Assembly: GCF_018588945.1 (NCBI RefSeq)
Contig: NZ_JAFIWA010000001.1
Location: 1-64,000, forward strand
Source of the DNA: Microbacterium flavescens
Lineage (GTDB): Bacteria; Actinomycetota; Actinomycetes; Actinomycetales; Microbacteriaceae
Direction of reading: 5' to 3'
Length of the DNA: 64,000 nt
Shown: positions 1-64,000 of the stretch, piece after piece
Numbering within the stretch: the first letter of the stretch is position 1
How the letters are laid out: every line of letters starts with the position of its first letter
Notes under the pieces: model-generated
Seen by the model: the letters and a program-made list of their open reading frames with translations, nothing else
What the model was told of the DNA's origin: nothing
Database searches by the model: none
Program-made: the position numbers and the translations under genes

Positions 1-18
1 GCACCGATGCCGTCTCGC

Positions 19-99
19 GGTGGGGTGGGGCGGTGGGGTGGGGCGGCGGGGTGGCGGCGCGGTCGGGTGGGGCGGCGGGTGGGGCAGTGGGGTGGGGCA
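19..99. repeat. G-rich imperfect tandem repeat
   Basis: The plus strand is an imperfect repeat of a GGTGGGGCGGC-like unit, with many runs of four Gs separated by one to three bases. It lies directly upstream of the acetyltransferase-like gene. The G-runs could form a G-quadruplex, which is inference only. Open frames through it are Gly/Trp low-complexity and are not credible coding sequence. Confidence 0.8.
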
Positions 100-125
100 C
101 AATGGCCAGGACCGAAGGAGCCCAC

Positions 126-608
126 ATGACCGAGCCCGCCTGGCTGCCCGCCGACTTCGCGCACCCGCTTCGCGTCGAGCTCACCGAAGGTGTGCACCTC
201 CGCCCCATCCGTGCCGCCGACGTCGACATCGACATGGTCGCGGTGATGTCCAAGCAGCCGATGCTGTGGGAGATGTACGGCGAGGCGTGGGGGTGGCCGC
301 CCGCGACGATGACGCGCGAGGCCGACGAGGAGGACCTCGCCCGGCACGCGCTGGAGATGAAGCAGCACGAGTCGTTCAACTACGCCGTGCTCACCGCCGA
401 CGAGGACCGCCTGCTCGGGTGCGTGTATATCGACCCGCTCGACGCCGTCGACGGCACGCCTTCAGCCGAGGTCTCGTGGTGGACGGTCGCCGACGCGCCC
501 GCGGGAGTCGCCGAGCGGCTCGACGCGTTCGTCCCCGCATGGCTGGCGAGCGACTGGCCCTTCGGCCGGGTGTCCTACCCGTTCAACGGGTCGGCGCCGA
601 ACGCCTGA
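126..608 (+). CDS. GNAT-like N-acetyltransferase family protein
   Basis: A 160-residue soluble protein. The early segment VHLRPIRAADVD looks like the first strand of a GNAT acetyltransferase fold, where acetyl-CoA donates an acetyl group to an amine. The middle (NYAVLTADEDRLLGCVYIDPL) fits the strand pair before the CoA loop, and SWWTVADAP resembles the following strand. I do not see a clear Q/RxxGxG CoA-binding loop, so catalytic competence is uncertain. The start at 126 is chosen because GAAGGAG (114-120) sits five bases upstream; a longer frame would run into the G-rich repeat. The last 26 bases overlap the convergent MFS gene. The substrate cannot be read from sequence. Confidence 0.6.
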   Translation: MTEPAWLPADFAHPLRVELTEGVHLRPIRAADVDIDMVAVMSKQPMLWEMYGEAWGWPPATMTREADEEDLARHALEMKQHESFNYAVLTADEDRLLGCVYIDPLDAVDGTPSAEVSWWTVADAPAGVAERLDAFVPAWLASDWPFGRVSYPFNGSAPNA

Positions 609-1824
609 CGCGCGAGAGCGCGGCGTTCGCGACCCCGGCCGCGAGCACGACGAGCGCCGCTGCGAGCGGAGCGAGAAGCGCGATCGTCGCGCCGCTGCCC
701 TCGGCCAGCAGGCCGGTGAGAGCGGATGCCGCGGACTGACCCACGACGACGGCGGAGCCGAGCATCGTCATGACGGTCGCCGAGCGGCCGAGCGGGCTGC
801 GGGCGGCGGCGAGGCTGTACTGGGTGACCAGCGTCGGACCGATTCCGATGCCGATCACGAGTAGGCACATCGTCATGGCGCCGACGGTCGTCGCGAAGGG
901 GAGGGCGATGGTGCCGGCCGTAAGGATGCCGGCGAAGACCAGCCACCGTGCCGCGAGGGTGAAGCGGGCGGGGAACAGCGCGACTCCGAGAGCCAGCGCC
1001 GCCGAGCCGATGCCCATCGCCCCGTAGACCAGGCCTGCCTGCTCGGGGACGCCGCGCTCGGCCATGAACGCCGTCAGCGACGTGAGCATCGCGCCGAAGA
1101 ACAAGCCCATGCCCAGCGCGCCGACGACGGTGGTGACCAGCGCGGGTCGGGCCAGCTCCTTCGCCGGTGCCTGCGCCGGCTTGTCGGCGGAGTCCGCAGC
1201 GCTCACGGAGGCGGTGGGATGCAGCGCGAAGGCGCTCACGAACACGAGAGCCAGCACCGCCGCGCCGATGACGGGCGCCGCCGGGCTCATCGTGGTGGCC
1301 AGGAGGCCGACGATCACCGGACCGAACACGAACACGATCTCGTCGGCGGCGGACTCGTAGGCCATCGTCCCGCCGACCACCGACGCGCGGCGATCCTTCG
1401 AGAACGCGCGGCCGATGATGCCCACCAGGCGGCTGCGGGAGAGCGGGGCGACCTGCGGCATGGACGCGCCGATGAGGAAGGCGACGGCCAGGAGCGCGGC
1501 ATCCGGAACCGATGCGAACGCGAGCCACGCGATCGCGAGCAGGAGCAGGCTGTTGACCGTGCCCGAGATCAGCAGCACGCGGCGCTGGCCGAAGCGATCG
1601 GCCGCAGCGCCGAGGAGCGGGCCGATGAGAGCCGTGCCGAGGCCCGTCATCGCCGAGGTGAGGCCGCCGAGCGCGAGCGATCCGCGCGCCGAGACGACGA
1701 GCGTCAGAACGCCGACGACCATCATCGCGAACGGCAGCCGCGCGATCAGGGCGATCGGGAAATAGGCGAAGCCGGTCTCGCGCACGAGCGTCGTGCGGCG
1801 CGGTGCGGCCAGTGTGGTGTGCAT
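583..1824 (-). CDS. MFS transporter
   Basis: A 413-residue integral membrane protein with about twelve hydrophobic segments, the length and layout of a Major Facilitator Superfamily permease. The loop after the second segment carries a motif-A-like stretch (GAAADRFGQRR, about residue 75). A charged central loop (about residues 215-230) splits two six-helix halves. Its substrate is not evident; the general layout fits drug or sugar exporters. The ATG at 1824 is preceded by AGGAAC. It ends convergently with, and overlaps, the acetyltransferase-like gene. It is divided from the arabinose operon to its right by a hairpin at 1910-1936, so it is probably a separate unit. Confidence 0.8.
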   Translation of the reverse strand: MHTTLAAPRRTTLVRETGFAYFPIALIARLPFAMMVVGVLTLVVSARGSLALGGLTSAMTGLGTALIGPLLGAAADRFGQRRVLLISGTVNSLLLLAIAWLAFASVPDAALLAVAFLIGASMPQVAPLSRSRLVGIIGRAFSKDRRASVVGGTMAYESAADEIVFVFGPVIVGLLATTMSPAAPVIGAAVLALVFVSAFALHPTASVSAADSADKPAQAPAKELARPALVTTVVGALGMGLFFGAMLTSLTAFMAERGVPEQAGLVYGAMGIGSAALALGVALFPARFTLAARWLVFAGILTAGTIALPFATTVGAMTMCLLVIGIGIGPTLVTQYSLAAARSPLGRSATVMTMLGSAVVVGQSAASALTGLLAEGSGATIALLAPLAAALVVLAAGVANAALSRVRRSAPTR

Positions 1825-1909
1825 CGGTGGTTCCTGTGTGCGTCCGCCGCGGTTCGCGGCACTCGTGCCGCCTTGGTCCGCGTGGGCCAGGTAGATACAC
1901 ATCCGGGAT

Positions 1910-1936
1910 GGTGCCCCCAGTCTACCCGGGGGCACC
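1910..1936 (-). terminator. Hairpin after the GH127 operon
   Basis: A nine-base perfect inverted repeat (GGTGCCCCC / GGGGGCACC) with a nine-base loop lies just past the stop of the leftward GH127 gene. It has no clear T-run, as is common in high-GC actinobacteria. It probably ends the ABC-GH127 transcript before the MFS gene. Confidence 0.55.
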
Positions 1937-1957
1937 TGGCCGGAGTCTGGACGCGTG

Positions 1958-3892
1958 TCAGCCCTGCTGCGGGATCCACACGCGCATCGTCGACGGGCCG
2001 CGCTCCGCCCACTCGTGGTACGGCACGAGGGGCACCTCCGCGGTCGCCGCACCGCGGTCGGCCGGCGGCTCGCCGTACGGCCATCTCGCATCGTCCACCG
2101 GCAGTCGCGACACGGTGATCCACACCCGCCCGTCGCGCTCGACGGGCTCGGTGCCCGCCGCCATCGCGACGCAGGCGACATCGTCCACGCCCGCCGGGGC
2201 GAGGTCGACGGATTCCAGCGCCAGGACCTCCGGGCCGCGCTCGACCGCGACGCACCCGCGCACCGCGTCGATGCGGGCGTCGGGCACCGACACGCGCGGA
2301 GCCATCGGAAGGTCCAGCTGCACGACGTCGCCGGCACGGAATGCGTGCCGGATCTCGACCATGCCGGGATCGACGGAGCGCTGCTGCACGAAGTCGGCCG
2401 TGACGATGCGCAGCGTCGCCCCCGATGCCCACGCGGGGACGCGAAGGCTCAGGGTCCACGGCGCGCTCGCGTCGCTGGTGTGCGTGACGACCACGCGTCC
2501 GTCGGCCGGGTACTGCGTGTCGACCTCGAACGACACCGGGCGGCCGTCGTCGAGTGTGGTGGCGACGGTCGCGGGGGCGTACTGGTGCAGCTGGATGCCG
2601 TCCGAGTCAGCCGTCGCGACGTACGACTCCAGACTCGCCAGCGTCCGCGCGAGGTTCGGCGGGCAGCACGACACCTCGAACCACGGGGCGCGCAGCGACG
2701 ACGACGCGCGCGGCGAGGTGCCGTCGGGGTCGGCGGGCACGCCCGGCACCCGCTGGTGCAGCGTGTTCGCGTAGTAGAACGATCGACCGTCCGGGGCGGG
2801 GGAGGTCGCCACGACGTTGAACAGCGTGCGCTCGATGAGGTCGGCGTGGCGGGCGTCGGCCCCTGCGAGCAGCAGGCGCCACGAGAACATGATCGAGCCG
2901 ATGCCGGCGCACGTCTCGGAGTACGCGCGGTCGGGCGGCAGCTCCCAGTCGTCGCCGAACGCCTCGTCCTGGTGGTGCGAGCCCTGGCCGCCGGTGATGT
3001 ACGTGCGGCGGGCGATCGTCCGATCCCACTGCTTGCGGAGGGCCTTCAGCAGCTCGCCGTCGCCGGTGTCGACCGCGACATCTACCGCGCCGGAGGCGAG
3101 GTAGTTCGCCCGCACGGCGTGGCCGCGCAGCGCCTTGGCGTCGCGGACGGCGATGTCGTCCTGGAAGTACTTGCGGCCCCACTCGATGTCCCGCAGGGTG
3201 CCGCGCCCGTGGCGCTCGACGAAGATGCGCGCCTGTGCCAGATAGCGGCGGTCACCCGTCACCCGGGACAGCTCGGCGAGACCGACCTCGACCTCGGCGT
3301 GACCGCAGACGGCGTCGCGGCCGTCCGGCCCGAACGTCGCGCACACCAGGTCCGCCGCGCGGCGGGCGATGCCGAGGAGCCCGTCGTCGGCACCCGGGCG
3401 CGTGCGCTCGCGGGCGACGGCCGCCTGGAACAGGTGCCCGAGGCAGTACAGCTCGTGTCCCCACTCGAGGTCGGACCAGCGGGCGCCCTGGCCCGGCCGC
3501 CCGAACATGGTGTTGAGGTATCCGTCGTCCTCCTGCGCTGCCGCGACGCGCGCCACGATGCCCCGGAAGCGCTCCTCGAGCGCGGCGTCGTCGGTGCGGC
3601 CGATCTCCCACGCGAGGCCCTCGAGGTACTTGTAGATCTCCGAATCCGAGAACTCGCGCCCGCGTCGGCCGGCGGGCAGCCGACCTGCGGCGGCGCGGTC
3701 GAAGTTCGGAAGCCACCCCTCGGACTCCAGCCGCGACCCGATGTGCTCGAGCGTGTGGCTTCCGTTGATGGCCTGACGGTCGCCCCAGAAGCCGCCCGTG
3801 ATCCGCACGTCTCCGAGCCCGAGGGGCCGGAGCCGGCCGCGACCGGGGACGACGGGCGCCTGCGGCGCCGGGGTGATGGTGTGCATGGTCAT
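1958..3892 (-). CDS. Cytosolic GH127 beta-L-arabinofuranosidase
   Basis: A 644-residue DUF1680 protein with no signal peptide, so intracellular. Family GH127 (type enzyme HypBA1 of Bifidobacterium longum) removes beta-L-arabinofuranose from beta-arabino-oligosaccharides using a zinc-bound cysteine nucleophile. The metal and catalytic residues are visible: E326 and C328 (motif SETC), the pair C409-C410 (SCCPPN), and E310 (DEAFG) at the spacing expected for the acid/base. The order and spacing match HypBA1 (Glu322, Glu338, Cys340, Cys417, Cys418, as I recall them). The ATG at 3892 overlaps the stop of the upstream permease (ATGA), so translation is coupled. It is the last gene of the importer operon, which supports a role in hydrolysing imported beta-arabinobiose. 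Confidence 0.9.
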   Translation of the reverse strand: MTMHTITPAPQAPVVPGRGRLRPLGLGDVRITGGFWGDRQAINGSHTLEHIGSRLESEGWLPNFDRAAAGRLPAGRRGREFSDSEIYKYLEGLAWEIGRTDDAALEERFRGIVARVAAAQEDDGYLNTMFGRPGQGARWSDLEWGHELYCLGHLFQAAVARERTRPGADDGLLGIARRAADLVCATFGPDGRDAVCGHAEVEVGLAELSRVTGDRRYLAQARIFVERHGRGTLRDIEWGRKYFQDDIAVRDAKALRGHAVRANYLASGAVDVAVDTGDGELLKALRKQWDRTIARRTYITGGQGSHHQDEAFGDDWELPPDRAYSETCAGIGSIMFSWRLLLAGADARHADLIERTLFNVVATSPAPDGRSFYYANTLHQRVPGVPADPDGTSPRASSSLRAPWFEVSCCPPNLARTLASLESYVATADSDGIQLHQYAPATVATTLDDGRPVSFEVDTQYPADGRVVVTHTSDASAPWTLSLRVPAWASGATLRIVTADFVQQRSVDPGMVEIRHAFRAGDVVQLDLPMAPRVSVPDARIDAVRGCVAVERGPEVLALESVDLAPAGVDDVACVAMAAGTEPVERDGRVWITVSRLPVDDARWPYGEPPADRGAATAEVPLVPYHEWAERGPSTMRVWIPQQG

Positions 3893-4785
3893 CCCTTGAA
3901 CGCTCCCGACATGAATCCCCGGACGTAGTGCCGCTGAAGGACGAGGAAGAGGACGACGCAGGGGAGGGCGAGGACCACGACGCCGGCCTCGGTCGCGCCG
4001 TAGTCGATGACGCCCATCACCTGGCCGCGCAGGTTGGCGACCGCGAGCGGCAGCGTCATGCGGTTGGTGTCGTTGATGAGGATCAGCGGCGCGATGAAGT
4101 CGTTCCACGCAGTGAGGAACGCGAACAGTCCGACCGTGATGAGTCCCGGCTTCACCGCCGGCAGCAGCACGCGCCAGAGGGCGCTGAAGCTGTTGCAGCC
4201 GTCGACCAGGGCGGCTTCATCCAGCTCGCGCGGGATCGACTCGAACGAGATGCGCATCATGAACATCGAGAAGGGCAGCTGGAACATCGTGAGCACCAGC
4301 GCGACGCCGAGCAGGGAGTTCTGCAGGCCGACGGCGTTGAGGATGACGTACAGCGGGATGAGGAGCGTCGCGTACGGCACCATCAGGATCGCCAGCACGA
4401 GCAGGAACAGCACGTTCTTGCCGGGGAACTGGAACCGGGCGAAGGCGTAGCCCCCGAGGAATGAGACGACGAGGGTCAGCAGCACCGTCACGAGCGACAC
4501 GAACAGCGAGTTGCCGATGTAGACCCAGATGCCGGCCTGGAAGTTCGCGAGCGAGACGTAGTTGCCGAAGCCCCATCCGTCGGTCTGGGCCGACCCGGCC
4601 TGCGGGCTGAAGGACGACACCGTCGTCCACACCAGCGGGTACAGGAAGATGATCGCGATCGCGGCGGTGAAGACGCCGTACGGGATGCCCCACACGAGGC
4701 GCGTCGTACGGCGCGACATCCGCGGCGTGCCCTTCAGGCGGGGAGCGACGATCGTGCGTGTCGAGCTCGTGTCGGTGAGGGCCAT
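3889..4785 (-). CDS. Carbohydrate ABC permease, MalG-like
   Basis: A 298-residue inner-membrane subunit of a CUT1 sugar importer, with six predicted transmembrane helices. The EAA loop that docks the ATPase is present (EAALVDGCNSFSALWRVLLP, about residues 190-210), and the C-terminus is a short basic tail (RHYVRGFMSGAFKG) typical of MalG-type partners. The start is one base after the stop of the other permease, and its stop overlaps the GH127 start, so the three genes are tightly coupled. No ATPase gene accompanies the operon; such importers in actinobacteria commonly share an MsmK-like ATPase encoded elsewhere. The substrate is inferred from the adjacent GH127 to be a beta-L-arabino-oligosaccharide. 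Confidence 0.9.
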   Translation of the reverse strand: MALTDTSSTRTIVAPRLKGTPRMSRRTTRLVWGIPYGVFTAAIAIIFLYPLVWTTVSSFSPQAGSAQTDGWGFGNYVSLANFQAGIWVYIGNSLFVSLVTVLLTLVVSFLGGYAFARFQFPGKNVLFLLVLAILMVPYATLLIPLYVILNAVGLQNSLLGVALVLTMFQLPFSMFMMRISFESIPRELDEAALVDGCNSFSALWRVLLPAVKPGLITVGLFAFLTAWNDFIAPLILINDTNRMTLPLAVANLRGQVMGVIDYGATEAGVVVLALPCVVLFLVLQRHYVRGFMSGAFKG

Positions 4786-4786
4786 C

Positions 4787-5698
4787 TCAGTCCTCCTCAG
4801 GTCGGTTGAACGCGCGCAGCTGCACGACGTTGATGACGATCAGGGCGAGCAGGACGATCACCGAGAGCGCCGCCGCGATCCCCAGGTTGTTCTGGCCCTG
4901 GAAGGCGATGTTGTAGATCAGCTGGACGATCGTCATGGTGCTGTTGTCCGGACCGCCCTTGGTGAGGATGTAGAACTGGTCGAACGCCAGCAGCGAGCCG
5001 GTGACGCACAGCACGATCGTGAGGGCGAAGGTCGGGCGGAGGAGCGGCACGGTGATGTGCCGGAACGTCTGCCAGCGCGACGCGCCGTCGATGCGGGCGG
5101 CTTCGAAGACGTCCTCGGGGATGCCCTGGAGGCCGACGAGCATCAGGAGCATGTAGAACCCCGCGTAGCGCCACACGATGAGGAACACCGTCGACCACAG
5201 CGCGCCCTCCGGCGTGCCGAGGAAAGTGAAGCCCCACGTCTGCATGAGGTCGGCGAACGGGCCGGCGAAGGGGGAGTAGAGCACGTAGAAGAGGAGGGAT
5301 GCCGACGCCAGCCCGAGAGCGCTCGGGATGAGGAACGACGTCCGGAGGATCCCCTTCCAGGCGGTGGACTCCTGCACGAGGAGCGCCAGGCCCAGGCCCA
5401 GGCCGATGAGGAGGACGGTCGTGATGACCGTGTACTGCAGGGTGAAGCGGATGGAGTCCCAGAACAGGCGGTGGTTCACTGCGTCGACGTAGTTCTCGGG
5501 GAGGTTCCAGCCCAGGTTGCCCCGCAGCAGCGGCCAGTCCGATCCCGACATCTGCAGCACGAGCAGCAGGGGGATCAGGAACAGGGCGACGACGAAGAGG
5601 GCGGTCGGCGCCGCGTAGATCCAGCCCTGGACAGGACCGCCCAGCGGGCTGCGTGCCCGCCGACGGCGGACGGTTCGTGCGGTGGTGGTGAAGGCCAC
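4787..5698 (-). CDS. Carbohydrate ABC permease, MalF-like
   Basis: A 303-residue membrane subunit and partner of the MalG-like permease. It has a basic N-terminal segment, a first transmembrane helix near residue 25, and an EAA loop (EAARIDGASRWQTFRHITVP, about residues 200-220). The GTG start at 5698 is chosen because AAGGAG lies seven bases upstream; a nearby ATG (5703) is out of frame. A 17-base-pair hairpin stands between this gene and the binding-protein gene upstream, so it may be expressed below the binding protein. Confidence 0.88.
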   Translation of the reverse strand: MAFTTTARTVRRRRARSPLGGPVQGWIYAAPTALFVVALFLIPLLLVLQMSGSDWPLLRGNLGWNLPENYVDAVNHRLFWDSIRFTLQYTVITTVLLIGLGLGLALLVQESTAWKGILRTSFLIPSALGLASASLLFYVLYSPFAGPFADLMQTWGFTFLGTPEGALWSTVFLIVWRYAGFYMLLMLVGLQGIPEDVFEAARIDGASRWQTFRHITVPLLRPTFALTIVLCVTGSLLAFDQFYILTKGGPDNSTMTIVQLIYNIAFQGQNNLGIAAALSVIVLLALIVINVVQLRAFNRPEED

Positions 5699-5721
5699 GT
5701 CATCGCTCCTTGGGGAAAGGA

Positions 5722-5760
5722 GCCGGCGGGGTGCGCTGTCGTTCAGCGCACCCCGCCGGC
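5722..5760 (-). terminator. Strong intercistronic hairpin after binding-protein gene
   Basis: A perfect 17-base-pair inverted repeat with a five-base loop (TCGTT on the plus strand) fills the gap between the binding-protein stop and the permease ribosome-binding site. There is no T-run, and the downstream permeases need transcription through it. It is therefore best read as an attenuator or 3'-end stabiliser that raises binding-protein output over permease output. Confidence 0.75.
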
Positions 5761-5769
5761 GGGAAGGGA

Positions 5770-7068
5770 CTACTGGCTGAGGATCGCGGTGATCTCGTCG
5801 TTGTCGGCGTCGACGGCGTCGCCGTCTCCGAGCACGGCGTTGCGCACCAGAGTGATCCACGGGCTGCCGGGTGCGTTGAAGGCCTGCTGGAAGTTCATCG
5901 CCACCGGGGTGTCGCCCTGCGACGCGACCTCGTTGATCGTGACGAGGCGCGGGTCGCTCGCGGCGTACTCGTTGTCGGCCAGGTCGGCACGCGAGACCGC
6001 GTTGCCGTCCTTCGCGAGGACCTGCACCTGGGCCTCCTCCGACATCATCCACGCGAGGAAGTTCCACGCCTGCGCCGAGAGCTTCGAGTCCTTCGAGATG
6101 CCGATGCCGTCACCGCCGACGAAGGTCGACACGCCGCCGTCCACACCGGGGATGCCCGCGACGCCGGCGTCGAACTCGAGCGCCGACAGGAGCGTGGCCG
6201 GGTACGGCATGACGCCGACATTGCCCTCCTGGAAGCCCGCGACCCACGTGGCGCCGGTCTCGTCCGCCGAGCCGGGGGCCACGGCGCCGTAGGACTCGAG
6301 GTCCTGCCAGGTCGAGTAGACCTCCTTGGCGGTGTCGCTCGCGAGCAGCGATTCGGTGCCCTCGTCGTTCATCACCTGGTCGCCCGATGCCCAGATGGAC
6401 GGGAACCACGTGAAGACGAGGCATCCGCCGCAGTTCAATCCGGTGGAGGTGCCCGAGACGCCCGGCTTGTCGAGGTCCTGGACCGCCTTCGCGGCATCGG
6501 CGAACTCGGCGAGCGTCGCCGGCGCCTTCTCGGGGTCGAGTCCCGCTTCGGCGAAGAGATCCTTGTTCCACATCAGCATGGACAGGTCGAGCACGAAGGG
6601 CAGGACGTGCTCGGCGCCGTCGAAGGTGCCCGCGCTGAGGTGTCCCTTGTTGATCTCGTCCTTGTAGTCGAGGCCGTCGATCTGCTCGGTGATGTCGGCG
6701 AAGAGGCCCTGCTGGACCCAGTTCGGCACGTAGACGATGTCGGCGGCGAAGAGGTCGGGGAGCCCGCTGGAGCCGGCTGCCGCGCCGACCTTGGCGACGT
6801 AGTCGTCGTTGGGGACGACGGTGAGCTCGACCTGGTTCTCGTGCGACGCGTTGTAGGCGTCGACGAGGAGGTTGGCCTGGCGCTCCATCGGGGCGCGCGT
6901 CCACAGGGTGAGCGTGGAGCCGTCATCCACGCCGTCGGCGGGAATAGACTCTGCGGGCGTGGGGGTCTCACTGCTGCCGGCGCAGGCCGTCAGGGCTCCG
7001 ACGAGAGCTCCCGCAGCAACGAAGGCCGTGGCTGCACGCAGTGCGGCACGGCGTCGGGTGGTGAACAT
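5770..7068 (-). CDS. Sugar ABC substrate-binding lipoprotein
   Basis: A 432-residue CUT1-type extracellular solute-binding protein. Residues 1-28 form a lipoprotein signal peptide (twin Arg, hydrophobic core, lipobox LTAC), followed by a Ser/Thr/Pro-rich linker. The mature part starts with TLTLWTRAPMERQ, the usual opening of MalE-like sugar binders, and has the MxYPATLLS and QAWNFLAWMMS motifs of that fold. The ATG at 7068 is preceded by AGGAG at eight bases. It is the first gene of the leftward importer-GH127 operon, divergent from the LacI gene. The ligand is inferred to be a beta-L-arabino-oligosaccharide, not read from sequence. Confidence 0.88.
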   Translation of the reverse strand: MFTTRRRAALRAATAFVAAGALVGALTACAGSSETPTPAESIPADGVDDGSTLTLWTRAPMERQANLLVDAYNASHENQVELTVVPNDDYVAKVGAAAGSSGLPDLFAADIVYVPNWVQQGLFADITEQIDGLDYKDEINKGHLSAGTFDGAEHVLPFVLDLSMLMWNKDLFAEAGLDPEKAPATLAEFADAAKAVQDLDKPGVSGTSTGLNCGGCLVFTWFPSIWASGDQVMNDEGTESLLASDTAKEVYSTWQDLESYGAVAPGSADETGATWVAGFQEGNVGVMPYPATLLSALEFDAGVAGIPGVDGGVSTFVGGDGIGISKDSKLSAQAWNFLAWMMSEEAQVQVLAKDGNAVSRADLADNEYAASDPRLVTINEVASQGDTPVAMNFQQAFNAPGSPWITLVRNAVLGDGDAVDADNDEITAILSQ

Positions 7069-7157
7069 GCAACTGTCTCCTCTGGCTCATCTTCGAGCGG
7101 ATGACGCCGACCCCAGGCCGGCACCGCTGTGGTGGTGCATCGCGGATTCGAAACCTA

Positions 7158-7203
7158 CGAAATCCCTTTCGGCACGCTATCGTGTGTTTCGTCGAGTGGT
7201 CAA
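7158..7203 (-). promoter_or_regulatory. Promoter and candidate LacI operator of the importer-GH127 operon
   Basis: Reading leftward, TTGACC (7198-7203) is a plausible -35, followed 16-17 bases later by an AT-rich -10-like GATAGC. Just downstream lies the palindrome CGAAATCCCTTTCG (7158-7171, CGAAA-N4-TTTCG), in a position to block transcription. The divergent neighbour encodes a LacI repressor, the obvious candidate to bind it. The same palindrome type recurs at 44582-44595. Confidence 0.5.
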
Positions 7204-7242
7204 GTAGCCTCTCCGATAACCTTTCCGAACCAGGAGGTGCTC

Positions 7243-8268
7243 GTGACTTCGAGCGACAGCGGGTCTCGTGCGGCGACACTCAGCGACGTGGCGAAACGTG
7301 CCGGCGTGTCCGTCGCGACGGCCTCCAAGGCGCTGAACAATCGCGACGATGTGGCGGTCACGACACGGCAGCGCGTCCTGCGCGCGGCCGATGAGCTGTC
7401 CTTCACTCCGAACGCGATGGCCAAGGGCCTGCTCGCCGGCCGCACCGGAACGGTCGGACTGCTCACGAGCGACCTCGAGGGCCGGTTCATGATCCCGATC
7501 CTGATGGGCGCCGAGGACGCGTTCGGCGCGGGACAGATCAACGTCTTCCTGTGCGACGCGCGCGGCGACGCGATCCGCGAGCAGCACCACCTCAAGGCCC
7601 TGCTGAGCCGCAGGGTGGACGGCATCATCGTCGTCGGGCGCCAGACCGACCCGCGGCCGTCGCTCGGCCAGAGCCTGCCGGTCCCCGTCGTGTACGCGTA
7701 CGCGCCGTCCGACGATCCGCGCGACCTGTCGCTCACGCCCGACAACTACTCGGGCGGCCGGCTCGCCGTCGAGCATCTCCTGGCGTGCGGGCGCACCCGC
7801 ATCGCCCACATCACCGGCGATCCGTCGTATGCGGCCGCGCAGGACCGCCTCGCCGGGGCGCGCGCGGGCCTCGAAGCGGCAGGGCTCTCGCTCGTGGGCG
7901 AGCCGATGTTCTCCGAGTGGACCGAGCATTGGGGGAGGGATGCCGCGGCCATGGTGCTGGAGCGGCATCCCGATGTCGACGCCATCTTCTGCGGCTCCGA
8001 CCAGATCGCGCGCGGCGCGCTCGACACGGCACGCGACCTCGGCCGCCGCGTTCCCGACGACCTCGCGGTGATCGGCTACGACAACTGGGAGGTCCTCTCG
8101 ACGAACTCCCGGCCCGAGCTCACCAGCATCGATGCGAACCTCCAGATGCTCGGCCGGCAGGCGGCGCAGCGCGTGTTCGACGCGATCGACGGCGTCGACA
8201 TCGGCAGCGGCGAGCACCACTCGCCGGTGCGCCTGGTCATCCGCGGCTCGACCATCCCGCGTCGCTGA
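7243..8268 (+). CDS. LacI-family transcriptional regulator (left module)
   Basis: A 341-residue repressor. The N-terminal helix-turn-helix and hinge helix are clear (TLSDVAKRAGVSVATASKALNN, then NAMAKGLLAGRTG), followed by a periplasmic-binding-protein-like sugar sensor domain (residues about 65-335) ending in RLVIRGST. The recognition helix reads VSVATASKALN, unlike the VSHMTVSRVLN of the second LacI at 47122, so the two should bind different operators. The GTG start at 7243 is preceded by AGGAGG at five bases; longer frames run into the divergent promoter. The gene is divergent from the importer-GH127 operon, which it probably represses until a beta-arabino-oligosaccharide is present. It ends against the convergent DUF1992 gene. 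Confidence 0.9.
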   Translation: MTSSDSGSRAATLSDVAKRAGVSVATASKALNNRDDVAVTTRQRVLRAADELSFTPNAMAKGLLAGRTGTVGLLTSDLEGRFMIPILMGAEDAFGAGQINVFLCDARGDAIREQHHLKALLSRRVDGIIVVGRQTDPRPSLGQSLPVPVVYAYAPSDDPRDLSLTPDNYSGGRLAVEHLLACGRTRIAHITGDPSYAAAQDRLAGARAGLEAAGLSLVGEPMFSEWTEHWGRDAAAMVLERHPDVDAIFCGSDQIARGALDTARDLGRRVPDDLAVIGYDNWEVLSTNSRPELTSIDANLQMLGRQAAQRVFDAIDGVDIGSGEHHSPVRLVIRGSTIPRR

Positions 8269-8306
8269 GACCGCGGGCCCGCGCCCACGTGGCCCGGACG
8301 GCGGGG

Positions 8307-8885
8307 TCAGTCGCGCCGCGACCAGCGGAAGCGCAGGCGCCAGCCCTTCCGGCGGTGCCGGGGCGCGGCATCCGGAGCGCTCTCCTGCGCCGCCCGAGCC
8401 TCGCGCCGCCCCTGCCAGGCAACCACCTCGGCGTCGACGTCGCGGGTCGACGTCACGACCGGCGGACCGCCCAGCAGCTGACGTCGCGCTTCGATGACGC
8501 GGCGGTTGAAGTCCTCGACGGCTTCGCGCACCTCCGACTCGGTCCGCAGCGCGTCGAGGCGCTCGTCGAGCTCGACGGCCTCCACGCGCAGCATCAGAGC
8601 GGGCGGCCCCAGGCCGCTGAGCTGCTCGGACTGGATCTTACGGCGGATCCACCAGTCGGGGTCGTGGCTGTCGCCCAGCCCCGGGATCGGCTTTCCTGCA
8701 CCGGGAAGGTCGTCGAAGTCGCCGCGGCGGATCGCCTGCTGGAGCGCCGTCTCGACGTACGCGGCGCGATCCGCGGCCCGCGCCGCGGGTGAGCGCTCCT
8801 CATCGGGCGGGGCCTCGGCATCGGCCCCGTTCGCGTCGCGTTCCTGGCGGTATCGGGCGGCGGCCACCCGAGGATCTTCGGTCAT
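8307..8885 (-). CDS. DUF1992 (DnaJ-C28-like) protein
   Basis: A 192-residue soluble protein. The stretch AIRRGDFDDLPGAGKPI (about residues 50-67) and the following PDWWIRRKI segment are the hallmark of the DUF1992 domain, also seen in DNAJC28 homologues. Its molecular function is not established. The N-terminus is acidic and the C-terminus strongly basic (RHRRKGWRLRFRWSRR), which could contact nucleic acid or membrane; that is inference. The ATG at 8885 follows GGAGG at six bases. It lies downstream of the epimerase on the same strand and has no evident link to arabinose use. Confidence 0.85.
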   Translation of the reverse strand: MTEDPRVAAARYRQERDANGADAEAPPDEERSPAARAADRAAYVETALQQAIRRGDFDDLPGAGKPIPGLGDSHDPDWWIRRKIQSEQLSGLGPPALMLRVEAVELDERLDALRTESEVREAVEDFNRRVIEARRQLLGGPPVVTSTRDVDAEVVAWQGRREARAAQESAPDAAPRHRRKGWRLRFRWSRRD

Positions 8886-8962
8886 CGCGCACCTCCGGGT
8901 CTCCTTCGAGCCTACGACGACTCGAAGAAGCGGGGCCGAGGGAACTCAGACGTGGCAGGCGC

Positions 8963-9811
8963 TCAGCCGACGTGGTCCCGCCAGGAGTGGCGCGGCTCAT
9001 ACCCGAGCAGGCGGCGGGCCTTGTCGATCGACAAAAGGGTGTCGCGCTCGCCGACCCCGGCCTTCACGTCGACGCCCGGGAACACCTCGGCGATCAGCTC
9101 GGCGTTCGGGCGGGACATGACGGTGTCGGCGGCAGCGATGATGAACTGATCGAAGCCGGCCGGCGCGACCTCGAGCGCGCGCTGCACCGCCTGTGAACCA
9201 TCACGGGCATCGATGTAGCCCCACAGATTCCACTTGCGCAGGCGGGCGTCGGAATCGAAGGACGGGAACTCGGCGTAGTCCTCGGGCACCATCACGTTCG
9301 AGAAGCGCAGCGCCGTGATCGACAGGTCGGGGTGCCAGCGGACGAGTTCGACGGCGAGCTGCTCCTCGAGGGTCTTCACGAGGGAGTACACCGACTCGGG
9401 CCGGGGCGGGTAGGCCTCGTCGACCGGGATGTAGGGAGGCGGTGCGTCGAAGGGGAGACCCTGGACGGTCTCACTCGACGCGTAGACGATGCGACGGATG
9501 CCGAGACGGACGGCCGCCCAGAACACATTGAACGTCGCCGTCATGTTGTTGTGGAACGTGGCGATGTCGGAGCGGATGCCGGGCGCCGGGATCGCACCGA
9601 GATGGACGACCGCATCGATGCCGTCGTGACGATCGCCCACGCCTCCGAGCGCGTCGATCACCTGACCGTAGTCGGTGAGGTCCACCTGGACGAACGAGGG
9701 GCCCCGCGTGCCCACGAGATCCATGCCGATGACGTCGTAGCCGGCGGCGCGGAGTTCGCGGGCGACGACGGTTCCGAGCTTGCCGGTCGAGCCGGTGAGA
9801 GCGATGCGCAT
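8963..9811 (-). CDS. NAD-dependent epimerase/dehydratase
   Basis: A 282-residue extended short-chain dehydrogenase. The dinucleotide-binding motif TGSTGKLG starts at residue 6, an acidic residue after the second strand (MDLVG) suits NAD, and the catalytic pair is YSLVK (about residues 140-144) with a preceding Ser in YASSETVQG. The fold acts on nucleotide sugars, sugar acids or similar carbonyls; the exact substrate cannot be told. Uronate dehydrogenase-like enzymes share this length and are one possibility in a plant-polymer locus. The start at 9811 has only a weak ribosome-binding site. It is divergent from the large secreted enzyme gene. Confidence 0.8.
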   Translation of the reverse strand: MRIALTGSTGKLGTVVARELRAAGYDVIGMDLVGTRGPSFVQVDLTDYGQVIDALGGVGDRHDGIDAVVHLGAIPAPGIRSDIATFHNNMTATFNVFWAAVRLGIRRIVYASSETVQGLPFDAPPPYIPVDEAYPPRPESVYSLVKTLEEQLAVELVRWHPDLSITALRFSNVMVPEDYAEFPSFDSDARLRKWNLWGYIDARDGSQAVQRALEVAPAGFDQFIIAAADTVMSRPNAELIAEVFPGVDVKAGVGERDTLLSIDKARRLLGYEPRHSWRDHVG

Positions 9812-9848
9812 GGGTCCAGCATTGCAGGGGTGAGCGGCGCCGAGGTCG

Positions 9849-9898
9849 TTTCGAAATCACCGAAAAGGATTGCGGAATCGATCGGCGGCTGGTTTACT
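9849..9898 (+). promoter_or_regulatory. Promoter of the large secreted enzyme with CGAAA-type repeat
   Basis: TTGCGG (9870-9875) and TTTACT (9893-9898), 17 bases apart, form a reasonable promoter. Just upstream is an inverted repeat, TTTCG-N7-CGAAA (9849-9865). It is built from the same half-sites as the palindrome before the importer operon but in the opposite orientation. It may place this gene under the left-module LacI; the match is partial. Confidence 0.4.
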
Positions 9899-9980
9899 TG
9901 CGCCCGACTCGCCAAAGCGCGACAACCCGTCCTGGTGCGACCTGCCGAGTCAGCTGTTTCCCCAATGGAGAGGATGGGCG

Positions 9981-12900
9981 ATGTCGCCTGTGAACTGGAG
10001 AAGATCCGTAGCCGGAGCGGCCATATGCGCCCTCACGGTGACAACGCTGGCGCTGGCGCCGACGGCCGCTACGGCGGACGTCATCCCCGGCAACGAGTCC
10101 GACGTGGGCGTCTACACCAACGGCCAGACCGACTCGATGGACATCGGCGACCCGACGTACCTCAACATCGACGAGGTCACGCAGAAGCTGGCGCCCGGCG
10201 TCGACTGGACCGCGGCCAGCATGCACGATCGGATCTTCGAGAAGGACCTCGCAGCCGGCGGCACCGACTACTACCTCGACCGCGTGCTCGGAGTCACCGG
10301 CACGACGAACAACACCGTGCTGCAGACCCGCGGTCGGTCGCTGTACATGCGCGGCGGCAGCAACTGGGGCGTGATGGGCTTCGCGGGATCCGCCTTCGCC
10401 GGCGGACCGAACAACCTCGGCAACTTCTACACCGTCGCCGTCCCGGGCCAGACCGTCACCGAGGTCGGCGCCCAGCGGTTCAACGCACCGAGCCACGCGA
10501 AGTCGCGGTACTCCATCGGCGCCACGGGCGTCGTCGCGGATCAGCGGAAATTCATGACGCACGAGAACGCGGCCGTCACCGTCATCACGTTCTCGAACCC
10601 CGGCGCAGAGGCGCAGACGTTCACCGTCCGCGCGGCTTCGCCCCTGGCGACCGGCGCGGGCGAGGCGGGCGACGAGCTCGTCGGCACGCGCACGCTCACG
10701 AGCGGCGCGAACAACGGTCTCGTCGACACTCCCTGGTCCACGGTGCGGATCGGCCTCAAGGCCGACGGGTTCGCGCGCTCCGGCACGAACCTCGACCGCG
10801 AGATCACGGTCCCGGCGGGCGGCTCGGTCGACATCTCGGTCGTGGGCGCCCTCTACAGCGACGGCCTTCCGGCCGGACGCGAGGAGCTGGAGGAGTACGC
10901 GGAGCTCGCGCCCGCCGATGCCTTCAAGACGGGCGTGACGGAGTTCAACCGCCGCTGGGCGCAGGACATCCCCTACATCGACGTGCCCGACGCGGGCATC
11001 GAGAAGGCGATCGTCTACCGCTGGTGGGGCGAGCGCTACAACGTGCTCGACAGCAACGAGCCCGGGTACGTCTACCAGTACCCGACCACCATCGAGGGCG
11101 TGAACCTGTACCAGAACGCCGTCGTGCTCACGCAGCCGATGCACCTGCAGGACACCAAGTGGATCCGCACGCCGTACCTCCCGTACGGGCAGATCCTCAA
11201 CGTCGGAGAGCTCTCGGGCTCTTCGGCCTTCCTCGACAGCCCCGGTCACACGAGCTGGAACAACCACTACTCGCAGTACCTCGGCACGGCGGGCCTCGAG
11301 GCCTACAACGTGCACGGCGGCGGCGCCGACATCGCTGAGCGTTTCGCCCGCTACTTCGAGGGCGACGGCGTCGGCCAGCTCGAGCACTACGACGGCAACG
11401 ACGACATGCTCATCGCGTACGACACGAACTACATGCCGGGCAACGACTCGGACGCCATCACGTTCGGGTACCCGCGGGTGAACGCGTCGGCTCCCGGCGC
11501 GCGCACGATCGAGCGCCCCGAGTCCGCCTACGTGTGGGGAGCGTTCGACGCAGCGCGTCAGCTGTACGACATCGCGGGCGCGGATGCCGACAAGGTCGAC
11601 GAGATGGGCGACACGGCGGACGCCATCCGCGACGCCATCCTCGGACGGCTGTGGAGCACCGAGATGCGCTCGTTCCTCGCCGGAACCTCGCACGGCGCGC
11701 AGTCCGCTCCGTCGTCGGGCAGCGGGGCCAACCCGCTGAGTGCCGCTGAGCGCGACCTGATCCCCGCCAAGGAGTCGAACCTGTTCGACATCTACGCCGA
11801 GGGTCTGATCCCGACCGCGGACGCCGAGACCTACGTCGACGGCCTGCGGTTCCTGCGCTACGGCGACAATTTCCCGATCTTCCCCTTCTACACGGCCAAC
11901 CAGTACGACCGTGCCAAGTTCGGGATCGGCGGCTCGAACAACTTCTCCAACATCAACTTCACGGTGCAGTACCGGGCCGTGCGCGAGGCCCTGCGCCACT
12001 ATGACCCCGAGGGGAAGTACGTCACGCCGGAGTACGCCGCGCGCCTGCTCGACTGGATGGCGTGGAGCATCTACCCGGGCGGTGACGCGCGGGTGGCCAA
12101 CCAGGCCGAGTACTACTCGAACTGGAACGCGACGGCGAAGACGTACAACCGCAACAACCCCAACCACGTGATGCTCGGCAACATGAACTACATCTACGTG
12201 GAGGACATGGGCGGTATCCAGCCGCGGTCCGACGACAAGGTGGAGCTCTGGCCGATCGACCTCGGCTACGACCACTTCATGGTCAACAACCTCCGCTACC
12301 ACGGTCACGACCTCACGATCGTGTGGGACGAGGACGGCTCGCACTACGGCCTCGGCGAGGGCTACAGCCTCTTCATCGACGGTGAGCGCAAGGCCGCCGC
12401 CGACGGACTCGGCCGCTTCGTGTACGACCCCGCGACCAACGAGGTCGTGGAGTCCGACGAGGGCCTGAACGTCGAGGTCGTCGCCGAGGAAGGCGCCGAC
12501 CTGCCCACCGCCGCGGGCACGCCCATCGAGGACGCGCGGGTGGTCGAGTACCTCAAGACCGCCGGCATCGACCTCGAGGAGGACGCGGTGAACCTCGCCG
12601 CGGACGCGAGGCTCTCGTCGTCGTTCACGCAGGCAGGGCCCCGGCCGACGCCGTGGCGCAACTTCCACACGCCGGGATACTCGACGAGCTCGATGAACTA
12701 CACGCCGGGTGCCATCAGCGAGACAGAACGGCCGGTGTCGCTCGACGCGGTGTCGGACGGCCTCACGACCAACGAGCCCTTCTGGGGCAACTACGGCACG
12801 ACCGACGCGAACGGCTACGTCGAGCTGGACTTCGGCGCTCCCCAGCAGTTCGACAACGTCAAGGTGTGGTTCGTGAGCGATCGGCAGGCCGGCGGATACA

Positions 12901-14699
12901 GCCAGCCGCAGCGGTACTCGATCCAGGTGCAGGACGGGTCGGGCGATTGGGTGAGCGTCCCCGAGACGTTCAAGTCGCCCAAGATCGCGCAGCCGAAGTT
13001 CAACGAGGCGCTGTTCGAGCCGGTGACGGCCAGCAAGGTCCGGGTGGCGTTCGTCAACACTCCGTCGAAGTTCACCGCGATCTCCGAGATCCAGGTGTTC
13101 GACTCCGGGCGGGATGTGCCCGCCGTGGTCAACGACGCACCCGTCGTGACCGCCGCGGCCGACCGGTCGCGCGACGGCAATCTGTCGACGACCCTCACCG
13201 GGACGGCGACGGATGACGGCATCCCGGAGGACGGCACGCTGACGTACGGGTGGTCCACGGTGTCCGCACCGGCCGACGCCGGCGTCATCTTCAGCAGCCC
13301 TTCGAGCCTGAGCACCACCGTGACGGGCACGGCGGCGGGCATGTACGTCTTCCGGCTCACCGCCACGGACGGGCAGCTCACCACCGAACGGGATGTCGAG
13401 GTCGAACTCCGCGAGAAGGCCACGTCCGCCGAGTTCGGCGCCGTGGCCACGATCACCACCAGCGGCACCTCGTCGTGGGAGAACCACCTCCGGGTGAACG
13501 AGGCGACCACGCCGGCGAGCTCGTCGCCGGGCGCGGGCAACGGGTGGGGCAACTGGGGCCAGCCGGCCAACGGCACCTCAGCTGCGAACGCCGCGTGGAT
13601 CCGCTACCAGTGGCCGTCCGCGGTCCGTCTCCAGTCGACCGAGATCTACTGGTACGACGACAACGGCGGCACGCGGATGCCGCGACCGGACACGTACGTC
13701 CTCGAGCACTCGAACGACGGCACGACCTGGACGCCGGTCGTCCTGAGTGGAACGTCGACCTATGCCGGCGCGCTCACCCGGAACGCCTACAACCGACTCG
13801 ACTTCGAGCCGATCGAGGCGAGCCAGCTGCGCATCCGGATCACCGGCGTGCAAGGTTCGGGCGCCGGCACGGGTGTGCTGAGGTGGCGTGTGAACGGCGA
13901 GACCGTCGAGTCGGTGGACGCTCCGGTGATCATCCGCACGGTGGTCGGGCAGATCCCCGAGCTGCCCGAGGAGCTGGACGTGGTCTACACCAGCGGCCAC
14001 CGCGGCTCGGTGCCGTTCACGTGGCAGGAGATCACGGCCGACCAGGTGGCGGAGACGAACGTGGAGCCCTTCCTGGTCTACGGCACCAACAGCGCGAACG
14101 GGCTGATCGCCCAGGCGCGGATCTACGTGCGGCCTGAGAACTCGCAGGGCGGGATCTCGATCCAGGGTGCCCAGCAGTTCGAGCAGACCGTCGAGGTCGG
14201 CGAGCTGCCGGTGCTTCCGGAGCGGGTCGAAGTGTCGTACAACGACGGATCCCGCGACAACCGGGCGATCGGGGTCGAGTGGGACTTCGACGAGTCCGTG
14301 GTCGAGCAGCCGGGCGTCTACACGATCCGAGGCGACCTCGTGCTCCCGTCGTACGTGAGCACCGCCGGCACCACGTCGACGACGCTCACGCTCACGGTGG
14401 GCGACGGCATCCCGACTGGGCCGGCCGTCACGGCGACGGCGACGACGCGCTGCATCGCCGGCAAGGTCACGCTGGTGGTCACCGGTGTGAACACCGACGA
14501 CGAGCCGCTCACGCTGGAGCTGAAGTCGGCGTATGGCACGAAGAAGATCCAGAACGTGCAGCCGGGCAAGTCGGTGAGCCAGGCGTTCTCGACACGTGCC
14601 ATCGGCATCACCGCTGGCGCTGCGCAGGTCGTCGCCACGACGGCCGGCGGAGCCGCCGCCACCGTGGATGCGGCCTACCCGGCCGCCACCTGCGGCTGA
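9981..14699 (+). CDS. Large secreted barrel glycoside hydrolase, possibly GH121-like, with common C-terminal domain
   Basis: A 1572-residue Sec-exported protein (signal residues 1-33). Residues about 35-330 look like a beta-sandwich. Residues about 330-800 resemble an (alpha/alpha)6 barrel of the GH63/78/121/142 kind (KAIVYRWWGERYN, TTIEGVNLYQN, RPESAYVWGAFDA). F5/8-type C-like modules follow at about 870-1045 and 1147-1310, with a PKD/Ig-like module between them, then two group-4 Ig-like repeats (ELPEELDVVYTSG, VLPERVEVSYNDG). The common Cys-bracketed tail is at 14448-14696. Candidate acidic residues E372, E514 and E710 have spacing reminiscent of those I recall for HypBA2 (GH121 beta-L-arabinobiosidase). 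Position near an importer and cytosolic GH127 favours release of beta-arabinobiose outside the cell. The ATG at 9981 is chosen for GGAGAGG eight bases upstream. The GH family is uncertain. Confidence 0.6.
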   Translation: MSPVNWRRSVAGAAICALTVTTLALAPTAATADVIPGNESDVGVYTNGQTDSMDIGDPTYLNIDEVTQKLAPGVDWTAASMHDRIFEKDLAAGGTDYYLDRVLGVTGTTNNTVLQTRGRSLYMRGGSNWGVMGFAGSAFAGGPNNLGNFYTVAVPGQTVTEVGAQRFNAPSHAKSRYSIGATGVVADQRKFMTHENAAVTVITFSNPGAEAQTFTVRAASPLATGAGEAGDELVGTRTLTSGANNGLVDTPWSTVRIGLKADGFARSGTNLDREITVPAGGSVDISVVGALYSDGLPAGREELEEYAELAPADAFKTGVTEFNRRWAQDIPYIDVPDAGIEKAIVYRWWGERYNVLDSNEPGYVYQYPTTIEGVNLYQNAVVLTQPMHLQDTKWIRTPYLPYGQILNVGELSGSSAFLDSPGHTSWNNHYSQYLGTAGLEAYNVHGGGADIAERFARYFEGDGVGQLEHYDGNDDMLIAYDTNYMPGNDSDAITFGYPRVNASAPGARTIERPESAYVWGAFDAARQLYDIAGADADKVDEMGDTADAIRDAILGRLWSTEMRSFLAGTSHGAQSAPSSGSGANPLSAAERDLIPAKESNLFDIYAEGLIPTADAETYVDGLRFLRYGDNFPIFPFYTANQYDRAKFGIGGSNNFSNINFTVQYRAVREALRHYDPEGKYVTPEYAARLLDWMAWSIYPGGDARVANQAEYYSNWNATAKTYNRNNPNHVMLGNMNYIYVEDMGGIQPRSDDKVELWPIDLGYDHFMVNNLRYHGHDLTIVWDEDGSHYGLGEGYSLFIDGERKAAADGLGRFVYDPATNEVVESDEGLNVEVVAEEGADLPTAAGTPIEDARVVEYLKTAGIDLEEDAVNLAADARLSSSFTQAGPRPTPWRNFHTPGYSTSSMNYTPGAISETERPVSLDAVSDGLTTNEPFWGNYGTTDANGYVELDFGAPQQFDNVKVWFVSDRQAGGYSQPQRYSIQVQDGSGDWVSVPETFKSPKIAQPKFNEALFEPVTASKVRVAFVNTPSKFTAISEIQVFDSGRDVPAVVNDAPVVTAAADRSRDGNLSTTLTGTATDDGIPEDGTLTYGWSTVSAPADAGVIFSSPSSLSTTVTGTAAGMYVFRLTATDGQLTTERDVEVELREKATSAEFGAVATITTSGTSSWENHLRVNEATTPASSSPGAGNGWGNWGQPANGTSAANAAWIRYQWPSAVRLQSTEIYWYDDNGGTRMPRPDTYVLEHSNDGTTWTPVVLSGTSTYAGALTRNAYNRLDFEPIEASQLRIRITGVQGSGAGTGVLRWRVNGETVESVDAPVIIRTVVGQIPELPEELDVVYTSGHRGSVPFTWQEITADQVAETNVEPFLVYGTNSANGLIAQARIYVRPENSQGGISIQGAQQFEQTVEVGELPVLPERVEVSYNDGSRDNRAIGVEWDFDESVVEQPGVYTIRGDLVLPSYVSTAGTTSTTLTLTVGDGIPTGPAVTATATTRCIAGKVTLVVTGVNTDDEPLTLELKSAYGTKKIQNVQPGKSVSQAFSTRAIGITAGAAQVVATTAGGAAATVDAAYPAATCG

Positions 14700-14707
14700 C
14701 GCGCGGA

Positions 14708-14743
14708 CCGAAGGCGGCGTCGCTTCGGCGACGTCGCCTTCGG
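14708..14743 (+). terminator. Terminator hairpin with TTCG loop
   Basis: A 16-base-pair stem with a TTCG tetraloop (14724-14727) lies nine bases after the stop codon. The only imperfection is one G-T pair. This very stable structure should end the transcript of the large secreted enzyme. Confidence 0.8.
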
Positions 14744-14791
14744 CGTCGGTGCCCTGCGAACTCGCGTCTGGGCCCGCACAGCAACTGACCA

Positions 14792-14820
14792 TTGTTCTCG
14801 GTAACTGTTAGCGCTATCGT
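14792..14820 (+). promoter_or_regulatory. Promoter with two tandem arabinose-regulon operators
   Basis: TTGTTC (14792-14797) and TATCGT (14815-14820) are separated by 17 bases. Two operator-like 14-mers cover the whole promoter: TGTTCTCGGTAACT (14793-14806) and TGTTAGCGCTATCG (14806-14819), centres 13 bases apart. A bound repressor would occlude both elements. It drives the Tat-exported DUF1680 gene and the accessory protein behind it. Confidence 0.65.
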
Positions 14821-14997
14821 CAAGGATGAAGCGACCGAAAGGCTTTTCGCGTCGCTGCGATCCGTGCACGAGGAGGTCACGATCATGGTGCTTCGCCGAC
14901 CGATCCGCCTCGGCCCCTCCCACTTCCCGGGCGAACGGCCTCGATGCCCCCGGCCGAGCCGGCTCTCGTCCTCGCTGTCCATCAGAAAGGAAACACG

Positions 14998-17304
14998 ATG
15001 ACACCCGAATCCGAATCCGGAATCTCGCGTCGAAACGTCGTCGTCGGAGGAGGTGTCGCTCTCGCCGGCATGGCCGCCGCCGTCGCGCTCCTCGACCCGA
15101 CGCAGGCGCGGGCCGCCGCGCCGCGGCAGAGCGGCGCCGCCTTCCGCCTGGCCGGTCCGGCGCGCTCTGCGCAAGTCGTGCGCGCCGGGCAGACCCTCGT
15201 CTATCCCGATGCGTGGAGCGTGCGTCCGTTCCCGCTGAGCTCGGTGAAGCTCGGGCAGAGCGTGTTCACCCGCGCCCTCAATCAGCATCTGGTGCTGTAC
15301 CGGGCGTACTCGGTCGACAAGATCCTCGCCGTCTTCCGCCGCAACGCCGGTCTGCCGACCAACGGTGCGACGCCTCCGGGCGGCTGGGAGGAGTACGGTC
15401 CCAACCCCGAGGCCCAGCGCTGGGGTCCGCGTGAGTACACGCGGGGCCAGAACACGGCCGGTGCGGGCGGCTGCCTGCGCGGCCACTACGGCGGCCACTT
15501 CCTGAGCGGCGTCTCGATGGCGTACGCCGCGACCGGAGAGCTCGCGCTGCTGAACAAGGTGAACGCGATCGTGGACGGCCTGGAGGAGTGCCGCGCGGCG
15601 CTCGCCGCCCAGGAGTTCCAGGGCGCGCCGCGCTACTCGCACCCCGGCTTCCTCTCGGCGTACGGCGAGTGGCAGTTCTCGGCGCTCGAGGAGTTCGCCC
15701 CCTACGGCGAGATCTGGGCCCCGTACTACACGCTCCACAAGATCCTCGCCGGGCTCCTCGACGCGCACGCCCTGGCGGGCAGCGCGAAGGCGCTGCAGCT
15801 CGCCGAGGGCATCGGGCACTGGGTGTACAGCCGGCTGTCGAAGTGCACTCCGGCACAGCTCGCGCGCATGTGGGGCTCGTACATCGCCGGCGAGTACGGC
15901 GGCATGAACGAGGTGCTCGTCGAGCTGTACTGGCGCTCGGCCGACCCGCAGAAGAGCGAGTTCCTCGACGCGGCGCAGCTCTTCACGCTCCACACCCTGG
16001 TGGACGCCTGCGCCACGGGAACGGACACCCTCAACGGGAAGCACGCCAACCAGCACATCCCGCAGTTCCCGGGCTATGTGAAGCTCGCCGCCGAGACCGG
16101 CGACGACCACTATCTCGACGCGACGAAGGGCTTCTTCGACATGGTCGTCCCCGGGCGCGTGTATGCGCACGGCGGCACCGGCGAGGGGGAGCTGTGGGGT
16201 CCGGCGAACACGGTCGCGGGTGACATCGGACCGCGCAACGCCGAGTCCTGCGCGGCCTACAACATGCTCAAGGTCGCGAGCTACCTGTTCTTCAACGAGC
16301 AGGACCCGAAGTACATGGACTACTACGAGCGGACGGTGCTCAATCACATCCTGGGCGGACGCCGCAACCAGGAGTCGACCAACGGCCCCGAGAACCTGTA
16401 CATGTTCCCGGTGCAGCCGGGCGCCCGCAAGGAGTACGGCAACGGCAACATCGGCACCTGCTGCGGCGGGACCGGCCTCGAGAGCCACGTCAAGTATCAG
16501 GAGGGGATCTACTTCCGATCGGCCGACGAGTCCGAGCTGTACGTGAACCTCTACATCGCGTCGACGCTCACGTGGGACGAGAACGGACTCGAACTCGAGC
16601 AGGTGTCGTCGTATCCCGAGTCCGACACGTCGACCCTGACGATCACCGCGGCGCCGTCGGGGCCGTTGAAGGTGCACCTGCGGATCCCGGCATGGTCGCG
16701 CGGTGCCGAGATCGAGGTCAACGGCACTCCGGCCGGAGTCGCGGTCGAGCCGGGCTCGTACGCCACGATCGAGCGCACCTGGGCGGCGGGCGACACGATC
16801 ACCGTGCGGATTCCGCTCACGGTGCGCGTGGAGGCCGCCCTGGACCGCGCGGACATCCAGACCCTCATGTACGGACCGGTCGTGCTGACCGCCACGAGCT
16901 CCGCGACGAGCTACCTCAAGGTCTCGCTCGCCGACCGGCTCGACCTCGGCGGCAACGTGAGCCGAGGCATCACGAAGACCGCGGCGAACGTGTTCACGAT
17001 CGGCAGCCTCAGCTACGAGCCGGCCTACAACGGCCGGGACGTCGCGTACCACATGTACTTCCAGCGCAATGAGCCGACGGTGACGTTCGCCGGACAGGAC
17101 TCGGGCGTGGCGAACGCCCGTCGGGCGGGGACCACGCTGCTGGACGAAGTGTGGGCGCAGGCGCCGTTCGCCGACCGGAGCGCCTTCCTCGACGCGGTGG
17201 GAGAGGTGTCGTCGGCCTACCTCGCCGCGGGCCTCCTCACCGCGCGGAACCGCCAGAAGATCCTCCTCGCCGCGGGTCGTGCGCCGATCGACGGGGGCAA
17301 GTGA
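14998..17304 (+). CDS. Tat-exported DUF1680 (GH127/GH146) beta-L-arabinofuranosidase
   Basis: A 768-residue protein. The N-terminus carries a twin-arginine signal (SRRNVVVGGG, R11-R12, then a hydrophobic stretch to about residue 38), so it is exported folded. That suits an enzyme that must load zinc in the cytoplasm. The metal site is intact: E416 and C418 (AESCAAYNML) and C488-C489 (GTCCGGTG). HYGGHFLSG and LNGKHAN are further conserved DUF1680 segments. It lacks the common C-terminal domain found on the Sec-exported proteins here. The ATG at 14998 follows GAAAGG. It is followed after 25 bases by the accessory protein gene. GH127 and GH146 cannot be separated by eye. Confidence 0.85.
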   Translation: MTPESESGISRRNVVVGGGVALAGMAAAVALLDPTQARAAAPRQSGAAFRLAGPARSAQVVRAGQTLVYPDAWSVRPFPLSSVKLGQSVFTRALNQHLVLYRAYSVDKILAVFRRNAGLPTNGATPPGGWEEYGPNPEAQRWGPREYTRGQNTAGAGGCLRGHYGGHFLSGVSMAYAATGELALLNKVNAIVDGLEECRAALAAQEFQGAPRYSHPGFLSAYGEWQFSALEEFAPYGEIWAPYYTLHKILAGLLDAHALAGSAKALQLAEGIGHWVYSRLSKCTPAQLARMWGSYIAGEYGGMNEVLVELYWRSADPQKSEFLDAAQLFTLHTLVDACATGTDTLNGKHANQHIPQFPGYVKLAAETGDDHYLDATKGFFDMVVPGRVYAHGGTGEGELWGPANTVAGDIGPRNAESCAAYNMLKVASYLFFNEQDPKYMDYYERTVLNHILGGRRNQESTNGPENLYMFPVQPGARKEYGNGNIGTCCGGTGLESHVKYQEGIYFRSADESELYVNLYIASTLTWDENGLELEQVSSYPESDTSTLTITAAPSGPLKVHLRIPAWSRGAEIEVNGTPAGVAVEPGSYATIERTWAAGDTITVRIPLTVRVEAALDRADIQTLMYGPVVLTATSSATSYLKVSLADRLDLGGNVSRGITKTAANVFTIGSLSYEPAYNGRDVAYHMYFQRNEPTVTFAGQDSGVANARRAGTTLLDEVWAQAPFADRSAFLDAVGEVSSAYLAAGLLTARNRQKILLAAGRAPIDGGK

Positions 17305-17329
17305 CATGACGATGATCGAAGGGAAATCC

Positions 17330-19321
17330 ATGCACACGCTCCGCTCCGGCCGCTCGAGCCGCTTCGGCGTGAGGAAGCTCGCGGTGGCGGTGGTGGCCGC
17401 CGTGGCTCTCATCGCCGGCGGCGCGGCGATCGCGATCCCCGCGACCGCGGCCGACGAGCCGTTCAACGTGGCGCTCGCGTCGGGCGACAACGCGCCGACC
17501 GTCGAGGTCAGCTACGTTCCCGGCTGGAACTCCGCACCGGCGCTCAACAACGGCGTCGTCGGACCGACGAACACGCTCTCCGCCATGTGGGGGACGTGGG
17601 GTGCGCCCGGCAACCCGACGCAGGACATCGCCACCTACACGTGGGAGAACCCCGTCACCGTGAGCTCGTCGAAGCTCTACCTGTGGCAGAACCACCTCAC
17701 GCCCGGCGGCGACTCCGGCGTCATGATCCCTGCTGCGTGGAAGGTCGAGTACCGCACCAGCGCAGGCGAGTGGGCTCCTGTGACGGGTGCCGGCCTGAGC
17801 TACCCGGTGCCCGTGCTCGACACCGCCGCGCCCGTCGCGTCGCAGCCGGTCGTCCAGGCGAACTGGGACGCGGTGACCACGACCGCGGTTCGGCTGGTGC
17901 TCGATCGCGTGGTCTTCCAGACCCAGCGCAAGGCCACGAGCGTCATCGAGTGGGAGGTCTGGGGCGTCGACGCCCCGATCGTCGAGCCCGAGCCCGAGGA
18001 CCCGAATGCGTTCATCGACGCTCAGGCGGTCGCGGTGCGCACCGCGACGGGCACGGCGCCCGAGCTGCCCGAGCAGGTCTGGGTGATCGGCGAGGACGGC
18101 CCGCTGACGTACGTCGACGTGGAGTGGGCGCCGGTCGCGGCATCCGCGTACGCCTCCGCCGGCGAATTCGAGGTCGTGGGGGATCCCGCGGGATACGACG
18201 GACAGACCGTCTCGGCCACCGTGTACGTCGCCGACGAGCTCTCCGACGAGATCGAGGGCGTCGACTACACCGCGACGATCACCACGCCGGGTGTCGAGCC
18301 GGTGCTGCCGGACACGGTGCGCGCCACGTACGACGACGGCACCGCGAGCAGCGACGTCGACGTCGAGTGGGACGCGATCGAGGCGGCGCAGTACGCCGAG
18401 GCCGACGCGATCTTCGATGTCGAGGGCGCGGTCACCGGGTACGCCCCGGGGGCGATCGCGACCGTGTTCGTCGTCGAGCCGCTGAGCCAGGCCGACCCGA
18501 TCGTCTCGATCGAGTTCGACTCCGCTCCGCAGGGTTCGGGGTGGTACACGTCCGCGCCGATGGTCACGGTGACCGCCGAAGAGACGGCGAGCCCCATCGC
18601 GAGCATCGAGTACAGCGTCGACGGCGAGAACTGGATGCCTTACGACGAACCGTTCACGGTCGACGCCCAGGGCGACGTCACGGTCAGCGCCCGGGCGACG
18701 AGCGAGGACGAGGCGGTGGGCGAGGCATCCGCGACGATCAAGGTCGACACGATCGCGCCGACCACCGGCATCGACTGGATCGTCGTCGACGGGGCATCGG
18801 CCACCGTGACCCTGACCCCGTCCGACCCCGAGCCGGGCTCAGGAGTCACGCGCACCGTGTGGTCGGACGGTCCCGACGCGTCGCCGACCGGTGAGCTGAA
18901 CAACATGTACGCGACGTACGAGGAGCCCTTCTCGGTGCAGCTCACCGAAGACCCCCGCTACGTTCACGTGCAGGCTCAGGATGCCGCGGGCAACGTCGAG
19001 GAGCACGTGACGGTCGAACTGCCCACGCTGGTGGGCGGCGGTCTCGACCTGCAGCCCGCCGTGACGCAGCGGTGCGTTGCGGGCAAGGTCGCCCTCGTCG
19101 TCTCGGTGAAGAACGCCGACGACGTGGCAGCCGACATCAGGGTGGAGTCGGCTTTCGGGTCGAAGACCTTCACCGCCGTGAAGGCCGGCGGCACCGCGTC
19201 GATCGCGTTCTCCACCCGCACCGTCGGCATCGGCGGCGGCGACGTCGCGGTGACCGGCTCGGGCGCCGACGACACGACGTACGAGGGGAGTGCGGCCTAC
19301 CAGGCCTTCAGCTGCGGCTGA
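17330..19321 (+). CDS. Secreted multi-module binding protein without catalytic domain, common C-terminal domain
   Basis: A 663-residue Sec-exported protein (signal to about residue 39, ATAADEP). A discoidin-like or galactose-binding-like module (about residues 42-210, with GTWGAPGNPTQDIATYTWENP) is followed by two group-4 Ig-like repeats (ELPEQVWVIGEDG, VLPDTVRATYDDG) and an OmpL47/chitobiase-like Ig segment (IEYSVDGENW). The common tail (19070-19318) ends the protein. I see no glycosidase domain, so a carbohydrate-binding or scaffolding role is inferred. The ATG at 17330 is preferred over 17306 and 17312 because GAAGGG lies six bases upstream. It is co-transcribed with the Tat-exported DUF1680 enzyme. 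Confidence 0.75.
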   Translation: MHTLRSGRSSRFGVRKLAVAVVAAVALIAGGAAIAIPATAADEPFNVALASGDNAPTVEVSYVPGWNSAPALNNGVVGPTNTLSAMWGTWGAPGNPTQDIATYTWENPVTVSSSKLYLWQNHLTPGGDSGVMIPAAWKVEYRTSAGEWAPVTGAGLSYPVPVLDTAAPVASQPVVQANWDAVTTTAVRLVLDRVVFQTQRKATSVIEWEVWGVDAPIVEPEPEDPNAFIDAQAVAVRTATGTAPELPEQVWVIGEDGPLTYVDVEWAPVAASAYASAGEFEVVGDPAGYDGQTVSATVYVADELSDEIEGVDYTATITTPGVEPVLPDTVRATYDDGTASSDVDVEWDAIEAAQYAEADAIFDVEGAVTGYAPGAIATVFVVEPLSQADPIVSIEFDSAPQGSGWYTSAPMVTVTAEETASPIASIEYSVDGENWMPYDEPFTVDAQGDVTVSARATSEDEAVGEASATIKVDTIAPTTGIDWIVVDGASATVTLTPSDPEPGSGVTRTVWSDGPDASPTGELNNMYATYEEPFSVQLTEDPRYVHVQAQDAAGNVEEHVTVELPTLVGGGLDLQPAVTQRCVAGKVALVVSVKNADDVAADIRVESAFGSKTFTAVKAGGTASIAFSTRTVGIGGGDVAVTGSGADDTTYEGSAAYQAFSCG

Positions 19322-19330
19322 TCGCTCCCC

Positions 19331-19366
19331 GGAACGGCCCGCGGTCATCGGATCGCGGGCCGTTCC
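19331..19366. terminator. Terminator hairpin between convergent genes
   Basis: A perfect 13-base-pair inverted repeat (GGAACGGCCCGCG and its complement) with a ten-base loop lies between the accessory protein and the convergent MpaB-like gene. It probably serves both strands. Confidence 0.75.
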
Positions 19367-19378
19367 GCGTGCGCGGGC

Positions 19379-20323
19379 TCAGCTCGCGTGGGCTCTCTCC
19401 AGCCGGCGCAGCCGGCGGCGCGCGAAGTCCTGGGCGCGGGGTCCGGAGCCCAGCGCGCTCTCGGTGACGGCCAGGATGACCCGGGTCGCTGTGATGACGG
19501 GCAGCCACGTTCGGCGCAGGCCGAGCAGCGCGCGGAAGCGCCGCGGGATGGTGGCCACCGCGCTCGCGAACAGCACGCGATAGGCCAGCGACATCGCGAG
19601 GGAGTCGGGGAACGGAGGTCGGCGGAGGAAGCGCACGACGTCGTCGACGCGCTCGTCCCGGCGCAGCACGCCGCCGTCGAGCAGCGCGTCCAGGCGACGC
19701 CGCAGCTCCGCCTCGGTGCGCGGCGGATCGTCGACGCGCATCAGGCGTCCCGCCGTCGCCCACTCGGCGACGTACGCATCCGGGCCGCCGGGGATCGGCC
19801 TGCCCCACGTCTCATGGCACGTGAGGAAGGCGTCGGTGAACGCGAGGTGCACCCACCCGACGAGGTCGGCGTCGGCGGCGGAGTAGGCGACCTCGTCGCC
19901 CTGCGCCGTCACGTACGTGCCGGACACCCGCTGATGGAACCGCCCGACGCGCGCGGTCTCGCGCTCGGCCTGCGCCTTCGAACCGTAGGTGAGGCAGATC
20001 ACCCAGCGGACCGTGCCGGTGAGCCGGCCGATCGGGTCTTCGCGATACCGCGACCAGTCGTGCACGCCCGCCAGTGCGCCCGGGTGCAGCGCCTGCAGCA
20101 GCAGCGCGCGGATGCCGGCGACCATCGTCCCCATGCCGGAGTGCACCGTCCACGCGGGGCCGTCCTCGGCGAACCAGCCGGCGTCGTCGCCTTCGGCGAG
20201 CTCTCGCACCCACGACGGGGTCCCGTCGGGCTGCCCCGACAGCGCGGTCAGCAGCCGCGCCCGCAGCCGCATGGTCGGGCCCGCGGTCTTCGCGGCCGGG
20301 TCGCCGGTCGTGGTCCTGGTCAC
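19379..20323 (-). CDS. DUF2236 oxygenase-like protein (MpaB/Lcp superfamily)
   Basis: A 314-residue cytosolic protein. GPAWTVHSGMGTMVAG, LLQALHPGALAGVHDWSRY and AYSAADADLVGWVHLAF are typical of DUF2236, the family holding MpaB and latex-clearing haem oxygenases. His residues in HPGALAGVHDW and WVHLAF are candidates for haem ligation. The reaction is unknown for this member. The start is a GTG at 20323 with a weak purine-rich upstream stretch; an ATG at 20339 is out of frame. It interrupts the arabinose genes without obvious link, and GH43 genes flank it. Confidence 0.75.
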   Translation of the reverse strand: MTRTTTGDPAAKTAGPTMRLRARLLTALSGQPDGTPSWVRELAEGDDAGWFAEDGPAWTVHSGMGTMVAGIRALLLQALHPGALAGVHDWSRYREDPIGRLTGTVRWVICLTYGSKAQAERETARVGRFHQRVSGTYVTAQGDEVAYSAADADLVGWVHLAFTDAFLTCHETWGRPIPGGPDAYVAEWATAGRLMRVDDPPRTEAELRRRLDALLDGGVLRRDERVDDVVRFLRRPPFPDSLAMSLAYRVLFASAVATIPRRFRALLGLRRTWLPVITATRVILAVTESALGSGPRAQDFARRRLRRLERAHAS

Positions 20324-20373
20324 CCCACCAGCGTGCCATGGCGACGGATGCCTCGGCCCCGCGCTCGACTGCG

Positions 20374-20414
20374 AAAAGAGGACCGGGTCCCCGGCGCCAT
20401 GCGCCGAGGACCCG
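20374..20414 (-). terminator. Intrinsic terminator of the leftward GH43 gene
   Basis: On the minus strand a stem of seven plus six pairs, joined by one wobble, closes on a short loop (20384-20414) and is followed within a few bases by TCTTTT. It is the most canonical terminator in the window and lies about 40 bases after the GH43 stop. Confidence 0.8.
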
Positions 20415-20451
20415 ATCCTTCGCTGCGGCTCAGGGCCGCGGCATCCGCTCG

Positions 20452-23343
20452 CTATCCGCAGCTGCGGAGCGCGTAGTCCGCACTCACGGCGGCGTCGTCG
20501 ACCGTCACGCTCACCTCGCCCGCGGCGATGGAGGCGACGCGCGTGCTGAACGCGTACGACACCTTCTTGCCCGCGGCGATCGTGGCCGACTTGGCTCCGT
20601 ACGGCGTCGACACCGCGACCTGGGCGGCGGTGTCGCCCGCGTTCGCGAGCGTGGCCGTCAGCACGACCTTGCCTGCGACGCACCGCGTGTCGGCCGTGAC
20701 CGTCACCTCGACCGCCGACTCGACCGTCACGGTCGCCTCGACGGGCATGCGCGAGTCGTCCTGGGCGACACCCGACACCGTGAACGTGCCCGGCGTCGCG
20801 TAGTCGGCCGGGTCGACGGCATCCCACTGGACGTCGACGGTCTGCTGCGAGCCGTCGACCTTCGTGAGCTGCGCCTGCGGCAGCACCGGTGCGAGGCCCG
20901 CCTTCGTGGTGACGTCCATCGCGCCGACGGTCGCGACGGCGATGTCCGGTGCATAGGCCTCGAGCACCCGCTGGTACTCGGCACGCGTGACCGGGATCAC
21001 CGTGCCGTGGCGGGGCTTGCCCCCGTCGGCGTTCTGCGGAAGGCCGGTGCGCAGCTTCGAGCCGAGCGGCACCCACGCGTTCCCGTCGTTCAGGTTGTCC
21101 GTGCCGAACGGGATGTAGTGGTTCGGGCCGCCGTGGTAGCTCGGCTGGTCGATGAACAGGAACCAGTCCAGCCCGTTCACGTCGCCCTCATTCGCCTGGA
21201 TGATGTTCGCGCCCTCACCGCTGGTGAAGTTGCGTCCCTCGCCGTTGGGCAGACCGGTGCCGACCTGGGCCTTGACGAGCGTCCACTGGTCCGCCGCGCC
21301 GGTCGCGCCGGGCAGCGAGCCGGAGTACGTCGCGAGCAGGTTCGTGGACTTCTCGTGGCGGATCGTCATGTTCGCCTCGTCCTTGGTGAAGCGGTGGTAG
21401 ACGCCGTCCACCTTCGCCACCGTCGAGTCGATCATTCCGAGGCCGGTTCCGCGGCGCACGTCGATCCAGACCTTCGGCTCCGAGAACGTGACGAAGTCGT
21501 CGGTGGTCGCGTACATCATGCGGTTGTACGTCACGGCGGTGCGGTCGGCAGCGTTCGTCGTCGGGTACAGGTTCGATGCCCAGAACACCACGTAGGTGTC
21601 GAGCTCCTCGCTCCAGAACGCCTCCGGCGCCCAGGTGTTACCGGCGAAGTCGGTCGACACCTTGACGTGGCGCTGGTCGGACCAGTTCACCAGGTCGGTC
21701 GACTCCCACACCTCGATGTACTTCGAACCCGAGATCTGCGCGGTCGTGAAGCCGCCCGCGAGACCCGCGACCTTGAGGTCGGTGGCGATCATGTAGAACT
21801 TGTCGCCTTCGGGGGAGCGGATGATGTACGGATCGCGCAGGCCTTCCGTGCCCACCGTCGAGGTGAAGATCGGCTGACCGTCGTTGAGCGTGTTCCACGC
21901 CAGCGCGTCGTTGCCCTTCGAGGCCGCGATGCTCACGCGCTCGGCCCCCTGGCCCTCACCGGTGAAGAACGTCCAGAAGTACGCCTCCGTCTTGTCGTCA
22001 CCGGCCGGCATCGGCTGGATGCGCGCCGAGAACGTCCGGCTGGCCGAGGCCGTGCCGCTGGATGCGGTCGCGATGAGCTCGACGGTCACCGCGTCCGCTC
22101 CGGCTGCCGGACGCTGCACCTCGACGGTGCGCGAGCCCTCGCGCACGCCGTCGCGCAGCGACGCGTGGTCGGCGCCCGAAGCGGCGACGGTCCACTGGAT
22201 CGTGGAGCCCTGAGGGCCGGTCGCCGGCACGGAGAAGTTGGTGCGGATGTCGTCGAGGTTGCCGATCTCGATCGCGGTGAGATCCTGCGCCACCTTCTCG
22301 GAGTCGGCGATCTCCTGCGGCACGCGCACGGCGAAGGTCGCGGTGCGGGTCTCGGCGCCGAGCGTGAAGGTCGCCGTGAGGGTGACGTTCGCGTCGCCCG
22401 CGCCCGCAGCCGGGCGCGTGACGGCGGCGCTCCCGCCGCTGATCGCGATGGCGGCGTTGTCGGATGCCCAGCTCACGGGGAGGCCCGCGCTCGAGGTGGC
22501 CACGGTGAAGTCGGCCGTCGCCTCTTCGGCGACGGTCACGGCCGGGATGGCGCGATCGAACACCTGCGAGGCGTACAGCGACTGCACGTCGGCGCCGCTC
22601 AGCGCCTGGTCGTAGACGGCGAAGTCGTCGATGAGGCCGTTCCAGCTGGTGTCGTTGTACACCGAGCGGCCGAGGCTGGCGATGAGGTTGCCCGAGAAGT
22701 CGGCCACGCTGCGCGAGATGACGTTCTGCCCGATCTGCGCGCCGTTGAGGTACACGGTGAACTGGCCGGAGGTGCCGTTGATGACCGTCGTGTACAGGTT
22801 CATCCCGGCGGGTGTCGTGGGGGAGCCCGTGCCGCCCGTGCCGACCTCGGTGCTCCACGGCGAGGTCGTGTTGACCGAGTTCGTGAAGACGGACTTGACG
22901 TAGCCGCTGGGGTTGCTCGGGTTGAGCAGCCAGTACGACGGCGGGACGTTGCCGCTCGCCGGCTGGATGCCGATGAAGGCGGCCGCGGTGTTCATGGGAC
23001 CGGAGCGAGGCGACAGCCACGTCGAGATGGTCAGGTCCTTCTTGCCGACGAGGGGCGCCGAGGGGATCTCGACGAACGCCGCGGTGCCGCGTGCGCCGCC
23101 CGGCAGGCTGAGGACGCCGCCGCTGACCGAGCCGCCAGACTGCCGCAGCGTCGCGTTGTGGCTGTTGCCGCTGACGTCGGGGATCGTCGTTCCCGAGGCG
23201 GCTTCGAAGCTGTAGTGGATGAGGGGCTCGGCCTCGATCGCGGCGTGTGCCGCGGGCGCGACCGCGCCGGTCAGTGCGAGGGCGACGGCCGTGGCGACCG
23301 CACCGCCTCTCGCGAGGATCCTGGTTCTCTGACGCGTTCTCAC
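20452..23343 (-). CDS. Secreted GH43 protein with LamG, Ig-like modules and common C-terminal domain
   Basis: A 963-residue Sec-exported protein. After the signal (to about residue 35) come a LamG-like concanavalin module (about 40-255), two bacterial Ig-like repeats of the LPVSWASD type (about 270-440) and a GH43 five-bladed propeller (about 450-800). The three GH43 carboxylates fit D504 (GLRDPYI), D639 (MIDSTV) and E710 (GEGANI). TWAPEAFW is the usual substrate-site segment. The common tail is at 20455-20685. GH43 enzymes act mainly as alpha-L-arabinofuranosidases or arabinanases; the exact specificity is not visible. The GTG at 23343 is chosen because GAGGAA lies five bases upstream; the longer frame starts at another GTG with no ribosome-binding site. 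Confidence 0.85.
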   Translation of the reverse strand: MRTRQRTRILARGGAVATAVALALTGAVAPAAHAAIEAEPLIHYSFEAASGTTIPDVSGNSHNATLRQSGGSVSGGVLSLPGGARGTAAFVEIPSAPLVGKKDLTISTWLSPRSGPMNTAAAFIGIQPASGNVPPSYWLLNPSNPSGYVKSVFTNSVNTTSPWSTEVGTGGTGSPTTPAGMNLYTTVINGTSGQFTVYLNGAQIGQNVISRSVADFSGNLIASLGRSVYNDTSWNGLIDDFAVYDQALSGADVQSLYASQVFDRAIPAVTVAEEATADFTVATSSAGLPVSWASDNAAIAISGGSAAVTRPAAGAGDANVTLTATFTLGAETRTATFAVRVPQEIADSEKVAQDLTAIEIGNLDDIRTNFSVPATGPQGSTIQWTVAASGADHASLRDGVREGSRTVEVQRPAAGADAVTVELIATASSGTASASRTFSARIQPMPAGDDKTEAYFWTFFTGEGQGAERVSIAASKGNDALAWNTLNDGQPIFTSTVGTEGLRDPYIIRSPEGDKFYMIATDLKVAGLAGGFTTAQISGSKYIEVWESTDLVNWSDQRHVKVSTDFAGNTWAPEAFWSEELDTYVVFWASNLYPTTNAADRTAVTYNRMMYATTDDFVTFSEPKVWIDVRRGTGLGMIDSTVAKVDGVYHRFTKDEANMTIRHEKSTNLLATYSGSLPGATGAADQWTLVKAQVGTGLPNGEGRNFTSGEGANIIQANEGDVNGLDWFLFIDQPSYHGGPNHYIPFGTDNLNDGNAWVPLGSKLRTGLPQNADGGKPRHGTVIPVTRAEYQRVLEAYAPDIAVATVGAMDVTTKAGLAPVLPQAQLTKVDGSQQTVDVQWDAVDPADYATPGTFTVSGVAQDDSRMPVEATVTVESAVEVTVTADTRCVAGKVVLTATLANAGDTAAQVAVSTPYGAKSATIAAGKKVSYAFSTRVASIAAGEVSVTVDDAAVSADYALRSCG

Positions 23344-23472
23344 GCTGATTCCTCGCTCTCGGCGACGTCGCACAGGTGAGGGGTGCCCCGGGGGCCGACG
23401 TCACCGTCGGGTGCGGGCGTGTGCATCATCGCGCAGGTGTCGGACCGTCGGAAGTGACGGTGTCGGGTGTGC

Positions 23473-23554
23473 TGTTACCGGAAACAAAATTCTGGTCGAC
23501 TCACGGTACGGTCGCGCGCGACCGCCTGTCAAGCACTCCGCGTTATCGGTAACA
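23473..23554 (-). promoter_or_regulatory. Promoter flanked by two operators
   Basis: Leftward -35 TTGACA (23527-23532) and -10 TACCGT (23503-23508) with an 18-base spacer. One operator, TGTTACCGATAACG read leftward (23541-23554), abuts the -35. A second near-perfect palindrome, TGTTTCCGGTAACA read leftward (23473-23486), lies downstream in the transcribed leader. The centres are 68 bases apart, which would allow a repression loop. Confidence 0.7.
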
Positions 23555-23574
23555 TGCTCGCCGGAAAACGCACG

Positions 23575-23606
23575 GAAGGGCCGGTCCGCGTACGAACCGG
23601 CCCTTC
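23575..23606 (-). terminator. Terminator hairpin of the 3.4-kb GH43 gene
   Basis: A perfect 11-base-pair inverted repeat (GAAGGGCCGGT / ACCGGCCCTTC) with a ten-base loop lies 11 bases past the leftward stop codon. It separates that gene from the promoter of the next leftward GH43 gene. Confidence 0.75.
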
Positions 23607-23617
23607 TGCGTCGAACG

Positions 23618-26600
23618 TCAGCCGCAGCTGGCGGCCGAGTGGGCGATCTGCTGATCGACCGTGACGGGCTGGCCGTCCACGGTCGCCACCGCCTTCAGCG
23701 AAACGGATCCACTCGGCACGGCGACGACTCGGGTCGTGAAGGAGGCCGAAGCGCTCTTCCCCGCCGCCACCGCACCGAATGCCTTCGTGCCGTAGCTCGT
23801 CGTCGCCGTCAGCGTCACAGGGAAGGCCTCTCCGTTCGTGACGATGACGACCTGCACCACCTTGCCGGAGACGCAGCGGGCCGCGACGGCCGCCGTGACA
23901 TCGAGCTCGGGGCCGACGACCGTTACGGTGAGCGTCACCGTGCGATTGGCCGGTGCCACTTCCTCCTCGCGCGTCTGGTTCAGCACGGCCGAACCGTCCG
24001 CGGCGAAGTGCACCGTCTTCACCCGCGCATGGCGGCTCGGGTCGTTCAGGCCGCCGTCGGCGCCGGGGATCCACTCCGAGATCGGCGGGCGCGCGTGGTA
24101 GACGATCACCGGGTTGCCATCCGCATCGAGCGTGAACGAGTTGTGACCCGGTCCGTTCTGCTGGCCGCCGAAGTCGTCGGAGGTCAGCAGCGGGTAGCCC
24201 GTCTTCGTCCACGTCGCGGGCTTCATCAGGTCGCCGTCGATGGGAGCACGGAGCATGCCGATCGAGTACGTCTCATTGACCTCGGACGCCGAGAAGAACA
24301 CGAAGACCTCGTCGTCGCTCTTGATGACGGCCGCCCCCTCGTTGATCACCTGGCTCGCGGTCCGCTCCCACGCGTAGTTGGGCGTGGACAGGAGGATCGA
24401 CGGCGAGATCAGCTGGCTCGGGTTCGACGGGTCGATCTCCGCCATCCGTAGGTCGGAGCTCCCCGGCTTCTCCGCCCACACCATGTAGTGCTTGCCGTTC
24501 GCCTCGAAGTACGTCATGTCGAGCGAGAAGCTCGTGAACGCCGAGGTGTCGCCGGGTGCCGCCTTGATGTAGCCGAGCTCCTCCCAGTTGGCGGCGACCA
24601 TCGGGTCGCTGTTGCCGGGAGCCCGCATGATCGCCGGCCGGATGTTCCAGACGTCGGTGCTGCGGCTCGACGTGAACAGGATGTACCAGTCCCCGTTGAT
24701 CTTGTGCAGCTCGGGCGCCCAGAAGTACCGGTAGGCGCCGGTAGCGACCTTCGAGCCGTTCGACGTGTTCGGCGACGCGGCGTTGCGCGACCACAGCAGC
24801 ACCTGCTCCTGGGCGGTGGTCAGGCCGTTGATCGAGTCCGCGCGGCGCAGCACGATGCGGTCGTAGCCCACACCGGGGTTGGCCTGCGTCGTCGGGTACG
24901 AGCCCGTGAGGTAGTACTCCGTCTCGCCGGTGCGCTCGTCGTCGCGGAACACCCACGGGTCGGCGCGCTCGGGCACGAGGATGCCCTTGCTGTCGCCGTA
25001 GACAGGCTGGTTCACGGTTCCGGTCACGGTGTACTCGCCGGGGGTCTCCAGGTCGACCGTGCTGGTGTCCCAGTTCACGCCGAGCTGCTTGGACGAACCG
25101 TCGGAGTAGCCCAGCTGCACCTTCTCCGGCAGCTCGAGAGCGCCGCCCACCTCGACCTCGACGTCGTCGCCGGCGTCGACCGTCGTATTGACGATCCGAC
25201 CCAGCGACTTCTGCAGGAGCGCGAGTTCGGCTGCGGTGACAGGAAGAGCGGATGCCTCGATCGCGCCCGCCGGCAGACCCGAGATGCTCGGCACGGCCGG
25301 CGCCGTGATCGGCTGCGGCGTGCTGAACGTCGTGAAGTCCTCCGTCGTCACCTCGTAGGCGGCGCCCGCGGGGGTGCGGAGCACGACCCGGTACGCGCCG
25401 ATGCCGTTGTCGTACGCGACGTCCGCGCGGGAGACCGTGATGCCCTGCGTGTTGGTCGTGGAGAGCTTCTGACCCGTGAACGTGACCAGATCCTTCGAGG
25501 TGTAGACGAAGACGCGCCCGTTGGCGGCGTTGTCTGCGGCGATCAGCCCGAAGGTGCCGTCAGGGTTGCGGAACAGCGTCGGGTTCGCGAACTGCGATGT
25601 GCCGGTGCCGAACGTCGGGTAGAGCACGCCCTTGTTGTTGTTGAGCGCGACGAGCGGGTCGCCGTCGCCGGCGATGGCCAGGTGCAGCACCTCCGTCTTC
25701 GCGGTGCCGCCCGAGCGCACGTAGGCGACGGCGCGCCCGGCGTCCTCGGCCTTCACCGTGACGGTGTACGAGCGCTGAGCGGTGTTCCCGTCGCGCGAGA
25801 ACGTGGCGGTGAGCTCGACCGTCGTGTCGGCCGCGGGGCGCGTGACATCGCCGGTCGCGGAGACGACGGCGGGCTGCGAGGACTCCCACGCGATCGCGAT
25901 GTCGTCGACGGCGTCGCGCAGCACGATGCCGGCCGTCACGACTGCGATGCCGAGATCGAAGTCGTCGGCGCTGCGCTCGAGGTCGCGCTGCGGGTCGACG
26001 GCGGGCACCGTGACCTCGTACGCGCGGGTGATCGACTCCCCGCCGAGAGTGAACGTACCGGTGAGGGTGACGACGGCGTCGGGCTGGCCCTGCGCCGGCC
26101 GCGAGACCTGACCGTCGGCGGCGAGGATCCCCGGTGCGGACGAGGCCCACGTGATGCGGGACTGGCTCGCGCCGGCCGCGGGAAGCGTGAGGTCGGCGAT
26201 CGTCTCATCGGGCAGAGCGATGGCATCGGCATCCGCTGCCAGCGCCGCCTGCGTCTGTGCCGCCGTGGTCCGCTCGCTCAGGTGGTACAGCTCGGCGATC
26301 TGCGCCGGTGAATAGGCCGACGTCGAGACGATCACGTCGTCGACTGCTCCCTTGTAGAACGGGTCGGGGTAGGACGACCGGCCGATGTAGCCGACCAGTC
26401 CGGTGCCGAACTGCGTGACGGTGCGCGTCGTCGGAACCGTGCCCACGAGTGCGCCGTTGTAGTAGCCCGAGATCGAGGTCGGCGTGATGACCGTCGTGTA
26501 CATCGCCCATGCCGTGCCGGTCGTCGGGCCGGCGACGCCCTGCGATGCGTTCGTCGGAGAGATGCCGTACTCGGTGCCCCACGGCGCGCTCGGGGCGCTG

Positions 26601-27052
26601 CCGTTGGTGATGACCGTCTTGAACCGGCTCTGCGGATTGCGCGGGTTGAGCAGCCAGTACTGCGCCGGCGGGTTCGACGTGGAGCCGAAGAACATCGCGG
26701 CGTAGTTGCCCGCCGCCGTCTCGTTGCGCAGCCACGTGGAGATCGTCAGCGTGTCCTTGCCGTCGAACAGGTTCGCCGGGAAGCGCACGTGGCCGGCACC
26801 GCTGTTGGACGCGCCGCCAGGGAGCGTGAGCACACCGTCGGCGACCGTGGCGCCCGTGCCCAGAAGGGTGCCCGTATTGCCGTGACCGGACACGTCGGTC
26901 ACCGCCCCCGGGGTGCTGAAGTCGTAATGAAGGACCAGATTCGGGTCTTCGGGGACCGGGTCCGCATGTGCTGCGGGTGCGAGCACGCCGATGGCGAGCG
27001 CTGCGATCGCAGCCCCCGCCACTGTGACGCGCCGCCAGGACTTCGTCGCCAT
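23618..27052 (-). CDS. Secreted two-propeller GH43 protein with LamG, Ig-like and common C-terminal domain
   Basis: A 1144-residue Sec-exported protein. The signal (to about residue 31) is followed by a LamG-like module (about 35-240) and two Ig-like repeats (about 255-430). A first propeller-like segment (about 440-620, NPTLFRNPDGTFGLI) lacks the usual acidic triad. Next is a group-4 Ig-like linker (ELPEKVQLGYSDG), then a complete GH43 propeller: D698 (ERADPWV), D845 (SLDMTYFE), E905 (NEGAAV), with GPGHNSF near the end. The common tail is at 23621-23878. A probable exo-acting alpha-L-arabinofuranosidase or arabinanase, by family. The ATG at 27052 follows AGAGG at six bases. Divergent from the 27275 paralogue. 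Confidence 0.85.
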   Translation of the reverse strand: MATKSWRRVTVAGAAIAALAIGVLAPAAHADPVPEDPNLVLHYDFSTPGAVTDVSGHGNTGTLLGTGATVADGVLTLPGGASNSGAGHVRFPANLFDGKDTLTISTWLRNETAAGNYAAMFFGSTSNPPAQYWLLNPRNPQSRFKTVITNGSAPSAPWGTEYGISPTNASQGVAGPTTGTAWAMYTTVITPTSISGYYNGALVGTVPTTRTVTQFGTGLVGYIGRSSYPDPFYKGAVDDVIVSTSAYSPAQIAELYHLSERTTAAQTQAALAADADAIALPDETIADLTLPAAGASQSRITWASSAPGILAADGQVSRPAQGQPDAVVTLTGTFTLGGESITRAYEVTVPAVDPQRDLERSADDFDLGIAVVTAGIVLRDAVDDIAIAWESSQPAVVSATGDVTRPAADTTVELTATFSRDGNTAQRSYTVTVKAEDAGRAVAYVRSGGTAKTEVLHLAIAGDGDPLVALNNNKGVLYPTFGTGTSQFANPTLFRNPDGTFGLIAADNAANGRVFVYTSKDLVTFTGQKLSTTNTQGITVSRADVAYDNGIGAYRVVLRTPAGAAYEVTTEDFTTFSTPQPITAPAVPSISGLPAGAIEASALPVTAAELALLQKSLGRIVNTTVDAGDDVEVEVGGALELPEKVQLGYSDGSSKQLGVNWDTSTVDLETPGEYTVTGTVNQPVYGDSKGILVPERADPWVFRDDERTGETEYYLTGSYPTTQANPGVGYDRIVLRRADSINGLTTAQEQVLLWSRNAASPNTSNGSKVATGAYRYFWAPELHKINGDWYILFTSSRSTDVWNIRPAIMRAPGNSDPMVAANWEELGYIKAAPGDTSAFTSFSLDMTYFEANGKHYMVWAEKPGSSDLRMAEIDPSNPSQLISPSILLSTPNYAWERTASQVINEGAAVIKSDDEVFVFFSASEVNETYSIGMLRAPIDGDLMKPATWTKTGYPLLTSDDFGGQQNGPGHNSFTLDADGNPVIVYHARPPISEWIPGADGGLNDPSRHARVKTVHFAADGSAVLNQTREEEVAPANRTVTLTVTVVGPELDVTAAVAARCVSGKVVQVVIVTNGEAFPVTLTATTSYGTKAFGAVAAGKSASASFTTRVVAVPSGSVSLKAVATVDGQPVTVDQQIAHSAASCG

Positions 27053-27108
27053 TTCAAACCTCTTCGTCGCGGCAGGGGACCCGCGCGGGTTCGCGGGACA
27101 TGGTCGCG

Positions 27109-27137
27109 AGAGTAGCGCGTTACCGCTCACATTCCAA
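27109..27137 (-). promoter_or_regulatory. Promoter with operator in the spacer
   Basis: Leftward TTGGAA (27132-27137) and TACTCT (27109-27114) are 17 bases apart. The operator TGTGAGCGGTAACG, read leftward (27118-27131), lies wholly inside the spacer. It drives the GH43 gene starting at 27052. Confidence 0.65.
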
Positions 27138-27204
27138 GGGTCGATTTGCGATCCCGGGGGGAAGCAATTTGGACGATTCGGCAATTCAAGCCTGGTGTAC
27201 AACG

Positions 27205-27234
27205 TTGAGTTACCGCTAACGTGAGCGATAACAG
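27205..27234 (+). promoter_or_regulatory. Promoter with two overlapping operators
   Basis: TTGAGT (27205-27210) and TAACAG (27229-27234) with an 18-base spacer. Two operators overlap across it: AGTTACCGCTAACG (27208-27221) and CGTGAGCGATAACA (27220-27233), centres 12 bases apart. It drives the three-gene GH43 operon that starts at 27275. Confidence 0.65.
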
Positions 27235-27274
27235 CCGAAGCGACGACGTTCGGCGTCACTTGATGGAGAGTGAA

Positions 27275-30200
27275 ATGACAGTGTTCTCCCGGAGCAGGAA
27301 GACTGCAGCTGCCGTTGTCGCCGTGGGCGCGATGGTGCTGGGCATGGGGGTCGGCAACGCGGTAGCGGACGCCCCCGATGAAGGTCTTGTCGCCGAGTAC
27401 ATCTTCGACCTGGCTGAGGGCGCGGCGGTGCCCAACACCGCTGCGGACTCGGTCCTGGGCGCAGCCACGGTGCGCAACGTTCAGGCCGCCGACTGGACCG
27501 GCAGCTCGCTCACCCTGCGAGGTGGTGCCAAGACGTCGACCGGCAACTGGGTGGAGCTTCCCGACGACATCCTCGCCGGACAGGAATCGGCGACCATCAC
27601 GGCGGAGGTGAAGGCATCCGCCGCCATGCTCAACGGCTTCCACTTCCTCTGGAACATCGGGAACGAGTCATCAGCCAACGAATACTTCTTCGCCTCGCTC
27701 AACTGCGGGTCGGGGCGCACGCCGCTCGTGGGCATCAAGGCAGGCGGCGTCGAAGAGCTCGTGCAGTCCGGCTCGTGCGGGCTGACCGCCAACACCTGGG
27801 TCAACGTGACGTCGGTCGTCGACGGAGCGGCCGGCACGGCCTCGCTCTACATCAACGGCGCCCGGGTCGGTCACGGGTCCGTCGGCGCTACCCCGGCCGA
27901 CATCGTCGACCAGTCGCTGAACACCATCGGCCGCGCACCGTGGCCCGACCCGCTCTTCCAGGGCGCGATCTCGTCGTTCCGCGTCTACGACCGGGCGCTG
28001 ACGGCCGCCGAAGTCGCGGACGTCTCGGCCGAGGACGCACTGGCCAACGAGACCGAGCTGCGCGCGCAGGCACAGGCGATTCTGACGGGCCTGGCCCTCA
28101 CCGATCGCGAGACGAGCGGCGACATCGACCTTCCCACCTCGCAGGGCCGCGTGACGTGGACCTCGAGCAACCCGGCCGTCGTATCTCCGACCGGTCAGGT
28201 CACGCCCCCGCTCGCCGGGCAGCCGTCGATCCCGGTCGAGCTCACCGCCGAGGCATCCCTCCGCGGGATCAGCGCCACGCAGACCATCACGGTCACGGTG
28301 CTGCCCTCGACGGAGACCGCCGAAGACCGTGCCGCGCGCCTGGCGCAGCGGTTCGTGATCCCCTCGGTCGTTCGCTCGGGCGCCGCCCTGCCGGCCGCGC
28401 CGGAGGGCACGACGGTGGCCGTGACCGGCGTCGAAGGCGAAGTCGAGGTGGGTGAGACGATCACCACGACGTCGGATCAGCCCGTCGACGCCGAGATCAC
28501 CGTCCGGATCACCGACGGCTCGACCGGTGTGCACGTCGACCGGACGTTCGCGGTGCGCGTGCTGCCGGCATCCGCTCACGAGCTTCTCGCGTACCACCGC
28601 ACGCCGACGTCCGTCTCCGAGGCGAACAACGCCGACGTGGCGCTGAGCATGCACCTGGCGCTGTCGACCGAGGACGGCTGGACTCCGCTGAACGAGAACT
28701 ACGGCATCTTCTTCCCGAAGACCTCGGCGCCCGTGCCGGCGAACGGCCCCAGCGAGAGCCTCATCCGCAGTCTGCGCAACCCGCACATCTTCTACCTGGA
28801 GGACGGCAGCTTCGGCATCGTCGCCACCCGTACCGCCCGCAACGGCGGTGCCGACGGCACGCAGACGAACCGCATGCTCTTCGCGCGCAGCACCGATCTG
28901 CTGTCGTACGACGAGGTCGGCCTCGTCGACGTCGGCGTGACCAGTGGGGTCAACGACCCCGCAGTCGTGTGGGACTCGGCTGCCGAACGCTACGTGGTCA
29001 GCTGGACCTCCGACGCCGGCGCGTCGATGTACACCACCTTCGGCAGTCTCACGGATGCCGCGACCCGTGGCCCCGTGGAGCGTGGTGCCGTCGCAGCGAC
29101 GGACGGGACGGCCGGCACCGGCATCCCGAACTTCGCGACCGGCAACGCGATCGCGATCCCGGCCTCCGTCGCAGACGCCCTCAACGTCCGGTTCGGCCGC
29201 ATCGTCAACACCGGGGTCACGGCGCTGGATGCCGTGGAGGTCGAGGCCGGCGACGAGCTGGCCGCCTCGGATCTGCCCCAGCGCGCAGAGCTCACGTACA
29301 ACGACGGCTCGGCGGCGACGCGGGCCATCGAGTGGGATGCCGACTCCCTTGCGGCGGTCGACACGAGCACACCGGGCACGTACGAGGTCACGGGGTCGAT
29401 CAAGCACCCGCAGTACGCGACGCCGTTCGCCGACGAGCGGGCCGACCCGTCGATCTTCAAGTTCGACTGGAACGGGCAGACGAAGTTCCTCATGATCGCG
29501 ACCGAGGACCTCAACCTGAACCCGATCAACCCGGCGAACGGCCCGCACATGCCGATCCGCATCGCCGACAACATCGAGGACCTGTCCGACGAAGCGATCC
29601 GCGCCGGTCGCAACGTCGAGATCGACCTGCTCAAGCGGGGCGACACCGACGCCGACGGCGGGGTCATGACCGGCTGCTTCTGGGCACCCGAGTTCCACAT
29701 GGTGGGCGGCAAGCTGACGATCTTCTTCATGCCCTGCTACAACGGCACCAACGGCCAGCCGGATATGTGGACCGGTAGGGCGAGCATCATCCAGCTGCAG
29801 CAGGACGCACAGGGCAACCACCTCGACCCGGCGGTGCCGGCGAACTGGACGAAGGCGCAGAAGGTGCTCCGCGCAGACGGCTCGATCCTGAACCCGGTGC
29901 AGAACATCTCGCTCGACATGACGTACTTCGAGGACTCCGGTCAGTCGTACTACGCCTGGCAGATGCTCGGGTCGGTCTTCATCGCCAAGATGGACCCCGC
30001 CGACCCGACGCGGCTGACCTCCGCGCCGGTGCGCATCCTGCCGCCGGAGTTCGCATGGGACAACGTCATCGCGGAGGGCCCGAACGTGCTGGCCAAGGAC
30101 GGGACGCTCTACATTATCTACTCGGGATCGAGCGTGGGCGACTCGTACACGACCGGCCTCATCACGGCGGAGGCGGGGCAGAACGTCGACCTCACCTCCC

Positions 30201-30784
30201 CGGCCGCGTGGACGAAGCTGAACTACCCGATCCAGAAGTCCGGCATGTTCAACGGCGCGTGGCAGCTCGGCACCGGCCACGGCATGTGGTCGATGGACGA
30301 GGACGACAACATCCTGTACGTCTTCCACGCCCGCACCAGCAACCGCGGGCTGACGGGCCGTGACATGTTCGTGCGCCGCGTCCACTTCGCCGCGGACGGA
30401 ATGCCGATCTTCGACATGGAGTCGGATGAGGAGGTCGCACCCGAGAACCGTTTGGTCACCGCGACGGTGACCGTCGTGGGCGGGTCCGAGCCGCAGCTGG
30501 ACGTCGAAGCCGTGACCGCGTCGCGATGCGTGGCGGGCAAGGTCGTGCAGGTGCTCACCGTGCGCAATGCCGACGACGTCCCGGTGTCGGTGACGGCGGC
30601 GGGTCCGTACGGGTCGAAGACGTTCGCGTCGATCGGCGCGGGCAAGGCTTCGTCGGCGACGTTCACGACCCGGCTGGCCGCCATCCCGGGGGGCACCATC
30701 ACCCTCACGGCGACCGCCACCATCGGCGGCGAGACCGTGACCACCACGCAGGACGCCCCGTACGAGTCCGCCACCTGCGGCTGA
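27275..30784 (+). CDS. Secreted two-propeller GH43 protein with LamG, Ig-like and common C-terminal domain
   Basis: A 1169-residue Sec-exported protein. The signal (to about residue 32) is followed by a LamG-like module (about 35-250; GGAKTSTGNWVELPDDILAG is shared with two other GH43 proteins here) and an Ig-like repeat. A first propeller-like half lacks the acidic triad (RNPHIFYLEDGSFGIVATR). After an Ig-like linker comes a catalytic GH43 propeller with D724 (ERADPSI), D881 (SLDMTYFE) and E934 (AEGPNV). It has GTGHGMW where its paralogues have GPGHNS(F/Y). The common tail is at 30524-30781. The ATG at 27275 has GGAGAG four bases upstream. First of three tandem GH43 genes. Arabinofuranosidase/arabinanase activity is inferred from family and context. 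Confidence 0.85.
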   Translation: MTVFSRSRKTAAAVVAVGAMVLGMGVGNAVADAPDEGLVAEYIFDLAEGAAVPNTAADSVLGAATVRNVQAADWTGSSLTLRGGAKTSTGNWVELPDDILAGQESATITAEVKASAAMLNGFHFLWNIGNESSANEYFFASLNCGSGRTPLVGIKAGGVEELVQSGSCGLTANTWVNVTSVVDGAAGTASLYINGARVGHGSVGATPADIVDQSLNTIGRAPWPDPLFQGAISSFRVYDRALTAAEVADVSAEDALANETELRAQAQAILTGLALTDRETSGDIDLPTSQGRVTWTSSNPAVVSPTGQVTPPLAGQPSIPVELTAEASLRGISATQTITVTVLPSTETAEDRAARLAQRFVIPSVVRSGAALPAAPEGTTVAVTGVEGEVEVGETITTTSDQPVDAEITVRITDGSTGVHVDRTFAVRVLPASAHELLAYHRTPTSVSEANNADVALSMHLALSTEDGWTPLNENYGIFFPKTSAPVPANGPSESLIRSLRNPHIFYLEDGSFGIVATRTARNGGADGTQTNRMLFARSTDLLSYDEVGLVDVGVTSGVNDPAVVWDSAAERYVVSWTSDAGASMYTTFGSLTDAATRGPVERGAVAATDGTAGTGIPNFATGNAIAIPASVADALNVRFGRIVNTGVTALDAVEVEAGDELAASDLPQRAELTYNDGSAATRAIEWDADSLAAVDTSTPGTYEVTGSIKHPQYATPFADERADPSIFKFDWNGQTKFLMIATEDLNLNPINPANGPHMPIRIADNIEDLSDEAIRAGRNVEIDLLKRGDTDADGGVMTGCFWAPEFHMVGGKLTIFFMPCYNGTNGQPDMWTGRASIIQLQQDAQGNHLDPAVPANWTKAQKVLRADGSILNPVQNISLDMTYFEDSGQSYYAWQMLGSVFIAKMDPADPTRLTSAPVRILPPEFAWDNVIAEGPNVLAKDGTLYIIYSGSSVGDSYTTGLITAEAGQNVDLTSPAAWTKLNYPIQKSGMFNGAWQLGTGHGMWSMDEDDNILYVFHARTSNRGLTGRDMFVRRVHFAADGMPIFDMESDEEVAPENRLVTATVTVVGGSEPQLDVEAVTASRCVAGKVVQVLTVRNADDVPVSVTAAGPYGSKTFASIGAGKASSATFTTRLAAIPGGTITLTATATIGGETVTTTQDAPYESATCG

Positions 30785-30794
30785 CGCATGGGCA

Positions 30795-30825
30795 GGGAGC
30801 CGACGTCGCAGCGACGTCGGCTCCC
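30795..30825 (+). terminator. Hairpin between tandem GH43 genes
   Basis: A perfect 14-base-pair inverted repeat with a three-base loop follows the 27275 gene. I see no promoter or operator before the next GH43 gene, so the hairpin probably attenuates or protects message ends rather than ending transcription fully. Confidence 0.7.
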
Positions 30826-30896
30826 CCTCCCGCAGCCCGGCGCCGACGCCGGGCCGCGGCATCCCCTCCTTCCACCCGAGACGAGGAATCACCGAC

Positions 30897-33824
30897 ATGA
30901 CCATCTCGAGGAACCCCGGCACGCGGTCGATGCGACGGACGGTGGCCGTGGCGGCCGCCGCGGGCGTCGTGGCCGCCGGCCTGATCCCCGCCGCCTCCGC
31001 CGCCACGGCCGCCGATCCGCTGCGCGACGGACTGGTCGCCGAGTACCTCTTCGAGGAGACCTCCGGCGACGCGCTGCGCAACACCGCCGACGGAGACCCG
31101 GCGGCGGGCGATCCGCTGGACGCGGTCGTGCGCAACTATGCCGAGGATCAGCGGTCCGAAGCGGGAACGCTGCGGTTCCTCGGCGGCGCCAAGACGTCGA
31201 CGGGCAACTGGGTCGAGCTGCCCGACGACATCCTCGCGGACGCTCAGTCGGCCACCGTGTCGATCGACGTGAAAGCCGATCCCACGATGCTGAACACCAA
31301 CCACTTCCTGTGGAACATCGGCAACGATGCGACCCAGGAGTACTGGTTCGCGACCGCTCGCGCGGCTCGCTCGGCCATCACCACCGGGTCGGGCGCCGGT
31401 GAGAAGAACGGTACCGGATACGCGCTCACGGCGAATCGCTGGCACAGCCTCACCGCCGTCATCGACGCCGAGGCCGACACGCTCACGTTCTACACCGACG
31501 GTCAGCGCGCCGGCGTCGCCAAGACGACGCTCACCCCCGCAGACATCACGCAGTCGCTCAACACGATCGGTCGCGCCCCCTGGCCGGACGCGCTCTTCAA
31601 GGGCTCGGTCGGGGCTTTCCACGTCTATGACCGGGCGCTGTCCGACAGTGAGGTCGTGGCGCTGTCCGCGACGGACGCCGTCCCCCATGCGGCTGAACTC
31701 GCCGCCGCAGCCGCGGCCAAGCTCGCCGCACTCGATCTCGGCGACACCTCCGCGGTGACCGGCGACCTGCAGCTCGTGACGCTCCACGGCATCTCGTGGG
31801 CCTCGTCGGACGAGGCCGTGATCGCGCCCGACGGAACCGTCAGGCGTCCGGCTCCGGGTGAGCCGGCGGCCACGGTGACCCTTACCGCCGCGGCGACCAC
31901 CCGCGGCCAGAGCGCACCGGCGACGCGGACCTTCACCGTGACGGTGCCCGCTCTGACGGCTTCCGACCTCGCCGCCGACCTCGCTGCGCTCCACGTGCCG
32001 GAGACCGTGCGAGGCAACGTCTCGCTGCCCGAACGCGGCGCCGCGGGCTCACCTATCGGGTGGGCGTCCTCGGACGACTCGGTCGTCTCCGACGTCGCCG
32101 TCGGTGACGCGGCACCCGGAGTCGTCACACGTCCCGCGTGGGGTCAGCCCGCGAAGCACGTCACGCTCACCGCGACGATCGGCGAGGGCGTGGATGCTGC
32201 GACCCGCACGTTCGACGTCACGGTGGCGCCGCTTCCGCGAGACGCCGTCGACAGTCGCTATCTCTTCGCCTACTTCACCGCCGACACCGTTGCCGGCGAG
32301 AACGTCCATCTGGCCGCGTCGCAGGGGAACAGCGCGATGGCGTGGGATGTGCAGAACGGCGGCGCGCCGATCCTCACCTCGACCCTGAGCGAGATGGGCC
32401 TGCGCGACCCCTTCATCATGCGCTCGGCGGAGGGGGACCGGTTCTTCCTCATCGCGACCGACCTCTCGATCGGCCGCAACGGCAGCTGGGACCGAGCGCT
32501 GGACTTCGGCAGCGCGCACCTCGAGATCTGGGAGTCGACCGACCTGCGGACGTGGAGCCAGCAGCGCCACGTGAAGGTGTCGGGCCCCAACGCCTCGATG
32601 ACCTGGGCGCCCGAGGCGTACTGGGATGACGAGGCCGGCGAGTACGTCGTGTACTGGTCGTCGCGCATCTACCTCGACGGCACCCGCCCCTACGACAAGG
32701 CGCGCACGCCCAACTCGACGTACTCCAAGGTGATGTACGCCACCACGCGCGACTTCGTGACGTTCTCACCCGCCACGGTCTGGCAGGACGCCGGCGACCG
32801 CATCGACTCGACCATGATCGAGGACGACGGCACGTTCTACCGGTTCACCAAGGAGGTGACGGGCTGCGTCGACATCCTCCAGGAGTCCTCGCCCGCGCTG
32901 CGCGCCCTCACCGTTCCCGGTGACTACGCGTGGGAGACGGACGCGAGCTGCATCTCCAAGACGGCGCGCAACACGACGCGCACGACCGAGGGCCCGACGA
33001 TCTTCCGTGCGAACCAGGGCGACACGTCGCTTCCCGAGGGTGTCGACGAAGGCTTCTACCTGTTCGTCGACGACTTCACCGGGACCGGGTACCTGCCGCT
33101 GTTCACCGAGTCGCTCGCGGATCCCCAGTGGCGCACCGTCACCGGTTCGCTGCCCAAGTCGAGGCACGGGAGCGTCATGCCCGTCACGCTCAACCAGTGG
33201 GAGTCGGCGAAGGGCGCACCGCTGACGAAGGTCGCGACCGCGGTCGACATCGAGGGCGTGGTCGCGGGCGACACCGTCCGCTCAGGTGACGTGCTGACTG
33301 CTCGGGTGTCGGCCGCGGACGGCGGAGCCGTGGCCGGTGCGGTGCGCTTCTCGGTCGGCGACGTCGAGTTCGAGTCGGTCCTGACCGCGCGGGACGGCGG
33401 GTACGTGGCTGAGGCGGTCGTACCGGAATCGGATGCCGCGGGCCAGCCGGTCGAGCTGAAGGCCGAGTTCCTCGGCTTCGACGTGCTCTCCGGCTCCTCC
33501 GCGACGGTCGAAGTGAACTTCGGCGATGAGCCGGCGCTCGCGGTCGAGGCATCCGTCACCTCGCGCTGCGTATCGGGGAAGGTCGTCCAGGTGGTCACCG
33601 TGACCAACGCCGACGACGTCCCGCTCTCGGCGACGGCGACCGGCCCGTACGGCTCGAAGAGCTTCGCGTCGCTCGGCGCGGGCAAGAGCGCGTCCGCCTC
33701 GTTCACCACGCGGCAGGCATCGATCCCGCTCGGCGCGGTCACCCTCACGGCGACGGCGACCGTCGGCGGTGCGCCCGTCACGGTCACGACCGACGCCGGC
33801 TACCCCGCCGCGAACTGCGGCTGA
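30897..33824 (+). CDS. Secreted GH43 protein with LamG, Ig-like and common C-terminal domain
   Basis: A 975-residue Sec-exported protein (signal to about residue 36). It has a LamG-like module (about 42-250, sharing GGAKTSTGNWVELPDDILA with its neighbour), two Ig-like repeats (about 265-450) and one GH43 propeller with D504 (GLRDPFI), D637 (RIDSTM) and E698 (TEGPTI). TWAPEAYW marks the substrate site. An extra Ig-like module (VDIEGVVAGDTVRSGD) precedes the common tail at 33564-33821. The architecture matches the 20452 and 57187 proteins, so the three probably act on related linkages. The ATG at 30897 follows GAGGAA. It is the second gene of the operon; the third follows after 14 bases. Confidence 0.85.
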   Translation: MTISRNPGTRSMRRTVAVAAAAGVVAAGLIPAASAATAADPLRDGLVAEYLFEETSGDALRNTADGDPAAGDPLDAVVRNYAEDQRSEAGTLRFLGGAKTSTGNWVELPDDILADAQSATVSIDVKADPTMLNTNHFLWNIGNDATQEYWFATARAARSAITTGSGAGEKNGTGYALTANRWHSLTAVIDAEADTLTFYTDGQRAGVAKTTLTPADITQSLNTIGRAPWPDALFKGSVGAFHVYDRALSDSEVVALSATDAVPHAAELAAAAAAKLAALDLGDTSAVTGDLQLVTLHGISWASSDEAVIAPDGTVRRPAPGEPAATVTLTAAATTRGQSAPATRTFTVTVPALTASDLAADLAALHVPETVRGNVSLPERGAAGSPIGWASSDDSVVSDVAVGDAAPGVVTRPAWGQPAKHVTLTATIGEGVDAATRTFDVTVAPLPRDAVDSRYLFAYFTADTVAGENVHLAASQGNSAMAWDVQNGGAPILTSTLSEMGLRDPFIMRSAEGDRFFLIATDLSIGRNGSWDRALDFGSAHLEIWESTDLRTWSQQRHVKVSGPNASMTWAPEAYWDDEAGEYVVYWSSRIYLDGTRPYDKARTPNSTYSKVMYATTRDFVTFSPATVWQDAGDRIDSTMIEDDGTFYRFTKEVTGCVDILQESSPALRALTVPGDYAWETDASCISKTARNTTRTTEGPTIFRANQGDTSLPEGVDEGFYLFVDDFTGTGYLPLFTESLADPQWRTVTGSLPKSRHGSVMPVTLNQWESAKGAPLTKVATAVDIEGVVAGDTVRSGDVLTARVSAADGGAVAGAVRFSVGDVEFESVLTARDGGYVAEAVVPESDAAGQPVELKAEFLGFDVLSGSSATVEVNFGDEPALAVEASVTSRCVSGKVVQVVTVTNADDVPLSATATGPYGSKSFASLGAGKSASASFTTRQASIPLGAVTLTATATVGGAPVTVTTDAGYPAANCG

Positions 33825-33838
33825 GAAAGGAAGATCCG

Positions 33839-36800
33839 GTGGATCGCACACACCTCCCCGCCGTAGGCGCCTCGCGCACAGCGCGCAGGAAGAAGACGCT
33901 CGCAGGCCTCATCGGAGCCGCGCTGGTCGCCGGCGCGATCGGCGTCACCGGTCCGGCTGCGGCCGGCGCGGAGCCGGCTTCGCTGCTCGCTTCGTACGAC
34001 TTCTCGGAGACGAGCGGGACGGTGCTGAACGACGTCTCCGGCGCCGGTCGCAACGGCACCGTCGTCGGCGGAGCGGCCTGGCGGGGCGGCTACATGCAGT
34101 TCACCGGGTCGAACCACGTTCATCTGCCGAACGACCTCCTCGCCGGGCAGAGCGCGGCGACGATCGTCATCGAGACGAGCCCGACGGCGCTGTCCGGGAA
34201 CAGGTTCCTGTGGAACTTCGGCGGCTCGGGCGACTCGGCGACCGGCCAGTTCTTCATCCAGCCGGTCGCACCGCGGGTGGCGATCTCCCCGTCCAACTGG
34301 TCGGGCGAGCAGTCGGTGACGTCCGCGACCAAGCTGGTTCAGGGCCAGTGGCAGTCGGTCGCGGCCACGATCTCGAAGAACGCCGACGCGACGACATCGA
34401 CGCTGAAGCTCTACCTCAACGGAGCGCTCGTCGCTCAGAAGGCGGACTCCACCGTCGCCCTGAGCGACCTCGCGACCCACACGATGAACTACATCGGCAA
34501 GAGCGCCTACGCGGGCGACTCCCTGTACCAGGGCGGCGTCTCGGCGTTCCGCGTGTACAACGAGGAGCTGTCGGCTGCGGACATCGCGACGGCGTCATGG
34601 ACGGATGCCGCGGCCACCGCCACGGAGGTGGCGAACGCGATCGACCTCGACGCCGCCAACGTGCAGGACCTCTCGCAGGTCGAGTCCGACCTCGTGCTTC
34701 CGACGGCCGGCGGTGTGACGTGGACGTCGCAGCCCGCCGGGATCGTCGCGCCGAACGGGCACGTCACGCAGCCCTCGGCCGACACGATCGTCACCCTCAC
34801 GGCGACCGCCACCGTGCGCGGTCAGACCGCCACCAGAAACTTCGAGGTCACGGTGCGGAAGGCGCCGACCGCAGCCGAGCAGGCGGCGCGCGCAGCGGAG
34901 ACCCTGCTGCTGCCCTCCGTGCTCGAGCAGGGCTACGTGCTGCCGGACACGGCACTCGGTCTGCCCGTCGTGTGGTCGCACGTATCGGGCGCGGGCTCGG
35001 TCTCCGATGGGGCGATCGCGGGCGCGCCCGCCACGGGCCTGGCAGCGGCCACGCTTCAGGCGGTTGTCGGCACCGGTGAAGACGCCGCGACCACCGAGCT
35101 CGACGTGCGGATCGCCGAGGCGGGGGCTTCGCGCCTCGCCGCCTACACCACGTCGAAGAACACCCGCGGAGGCGACGATCCCGAGGTCACGCGCTCGGGC
35201 CACCTCGCGCTCAGCTCCGACGGGACGACGTTCACCGCCCTGAACTCCGGAGCCGGCGTCGTGTTCCCCACCGTCAGCGGCATGACCGAGACGAACAACG
35301 GGACGAAGCGCTACCTCGCGCGGCCCTACGTGTTCCGCCTGTCGGGCGATGAGGGTTTCGGGATGATCGCACGCCGTACGTCCGACGCCGGCGCGGCCGA
35401 CGCGGCCGGTGCGCTCGTCTTCACCTCGCCGGACCTCGTGGACTGGAGTGAGGTGGGATACCTCCCGCTTCCGGGCCAGGGCACGACCGGTGTCGTCTCG
35501 GCGGAGTGGGACTCCCGCGTCAGCGCCTATCGCGTCGCGTGGACCAGCGCCTCCGGCTCGACCCTGACCGGCACCACCGCCGACTTCAGCTCGGTGACCG
35601 CCGTGAAGGCCGGCCAGCAGCCCGCCGGACGCGCCGGCACGATCGACGTGGCCTACGCCGAGACGGCGTCGATCGTTCCCGTCACCGTGACCGAGGCCCG
35701 CACCGCCGAGCACCTGCTCGGACGGGTGCGGAACACCGGACTGCAGGCGCCTGATGACGTGACGATCGCCGCCGGCGGAGAGGTCGAGCTGCCGGGGAAG
35801 GTGACGGCCGAGTTCTCCGACGGCGGCACGCACGACTTCGGCGTGGACTGGGACACGTCTGCCGTCGACACGTCGACGCCCGGCGAGTACACCGTGACCG
35901 GAACCCTCGCGCGCACCGACACGATCTTCCCGCTGCTGCCGAACCGCGCCGACCCGCACGTCCTGCGCTACACGCTGCCGAACGGCGACAAGACCTGGCT
36001 GTACATCGCCACCGACGACAGCGGGCAGGACGAGTTCTTCATCCGTCAGGCCGACACGATCGCGGGGCTCGGATCAGCGCCGGACAACCGCATCCTCGGC
36101 TACGGACTGTCGGGCACCAGCACCAACGCCCAGCTGTGGGCACCGGAGCTGCACGTCGTGGACGGCGACCTGTACATCCTGTTCGCGGCCAACGCCAATA
36201 GCGCCAACTCGTGGACCGGCGTGCAGTCGTACACGATGCGACTGAAGACCGGCGGGAACCCTCTGGTCCGCGCCGACTGGGAGGCCCCGCAGCGCGTCGT
36301 CGACGCCGCCGGTCAGCCCCTCACGACCTATGGCACCGGCATCACGCTCGACATGACGCACTTCGAGGACGACGGCACCGACTACGTCGCCTGGTCGGAG
36401 CGGATCGTCTCGCCGGCGACAGGGCCGGCGGTCCTGAAGATCGCGACGGTGACGCCGTCGACGACGGGCCCGTGGCGGCTCTCGAGCCCGCGGTCCACGA
36501 TCGTGTATCCCGACAAGGGCTGGTCGACCAACACCTCGGCCGTCGCTGAAGGACCGTTCGTCATCCAGCGCGCCGGAAAGGTCATGATCACGTTCTCGGG
36601 CTCGAACATCGACTGGACCTACGCCGTGGGGCTCGCGACGGCGTCGTCCGGCGCCGACCTGCTCGACCCGGATGCATGGCACGTGCGCGACAACGCGATC
36701 TGGAGCTACGAGGGCGTCTTCTCCGACAACTGGGGACCGGGTCACAACTCGTACACGTACGACGACGACGGAAACCTGATCAACGTCTTCCACGCCAAGG

Positions 36801-37237
36801 CGACGCAGAACGGCACGCGCGACTCCGGCGTGCGGATGGTGTACTTCCGCCAGGACGGCAGCCCCATCCTCGACATGACCGACACCGAATGGCTCGCCAC
36901 GGCGAACCGCACGGTGACGGCGACGGTGATGGTCACCGGACCGGCCGGACTCGATGTGGAGGCATCCGTCACCACCCGCTGCGTCAGCGGCAAGGTCGTT
37001 CAGGTCGTCACGGTGACCAATGGTGAGGACGTGCCCGTGTCGGCCACCGCTTCCGGCGCGTACGGCTCGAAGACGTTCGCGGCGCTCGGCGCAGGCAAGA
37101 GCGCATCGGCCTCGTTCACGACACGGCTGGCGGCGATCCCCGGTGGAACGATGACGCTCACGGCCTCCGCGAACATCGGCGGATCGCCGGTGACCGACAC
37201 CGTGGAGGTGAACGCCTCGCCCGCCTCGTGCGGGTGA
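33839..37237 (+). CDS. Secreted two-propeller GH43 protein with LamG, Ig-like and common C-terminal domain
   Basis: A 1132-residue Sec-exported protein (signal to about residue 42). It has a LamG-like module, an Ig-like repeat and a first propeller half without the acidic triad. A group-4 Ig-like linker (ELPGKVTAEFSDG) precedes a complete GH43 propeller: D705 (NRADPHV), D838 (TLDMTHFE), E904 (AEGPFV), GPGHNSY. The common tail is at 36977-37234 and is nearly identical in its first half to that of the preceding gene. The start is a GTG at 33839 with AAGGAA six bases upstream. Only 14 bases separate it from the previous stop, so it is in the same operon. Its closest relatives in the window are the 23618 and 27275 proteins. 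Confidence 0.85.
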   Translation: MDRTHLPAVGASRTARRKKTLAGLIGAALVAGAIGVTGPAAAGAEPASLLASYDFSETSGTVLNDVSGAGRNGTVVGGAAWRGGYMQFTGSNHVHLPNDLLAGQSAATIVIETSPTALSGNRFLWNFGGSGDSATGQFFIQPVAPRVAISPSNWSGEQSVTSATKLVQGQWQSVAATISKNADATTSTLKLYLNGALVAQKADSTVALSDLATHTMNYIGKSAYAGDSLYQGGVSAFRVYNEELSAADIATASWTDAAATATEVANAIDLDAANVQDLSQVESDLVLPTAGGVTWTSQPAGIVAPNGHVTQPSADTIVTLTATATVRGQTATRNFEVTVRKAPTAAEQAARAAETLLLPSVLEQGYVLPDTALGLPVVWSHVSGAGSVSDGAIAGAPATGLAAATLQAVVGTGEDAATTELDVRIAEAGASRLAAYTTSKNTRGGDDPEVTRSGHLALSSDGTTFTALNSGAGVVFPTVSGMTETNNGTKRYLARPYVFRLSGDEGFGMIARRTSDAGAADAAGALVFTSPDLVDWSEVGYLPLPGQGTTGVVSAEWDSRVSAYRVAWTSASGSTLTGTTADFSSVTAVKAGQQPAGRAGTIDVAYAETASIVPVTVTEARTAEHLLGRVRNTGLQAPDDVTIAAGGEVELPGKVTAEFSDGGTHDFGVDWDTSAVDTSTPGEYTVTGTLARTDTIFPLLPNRADPHVLRYTLPNGDKTWLYIATDDSGQDEFFIRQADTIAGLGSAPDNRILGYGLSGTSTNAQLWAPELHVVDGDLYILFAANANSANSWTGVQSYTMRLKTGGNPLVRADWEAPQRVVDAAGQPLTTYGTGITLDMTHFEDDGTDYVAWSERIVSPATGPAVLKIATVTPSTTGPWRLSSPRSTIVYPDKGWSTNTSAVAEGPFVIQRAGKVMITFSGSNIDWTYAVGLATASSGADLLDPDAWHVRDNAIWSYEGVFSDNWGPGHNSYTYDDDGNLINVFHAKATQNGTRDSGVRMVYFRQDGSPILDMTDTEWLATANRTVTATVMVTGPAGLDVEASVTTRCVSGKVVQVVTVTNGEDVPVSATASGAYGSKTFAALGAGKSASASFTTRLAAIPGGTMTLTASANIGGSPVTDTVEVNASPASCG

Positions 37238-37269
37238 CCTGACCCGGCCGCGAGAGCGGTCGACGCGAC

Positions 37270-37304
37270 GCGCGCCGCGGGTGTGGACGGACCCCGCGGC
37301 GCGC
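37270..37304 (+). terminator. First hairpin after the GH43 operon
   Basis: A perfect 12-base-pair GC-rich inverted repeat with an 11-base loop lies about 30 bases past the last stop of the rightward GH43 operon. It is a likely terminator. Confidence 0.7.
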
Positions 37305-37320
37305 TGTCGTGCGTTCGCCC

Positions 37321-37356
37321 AACGACCCGGGTTCAGGCAGGCAGGTCCGGGTCGTT
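37321..37356. terminator. Second hairpin in the convergent gap
   Basis: A ten-base-pair inverted repeat (AACGACCCGG / CCGGGTCGTT) with a 16-base loop. It is weaker than its neighbours and may be a backup terminator or a dispersed repeat. Confidence 0.5.
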
Positions 37357-37445
37357 GAGCGAGGAGCGAAGCGACGAGACGAAACGGGTTCCCCGCCGAG
37401 GAGCGTTCCCCTCGCTCCGCTCGCCCCACCGCCGCCGGCGAAAGA

Positions 37446-37478
37446 AAGGGCCCCGCCGGCGATGCCGGCGGGGCCCTT
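37446..37478 (-). terminator. Terminator of the leftward GH43 gene
   Basis: A perfect 15-base-pair inverted repeat with a three-base loop. On the minus strand it is followed by CTTTCTTTCG. It lies 12 bases past the stop of the 37491 gene and fits an intrinsic terminator. Confidence 0.8.
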
Positions 37479-37490
37479 CTCGGGGGAGGC

Positions 37491-40196
37491 TCAGCCGCAG
37501 GTGGCCGCGGCGTAGGAGGCGGATGCCTCGGCGCGGTCACCCGCCGCGGTGACGTCGACCGACACGGTGCCGCCGGCGATCGAAGCCTGTCGCGTCGAGA
37601 ACGCGCTGGTGGTGGACTTGCCGGGCTGCAGCACGGCGATCGCCTTCGACCCGTACGTGGTCGAGACGGTCAGTCCGACCGGCGCGTCGCCGTCGTTGGT
37701 CGCCTTGACGGTGAGCGTCACCTTGCCCGACACGCAGCGCGTGTCGGCCGTCACCGTCACCGGCAGCACCGGTGCCGCGACGACCACGTCCGCTGTCACG
37801 GTGATCGCCGTCGAGCTGTACAGCTGCCTGCCCGGCGCGTTCCATGCCGTCGAGCCGCCGGCGCCGACCCACTGGTTGAGGTTCGCACCGATCGTGCGCA
37901 CGGTGCCGGTCACCTCATACGTGCCGCCCGTGCCGGTGTCCAGGTCGGACAGGTCCCACGTCACCGGCTGCGAGGCCGTACCGCGCCCGTAGGCGAGCAC
38001 CACGTCGGCCTCGGCCGGCAGGGCCGCCCGCACGTCGGCCTCGGAGGCATCGGCGTCGACCTCGACGGCGCCGAGGTCACCGGCGACGGCGGATGCGGCA
38101 TCCGCTTCACGGATCTCGTCGTACTGGGCCTTGGTCAGCCCCACGATGCCGCCGTGCTTGGTGCTGGGCGCCATGTAGAAGCTGCTGCTGATGAGCTGGG
38201 TGAAGCCCGCGTCGAGGTCGGTGGTCTCCATCGGCCGGTAGCCCGTCGACGGAATGACGTCGACGTACAGGTACCACCTGTCTTCGTCGTGCCGCTGGAA
38301 GATGGCCGGGCCCTCGACGCCGCCGGCGTTTCCGCCCGCCCACTCCGCGCCGATGCGCGTCTGCAGCTGAGTCCACGTCGCAGAGGGCTTCCACCACTCG
38401 GCGGCGGGCGTCGACTCGAGGTACAGGCCCTTGCCCGCGGAGTTGTCCTTCGTGACGCGGTAGGTCTTGCCATCGTGCTGGGTGATGGTGGTGTCGATGG
38501 TGTTGCCGCCGGCGTCGATGAACACGCCGCCATACTCGTAGGTCTCCTGGGTGAAGTCGGGCGTCGCGCCCCAGAGGACGCGCGAGTACGACGAGCCGGT
38601 GTGCTCGGGGTTCGCGTAGAGGTTCGAGGACCAGTACAGGACGAACCCGCCCTCACCCGGGCCGTAGTAGTCCGGAACCCATGTGGCCTCCGGTGCCCAC
38701 GCCATGCCGAGCTCGCCGACCTTCGCACCATCCGAGAGGGCGACGTCGAACTGGCGCAGGTCGCTCCAGGTAACGAGATCCTTGGACTCCCAGACGTTGA
38801 GCTTGGTGCTTCCCTGCGAACTCCAGTAGCACCATTCCATGCAGCCGCTGACGCCCCGGTCGCCGCCGAAGACGCGCAGATCGGTCGCGATGATGTAGTA
38901 CGTCCCGGTCTCGGGGTTGTAGGTCAGGTAGGGGTCGCGCACGCCGGTCGTGCCGAGGTCGGACGCCAGAATCGGCTGCCCGCCGTTGAGCGGATCCCAC
39001 TGCTCGGGGTTGTCGCCGCGCGAGACGTCGAGGTAGATCTTCTCGGCGTAGCCGGCGGAGTTCTCGATGAAGTGCACCATCGCGTAGCCGAACGCATCGT
39101 CAGCGGCGGCCGTGGGCTGCACGGTGACCGTGACCTCACGGGTCGCGGTGGCGCCGCGGACGGTCGCCGTGGCGGTGAGGGTCGTCTGAAGCGCGGGCTC
39201 GCCGGCCGCGGGCTGCGATGCCGTCGCCGTCACGCCGTCCTCGCCGATCTCGATCGACGGGTCCTCCGACGACCAGCTCACGCGACCGCCGTACGTCGGC
39301 AGCGTCGCCACCGGCTCGTCGAAGGTCACACCCGCGACGCCGTCGGCGATGGTCTGGGCGGCCTGCTGGTGCGATGCCGCGTGGATCGCGGCATCCGCCA
39401 CCGACACGTCGGCCACCTCCGAGGCGCTCAGCGCGCGGTCGTAGATGCGGAACGACGACACCTCGCCCTTGTACATCGGGTCGGGGTACGGCGCGCGGCC
39501 GATGGCGTTGAGAGTCTGGTCGGTGATGGATGCCGGGGTGAGCGCCGTGTTCGTGCGGGCGACGCGCTCGCCGTCGACGTAGAAGGTGATGTGTCCGGCG
39601 GCGCCGTCGATCACCGAGGTCAGGCTGTACCAGCGGTTCGCGTCGAGCGCGGTCCCGGAGCGGGCGTTGACCTCGCCCCCTCCGCCGCCCGTGGTGATCG
39701 ACGTGCGCGGATTATCGCGGACGGAGGCGAAGTAGTACTGCGTGGTCGAGTTGCTGCCGATGTTCCAGAGGAAGTTCCAGTTGTTCTTCATCGTCGGGTC
39801 GAGCTTCGTCTCGATCGTGACGGTGGCCGAGGTCTCGCCGGCCAGAACGTCGTCGGGCAGCTCCACCCAGTTCGCCGTCGTGCTCGTCTTCGCGCCGCCG
39901 GCGAAGACGAGGGAGGAGCCGGTCCACTGCGCGTCGGTGCCGTTGACGACGGTCGCGGGCGCGCCGCCGTCGACGCGGTTCGGGATGCTGGAGCCCGAGG
40001 TCTGGTCGAAGAGGTATTCGGCGAGCAGCCCGCTGGTCGGAGCGGCTGCGCTCGCTCCCGCCGCCGCCGGAGCAGCGAGGGGGACGAGGGCCGTGGCGAT
40101 CAGGCTGGCGCCGACGAGCGCGGCGACGGCGGTGCGGGGCCGGCGCCTGCGGCGGATGCCGGCATCGGACCAGGTGGTTCGTGGCATGAGGGTCAC
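37491..40196 (-). CDS. Secreted GH43 protein with LamG, Ig-like and common C-terminal domain
   Basis: A 901-residue Sec-exported protein with a basic N-terminus and signal to about residue 47. It has a LamG-like module (about 52-260, GGAKTSTTANWVELPDDVLA), one Ig-like repeat (about 275-370) and a GH43 propeller with D421 (GVRDPYL), D568 (TIDTTI) and E628 (VEGPAI). A Cys pair in SGCMEWCYW (near residue 455) may form a local disulfide. An Ig-like segment and the common tail (37494-37739) end the protein. The GTG at 40196 is preferred because AAGGAG lies five bases upstream; an in-frame ATG at 40187 is the alternative. Divergent from the DUF1680 gene at 40421. Arabinan-directed activity is inferred from context. 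Confidence 0.85.
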   Translation of the reverse strand: MTLMPRTTWSDAGIRRRRRPRTAVAALVGASLIATALVPLAAPAAAGASAAAPTSGLLAEYLFDQTSGSSIPNRVDGGAPATVVNGTDAQWTGSSLVFAGGAKTSTTANWVELPDDVLAGETSATVTIETKLDPTMKNNWNFLWNIGSNSTTQYYFASVRDNPRTSITTGGGGGEVNARSGTALDANRWYSLTSVIDGAAGHITFYVDGERVARTNTALTPASITDQTLNAIGRAPYPDPMYKGEVSSFRIYDRALSASEVADVSVADAAIHAASHQQAAQTIADGVAGVTFDEPVATLPTYGGRVSWSSEDPSIEIGEDGVTATASQPAAGEPALQTTLTATATVRGATATREVTVTVQPTAAADDAFGYAMVHFIENSAGYAEKIYLDVSRGDNPEQWDPLNGGQPILASDLGTTGVRDPYLTYNPETGTYYIIATDLRVFGGDRGVSGCMEWCYWSSQGSTKLNVWESKDLVTWSDLRQFDVALSDGAKVGELGMAWAPEATWVPDYYGPGEGGFVLYWSSNLYANPEHTGSSYSRVLWGATPDFTQETYEYGGVFIDAGGNTIDTTITQHDGKTYRVTKDNSAGKGLYLESTPAAEWWKPSATWTQLQTRIGAEWAGGNAGGVEGPAIFQRHDEDRWYLYVDVIPSTGYRPMETTDLDAGFTQLISSSFYMAPSTKHGGIVGLTKAQYDEIREADAASAVAGDLGAVEVDADASEADVRAALPAEADVVLAYGRGTASQPVTWDLSDLDTGTGGTYEVTGTVRTIGANLNQWVGAGGSTAWNAPGRQLYSSTAITVTADVVVAAPVLPVTVTADTRCVSGKVTLTVKATNDGDAPVGLTVSTTYGSKAIAVLQPGKSTTSAFSTRQASIAGGTVSVDVTAAGDRAEASASYAAATCG

Positions 40197-40263
40197 TCCA
40201 GCTCCTTTGCTGTGCGCGGCCGAGCGGGCGCGAAGAGTCGCGGATTGGTCGCGCGCGCTGGGA

Positions 40264-40292
40264 ATGTTAGCGCTCACGCTGAGGTACGGCAA
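40264..40292 (-). promoter_or_regulatory. Promoter with operator over the -10
   Basis: Leftward TTGCCG (40287-40292) and TAACAT (40264-40269), 17 bases apart. The operator CGTGAGCGCTAACA read leftward (40265-40278) covers the -10 and half the spacer. It drives the 37491 GH43 gene. Confidence 0.7.
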
Positions 40293-40318
40293 GGGTCGAT
40301 AACGTCTCGCCCGATTGC

Positions 40319-40376
40319 TTGACAGCCTGGGCGGTTCGCGCTAACAATGACTCGAACCATCCTGATACCGCTAACA
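40319..40376 (+). promoter_or_regulatory. Promoter with two operators
   Basis: TTGACA (40319-40324), a 17-base spacer and TAACAA (40342-40347). One operator, GGTTCGCGCTAACA (40333-40346), overlaps the -10. A second, TGATACCGCTAACA (40363-40376), lies near the transcription start, centres 30 bases apart. It drives the large DUF1680 gene. Confidence 0.7.
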
Positions 40377-40420
40377 GCAGGGGCGCGGAGTCGGGATCAG
40401 GCCAAAGGAGCCCTGACACC

Positions 40421-43400
40421 ATGAAGAACTTCCGCAGAGCAGTGGCGCTCGCGACGGCTACGGCGCTGACCGCCGCCGGACTCGCCGTCATCGCACCGAC
40501 CGCGGCATCCGCTGCCCCTCTCTCGATCGAGTCGGCCAAGGTCCTCGACCTGCACTTCGACGGCGATCTGACGGACGCGGGTCCGAACGCCGCCGCCGTG
40601 ACGATGCAGAAGGGCACGGCCGCCTACGGCGCCGGCATCGACGGCCAGGCGTTCAACCTGAACGGCACGAACGCGATCCGGCTCGGCACGGCCGCGTACC
40701 TGCAGCCCGCAGACCTGACGGTGTCGTTCTGGTACAAGCCGAACGCGACGATGAGCGGCGAGCAGGTCTTCGCCTGGAGCAAGCTCGCGTACAACTCGCC
40801 CGGCTGGTACCTCACGTCCGAGAGCAACACCTCTCCGCTGGTGCTGTCGGTGGGTCCCGCATCCGATCAGCCGTACAAGGTGGCCGTCGACACGGCACGG
40901 GCCGCGTTCTTCCCGACCGGGCAGTGGACGCACGTCGTCGTCACCTACGACAAGGCGACGAAGGACGTGCGGTTCTACCGCAACGGCGAGCGGCAGATCT
41001 CGACCGTCAAGTACCCGGCGACCGGCACGGCCACCGGCGCGATCGTCGGCGAGAGCACGACGGTGAAGACCCTCGGCTACAACGGCCCGCAGTACAACGG
41101 AGCCCACGCGAACGGCCTGCTCGACGACTACACGCTCTACAACGGCGTGGCGACGGTCGCCGACGTGGTGTCCCTCACGCAGTCCAACGACCCCGCGTTC
41201 GACCCGAAGGCGATCGCCCAGCGCGGGCTCGACACCGTGACCGTGCCGTCCTCGTCCGCCGCCGACTTCGGTCTGCCGCTCGAGGCGGCCAACGGCGCGA
41301 CGATCTCCTGGGAGACGTCCGACGCCGATGTCATCGCCATCGACGGCGGCGTCGCGACCGTCACGCGTCCGAGCTCGGCGCCGGCGACCGTGACGCTCAC
41401 GGCATCGGCGAGCTACGGCGGAAGCGAGCCCGTGACCAAGACGTTCCAGGTCGACGTGCCTCAGGAAGGAGCCTCGACCTCGATCTACGTCGAGTCGACC
41501 GAGCTCGACGAGGTGCTGCTCGAGGACCCCTACCTGGTCAACGGCAACCAGAAGATGATCGACTATCTCCTGAGCCTCGACCCCGAGCGCTTCCTGTACT
41601 CCTTCTACACGCAGGCGGGGCTGCCCACGACGGCGCAGCCGTACGGCGGATGGGAGCGTGCGAGCGGCACTCGGTTCCAGGGCCACTTCTTCGGCCACTA
41701 CATCTCGGCGCTGTCGCAGGCGTACGCGACGACGACCGAACCCGGCACCAAGGCCGCGCTGTTGGCGAAGCTCACCACCGCCGTCGAGGGACTGCAGAGC
41801 GCGCAGACGGCGTACGCGGCCATCGATCCGACCAATGCCGGCTACGTCTCGCCGTTCTCGACGAGCGTCCTGCCGAGCGGTGGCGGCGGCCTGCTCGTCC
41901 CCTTCTACAACCTGCACAAGGTGCTCGCCGGTCTCATCGACGCGCACGACCAGGCTCCGTCCGACGTGGCGGCGAAGGCTCTCTCGGTCGCCAGCGGCTT
42001 CGGCACCTGGGTGCGCAACTGGGCGGGTCGCCAGGCCAACCCGGCGTCCATCCTCAACACCGAGTACGGCGGCATGAACGAGGCGCTGTACGAGCTGTAC
42101 GCCATCACCGAGAACCCCACCCACAAGCGGGCGGCGGAGTACTTCGACGAGGTGACGCTGTTCCAGCAGCTGGCCGCCGGCCAGGACGTCCTCAACGGCA
42201 AGCACGCGAACACGACGATCCCGAAGCTCGTCGGCGCGCTCAAGCGGTACACCGTCTTCACCGACAACCCGCACCTCTACGCGACGCTGACGGCGGCTGA
42301 GAAGAGCAGCCTCGGCATGTACCGGACGGCTGCCGAGAACTTCTGGCAGATGGTGGTCGACGACCACACCTACGCCAACGGAGGCAACAGCCAGTCCGAG
42401 CACTTCCACGGCCCGGACGAGCTGCACGAGCACGCGACGAACGGCACGACCTCGGGCTACGGCGAGAACTCGACTTCCGAGATCTGCAACGAGTACAACA
42501 TGCTCAAGCTGACGCGGGCGCTGTTCCAGCTGGCCCCTGACGTGAAGTACGCCGACTTCTACGAGCACGCGTACATCAACGCCATCGTCGCGCAGCAGAA
42601 CCCCGAGACCGGCATGATGACGTACTTCCAGCCGATGCAGGCCGGCTACGCCAAGGTCTTCGGCCGCCCGTACGACGAGTTCTGGTGCGACCACGGCACG
42701 GCGACCGAGAGCTTCACGAAGCTCGGCGACTCGATCTACTTCCGCAAGGGCGAGTCGGTCTACGTCAACATGTTCCGCTCCTCGGTCTACACCGACGACG
42801 CGCACAATCTGCGGCTCACGCAGACCGCGAACGTCCCTGCCGAGGAGACCGTGACCTACTCGGTCGACTCGATCGACGGAGGCGCGCTGGCCGACGGCAC
42901 GACGCTGCGGCTGCGGGTGCCCGGCTGGGTCGCCGGCTCCCCGTCGCTGGAGATCAACGGCCAGGCGCAGGACGTCGCCGCCCTCACCGAGGACGGCTAC
43001 GTCGTGGTCGACGTCGCGGTCGGCGATGAGCTCACTTACACGCTCCCTGCCGAGGTCCGCGTGATCGACAACACCGAGAACCCCAACTGGGTCGCGTTCG
43101 CCTACGGCCCGGTGCTGCTGGCGACGGAGCTCAACCGCAGCAACGTCGACGCGACGTACGTCGCCGGAGTGCTCGTGCGCATGAGCACGGCGGACAAGAC
43201 GGTCAGCAACGACGTGGTCGTCGACGACGCGGAGCAGTTCAAGGCCGGCATCGCCGACAACCTGGTGCGCATCGCGGACGGCGAGAACGCGAACGGCATC
43301 GAGACCATGCGCTTCAAGATCCAGAATGCGGATGCCGCGACCGAGGCGCTCACGTTCGAGCCGTGGTACTCGCTGTACGGCGCCCGCTACGCGATCTACA

Positions 43401-44569
43401 TGGACCTCGTCGAGCCGGACTCACCGCAGGCGCAGGAGCTCATCCTCAAGGGGAAGCAGCAGCAGCGCATCGAGGAGACGACGATCGACTCGCTCACGTC
43501 GTTCGACGACAACAACAGCGAGGCCGACAAGAACTACAAGTTCAACAAGTCCGGCGTCGGCGTGTGGCTCGGTGAGGGATACCGCGACGGCCAGATCGCC
43601 ACGGACGCGTACTTCCAGTACGACATGATCGTCGATCCGAGCCTGCCGAAGAACTACCTCGGCGTCCGCTACTTCGGCGGAGACAACGGCCGCACGTTCA
43701 GCGTCTACCTCAACGACGTGCTCCTCAAGAACGAGCGCGTCACCAACGCGGCGGGGTCGAACACGTTCTATGTGCAGTACGACGAGATCCCGGCATCCGT
43801 CCTCGCGGGCATCGAGGCGAAGGACAGCTACAAGCGCGACCAGAACGGCCAGTACGTCCTCGACGGCGACGGCCAGAAGATCCCGGTGGTGACCGTGCGC
43901 TTCCAGGGCAACGGCACGAGCTACGTCGGCGGCGTGTTCGGCGTCTACACGACCTCGAAGATCACGTACGACACGGACGCGGATCTCGCGGGTCTCACCT
44001 TCGAGGACGGCGCGCTCGCACCCTCGCTCACGGACGGCGTCTACGAGTACACCGCCACGGTTCCCGCGGACGCGACGACGGCGACGTTCGACGCCGATCC
44101 CGCGGTGGCGAGCGGTCTGGTGTACGTGGGCGACGTGCTGATCGACGACACCCAGCCGCGTACCGTCACTCTGGCCGCCGGCGACGAGCCCACTGTCCTC
44201 ACGCTCCGCGCGACGGCGCAGGACCACACGACGTCCGCGACGTACCGCATCGAGATCGTGCGTGCCTCGGAGGAACCGCAGCTCGAAGTCACTGCCAGCG
44301 CCGCCGTGCGCTGCGTGGCGGGCAAGGCGGTTCTGACGGTGCAGGCGCGCAACGGCGCGGATGTGCCCGTGGCGCTGCGCATCACGACGTCGGCCGGCAG
44401 CAAGGACATCGCCGCGCTCGCAGCGGGCAAGGCGACGTCGGCTGCGTTCACGACACGGCTGGCGCATCTGCCGGCAGGACAGGCGTCGGTCGCGGCATCG
44501 GCCACCCTCGGCGGGGAAGCCGTCGAGGTCACCGTGCCGGTCGCCTACCCCGAGACCACCTGCGGGTGA
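40421..44569 (+). CDS. Large secreted LamG-DUF1680 (GH127/146-like) enzyme with altered metal site and common C-terminal domain
   Basis: A 1382-residue Sec-exported protein (signal to about residue 33). A LamG-like module (about 38-245) and an Ig-like repeat (about 265-345) precede a DUF1680 barrel (about 350-960). Conserved segments include GHFFGHYISALSQAYA, YGGMNEALYELY, LNGKHAN and SEICNEYNML (E687, C689). Where relatives have a Cys-Cys pair, this protein has C756-D757 (EFWCDHGT): the presumed nucleophile stays but one zinc ligand is Asp. A beta-rich module (about 1030-1200) and an Ig-like module lead to the common tail (44309-44566). The ATG at 40421 follows AAAGGAG at ten bases. Beta-L-arabinofuranosidase activity is likely but the changed site leaves doubt. 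Confidence 0.8.
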   Translation: MKNFRRAVALATATALTAAGLAVIAPTAASAAPLSIESAKVLDLHFDGDLTDAGPNAAAVTMQKGTAAYGAGIDGQAFNLNGTNAIRLGTAAYLQPADLTVSFWYKPNATMSGEQVFAWSKLAYNSPGWYLTSESNTSPLVLSVGPASDQPYKVAVDTARAAFFPTGQWTHVVVTYDKATKDVRFYRNGERQISTVKYPATGTATGAIVGESTTVKTLGYNGPQYNGAHANGLLDDYTLYNGVATVADVVSLTQSNDPAFDPKAIAQRGLDTVTVPSSSAADFGLPLEAANGATISWETSDADVIAIDGGVATVTRPSSAPATVTLTASASYGGSEPVTKTFQVDVPQEGASTSIYVESTELDEVLLEDPYLVNGNQKMIDYLLSLDPERFLYSFYTQAGLPTTAQPYGGWERASGTRFQGHFFGHYISALSQAYATTTEPGTKAALLAKLTTAVEGLQSAQTAYAAIDPTNAGYVSPFSTSVLPSGGGGLLVPFYNLHKVLAGLIDAHDQAPSDVAAKALSVASGFGTWVRNWAGRQANPASILNTEYGGMNEALYELYAITENPTHKRAAEYFDEVTLFQQLAAGQDVLNGKHANTTIPKLVGALKRYTVFTDNPHLYATLTAAEKSSLGMYRTAAENFWQMVVDDHTYANGGNSQSEHFHGPDELHEHATNGTTSGYGENSTSEICNEYNMLKLTRALFQLAPDVKYADFYEHAYINAIVAQQNPETGMMTYFQPMQAGYAKVFGRPYDEFWCDHGTATESFTKLGDSIYFRKGESVYVNMFRSSVYTDDAHNLRLTQTANVPAEETVTYSVDSIDGGALADGTTLRLRVPGWVAGSPSLEINGQAQDVAALTEDGYVVVDVAVGDELTYTLPAEVRVIDNTENPNWVAFAYGPVLLATELNRSNVDATYVAGVLVRMSTADKTVSNDVVVDDAEQFKAGIADNLVRIADGENANGIETMRFKIQNADAATEALTFEPWYSLYGARYAIYMDLVEPDSPQAQELILKGKQQQRIEETTIDSLTSFDDNNSEADKNYKFNKSGVGVWLGEGYRDGQIATDAYFQYDMIVDPSLPKNYLGVRYFGGDNGRTFSVYLNDVLLKNERVTNAAGSNTFYVQYDEIPASVLAGIEAKDSYKRDQNGQYVLDGDGQKIPVVTVRFQGNGTSYVGGVFGVYTTSKITYDTDADLAGLTFEDGALAPSLTDGVYEYTATVPADATTATFDADPAVASGLVYVGDVLIDDTQPRTVTLAAGDEPTVLTLRATAQDHTTSATYRIEIVRASEEPQLEVTASAAVRCVAGKAVLTVQARNGADVPVALRITTSAGSKDIAALAAGKATSAAFTTRLAHLPAGQASVAASATLGGEAVEVTVPVAYPETTCG

Positions 44570-44581
44570 AATTTCGGACAC

Positions 44582-44628
44582 CGAAAACGGTTTCGAGTCT
44601 TGTTCTCGCTAACTGTTGCCGGTAACAT
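44582..44628 (+). promoter_or_regulatory. Promoter of the WxL-like operon with two operators and a CGAAA palindrome
   Basis: TTGTTC (44600-44605) and TAACAT (44623-44628), 17 bases apart, are covered by TGTTCTCGCTAACT (44601-44614) and TGTTGCCGGTAACA (44614-44627), centres 13 bases apart. This is the same layout as at 14792. Immediately upstream is CGAAAACGGTTTCG (44582-44595), the palindrome type seen before the left importer operon. The operon may therefore answer to both LacI regulators. Confidence 0.65.
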
Positions 44629-44914
44629 TCAACACGAGCCAGTCGATCCACCGTCGGATCCGAGAGCAAAGGTGCAACATGCTCAGTCACTCCACCAGCC
44701 GCACGGCACAGACCGCGGACGCGGTCGTCGCCGCGCCGCGGAGTCTCCGGGCATCGAGCGATCGGGCCGGAGCGCAATGCGCCGGCCATGACCCAAGTGA
44801 GACGGGGGCTCTCGGCCGCGGCTGAGGCTTCCAGCGAGTCCCGACGACCGGATGGTCCGGTCGCTCGCGAGTTCGGATCGGCAGGGGTGCCGACCGGGAA
44901 ATTGGAGAGAACGA
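44629..44914 (+). other. Long leader with hairpin and possible short leader ORF
   Basis: About 285 bases separate the promoter from the WxL-like start. Within it, a 48-codon frame (44679-44825, ATG with AAAGG upstream) could be a leader peptide, but its composition is not distinctive. A hairpin (stem CGACCGG/CCGGTCG, 44845-44863, with outer pairing GCGAG/CTCGC at 44834-44838 and 44864-44868) lies before the ribosome-binding site. I recognise no known riboswitch. Confidence 0.35.
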
Positions 44915-45547
44915 ATGAACAAGCGAGGACTGTTCGCACGTACCGCCGCCGGTGCGTTCGGCGGGATGCTGCTGATCGGCGTCGCGGGCGCCGCGATCGC
45001 CGACGAGGTCGGCAACGACCAGGTCGACGTCAACGTGAACATCGAGGCCGTCGAGCCCGTCGGCGCGCTGACGATGAGCGTCGCCAATGACTCGACGTCG
45101 CTGACCGAGGTCACCGCGGCCGATGACACCGAGTTCCGGGAGTTCACCGGAACCCTGCCGACCGTGACCGTCACCGACGACCGTGAAGAGGTGCCGGCCG
45201 GTGTGTTCTGGTACGTCAACGGCCAGTCGTCCGACTTCACCGCCACGGGCGGCCTGACCATCGGCGCTGAGAACCTCGGCTGGACGCCCGCGCTCGTCAC
45301 TGAGGGCGACGGCGAGGTCGCCGCGGGCGACGGCACCGTGCCCGAACTCGACGAGCCCACGGCTCCGGGAAACAACGTCGGTCTCGCGGGCGCCGAGCTG
45401 CTCGCGCTGACCCTCGACTCCAACGAGGCGCGCACGGTCGGTTCGTGGTCGGCTGACGCCGACCTGAAGCTGAAGACCGCAGCTGACGTCGAGCCGGGCA
45501 GCTACTCGGCGACGATCACGCTGACGCTGTGGGAAGACGCGTACTGA
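44915..45547 (+). CDS. Secreted WxL-like surface protein
   Basis: A 210-residue exported protein (signal to about residue 29, AIADEVG). The mature part is acidic and all-beta in character. NLGWTPALVTEGDGEV and the C-terminal PGSYSATITLTLWEDAY recall WxL domains, which bind peptidoglycan non-covalently in Firmicutes; the exact Trp-x-Leu tripeptide is absent, so the assignment is by pattern and context. The next two genes encode a DUF916-like membrane protein and a small LPTTG protein, the companions of WxL proteins in csc clusters. The ATG at 44915 follows GGAGAG. The promoter has arabinose-regulon operators. Likely role: part of a surface complex helping plant-polysaccharide use (inference). 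Confidence 0.6.
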   Translation: MNKRGLFARTAAGAFGGMLLIGVAGAAIADEVGNDQVDVNVNIEAVEPVGALTMSVANDSTSLTEVTAADDTEFREFTGTLPTVTVTDDREEVPAGVFWYVNGQSSDFTATGGLTIGAENLGWTPALVTEGDGEVAAGDGTVPELDEPTAPGNNVGLAGAELLALTLDSNEARTVGSWSADADLKLKTAADVEPGSYSATITLTLWEDAY

Positions 45548-45576
45548 TCGCGCACCCGTCTTCATCGTGTTGAATC

Positions 45577-45606
45577 GGGTCGGGGCCGTGTAAGCGGCCC
45601 CGACCC
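45577..45606 (+). terminator. Intercistronic hairpin in the WxL-like operon
   Basis: A perfect 11-base-pair inverted repeat (GGGTCGGGGCC / GGCCCCGACCC) with an eight-base loop separates the WxL-like gene from the DUF916-like gene. It may be an attenuator that gives more of the secreted protein than of its membrane partner. Confidence 0.65.
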
Positions 45607-45623
45607 TGACGTCTGGATCCATC

Positions 45624-46700
45624 GTGCTGTCCCACGCCTCCCGCTCTCGCCGAGCGCTTCGCACCCTCATCGGCCTGCTCGCCGGGCTCACACTGGCCGC
45701 GGGCGCCGCGGCGCCCGCTCTCGCCGATGACGACGCGCCCGACATCCGGTGGTCGGTGACGCCGGCGAATGAGTCCGGGCCGGACGGTCGCACCTTCGTC
45801 GAGAACACCCTCGATCCGGGGGAGTCGGTCGACGATCACTTCGCCGTCCGCAACGTGAGCGGCGAGACGGTCGAGTTCGCGCTGCTCGCCGCCGACGGCT
45901 TCTACACGAGCGCGGGCAGGTTCGACATCCTCCCGGCCGGCGAAGAGTCGGTCGACGCGGGCACGTGGATCTCGCTTCCCGAGTCCGTCACAGTGGGACC
46001 GGGCGAGACGGCCGTGGTGCCGTTCACCCTGACGGTGCCCGACAACGCCGAGCCCGGCGATCACGCCGCGGGCATCACGGCGTCCATCACCTCCGTCCAG
46101 GAGAGCGAAGACGGCACCGCCGTCGGTGTCGAGAGCCGCGTCGGCTTCCGCGTCACGACGCGAGTGACCGGGGTGCTCACACCGGAGGCGGCCGTCCAGG
46201 CTGTCGCCGGCGAATACACGCTCTCGTGGAACCCGTTCCGTCCGGGCGAGGTGCTGGTGGGCCTCGAGGTCGAGAACCGCGGGAACACCATCCTTCTGGC
46301 TGGAGGAACGGTCTCCGCGGGCGGCCAGAGCGCCGCCTTCCCGGCCGAGGGGGAGAACCCGCAGGAGCTCCTTCCCGGAGACACGCATCGCTTCGAAGTG
46401 CTCGTCGACGACGTTTGGCCGCTGTTCGTCGTGCCGGCGAGCGTCGTCGTCACGCCCACCGTCGTGACGATGGGCGGTGAGAGCTCCACCATGGAGCCGG
46501 TCACCGCCGATACGATCGTCTGGGCCGTGCCCTGGCCGCAGCTGCTGCTGCTGCTGGGCATCGCCCTTCTCATCCTCGCGTTGGTCTGGGGCCGCCGCCG
46601 ATCCAAGAAAAGGCTCCAGGACATGCTCGATCAAGCCCGTGAAGAAGGCCGCCGCGCGAACGACGCGCCGGCGAACGACGCGTCGGCGGACGCCTCGTGA
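45624..46700 (+). CDS. DUF916-like membrane-anchored surface protein
   Basis: A 358-residue protein with a signal peptide (to about residue 34), a large extracellular part and one C-terminal transmembrane helix (about 305-322) followed by a basic, then acidic tail. IRWSVTPANESGPDGRTFVENTLDPGESV and FAVRNVSGETVEFALLAADGF match the first half of DUF916 (WxL peptidoglycan-domain companion). A second Ig-like half (VLVGLEVENRGNTILLAGGTV) matches DUF3324-like modules. In Firmicutes such proteins hold WxL proteins at the wall. The start is a GTG at 45624 with a weak ribosome-binding site. The stop overlaps the next gene (GTGA), so the small LPTTG protein is translationally coupled. Confidence 0.7.
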   Translation: MLSHASRSRRALRTLIGLLAGLTLAAGAAAPALADDDAPDIRWSVTPANESGPDGRTFVENTLDPGESVDDHFAVRNVSGETVEFALLAADGFYTSAGRFDILPAGEESVDAGTWISLPESVTVGPGETAVVPFTLTVPDNAEPGDHAAGITASITSVQESEDGTAVGVESRVGFRVTTRVTGVLTPEAAVQAVAGEYTLSWNPFRPGEVLVGLEVENRGNTILLAGGTVSAGGQSAAFPAEGENPQELLPGDTHRFEVLVDDVWPLFVVPASVVVTPTVVTMGGESSTMEPVTADTIVWAVPWPQLLLLLGIALLILALVWGRRRSKKRLQDMLDQAREEGRRANDAPANDASADAS

Positions 46701-47113
46701 GCCGCGTGAGCAGGATGGCCGCGGCATCCGCTCTCATCGTCGCCGCCGTGCTCGCGCCCGGCGCAGCGCTCGCGGATGAGATCGAGGGCTCGGGCGGCGT
46801 GCTGGTCACCGTCGAGATCGATCCGATCCGCTGCGCGGTGGACTGCGGTGGCGGGGTGCTCCCGACCACCGGTGCGGACTACCCGGCTCTCTTCGTGTGG
46901 CTCGCACTCGTGCTCGTGGCTGCGGGCACGGCGCTGCTGATCGGGAGGCGTGTGCGCGCTTCCCAGAGCGGTTCGCGCGACGCGCCGGGCGTCGCGCCCT
47001 ACTATGTGCTCAGCGGTCGGCATGCCGACGACGCGGCCGAGGGACTCCCGTTCACGGACGCGGCGGTTCCCTCGCGGGGTGACGCCCCCGGCCGCTCACG
47101 TCGAGCGAGGTAG
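46697..47113 (+). CDS. Small LPTTG cell-wall-anchor protein, CscD-like
   Basis: A 138-residue protein with a signal peptide (to about residue 27), a short extracellular segment with two Cys (IRCAVDC), then the sortase motif LPTTG (residues 55-59) and a transmembrane helix. Unusually for a sortase substrate, about 50 charged residues follow the helix instead of a short basic tail. Small LPxTG proteins are the fourth element of csc clusters. The GTG at 46697 overlaps the stop of the DUF916-like gene; an in-frame ATG is six codons further. No sortase gene is in the window. Attachment to the wall is inferred. Confidence 0.65.
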   Translation: MSRVSRMAAASALIVAAVLAPGAALADEIEGSGGVLVTVEIDPIRCAVDCGGGVLPTTGADYPALFVWLALVLVAAGTALLIGRRVRASQSGSRDAPGVAPYYVLSGRHADDAAEGLPFTDAAVPSRGDAPGRSRRAR

Positions 47114-47121
47114 GTCTCAGA

Positions 47122-48141
47122 ATGTCGGAACAGATCGCCAAGGGCTGGCAGCGCCCGAGCATCTACGACGTAGCCAAGCAGGCCGGGGTCTCGCACATGA
47201 CGGTGTCCCGCGTGCTGAACGGGCACCCCAACATCCGCGAGTCGACCCGGGAGCGCGTGCTCCAGGCCATCGATGAGATGAACTACACGCGCAGCTCGAT
47301 CGCCCGGGCGCTCGCCACCCGCCGCGCCATGCGCATCGGCGTGCTCGTCGACAGCCCGGTCCAGTGGGGTCCGAACAGCACCCTCCGCGCGATCGAGAGC
47401 GCCGCGCGCGACGCCGGCTACGCGATCAGCGCGTTCTCGATCTCCGACGACGAGGAGTCGCAGAACGACACGGGCGTCGTCGAGCTGGTGACCCAGGGCG
47501 TGGACGCGCTGTGCGTCATCGCCCCCCGCGCGTCGTCCCTCGACATGCTGCGTCAGCAGAGCACCGGCCTTCCCACCCTCGTCATCAAGGCCGAGCCCGA
47601 CCCCGAGATGCACACGGCCGCGGTCGACCAGCGCGCTGGAGCCATGACCGCGGTGATGCACCTGATCGAGCTGGGCCATCGCTCGGTCGCCCACCTCTCG
47701 GGTCCGCTGGACTGGTTCGACGCGCGCGCCCGCGAACAGGGATGGCGGGATGCCCTCGCCGACGCCGGCCTCCCGATCGCTCCGCCGGTCGTGGGCGACT
47801 GGACGTCGGACTACGGCTACTCGTTCGGCAAGACCTACGACTTCGCCGATGCGACCGCGGTGTTCGCGGCGAACGACCAGATGGCCCTCGGGCTCATCCA
47901 CGGCCTGTCCGAGCGCGGTCTCCGCGTTCCTGAGGACATCAGCGTCGTCGGCTTCGACGACCTCCCCGACGCGCGCCACTTCCTGCCGCCGCTCACCACG
48001 GTCCGGCAGGATTTCGCCGCGCTCGGCGCCCTCGCGCTGCAGATCATCATTGCCGCGATCGAAGGCGAGGAAGTCACCGAGCACGACATCATCGAGCCCC
48101 GGCTGATCGTGCGCGGCTCGAGCGCGGCACCGCCCGCCTGA
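47122..48141 (+). CDS. LacI-family repressor, probable arabinose regulator
   Basis: A 339-residue LacI-type regulator: helix-turn-helix (SIYDVAKQAGVSHMTVSRVLNG, about residues 13-35), hinge helix (SSIARALATRRAM), then a sugar-sensing domain (about 70-335) ending RLIVRGSS. LacI-type arabinose repressors are known in actinobacteria (AraR of Corynebacterium glutamicum). It sits directly before the importer-araDBA operon, whose promoter holds three palindromes, and about fifteen similar sites occur across the locus. It is the best candidate to bind them; that link is inferred. The ATG at 47122 lies eight bases after the LPTTG gene, so it may be co-transcribed with the WxL-like operon and thereby autoregulated. 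Confidence 0.85.
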   Translation: MSEQIAKGWQRPSIYDVAKQAGVSHMTVSRVLNGHPNIRESTRERVLQAIDEMNYTRSSIARALATRRAMRIGVLVDSPVQWGPNSTLRAIESAARDAGYAISAFSISDDEESQNDTGVVELVTQGVDALCVIAPRASSLDMLRQQSTGLPTLVIKAEPDPEMHTAAVDQRAGAMTAVMHLIELGHRSVAHLSGPLDWFDARAREQGWRDALADAGLPIAPPVVGDWTSDYGYSFGKTYDFADATAVFAANDQMALGLIHGLSERGLRVPEDISVVGFDDLPDARHFLPPLTTVRQDFAALGALALQIIIAAIEGEEVTEHDIIEPRLIVRGSSAAPPA

Positions 48142-48149
48142 CCTCTGCG

Positions 48150-48184
48150 GAAGGCGCCTCGACCCGGGTGGGAGAGGCGCCTTC
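48150..48184 (+). terminator. Terminator after the LacI gene
   Basis: A perfect 11-base-pair inverted repeat (GAAGGCGCCTC / GAGGCGCCTTC) with a 13-base loop starts eight bases after the LacI stop. It separates the regulator from the importer promoter. Confidence 0.75.
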
Positions 48185-48206
48185 GCCGTTCGTGACGGCG
48201 GAGGGA

Positions 48207-48302
48207 TGTTGCCGCTCACGCAATCGTGTTAATGTTCGCGGTAACGGAGAAGTAACGAATCTGGAAGTTCCAGTTGCGCGCAGACATGTTAGCGCGCACA
48301 AT
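48207..48302 (+). promoter_or_regulatory. Promoter of the importer-araDBA operon with three operators
   Basis: TTGCGC (48274-48279) and CACAAT (48297-48302), 17 bases apart. The operator TGTTAGCGCGCACA (48287-48300) overlaps the -10. Two more lie upstream: TGTTGCCGCTCACG (48207-48220) and TGTTCGCGGTAACG (48233-48246), centres 26 bases apart. Three sites in 94 bases make this the most heavily controlled promoter in the window. Confidence 0.7.
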
Positions 48303-48392
48303 GGACTCGCACACACCCGAGAGTGTCCCGCTGGGGCACCGGCACTTCCTCGCCGACCAAGAAGCGTCGGGGAGTCTCAAGGAGGAGAAGAG

Positions 48393-49412
48393 ATGGCAAA
48401 CAAGAAGCGGATGCTCGGCCTGATCGGCTTCGTCGGCGCGGGGGCCCTCGCCCTCGGTCTCGCCGGCTGCGCAGGCGGCGGCAACGGCGGCGGCGACAAC
48501 GGCGACGGCGGCGACGCGGGTGGCGACGGCGAACTGACCACGGTCGGCTTCGTCGCGGTCGGCCCCGAGGGCGGCTGGCGCAACGCCAACGAGCAGGCGA
48601 TCAAGGACGCGTTCTCCGAGGAGGCCGGCTTCGATCTGAAGTACGCTCCCGCGGCGAGCCCGACCGATCAGAAGTCGCAGATCGACGCGTTCGCGACGTT
48701 CGTGAACGACGAGGTCGACGTGATCCTCCTCACCGCGACCGAGGCGTCCGGCTGGGACGACTCGCTCGAGCTGGCCCAGGAGGCCGAGATCCCCGTCATC
48801 CTGCTCGACCGCGGCGTCGACTCCAGCGACGACCTCTACGTCACGCGCATCGCCCCCGACAACGTGAACGTCGCCGGCACCGTCGGCGAGTGGGCGGTCG
48901 AGACCTTCCCGGAGGGCGCGAGCTACTTCACGCTCGAGGGCGTCCCGGGCCTCTCGGTCGTCAACGAGCGGAACGAGGGCTTCGAGGCCGTCATCGAGGG
49001 CGCCGAGGGCTGGACCAAGATCGGCGCGCAGACCGCCAACTGGACCGCTGACGAGGGCAAGTCGGTCATCGAGACCGTCCTGCGCGAGAACCCCGACCTC
49101 CAGTTCATCTTCGCCCAGAACGACGAGATGGGCATCGGCGCGGCTGCTGCCGTGACCGCCGCCGGTCTCGCACCGGGCACCGACGTGAAGATCGCCACGA
49201 TCGACGGCACCACGCCCGCACTCGAGGCACTCGCCGCCGGTGAGCTCAGCTTCGTCGCCCAGTACAACCCCTTCTTCGGCGACCTCGCCGTCGAGGCGGT
49301 CAACTCGGCACTCGCGGGTGACAGCGTCGAGAAGAACATCATCGTCCCCGGTGAGACCTTCGACTCGCCCGAGGCCGGCCAGGCCGCGATCGACGACGGC
49401 AAGGGCTTCTGA
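48393..49412 (+). CDS. Sugar ABC substrate-binding lipoprotein, YtfQ-like
   Basis: A 339-residue lipoprotein (lipobox LAGC at about residues 20-23, then a Gly/Asp-rich linker). The mature protein has the ribose/galactofuranose-binding fold of CUT2 importers: TVGFVAVGPEGGWRNANEQ, SQIDAFATFVNDEVD, PVILLDRGVD, FAQNDEMGIGAA and KIATIDGTTPALEA. The gene order binder-ATPase-permease-permease equals ytfQRT-yjfF of Escherichia coli, a galactofuranose importer. With araDBA in the same operon, L-arabinofuranose is the inferred ligand. The ATG at 48393 follows GGAGGAG at five bases. Confidence 0.88.
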   Translation: MANKKRMLGLIGFVGAGALALGLAGCAGGGNGGGDNGDGGDAGGDGELTTVGFVAVGPEGGWRNANEQAIKDAFSEEAGFDLKYAPAASPTDQKSQIDAFATFVNDEVDVILLTATEASGWDDSLELAQEAEIPVILLDRGVDSSDDLYVTRIAPDNVNVAGTVGEWAVETFPEGASYFTLEGVPGLSVVNERNEGFEAVIEGAEGWTKIGAQTANWTADEGKSVIETVLRENPDLQFIFAQNDEMGIGAAAAVTAAGLAPGTDVKIATIDGTTPALEALAAGELSFVAQYNPFFGDLAVEAVNSALAGDSVEKNIIVPGETFDSPEAGQAAIDDGKGF

Positions 49413-49444
49413 TTCGACCCAGTCGACGAGACGATAACTGATGC

Positions 49445-49477
49445 GAGCGGGGGTCGCCGTTCCGGCGGCCCCCGCTC
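49445..49477 (+). terminator. Intercistronic hairpin after the binding-protein gene
   Basis: A 14-base-pair stem with one G-T pair and a five-base loop lies about 30 bases after the binding-protein stop and before the ATPase gene. As at 5722-5760, it probably boosts binding-protein message relative to the downstream genes. Confidence 0.7.
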
Positions 49478-49526
49478 GTGCTCGTCTTCGCCCAGTACCC
49501 CCCTGCAGCAAAGGATCCACGCAGCC

Positions 49527-51130
<1,604 letters not shown>

Positions 51131-51134
<4 letters not shown>

Positions 51135-52219
51135 ACCGCGTCAAGACCGCGCTGCGCACGCCCTGGTTCTGGGGCCTCGTCGGCATCGCACTGCTGCTGC
51201 TGATCAACTCGATCAAGAATCCGGCCTACCTGGCGCTCAGCGTCAACCCCACGACGGGGATGCTGACCGGCAACCTGCTCGACATCCTCCGCGTCTCGGC
51301 GCCGATCATCATGATCGCGCTCGGCATGACGTTCGTCATCGCCACGGGAGGCATCGACCTCTCCGTCGGCTCGATGATGGCGGTCGGTGGGGCGGTCGCC
51401 ATGGAGACTCTCCGCAGCCTGGACGGGTCCTCGCCGATCGGCGCGATGCTGGCGGCGATCGGCCTCGCGCTCGCACTGGCCATCGTCCTCGGAGCGATCA
51501 ACGGCTTCCTGGTATCGGTCGTCGGGTTGCAGCCCTTCATCACGACGCTGATCATGATGCTCGCCGCCCGCGGCATCGCGCGCGTCGTGACCGGAGGCCA
51601 GAACACCAACGCCACGAACGAGCCGTTCCGTCTCCTCGCCAACGGGCAGATCTTCGGCATCCCCACGAGCTTCGTGGTCGCCATCGCGATCGTCGCCCTC
51701 ATCGCCCTGGCGATGCGCCGGACGGCGCTCGGTCTCATGATCGAGTCGATCGGCATCAACCCGCATGCGAGCCGGCTCGCCGGCATCCGTCCGCGTCCGA
51801 TCCTGTTCGGCGTCTACGTCCTCTCCGCCGCGCTCGCCGCGGTCGGCGGCCTGTTCAGCGTCTCGGAAGTGATGACGGTGAGCGTGGGCGGCACGGGCAA
51901 CCTGATGGAGCTCGACGCCATCCTCGCCGTGGTCATCGGCGGCACCTCGCTCGCCGGCGGCAAGTTCTCGATCGTGGGCTCCACGATCGGAGCGCTCCTC
52001 ATCGCGACCCTGAACAAGACCGTGCTCTTCCTCGGCGTCCCCGCTGCGGCCACGCCGGCGTTCAAGGCCGTCGTCATCATCGTCCTCGTGCTGCTGCAGT
52101 CCGAGCGCGTGCGCTCCTGGGCCCTCGGGCGCGGGAAGCCGCCGCGCACACCCAGCGGACCGACTCGACCCGCAGCGGAACAGGGCACGCCGCCCGTCTC
52201 GAAGGAGGCCGTCGCATGA
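51131..52219 (+). CDS. Sugar ABC permease, YtfT-like
   Basis: A 362-residue CUT2 permease with about ten hydrophobic segments. MTFVIATGGIDLSVGSMMA, LQPFITTLIMMLAARGIAR and AVVIGGTSLAGGKFSIVGS are the conserved stretches of RbsC/YtfT-type subunits. It pairs with the next permease rather than forming a homodimer, as in YtfT-YjfF. The start is a GTG overlapping the ATPase stop, and its own stop overlaps the next ATG. Confidence 0.9.
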
Positions 52220-53286
52220 GCTCCTCGCGCACGCTCGCCGAAGCCATTCCCCCCGTCCCCAACCTGCCGGAGACCAAGAACACCGCCGTCGCCGGTCGCC
52301 TGGCGCGACTGTGGGAGCGCAATCAGACGCTGATCCCCACGCTCGCCGCATTGGTGCTGCTGTTCGGCATGCTCATCTACGCCGAGGTCGCGTACGGCAG
52401 GGTGTTCCACGCCGGAACCATGTCGAGCCTCCTGATCAGCTTCGCGCCGACGATCATCCTGGCCGTCGGAATGACGATCGTGATCGTGTCGGGCGGCATC
52501 GACCTGTCGGTCGGTGCGGTGGTCGCGTTCAGCTCGGTCGCCGGCGTCATGCTCATGAACATCGGCATCGACGGCTGGCTCTCGATGCTGCTCATGATCC
52601 TGTTCGGCGCGCTCTTCGGAGTGATCGCCGGCGTCATGATCCAGTACTTCAACGTGCAGCCGTTCATCGCGACGCTCGCGATGATGTTCCTCGCGCGCGG
52701 ACTGGCCTCGATCCTCTCGACCACGCCCGTGCAGGCCCCCGAGAACTCGCCGATCCACCTGCTCGCCACGGACTGGAAGATCATCGACGGCCCGAAGGTG
52801 AACGACCTCACCGTGACGCCGGGCCTGATCATCGCCGTGCTCGTCGTGCTCGGCGGGATGTTCTACCTGCACCGCACCCGCAGCGGGCGCACGGTGTACG
52901 CGATCGGCGGCAGCGAGTCGTCCGCTGGGCTGATGGGCCTGCCGGTCGCGAAGACCCGCGTCGGGATCTACATCATCTCCGGTGCGCTGTCGGGTCTGGC
53001 AGCGATCGTGTACACCGCGGAAGTCGGCGGCAAGGCGCAGAACGTCACCGGCATCGGCTGGGAACTCGACGCGATCGCCGCCGTCGTCATCGGCGGGACG
53101 CTGCTCACCGGCGGCTACGGGTACATCCTCGGCTCCGTCGTCGGCGTGTTCGTGATCGCGGCCATGCGCCTCATCATCACCAAGGACGGCACGATCAACC
53201 CCGAGTACCTCACGATCATCACCGGCGCCGTGCTGCTCGTCTTCGTGCTGCTGCAGCGCGTGCTGACGAGGCGGAGGGCCCACTGA
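52216..53286 (+). CDS. Sugar ABC permease, YjfF-like
   Basis: A 356-residue CUT2 permease. MTIVIVSGGIDLSVGAVVAF, VQPFIATLAMMFLARGLASIL and AAVVIGGTLLTGGYGYILGS place it with YjfF/RbsC. The loop between the central helices is long (about residues 165-200), as in YjfF. The ATG at 52216 overlaps the preceding stop (ATGA); the stop overlaps the AraD start by one base (TGATG). Confidence 0.9.
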   Translation: MSSSRTLAEAIPPVPNLPETKNTAVAGRLARLWERNQTLIPTLAALVLLFGMLIYAEVAYGRVFHAGTMSSLLISFAPTIILAVGMTIVIVSGGIDLSVGAVVAFSSVAGVMLMNIGIDGWLSMLLMILFGALFGVIAGVMIQYFNVQPFIATLAMMFLARGLASILSTTPVQAPENSPIHLLATDWKIIDGPKVNDLTVTPGLIIAVLVVLGGMFYLHRTRSGRTVYAIGGSESSAGLMGLPVAKTRVGIYIISGALSGLAAIVYTAEVGGKAQNVTGIGWELDAIAAVVIGGTLLTGGYGYILGSVVGVFVIAAMRLIITKDGTINPEYLTIITGAVLLVFVLLQRVLTRRRAH

Positions 53287-54011
53287 TGACCGACCTCACG
53301 CCCGAGGTCCAGGCATCCGTCGATGCTGTCCGCGCCGACGTCGCGAAGCTCCATGGCGAGTTGGTGCGGTACAACCTCATCGTCTGGACGGGCGGCAACG
53401 TGTCGGGTCGCGTGCCCGGCGCCGACCTCTTCGTGATCAAGCCGTCGGGCGTCTCGTACGACGACCTCGCTCCCGAGAACATGATCCTGTGCGACCTCGA
53501 CGGCAACGTCATCCCCGGCACTCCGGGGAGCGACCGCAGCCCGTCGAGCGACACCGCGGCGCACGCGTACGTGTACCGCCACATGCCCGACGTCGGGGGA
53601 GTGGTGCACACCCACTCGACGTTCGCAGTGGCGTGGGCGGCGCGCGGTGAGGAGATCCCCTGTGTGATCACGGCCATGGCCGACGAGTTCGGCGGGCCGA
53701 TCCCCATCGGGCCGTTCGCGATCATCGGCGACGACTCGATCGGCCGGGGAATCGTCGAGACGCTGTCGGGCCACCGCTCGCGAGCGGTGCTGATGCAGAA
53801 CCATGGTCCGTTCACGATCGGCGTCTCGGCCAAGGACGCCGTCAAGGCCGCGGTCATGGTGGAGGACGTCGCCCGAACCGTGCACTATGCGCGCGAGGCC
53901 GGGCCGCTGATCCCCATCCCGCAGGAGGCGATCGACCGCCTGTACGACCGCTACCAGAACGTGTACGGGCAGTCGGGCGACGAGCGCCGCGACGCAGAGG
54001 AGCAGTCATGA
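53286..54011 (+). CDS. araD: L-ribulose-5-phosphate 4-epimerase
   Basis: A 241-residue class II aldolase-fold enzyme that converts L-ribulose 5-phosphate to D-xylulose 5-phosphate in the cytoplasm. Zinc ligands are visible: H108 and H110 (HTHS) and H173 (QNHGPF). TGGNVSGR and KPSGVSYDDL form the phosphate site, and SSDTAAHAYVY is the conserved acidic segment. The length is near the usual 230. The ATG at 53286 overlaps the permease stop by one base; the stop overlaps the kinase start. Fuculose-phosphate aldolase is a relative, but the kinase and isomerase neighbours settle the call. Confidence 0.92.
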   Translation: MTDLTPEVQASVDAVRADVAKLHGELVRYNLIVWTGGNVSGRVPGADLFVIKPSGVSYDDLAPENMILCDLDGNVIPGTPGSDRSPSSDTAAHAYVYRHMPDVGGVVHTHSTFAVAWAARGEEIPCVITAMADEFGGPIPIGPFAIIGDDSIGRGIVETLSGHRSRAVLMQNHGPFTIGVSAKDAVKAAVMVEDVARTVHYAREAGPLIPIPQEAIDRLYDRYQNVYGQSGDERRDAEEQS

Positions 54012-55603
54012 CGTCGGAGGCGGCACAGGCGATCCTCGACGGCCGCACCGCGCTCGGCATCGAGCTCGGCTCGACGCGCATCAAGGCCTGCCTCGTGCTC
54101 GCCGACGATCCGTCGACGGTGATCGCCGTCGGCAGCCACGCCTGGGAGAACCGCTTCGTCGACCGGCTGTGGACCTACGACATCGACGATGTGTGGGCCG
54201 GCCTGCAGGCCGCATACGCCGACCTCGTCGCCGACGTGCGCGATCGGCACGACGTCGGGCTGGAGGCGGTCGGCGCCATCGGCGTCTCGGCGATGATGCA
54301 CGGCTACCTCGCGTTCGACGAAGAGGGCGAGCTGCTCACACCGTTCCGCACCTGGCGCAACACCAACACCGACCGATCGGCCGCCGTGCTGTCGGAGCTC
54401 TTCGGGGTCAACATCCCGCTGCGGTGGTCTGTCGCGCACCTCTACCAGGCCGTGCTCGACGACGAGCCTCACGTGACCGACGTCGACTTCTTCACCACGC
54501 TCGCCGGCTACGTCCACTGGAAGCTCACCGGGCGGAAGGTCCTGGGTGTCGGCGACGCGTCGGGCATGTTCCCGATCGACACGGTCACGCACGACTACGA
54601 CGCCGACATGCTGCAGAAATTCGATCGTCTCGTCTCCGAGCGCGCGTACGGACTGCAGGTCGCGGAGCTCCTTCCCGAGGTCCTCGACGCCGGCCGGCAT
54701 GCAGGCGACCTCACGCCCGAGGGCGCGGCGCTGCTCGACCCGAGCGGGACGCTGCGCCCCGGTGCGCCGCTGTGTCCGCCCGAGGGCGACGCCGGCACCG
54801 GCATGGTGGCCACGTGCTCGGTCGCGCCCCGCACCGGCAACGTGAGCGCCGGCACGAGCATCTTCGCGATGGTGGTCCTCGAGCGGCCGCTCGAGCGGGT
54901 GCACCACGAGCTCGACGTCGTGACCACCCCCGCCGGCGACCCGGTCGCCATGGTGCACTGCAACAACGGTGCGAGCGAGCTCGCCGCCTGGGTCAGCCTC
55001 TTCGACCGCTTCGCCACGGTGGGCGGCGGACAGCTCCACGAGGATGACGTCTTCGAGGCGCTCTTCCGCGAGGCGCTCGACGGTGACCCGGATGCGGGCG
55101 GCCTGCTCGCGTACAACCATCTTGCCGGCGAGCCGATCGCGGGGCTGGCGGAGGGTCGTCCGCTGTTCGTGCGAACGCCCGACAGCCGCCTCACGCTCGC
55201 GAACTTCATGCGCGCGCAGATCTACGGCGTCTTCGGCACACTCGCGCTCGGCATGCGCGTGCTCGAAGAGGAAGGCGTCGCGCTCGACCGCATGTTCGCG
55301 CACGGCGGCATGTTCCGCACCGCCGGTGTGGCGCAGCGCTTCCTCGCCGGAGCGCTGGACGCGCCGGTGGCGGTGGCCGAGACGGCCTCCGAGGGCGGCG
55401 CGTGGGGCATCGCGGTGCTCGCGGCGTACCTCGGCGAGGCATCCGATCTCCCTCTCGACGCGTACCTGCGTGATCGCGTGTTCGCCGACGCGCAGTTCGA
55501 CACCGTGAAGCCCGACCCCGAAGACGTGCCCGGGTTCGCCGCCTACCTCTCGCGCTATCGCGCCGGACTCGCCGTGGAGCGAGCCGCCGTGCAGGCACTC
55601 TGA
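54008..55603 (+). CDS. araB: FGGY carbohydrate kinase, probable L-ribulokinase
   Basis: A 531-residue FGGY kinase that phosphorylates L-ribulose. The N-terminal phosphate loop (GIELGSTRIKACLVL, from residue 17), GVSAMMHGYLAFD, TPFRTWRNTNT and the C-terminal GGMFRTAGVAQRFLAGALDAP nucleotide-site segment are visible. The N-terminus differs from E. coli AraB but matches kinases found between AraD and AraA in actinobacteria. Its ATG overlaps the AraD stop (ATGA). AraA follows after 33 bases. Position is the main support for ribulose rather than xylulose as substrate. Confidence 0.88.
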   Translation: MTSEAAQAILDGRTALGIELGSTRIKACLVLADDPSTVIAVGSHAWENRFVDRLWTYDIDDVWAGLQAAYADLVADVRDRHDVGLEAVGAIGVSAMMHGYLAFDEEGELLTPFRTWRNTNTDRSAAVLSELFGVNIPLRWSVAHLYQAVLDDEPHVTDVDFFTTLAGYVHWKLTGRKVLGVGDASGMFPIDTVTHDYDADMLQKFDRLVSERAYGLQVAELLPEVLDAGRHAGDLTPEGAALLDPSGTLRPGAPLCPPEGDAGTGMVATCSVAPRTGNVSAGTSIFAMVVLERPLERVHHELDVVTTPAGDPVAMVHCNNGASELAAWVSLFDRFATVGGGQLHEDDVFEALFREALDGDPDAGGLLAYNHLAGEPIAGLAEGRPLFVRTPDSRLTLANFMRAQIYGVFGTLALGMRVLEEEGVALDRMFAHGGMFRTAGVAQRFLAGALDAPVAVAETASEGGAWGIAVLAAYLGEASDLPLDAYLRDRVFADAQFDTVKPDPEDVPGFAAYLSRYRAGLAVERAAVQAL

Positions 55604-55636
55604 ACCCCTCCCCGGAAGACCCAGAAGGACATCCCC

Positions 55637-57148
55637 ATGACCCGTCAGCCTCTCGCCACCAGCCTCGACTCGTACGAGGTGTGGTTCGTCACAGGCAGTC
55701 AGAACCTCTACGGCGAGGAGACGCTGCGTCAGGTGGCCGAGCAGTCCCAGGCCGTGGCCGACGGACTGGGCGGTCTGCCCGTCAAGGTGGTGTGGAAGCC
55801 GGTCCTGAAGGACTCCGATTCCATCCGGCGCCTGGCCCTCGAGGTCAACGGCCGTGACGACGTCATCGGCGTGATCGCGTGGATGCACACGTTCAGCCCG
55901 GCGAAGATGTGGATCTCGGGCCTCGACGCGCTCCAGAAGCCGCTGCTCCACCTGCACACGCAGGCCAACGTCGAGCTGCCGTGGGCCGACATCGACTTCG
56001 ACTTCATGAACCTCAACCAGGCCGCGCACGGCGATCGCGAGTTCGGGTACATCCAGACGCGTCTCGGCGTGGCACGCAAGACGGTCGTCGGCCACGTGTC
56101 GAACCCGGTCGTGGTGCAGCAGGTCGAGGACTGGCAGCGCGCGGCCGCCGGCTGGGCCGCGGTGCGCACTCTCAAGCTCGCCCGTTTCGGCGACAACATG
56201 CGCTACGTCGCGGTCACCGAGGGCGACAAGACCGAGGCCGAGATCCGCTTCGGCGTGCAGGTCAACACGTGGGGCGTCAACGAGCTGGTCGAGGCCGTCG
56301 AGGGCGCGAGCGAGGCGGATGTCGACGCCCTGGTCGCCGAGTACCTCGACGCGTACGACGTGGCCGACGAGCTGAAGCCGGGCGCCGAGCGTCACCAGTC
56401 GCTGCGTGACGGCGCTGCGATCGAGCTCGGGCTGCGCTCGTTCCTCGAAGAGGGCGGCTTCGGCGCCTTCACGACCTCGTTCGAAGACCTCGGTGCGCTG
56501 AAGCAGCTTCCCGGTCTTGCGGTGCAGCGCCTCATGGCCGAGGGCTACGGGTTCGGCGCCGAGGGCGACTGGAAGACCGCGATCCTCGTGCGCGTCGCCA
56601 ACGTGATGGGCGCCGGACTCCCTGGCGGCGCGTCGCTGATGGAGGACTACACCTACGACCTCGTGCCCGGCTCGGAGCGCATCCTCGGCGCCCACATGCT
56701 CGAGGTGTCGCCGTCGCTGACGACCGCGAAGCCGCGCCTCGAGGTGCACGAGCTCGGCATCGGCGGAAAGGACGACCCGGTGCGCCTGGTCTTCACGGCC
56801 GACGCCGGACCGGCGCTCGTGGTCGCGATGAGCGACATGCGCGACCGCTTCCGCCTCGTCGCCAACGTCGTGCAGAACGTCGACGCGCCCGATCTGCCCA
56901 AGCTCCCCGTCGGCCGCGCCGTGTGGGAGCCCGCGCCCGACTTCGCGACCAGCGCCGCCTGCTGGCTCGCCGCGGGCGCCGCCCATCACACCGTGATGAC
57001 GACTGCCGTCGGCATCGATGTGTTCCGCGATTTCGCTGAGATCGCCAAGACCGAGCTCGTCGTGATCGACGAGGACACCACCGTCCGCGGCTTCCAGCGC
57101 GAGCTGCGCTGGAACCAGGCGTACTACCGGCTCGCTCAGGGCTTCTGA
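55637..57148 (+). CDS. araA: L-arabinose isomerase
   Basis: A 503-residue cytoplasmic enzyme that converts L-arabinose to L-ribulose. The metal and catalytic residues are intact at the usual positions: E309 (AEGDWKT), E336 (LMEDYTYDL), H353 (GAHMLEVSP) and H450 (AAHHTVMTT). [16 protein letters not shown] at the N-terminus is diagnostic. The length equals that of the E. coli enzyme. The ATG at 55637 follows AGAAGGA. It is followed after 38 bases by a secreted GH43 gene on the same strand with no terminator between, so uptake, catabolism and one extracellular enzyme share a transcript. Confidence 0.96.
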
Positions 57149-57186
57149 GCAGCCACACACCACCCGACCCGAGGGGGGCCTCACCG

Positions 57187-60171
57187 ATGAGACCGCAATC
57201 GCCACCGTCCACTCGCGCACCGCGCCGGCGTTCCGCACGCCGCGCGGTCGCGGCATCCGTCGCCACCGCCCTCGCGGTCTCGGTCATGGGCCTCACCGCC
57301 CCTCTGGCCGCGAACGCCGCGGTCGTCCCGGCGCCGAGCGCGCACTACGACATGTCGCACTCGGGCACGTCGCTGCTCGACGTGTCGGGCAACGGCCGCA
57401 ATGCGACGCTCTCCGGTCTCACGGACGCGTCGTTCGCCCAGGCGGGCGCCGATGACATCCTGCGCTTCCGCGCGGACGGCTATGCGTCGCTCCCCAAGGG
57501 CCTGGTGACGGGCACCGACAACAACTTCACCGTCGAGTACACCGTCTCGAGCCAGACCTCGGGGAACCACTTCGGCTGGGTCATCGGCGACGGCGTCGGC
57601 CCCTGGAACACCACGCAGCTCGGTAACCACGTCTTCCTGAGCCCGCGCTCCTCGCAGGGCGGCTACACCAACCAGGTGCTCGCGGCCATCCGCGTGAAGA
57701 CCCCCGAGGGCAACGGCGAGACGCGCATGCCGGCGGGCGGCGGCCTGAACCCCGGCTTCACGACCCTCACCATGGTCGGATCCGGCAACACCCTCACGCT
57801 GTACCGCGACGGCGTCGTGATGTCGACGCTGACGCACGACAAGTCGATGAGCGCGATCATCCCGAGCGGCAACGTGCTCGGCTACCTCGGCCGCTCGCTC
57901 TACCAGGGCGACTCGCTGCTGCGCGCCGACGTGTCCGACGTCAAGTTCTGGGACGTGGCGCTGACCGCCGAGGAGGTCTCGAGCAGCATGCCGAGCGCCG
58001 CAGACAAGACGGCTTCGACCGCGGCACTGCTGCGCGGAGACGTGCTGGCGAACATGCTGGGTGCGAACCCGTCGCTCGCTCAGGTGTCCACCAACCTCAC
58101 GCTCCCGGCCTCGGTCAACGGCGTCACCCTCACGTGGGCGTCGTCGAACCCGGCTGTGATCTCCACGGCCGGCGTGGTGTCACGGGCGATCACCGACAAC
58201 ACCGTCGTCACGCTCACGGCGACGACGTCGCTCGGAAGCACGCTGACGTTCGACGCGACGGTGCTGGCCCCGAGCGTGTCGGCGGACCTCGACGCGATCA
58301 CGCTCGCGGACCGGTCGACCGAGCACCTCCCGCTCGCGACGAAGGGCGCGGTCAACGGCGCGTCGATCACCTGGACGTCGTCCGATCCTGAGCTGGTGAC
58401 ACCCACGGATGCCTCCTACCAGGCTCCGGCCGTCGGTGCACCCGATCCCTTCCGCGGCGGCGGCCTCGTCGCACGCCCGGCGTACGGCGAAGGCGACCGC
58501 GAAGTGACGCTCACCGCGACTGCGACCCTCGGCGGCCGCACCGCCGAGCGCACCTTCGAGGTCACCGTGGCAGAGGAGGGCCGCTGGGCCCCCGACGCCG
58601 GGTACGCAGCGGCGTACTTCAAGTCCGACGGCGACGAGAAGATCTACCAGGCGGCCACGGCCGGCAACGACTTCTTCTCGTTCTCGCCGGTCAACGCCGG
58701 TGCTCCGGTGATCACGTCGACCGCCGACACCCGAGGTCTGCGCGACCCGTACATCCTCCGTTCGAAGGACGGCGACAAGTACTACATGGTCGCCACCGAC
58801 CTGTGCATCAGCTGCGGCACCGGATGGGGTCCCGCCCAGTCGGCCGGAAGCCTGAAGATCAACGTCTGGGAGTCGACCGACCTCGTCCACTGGACGCGCA
58901 CCAACGGCGTCAACTCGGCGATCACGGTGAACCAGCCGCGCGCCGGCATGACCTGGGCGCCTGAGGCGTACTGGGACGACGCGCTGCAGTCGTACGTGGT
59001 GCACTTCTCGTCACGCCTGTACGCGGACGAGTCGCACACCAACGGCGACAACCTGCACGCTCGGGTCTTCTACGTGCTCACGCGCGACTTCCAGACGTTC
59101 ACGTACCCGCCGGTCGAATGGCAGAACACCGGATACGCGCGCATCGACTCCACGATCCAGAAGATCGACGACTACTACTACCGCTTCACCAAGAACGAGG
59201 ACGGCGGCGCCGCCGACGGGCTCGAGATCGGCAAGGACATCTTCCTCGAGCGTTCGAAGGTGCTCACGGCTCCGACGACACGCTCGGACTGGAACGCCGA
59301 CCCGGAGACCACCTGGCAGCTCACCGACACCTACATGACGCGGCTGGAGACCAATCAGGTGGGTGAAGGGCCGCAGATCGTCAAGCTGAACGAGGGCGAC
59401 CCGAACAACACGGCCTCCAACGACGGCTTCGCGTTCCTCGTGGACAACTTCGCCGCCGGTGGCTACCGCGCGTTCGTCACCACCGGCGCCGAGATCGCCA
59501 GCAGCAGCCAGAGCGACCGTCTGTCGCGCCGCGCGGACTGGAACGTGCGCCCGGTCGGCGGGCTTCCCGCCAGCCCGCGCCACGGCTCGTTCGTGAGCGT
59601 GACGCAGACCGTGCTCGATGCGATGCACGACTGGACGGATGTCGCGGCCGTGCCCTCCACGACGGCGCTGACCGCCGAGGACCGCGTTGCGACCGCCGAG
59701 GTCACCGCCGAGGACGGCGGCGAGGTGGCGGGCACCGTCACCTTCTCGGGCGGGTCGTGGTCCGAGACGGTCGACCTCGAGGCCCGCTCGGCGTCGGTCA
59801 CGGTCCCGGCCGGAGTGGGCAGCGTCACCGCCCACTACGACGGCTACGCCGATGGGGCCGTGAGCCCTTCGACGTCCTCGGCCATCTCGTTCGGCCTCGA
59901 GCTGACCGCGTCGGCCACGACGCGCTGCATCTCGGGGAAGGTCACCGAGGTCGTCAGCGTCACCAACGCCGACGACGCGGCGGCCACCGTCAGGATCGCC
60001 GGTGCCTACGGCAGCAAGACGGTCACCGTCGCCGCGGGCAAGACCGTGTCCGCCTCGTTCACGACACGCGTCGCCTCGATCGCGGCGCACGCCGTGTCGA
60101 TCACGGGTGAGGCCGCCGACGGCCGCACCCACACCTCCACGGTGACGGTCGCGGCCGCCACCTGCCAGTAG
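57187..60171 (+). CDS. Secreted GH43 protein with LamG-like, Ig-like and common C-terminal domain
   Basis: A 994-residue Sec-exported protein (very basic N-terminus, signal to about residue 45). It has a LamG-like module (about 50-270), two Ig-like repeats (about 290-470) and a GH43 propeller with D520 (GLRDPYI), D654 (RIDSTI) and E727 (GEGPQI). Two Cys in LCISCGTGW may pair. A further Ig-like module precedes the common tail (59923-60168), which ends CQ rather than CG. The architecture matches the 20452 and 30897 proteins. The ATG at 57187 follows a GAGGGGGG stretch. It closes the importer-araDBA operon and has no operator of its own. Confidence 0.85.
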   Translation: MRPQSPPSTRAPRRRSARRAVAASVATALAVSVMGLTAPLAANAAVVPAPSAHYDMSHSGTSLLDVSGNGRNATLSGLTDASFAQAGADDILRFRADGYASLPKGLVTGTDNNFTVEYTVSSQTSGNHFGWVIGDGVGPWNTTQLGNHVFLSPRSSQGGYTNQVLAAIRVKTPEGNGETRMPAGGGLNPGFTTLTMVGSGNTLTLYRDGVVMSTLTHDKSMSAIIPSGNVLGYLGRSLYQGDSLLRADVSDVKFWDVALTAEEVSSSMPSAADKTASTAALLRGDVLANMLGANPSLAQVSTNLTLPASVNGVTLTWASSNPAVISTAGVVSRAITDNTVVTLTATTSLGSTLTFDATVLAPSVSADLDAITLADRSTEHLPLATKGAVNGASITWTSSDPELVTPTDASYQAPAVGAPDPFRGGGLVARPAYGEGDREVTLTATATLGGRTAERTFEVTVAEEGRWAPDAGYAAAYFKSDGDEKIYQAATAGNDFFSFSPVNAGAPVITSTADTRGLRDPYILRSKDGDKYYMVATDLCISCGTGWGPAQSAGSLKINVWESTDLVHWTRTNGVNSAITVNQPRAGMTWAPEAYWDDALQSYVVHFSSRLYADESHTNGDNLHARVFYVLTRDFQTFTYPPVEWQNTGYARIDSTIQKIDDYYYRFTKNEDGGAADGLEIGKDIFLERSKVLTAPTTRSDWNADPETTWQLTDTYMTRLETNQVGEGPQIVKLNEGDPNNTASNDGFAFLVDNFAAGGYRAFVTTGAEIASSSQSDRLSRRADWNVRPVGGLPASPRHGSFVSVTQTVLDAMHDWTDVAAVPSTTALTAEDRVATAEVTAEDGGEVAGTVTFSGGSWSETVDLEARSASVTVPAGVGSVTAHYDGYADGAVSPSTSSAISFGLELTASATTRCISGKVTEVVSVTNADDAAATVRIAGAYGSKTVTVAAGKTVSASFTTRVASIAAHAVSITGEAADGRTHTSTVTVAAATCQ

Positions 60172-60180
60172 ACCGACGAC

Positions 60181-60212
60181 GGAGGGCCCGCGGCGCAGGT
60201 CGCGGGCCCTCC
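60181..60212 (+). terminator. Terminator of the importer-araDBA-GH43 operon
   Basis: A perfect 12-base-pair inverted repeat (GGAGGGCCCGCG / CGCGGGCCCTCC) with an eight-base loop begins nine bases after the GH43 stop. Confidence 0.78.
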
Positions 60213-60266
60213 GCCTGTGGCGGGATACTGGGACTCTCCCCACACACCACCTGAGGATCTGAACCC

Positions 60267-61211
60267 ATGGCACGCATCCCCTCGTCCGGCACCCAGCACG
60301 CGCTCCGCGCGGGCGACTACGAGGCGGTCATCGCCAGCGTCGGAGCCACGCTCCGCTCGCTCACCTACGACGGGCGCGATCTGGTCGTGCCGTTCGAGGC
60401 CGATGAGGTGCGTCCCGGCTACCGCGGGGCCACGCTCGCTCCCTGGCCGAACCGCGTCGTCGACGGCCGCTACACGTTCGGCGGCGAGGAGCGCCGCCTG
60501 GCGCTGAGCGAGCCGGCGCGCTCGCACGCGCTCCACGGCCTCGTCGCCTGGCTCGACTTCGAAGCCATCGACAAGGGGCCCGACCACGTCACCCTGGCCG
60601 CCGTCGTGCAGCCGCAGACCGCCTACCCGTGGCGCCTGGTCGTGAAGACGACCTTCTCGCTCGGCCCCGACGGCCTGACGCAGACCGTCACCGCCCGCAA
60701 CGAGAGCAGTGCGCCCGCGCCGTGGGGCACGGGGCCGCACCCGTACCTCGTCGCCGGCGCCGGTCGCGTCGACGACTGGACGCTCGAGCTCCCGGCCGAC
60801 GAGGTTCTCGCCGTCACGCCCGATCGGCTCATCCCGACCGACCTCGTGGCGGTCGACACCGACGACCCCGAGCGGTTCGACTTCCGTTCGGCACGACGCA
60901 TCGGCGCCGTCGAGATCGACCACGCGTACACCGCCCTCTCGCGCGGTGACGACGGCATCGCCACCGTCCGCGTCACCGACGACTCCGGTGCCGGCGTGGA
61001 GTTGGCGTGGGATGCCGCGTGCCCGTGGGTCCAGATCCACACGGCCGACAAGCCCGACGCGGCGCAGAGCCGCCTGGGCCTGGCCGTCGAGCCCATGACG
61101 TGTGCTCCCGACGCGTTCAACGCCCCGAACTACTCCTTCGACGCCGGGCTGATCGTCCTCGAGCCCGACGCGTCCACGGAGGCCTCCTGGCGGATCGCCG
61201 CGATCGGCTGA
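60267..61211 (+). CDS. Aldose 1-epimerase (sugar mutarotase)
   Basis: A 314-residue GalM-family protein without signal peptide that interconverts sugar anomers. Conserved features: GYRGATLAPWPNRVVDGRY near residue 50, His residues in RSHALHGL (about 88-92) and GPHPYL (about 155), and a C-terminal acidic active-site segment in LAVEPMTCAPDAFN. In this setting it probably converts the beta-L-arabinose released by GH127 enzymes to the anomer used by AraA; that is inference. The ATG at 60267 follows GAGGA. A terminator precedes it, so it has its own promoter, which I could not define. Confidence 0.88.
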   Translation: MARIPSSGTQHALRAGDYEAVIASVGATLRSLTYDGRDLVVPFEADEVRPGYRGATLAPWPNRVVDGRYTFGGEERRLALSEPARSHALHGLVAWLDFEAIDKGPDHVTLAAVVQPQTAYPWRLVVKTTFSLGPDGLTQTVTARNESSAPAPWGTGPHPYLVAGAGRVDDWTLELPADEVLAVTPDRLIPTDLVAVDTDDPERFDFRSARRIGAVEIDHAYTALSRGDDGIATVRVTDDSGAGVELAWDAACPWVQIHTADKPDAAQSRLGLAVEPMTCAPDAFNAPNYSFDAGLIVLEPDASTEASWRIAAIG

Positions 61212-61220
61212 CCGGCGCGG

Positions 61221-61272
61221 CTGAGCCCGCCGAAGGGGTTCGGTGGCACCCTCGCCCCTTCGGCGGGCTCAG
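61221..61272. terminator. Hairpin between convergent genes
   Basis: A perfect 18-base-pair inverted repeat (arms 61221-61238 and 61255-61272) with a 16-base loop separates the mutarotase from the convergent membrane-protein gene. The arm sequence, ending GGGCTCAG, may also be a dispersed intergenic repeat. Confidence 0.7.
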
Positions 61273-61278
61273 GGTCCG

Positions 61279-61855
61279 TCAGTGGTGCCCGGGATCGAGG
61301 ATCCCGTGCTCCCCGTGCGGCACCGCGCTGCGGCCCGCATCCGTCGCGGCCAGGGCAGGCGTCACCAGGGCGGCGACGACGACCGACGCCGCCACGATCG
61401 CCCAGACGCGCGGGGGAGCGGCATCCGCTCGCCCGTCACGAGCCCGCAGCCGCGTGGCGCACGCGAGCGCCGTGGCGAGCAGGAGGAGGGCGGCCGCGGC
61501 GACCGCCGCGATGCTGGTCCGCACCGGATCCGCCGCGAGCACCGCTGCACCGGCGGCGATGCCGGCGAGACTTGCCGCGACACCCGTCCGCGGGACGACC
61601 AGGCGTCCGCGGACGAGCGTCGCGGCTCCCCAGGCGAGTGCGCCGGCGCCGAGAGCGACGAGGACGACGCCGGCCCCCCGGGCGGCACCCCCCCTGCGTC
61701 ACAGCTCCCGCGCCCAGCGCGAGCTCGATGAGGCCCGCACCCCACGCCGCGACGGCCGCCCCCGACAAGAGGCCGCCGCGGACGGCCGCACGCATCCGGT
61801 GCGCCTGCGAAGAGGCGTCCGGACTCGCATGGCCCGACGTGAGCGCGGTGGTCAT
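61279..61855 (-). pseudogene. Frameshifted small membrane protein
   Basis: Two frames together encode one protein of about 190 residues with about four hydrophobic helices. The ATG at 61855 reads MTTALTSGHASPD through GAAVAAWGAGLIELALGAGAVTQGG, then loses frame at a run of seven Cs (61688-61694). In the other frame the protein resumes as AGVVLVALGAGALAWG and continues to a stop at 61279 (ending GILDPGHH). Six Cs in place of seven would restore the frame with QGGAARGAGVV. It is either a real frameshift, a phase-variable tract or a sequencing error. The family is not recognised. It follows the DUF4383 gene by 19 bases. Confidence 0.65.
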
Positions 61856-61874
61856 GATCTCTTCCGTCCGGCCG

Positions 61875-62294
61875 TCAGACCGTGCGGTTCGACGTGTCGG
61901 CGCGGACGCCGCGCTCCGCACCGAGCCCGACTCCGAGCAGCACCAGCGCGGTGGCGAGGTGCAGGAAGTGGTCGGCCGTGTTCAGCGCGAGGATGTTGAG
62001 CTCGGTGTCGACGAGGAAGAATCCGACGACGCCCAGCAGCAGGTAGACCGCACCGACGGTGATGTTCACGGCCTTGGCAGCGCGCGCGTTGCTGAGGCCG
62101 GCGATGAGGAGCGCAGCGCCGATCAGGAGGTGCACGATGTTGTGGAACGGGTTGACCTCGAAGATGCCGAGGAGCAGCTCGCCCTCGGTGGCGAGGAACT
62201 CGACGCCGGCCGTGACGGCGAAGCCGAGGGCTCCGACGAGGAGGTAGACCGCGCCGAAGATGACGGCGACGAGGCGGTTCGGTGACGAGCGCAT
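61875..62294 (-). CDS. DUF4383 membrane protein
   Basis: A 139-residue protein with four transmembrane helices. The segment NPFHNIVHLLIGAALLIAGL and the later repeat-like NTADHFLHLATALVLLGVGL, each with conserved His, identify DUF4383, a common actinobacterial family of unknown function. The ATG at 62294 follows AGGAG at seven bases; longer frames start in a region without a ribosome-binding site. It forms an operon with the frameshifted membrane gene. Confidence 0.82.
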   Translation of the reverse strand: MRSSPNRLVAVIFGAVYLLVGALGFAVTAGVEFLATEGELLLGIFEVNPFHNIVHLLIGAALLIAGLSNARAAKAVNITVGAVYLLLGVVGFFLVDTELNILALNTADHFLHLATALVLLGVGLGAERGVRADTSNRTV

Positions 62295-62503
62295 GAGCGT
62301 TCTCCTGTTCGTTGGCGGCGGACGCCGCGTGCTGTGACTGTTCGGACTGCGCACCGGATCGGTTTGCACGATCCGGAATGAGTGCACGCACGACGGTAGG
62401 TGCAGCGGACGAATGGACCGGGGGGCTTGCGCAGGCGCTGGAACGCTTGGTAGGCGCACTCCACCACGCGGGCGGCCCGCCGCCGGGTCTCAGGCGGCAG
62501 GAC

Positions 62504-63352
62504 TCAGCGGACGGGCGTCGTCGTGTCGATCGCCTCGCGGAGCGGCCGGCGCATCGGCGCCCAGTAGCCGGTCGGGGTGAGGCGCGTCAGCACGTCGACG
62601 AGGCGGGCCTCGCGCCCGATCATCACGCGCGCCCGCCGGCGCACGGTCGCCTCGACGATGCGCACCGCGGCATCGGCGGGCTCCGTGTGGTACATCGCGG
62701 CCTGCGCGGCGGCGGCGCGCTCGGCGACAGCCGGGTCGATGGCGGCCGCGAACCGGCCGCGACCGATGATCCCGGTCTTGACCCCTGCCGGGTAGATCGC
62801 GCCGACGCTCACGGTCGACCGCTCGAGCTCGTGTCGCAGCGCCTCGGTGAACCCCCGGACGGCGAACTTGCTCATCGCATACGGGATCCGCCCCGCCGGT
62901 GCCGCCAGCCCGTAGATGCTCACCAGGTGCGTGATGTGCGCGGCCGGCTCACGGCGCAGCGCGGGCAGGAGCGCCTGCGTGATGTTGACGGTTCCCCACA
63001 GATTGACGTCCATCAGCCAGCGCATCTCGTCCATCGTGAGCTGGTCGATGTCGCCGAGCATGGACGATCCGGCGCACGTGATCAAGGCCTGGATGCGGGG
63101 GTGGGATGCCTCGACCTCGGCGGCGAGTGCGGTGACAGCGGCGTCGTCGGTGAGGTCGACGACGTGGGAGGTGTGCCCGGTTCCGGTCAGCCGGGCACGG
63201 GTCGCCTCGAGACCCTCCGCATTGCGGTCGACGAGCGCCAGCTTCGCGCCCCGGCGGGCCAGCTCGAGTGCGACCTCGGCGCCCATCCCGCTCGCCGCAC
63301 CGGTGATCACCGTCGTCGTGCCGCGCACCTCGAGCCGCCGTATCCGCGCCAT
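62504..63352 (-). CDS. Short-chain dehydrogenase/reductase
   Basis: A 282-residue classical SDR. The cofactor motif TGAASGMGAE begins near residue 17, DR after strand two (LALVDRN) suits NAD(H), NAG is replaced by CAG (ITCAGSSM), and the catalytic residues are Ser (LVSIYG) and YAMSK. The C-terminal extension (residues about 235-282) is basic and may lie at the membrane. The substrate is unknown; no neighbour gives a clue. The ATG at 63352 follows GAGAGG at seven bases. Divergent from the partial gene at 63444. Confidence 0.85.
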   Translation of the reverse strand: MARIRRLEVRGTTTVITGAASGMGAEVALELARRGAKLALVDRNAEGLEATRARLTGTGHTSHVVDLTDDAAVTALAAEVEASHPRIQALITCAGSSMLGDIDQLTMDEMRWLMDVNLWGTVNITQALLPALRREPAAHITHLVSIYGLAAPAGRIPYAMSKFAVRGFTEALRHELERSTVSVGAIYPAGVKTGIIGRGRFAAAIDPAVAERAAAAQAAMYHTEPADAAVRIVEATVRRRARVMIGREARLVDVLTRLTPTGYWAPMRRPLREAIDTTTPVR

Positions 63353-63443
63353 GTCCGTCCCTCTCGTCCTCATCGACCGTCCCCAACGATTGTCGCGGAC
63401 TCGCGACGGCCTCGCTGACGCTAGCCTCGATGCAGGAGGTGCG

Positions 63444-64000
63444 ATGGGGAAGACCGCGGAGGCGATCGCCGAAGGTGTGTCCATCGCGTCCGCCGCGGCG
63501 CGGCTGGCGGTGCGCAACCACATCCTGGTCGAGACGATCGCCCACGACGAGACCTTCGAGCTCGCCCGGGTCGCGCCGTTCGCCCACGACACCCTCGTCG
63601 CGCTCGCCGAGGAGCAGGAGGAGGCCGCGGCGCTGGCCAAGCGCCTGCGCAAGAAGGCGTGGGGCAAGTTCACCGACCCCGACGGCACCCACGACTACCG
63701 CGACCGCGATACCCGCAACCTCCGCAAGCGGTACCAGCAGTACATCGGCGTGGCCAAGGAGCTCCGCCGCATCGCCGACGACCCGCACGCCGTGCGCACC
63801 CTGGTCGAGCAGGCGAGGGATGCCGCATGGGGCGACGTCGAGGCGAACCTCGAACGCCGGCTCATCGTGGAGGGAATGCGGCCCGATCTTGATCCCGACT
63901 ACGAGAAGCTGCGGGCGGCGCGGATGCAGTCGCTCCGGCTCGTCGACCTGCCGCGCCTCGCCGCCCACCGGCGCCAGGCCGTCGAGGCCGAGTCGGAGGG
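63444..64000 (+). CDS. Conserved hypothetical protein, partial (runs off the window)
   Basis: An open frame without stop to the window end, 185 complete codons. The ATG at 63444 has AGGAGG four bases upstream. The protein is charged and mainly helical (SIASAAARLAVRNHILVETIAHDETFELARV, then EEQEEAAALAKRLRKKAWG), probably with coiled-coil segments, and has no signal peptide or transmembrane helix so far. I do not recognise the family and assign no function. Confidence 0.7.
   Translation, partial: MGKTAEAIAEGVSIASAAARLAVRNHILVETIAHDETFELARVAPFAHDTLVALAEEQEEAAALAKRLRKKAWGKFTDPDGTHDYRDRDTRNLRKRYQQYIGVAKELRRIADDPHAVRTLVEQARDAAWGDVEANLERRLIVEGMRPDLDPDYEKLRAARMQSLRLVDLPRLAAHRRQAVEAESE

What the first reader, a model, noticed from the sequence alone, without database searches (positions are those of the whole stretch)
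14448..60168. An unrecognised Cys-bracketed C-terminal domain shared by ten secreted proteins
Ten exported proteins end in the same domain of about 80-86 residues: RC[VI][AS]GK, a V-x-N-x-D/E-D stretch, a [YF]G[SAT]K motif (AGSK once), a GK-x-(S/V)-x-x-F-[ST]TR motif, and a terminal Cys followed by Gly (Gln once). Tails lie at 14448-14696, 19070-19318, 20455-20685, 23621-23878, 30524-30781, 30524 neighbours 33564-33821 and 36977-37234, 37494-37739, 44309-44566 and 59923-60168. The two Cys probably form a disulfide that ties the ends of a small beta-sandwich. It is attached to GH43, DUF1680, the large barrel enzyme and a non-catalytic protein alike, so it cannot be part of catalysis. It is missing from the Tat-exported and cytosolic enzymes. 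It has no LPxTG motif. A targeting, wall-binding or protein-docking role fits best; a carbohydrate-binding module is the main alternative.
Basis: partly seen in the sequence, partly recalled or inferred. Interest (0 to 1): 0.87.

Follow-up and report, generated by a model that had tools for sequence, protein, structure and literature searches.

The report
Docking tail on secreted sugar-cutting enzymes
Many secreted plant-sugar-degrading enzymes of certain soil and plant bacteria end in the same unnamed, disulfide-locked domain, whose genes travel with two cell-surface protein genes, so the domain probably plugs the enzymes onto the cell surface much as dockerins do in cellulosomes.

Summary
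The tail is a real domain, about 14 residues longer at its N-end than described: a confident AlphaFold2 seven-strand sandwich (pLDDT 96), with no Pfam or NCBIfam match above cut-off and only general Ig-like fold neighbours. The two Cys are kept or lost together (147 both, 4 neither, 0 one, of 151), which supports the disulfide. It is almost always strictly C-terminal and missing from signal-less orthologues of the same enzymes.
The new result is a partner system. A small acidic exported protein (44852-45547, WxL-related) and a membrane-anchored DUF916/WxLIP-type protein (45624-46700) follow a tail gene here. In 394 class genomes, all 34 strong homologues of the small protein lie within 7 kb of a tail gene, 25 directly downstream; all 20 genomes with one are tail-positive (33 of 394 are). 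One distant genome has seven such tail-gene/WxL-like pairs.
Best reading: a C-terminal docking domain that holds secreted polysaccharide-degrading enzymes on a WxL/WxLIP-like surface complex, an actinobacterial, cellulosome-like variant of csc/WxL clusters. Linkage is shown; binding is inferred.

The parts
19028..19318 (+). tail domain of exported protein 17279-19321 (Big_4 repeats, no catalytic family found)
20455..20727 (-). tail domain of GH43-like protein 20452-23373
23621..23920 (-). tail domain of GH43 protein 23618-27643
30482..30781 (+). tail domain of GH43 protein 27221-30784; first row of A2, the sequence modelled by AlphaFold2
33522..33821 (+). tail domain of GH43-like protein 30897-33824
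36935..37234 (+). tail domain of GH43 protein 33839-37237
37494..37781 (-). tail domain of GH43 protein 37491-40292
44267..44566 (+). tail domain of GH127 protein 40319-44569; its gene lies directly before the WxL-like gene
59881..60168 (+). tail domain of GH43-like protein 57187-60171 (ends C-Q)
44852..45547 (+). WxL-like protein, 231 aa, exported, very acidic; proposed direct partner of the tail
45624..46700 (+). WxLIP/DUF916-like protein, 358 aa, signal peptide and C-terminal transmembrane helix; proposed membrane anchor of the complex

Best explanation
The tail is a small C-terminal docking domain. After Sec export, a disulfide ties its last residues to the first strand. It then holds its enzyme, without a covalent link, on a surface complex made of the small acidic WxL-like protein and the membrane-anchored DUF916/WxLIP-like protein encoded beside it. 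Many different arabinan- and hemicellulose-type hydrolases with the same tail thereby share a dock on the cell, so released sugars stay near the transporters of the same cluster. Shown: the domain, its C-terminal position, the Cys covariation, absence from signal-less orthologues, and linkage to the two partner genes across several families. Inferred: binding, the interface (conserved R15, Y/F43, K/R46, R64 against an acidic partner), surface retention.
For: Linkage, class: 34 strong WxL-like genes in 20 of 394 genomes; 34 of 34 within 7 kb of a tail gene, 25 of 34 directly downstream on the same strand; 20 of 20 genomes tail-positive against 33 of 394, p 2.8e-25 (the window's own pair is one of the 34). 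One genome of another family has seven WxL-like genes, each directly after a tail gene, one with a DUF916 gene in the stretch read. Genus: strong DUF916 homologues 41 of 42 tail-positive; genomes with weak homologues only, 12 of 31, like the background of 68 of 149. Named records: of 11 plasmid-collection records with a DUF916 match I looked at 3 (Clavibacter, Nonomuraea, Cellulosimicrobium); all 3 carry tail, WxL-like and DUF916 genes together. Linkage follows the tail, not one enzyme: bodies of 44 tail proteins lying directly before a WxL-like gene form 14 clusters. Position: 164 of 170 hits, overlapping loci included, end exactly at the stop. Export: GH43 orthologues of 47% identity or more, 6 of 6 of the exported type (the window gene included) have the tail, 0 of 7 of the signal-less type. 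The ten window proteins show a signal-like segment, no lipobox and no LPxTG. Charge: the tail is more positive than the up to 500 residues before it in 144 of 145; WxL-like proteins carry -14.4 per 100 aa. Known analogue: WxLIP is predicted to bind WxL and complete its sandwich (PMC10599100, section 2.4 read).
Against: No binding was tested or predicted (no complex modelling available). 13 of 33 tail-positive class genomes have no strong WxL-like gene; six of them (G343, G409, G419, G558, G593, G657) show none at E 1e-5, some being fragmented assemblies. In the genus, 27 of 68 tail-positive genomes lack a strong DUF916 homologue. In 7 of 30 loci examined with a strong DUF916 gene no tail lies in the stretch read. 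The WxL-like protein has no Pfam WxL match. Its profile was trained on tail-adjacent members, and the strong/weak cuts for both partner proteins were set after seeing the gaps. Genomes are not independent. Exported GH127 relatives elsewhere do without the tail (L156, L157 end in other Ig-like stretches; about ten more distant ones end in what I read as ricin-type lectin repeats).
Confidence: 0.6

Rival explanations
1. Carbohydrate-binding module: the tail holds the enzymes on plant polysaccharide.
For: It sits on polysaccharide-degrading enzymes (GH43 in 69 of 120 hosts, GH127 in 13, also GH30, GH53, GH20, GH59 in a few). Distant GH127 relatives seem to carry ricin-type lectin repeats at the same end (by eye). 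Weak CBM_35 matches in 8 of 90 tails. BhCBM56 is at rank 50 of the Foldseek list, E 0.086. One conserved aromatic, Y/F43.
Against: No match above cut-off to a CBM family at the tail and only weak ones to single tails. Strict C-terminal position and linkage to WxL-like/DUF916 genes are not explained. One tail type serves enzymes of several families. Many hosts already carry LamG domains (73 of 120), a few CBM4_9, CBM6 or F5/8.
Confidence: 0.13
2. Direct binding of the cell wall (peptidoglycan or anionic polymers) through the conserved basic face, the linked surface proteins being separate passengers.
For: Conserved R15, K/R46, R64; tail more positive than the preceding part of its protein in 144 of 145; no lipobox or LPxTG in the ten proteins.
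Against: Does not explain why WxL-like genes sit directly after tail genes, seven times in one genome.
Confidence: 0.12
3. Structural cap: a disulfide-locked end that protects long exported proteins from unfolding and proteolysis.
For: C-terminal position, paired Cys, absence from signal-less orthologues.
Against: Exported homologues without it exist; conserved charged positions and gene linkage are unexplained; Cys-less versions persist.
Confidence: 0.1
4. Export or assembly signal: the WxL-like protein acts as a secretion or folding factor for tail proteins.
For: Pilin-like neighbours of the WxL-like model; paired genes.
Against: Signal-like N-terminal segments of ordinary type on the enzymes; genomes with tails but no strong WxL-like gene.
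Confidence: 0.05

Closest known systems
csc / WxL gene clusters of Bacilli (CscA = DUF916/WxLIP, CscB and CscC = WxL proteins; PMC1534035 and PMC9772566 passages, PMC10599100 abstract, passages and section 2.4)
   Same: Exported proteins encoded together: a DUF916 protein with C-terminal transmembrane helix, a small WxL-like protein, and large proteins with ConA-like domains and a dedicated C-terminal domain; proposed surface complex for plant polysaccharide use.
   Different: The large proteins end in the new tail, not in a WxL domain; the small protein has altered motifs (WxV and LxL) and no Pfam WxL match; no DUF3324 match; Actinomycetes, not Bacilli; the large proteins are recognisable glycoside hydrolases, many encoded away from the pair.
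Cellulosome dockerin-cohesin docking (features recalled)
   Same: Works like it, if right: one small domain on many different enzymes, a shared surface partner.
   Different: The tail is an all-beta sandwich, probably disulfide-locked, not a calcium-binding dockerin; the partner is a single WxL-like domain, not a multi-cohesin scaffold.
PF05506, phospholipase C C-terminal domain
   Same: Named as a C-terminal domain; most frequent of the weak Pfam matches (15 of 90 tails, E 1.1e-4 at best).
   Different: Whole-protein scores of 15.3 bits against a cut-off of 24.4 in the two window proteins that match.
Ig-like domains of transglutaminases, GH2 enzymes and ApaG
   Same: Closest folds (VIA Z up to 11.0, rmsd 2.4 over 91 residues, 12% identity).
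   Different: Only a shared fold; Foldseek gave no match at E 0.001 or better.
C-terminal putative CBM of Microbacterium EndoMA1 (PMC10509167, passages read)
   Same: C-terminal beta-sandwich on a Microbacterium arabinan-degrading enzyme.
   Different: CBM4-2/CBM61-like, D-arabinan held by Phe379 and Trp468; the tail profiles did not find it among solved structures.

Membership tests
WxL/csc surface cluster | DUF916 (WxLIP peptidoglycan-binding domain, PF06030) protein | tested here: met
   PF06030 matches 14 members of A8, presumably the 14 DUF916-type ones among its 31 (the table does not name them), best E 7.7e-9; the window copy scores 21.0 bits, under the 27.3 cut-off; annotators call relatives DUF916 proteins
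WxL/csc surface cluster | C-terminal transmembrane helix on the DUF916 protein | tested here: met
   read directly in the translation
WxL/csc surface cluster | DUF3324 second domain | tested here: not met
   not among the 23 families listed for A8 at E up to 1
WxL/csc surface cluster | small WxL protein with two W-x-L motifs | tested here: not met
   invariant W69-x-V71, and Y167-x3-[LI]-T172-L173-x-L175, i.e. [quoted passage not shown] no Pfam WxL match
WxL/csc surface cluster | large protein with C-terminal WxL domain | tested here: not met
   the enzymes end in the tail instead
Dockerin | Pfam dockerin match | tested here: not met
   none listed for the ten proteins or the ten tails nor in the 25 of 37 families shown for 90 tails; all-beta model
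Known carbohydrate-binding module | match above cut-off to a CBM family | tested here: not met
   no CBM match at the tail of the ten window proteins; single tails: CBM_35 8 of 90, best E 0.0023, CBM_6 1 of 90, E 0.0059
Known carbohydrate-binding module | measured glycan binding | not testable with these tools
   needs purified domain
PF05506 phospholipase C C-terminal domain | score above 24.4 bits | tested here: not met
   15.3 bits in 2 of 10 window proteins, no match at E 0.1 in the other 8; single tails down to E 1.1e-4, bits not shown
Sortase substrate | LPxTG plus C-terminal transmembrane helix | tested here: not met
   no LPxTG in the ten proteins, and they end at the tail
Type IX secretion sorting domain | NCBIfam sorting-domain match | tested here: not met
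   only three unrelated single matches among the ten tails at E up to 1

The most novel reading that the evidence does not exclude
Actinomycetes have their own cellulosome-like system: a disulfide-locked C-terminal docking domain on up to two dozen different secreted glycoside hydrolases per genome (17 copies here; up to 26 matches in one genome of the genus), received by a WxL-like module that is anchored by a DUF916 membrane protein, possibly with the sandwich completed by strand exchange.
Probability: 0.5. Interest if true: 0.9.

Novelty: new variant of a known kind. Interest (0 to 1): 0.8.

Why it matters
Actinobacterial polysaccharide degradation is usually pictured as a free-enzyme system (recalled). 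A dedicated docking domain with a genetically linked receptor would mean that Microbacteriaceae and several other families organise their hydrolases on the cell surface. It would give DUF916/WxLIP proteins outside Bacilli a concrete role, define an unnamed domain family found in 33 of 394 class genomes, and offer a small new docking pair for protein engineering.

Tried and rejected
Known family for the tail: Pfam, NCBIfam, PDB sequence and PDB fold searches gave only sub-threshold or Ig-like resemblance; PDB sequence hits were designed proteins and noise. A PF05506 profile for comparison was not built: 4 of 99 genomes matched, with too few domains.

EndoMA1's CBM as the same domain: different residues and fold relatives (PMC10509167, passages).

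Replacement by known anchors: relatives of two host enzymes were checked for LPxTG or transmembrane ends; I saw none, only the tail, nothing, Ig-like stretches or ricin-like repeats (several frames there run off the locus end and were not judged). A first attempt picked wrong frames and was discarded.

Conservation of G19 and K20 in A2 is partly an artefact, since the named loci were fetched with the pattern RC[VI][AS]GKV. In 30 tails found by profile search, R15 is 27 of 30, C16 29, N29 30, Y/F43 30, G44 30, K/R46 29, R64 27, C99 29, but K20 only 11.

Exceptions to 'strictly C-terminal': of 234 unique tails (some partial), 232 end within 3 residues of the stop; L255 has an internal Cys-less tail between two near-identical copies of a further domain, L036 is a frame-shifted fragment. 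The automatic Cys count of that call gave 217 both, 9 neither and 8 flagged as one; on reading, 5 of the 8 have both, one (L229) is cut by the locus edge, the others are L255 and L036.

Caps that limit counts: per genome at most 12 candidates were scored, 13, 33 and 8, so copy numbers there are lower bounds; some tails were found only on reading the stretch (e.g. in L284).

Absences told only here: no WxL structure was recognised among fold neighbours of the WxL-like model (best Z 8.2, rmsd 3.5 over 122 residues, the pilin tip CfaE complex).

Literature: no paper joining DUF916 or WxL with actinobacterial glycoside hydrolases turned up in searches (mostly listings; passages of PMC10509167, PMC10599100, PMC9772566, PMC1534035 and PMC5817068 were read; subscription journals are mostly not held). 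One search found nothing and 106 was too loose to inform.
Full report
WHAT WAS CHECKED. All ten are in frame, carry the described motifs and run to a stop codon. The alignment A1 has 12 invariant positions. In the own genome (3.42 Mb, 17 contigs) a single tail as query and a profile of the ten both find 17 copies, 10 in the window and 7 elsewhere, all at the end of long frames. The seven others were fetched and read: each ends in the tail and has a signal-like N-terminal stretch (by eye). The genus is probably Microbacterium: the nearest named relatives are Microbacterium, and a 'same genus' genome (G888, L221) shows the same gene spacing as the named Microbacterium locus L027.

THE DOMAIN. 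An alignment of 90 tails (A2) gave an AlphaFold2 model of 100 residues with mean pLDDT 96.3 and pTM 0.85: seven strands, no helix. Foldseek found no PDB match at E 0.001 or better. VIA-align placed it among Ig-like sandwiches: transglutaminase 3 (Z 11.0, rmsd 2.4 over 91 residues, 12% identity), GH2 and ApaG domains. Pfam gives only weak resemblance, chiefly PF05506 (15 of 90 tails, best E 1.1e-4; 15.3 bits against 24.4 for two whole proteins), CARDB (8 of 90) and CBM_35 (8 of 90). NCBIfam has nothing sensible. PDB sequence searches with A1 and A2 match only designed proteins and noise.

CYSTEINES AND POSITION. Of 151 unique complete tails, 147 have both Cys, 4 have neither and none has one alone; no other Cys occurs between them. 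A further tail, L140, also lacks both. This is what a disulfide predicts. Of 170 profile hits (overlapping loci included), 164 end exactly at the stop; in a larger collection 232 of 234 unique tails end within three residues of it, the exceptions being L255 and L036.

HOSTS. Pfam scans of 120 host proteins (113 from named-contig loci, 7 from the own genome) gave GH43 in 69 and GH127 in 13, with GH30, GH53, GH20 and GH59 in a few. These loci are a biased sample, because they were fetched with a motif typical of the window's tails. The window itself is an L-arabinose/arabinan cluster: arabinose isomerase, FGGY kinase, class II aldolase-type protein, two sets of ABC sugar transporter genes, LacI-type regulators, aldose epimerase.

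EXPORT. For the GH43 enzyme of 37491-40292, relatives of at least 47% identity fall into two groups. L183 (the window gene itself), L184-L187 and L195 are of the exported, multi-domain type and all 6 end in the tail; the starts of L185 and L195 are cut by the locus edge, so their export is inferred from their domains. L188-L194 begin close to the catalytic domain without a signal peptide, and none of the 7 has a tail. For the GH127 enzyme, L153 (itself), L154 and L179 have the tail, the signal-less L155 (58%) has not, and exported L156 and L157 end in another Ig-like stretch. I saw no LPxTG or transmembrane end at that place in the relatives. The tail therefore belongs to exported forms but is not needed for export as such.

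DISTRIBUTION. With A2, 33 of 394 genomes of the class have a tail at E 1e-4 and 68 of 149 of the genus at E 1e-6, with 1 to 26 matches each. The narrower A1 found 6 of 396 in the phylum at E 1e-5, all in the own family.

THE PARTNER GENES. Directly after the tail gene 40319-44569 come two small genes. The first (44852-45547) encodes a 231-residue exported, very acidic protein. The second (45624-46700) encodes a DUF916/WxLIP-type protein with a C-terminal transmembrane helix. Searching the loci already in hand, which had been fetched for their tails, showed homologues of both directly downstream of tail genes again and again. Three tests followed.

(1) Class-wide. A profile of the first protein (A6, 21 sequences) matched 62 of 394 genomes at E 1e-5. 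A gap separates 34 strong genes (E 1.4e-44 or better, 20 genomes; one further strong partial match at a contig start, G647:C14, was left out) from weak ones. All 20 genomes are tail-positive (p 2.8e-25). All 34 genes lie within 7 kb of a tail gene; 25 lie directly downstream on the same strand. The window's own pair is one of them. The cut was set after seeing the gap and the profile was built from tail-adjacent members, so the result describes one linked subfamily; it does not show that every WxL-like protein is linked.

(2) Genus-wide, with the single DUF916 protein as query. 42 genomes have a strong homologue (E 1e-70 or better; the next genome has 1.4e-60) and 41 of them are tail-positive. 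The 31 genomes with only weak homologues are tail-positive in 12 cases, like the background of 68 of 149. I examined 30 loci with a strong homologue, the window's included; the other strong genomes were not read. Of the 30, 16 have a tail gene directly upstream on the same strand, 23 have one in the stretch read (up to about 6.5 kb upstream), and 7 (L241-L245, L249, L256) have none. L236 was left out because it begins at a contig edge.

(3) Named records. A DUF916 search of the plasmid collection gave 11 records; I looked at 3. On the Clavibacter phaseoli plasmid and the Nonomuraea gerenzanensis replicon, tail gene, WxL-like gene and DUF916 gene lie in a row. On the Cellulosimicrobium protaetiae plasmid four tail genes surround the pair. 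Where annotated, they are called family 43 glycosylhydrolase, LamG-like or immunoglobulin-like protein, hypothetical protein and DUF916 protein. The Streptomyces and Embleya records, with weaker matches, were not examined.

A genome of another family, G522, has seven WxL-like genes, each directly after a tail gene, with a DUF916 gene in the stretch read beside only one. This points to the WxL-like protein as the nearer partner. In family f96 the order differs: in six genomes the WxL-like gene lies about 5.5 kb before a tail gene, and in the two stretches read the DUF916 gene follows the WxL-like gene and two tail genes come later. The bodies of 44 tail proteins directly before a WxL-like gene fall into 14 clusters by BLAST, so the linkage follows the tail and not one enzyme; some bodies are cut by locus ends.

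WHAT THE SMALL PROTEIN IS. It has an invariant D58-x-R60 before W69-x-V71 and ends in Y-x3-[LI]-T-L-x-L. The published distal WxL motif is YXXX(L/I/V)TWXLXXXP (PMC5817068, passage), and an Asp and Arg two residues apart precede the first WxL motif (PMC9772566, passage). It therefore looks like a WxL domain whose second Trp is Leu, but no Pfam WxL model matches. Its model (pLDDT 84.5, the first 20 residues poor) resembles pilin-type sandwiches, several of them completed by a donor strand; Z is at most 8.2, so this is weak. It fits the published prediction that a WxLIP hairpin completes the WxL sandwich (PMC10599100, section 2.4).

MECHANISM. The ten window enzymes have a signal-like N-terminal segment and no lipobox or LPxTG, and no strongly hydrophobic later stretch (best 19-residue mean 1.9), so something else must hold them if they are to stay on the cell. 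From strand order, the A-B turn (R15, C16), the C-C' turn (Y/F43, G44, K/R46), the start of the E-F loop (R64) and the C-terminus should all lie at one end of the sandwich; no coordinates were available to check this. In profile-found tails R15 (27 of 30), Y/F43 (30), K/R46 (29) and R64 (27) are kept while K20 is not (11). The tail is more positive than the up to 500 residues before it in 144 of 145 cases (0.6 against -5.4 per 100), and WxL-like and DUF916 ectodomains carry -14.4 and -9.6 per 100. I therefore propose that this end of the tail, with the C-terminus in it, binds the acidic WxL-like protein, which is held by the DUF916 protein at the membrane and perhaps peptidoglycan.

COMPARISON. 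csc/WxL clusters were proposed to form surface complexes for plant polysaccharides, and the authors compared them with cellulosomes (PMC1534035, passages). Over 91% of 938 known WxL sequences are in Firmicutes (PMC9772566, passage). The present system shares the DUF916 protein and a small WxL-related protein, but lacks DUF3324 and canonical WxL motifs and puts a new domain where large WxL proteins have WxL. It is not a member of the csc family as defined; it may work like it, and like dockerin-cohesin docking.

LIMITS. Nothing here shows binding. Genomes are related and paralogous units may have been copied whole. 13 of 33 tail-positive class genomes have no strong WxL-like gene; one of them, G468, has pieces of one at contig ends beside tails. 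Candidate caps per genome make copy numbers lower bounds.

Noticed in passing
window 14944-17304 (+): A GH127 enzyme with a twin-arginine type N-terminus lies inside the cluster without the tail; folding before export would not favour a disulfide-dependent domain.
   Followed up: partly
L255 (complement of 113-2407): One tail without its first Cys lies inside a protein between two near-identical copies of a neighbouring domain; the only internal tail seen. Could be a duplication or an assembly fault.
   Followed up: partly
L069, L058, L102, L116, L140: Tails that lack both Cys but keep the rest of the domain.
   Followed up: partly
   Followed up: no
   Followed up: partly
window 9870-14699 (+): The 1609-aa tail protein has no Pfam catalytic family over its large N-terminal half (only a sub-threshold Glyco_hydro_65C match); possibly an undescribed glycosidase type.
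   Followed up: no
window 19379-20389 (-): An MPAB/Lcp-type oxygenase gene (PF09995) lies next to the tail gene 20452-23373 in the arabinan cluster.
   Followed up: no
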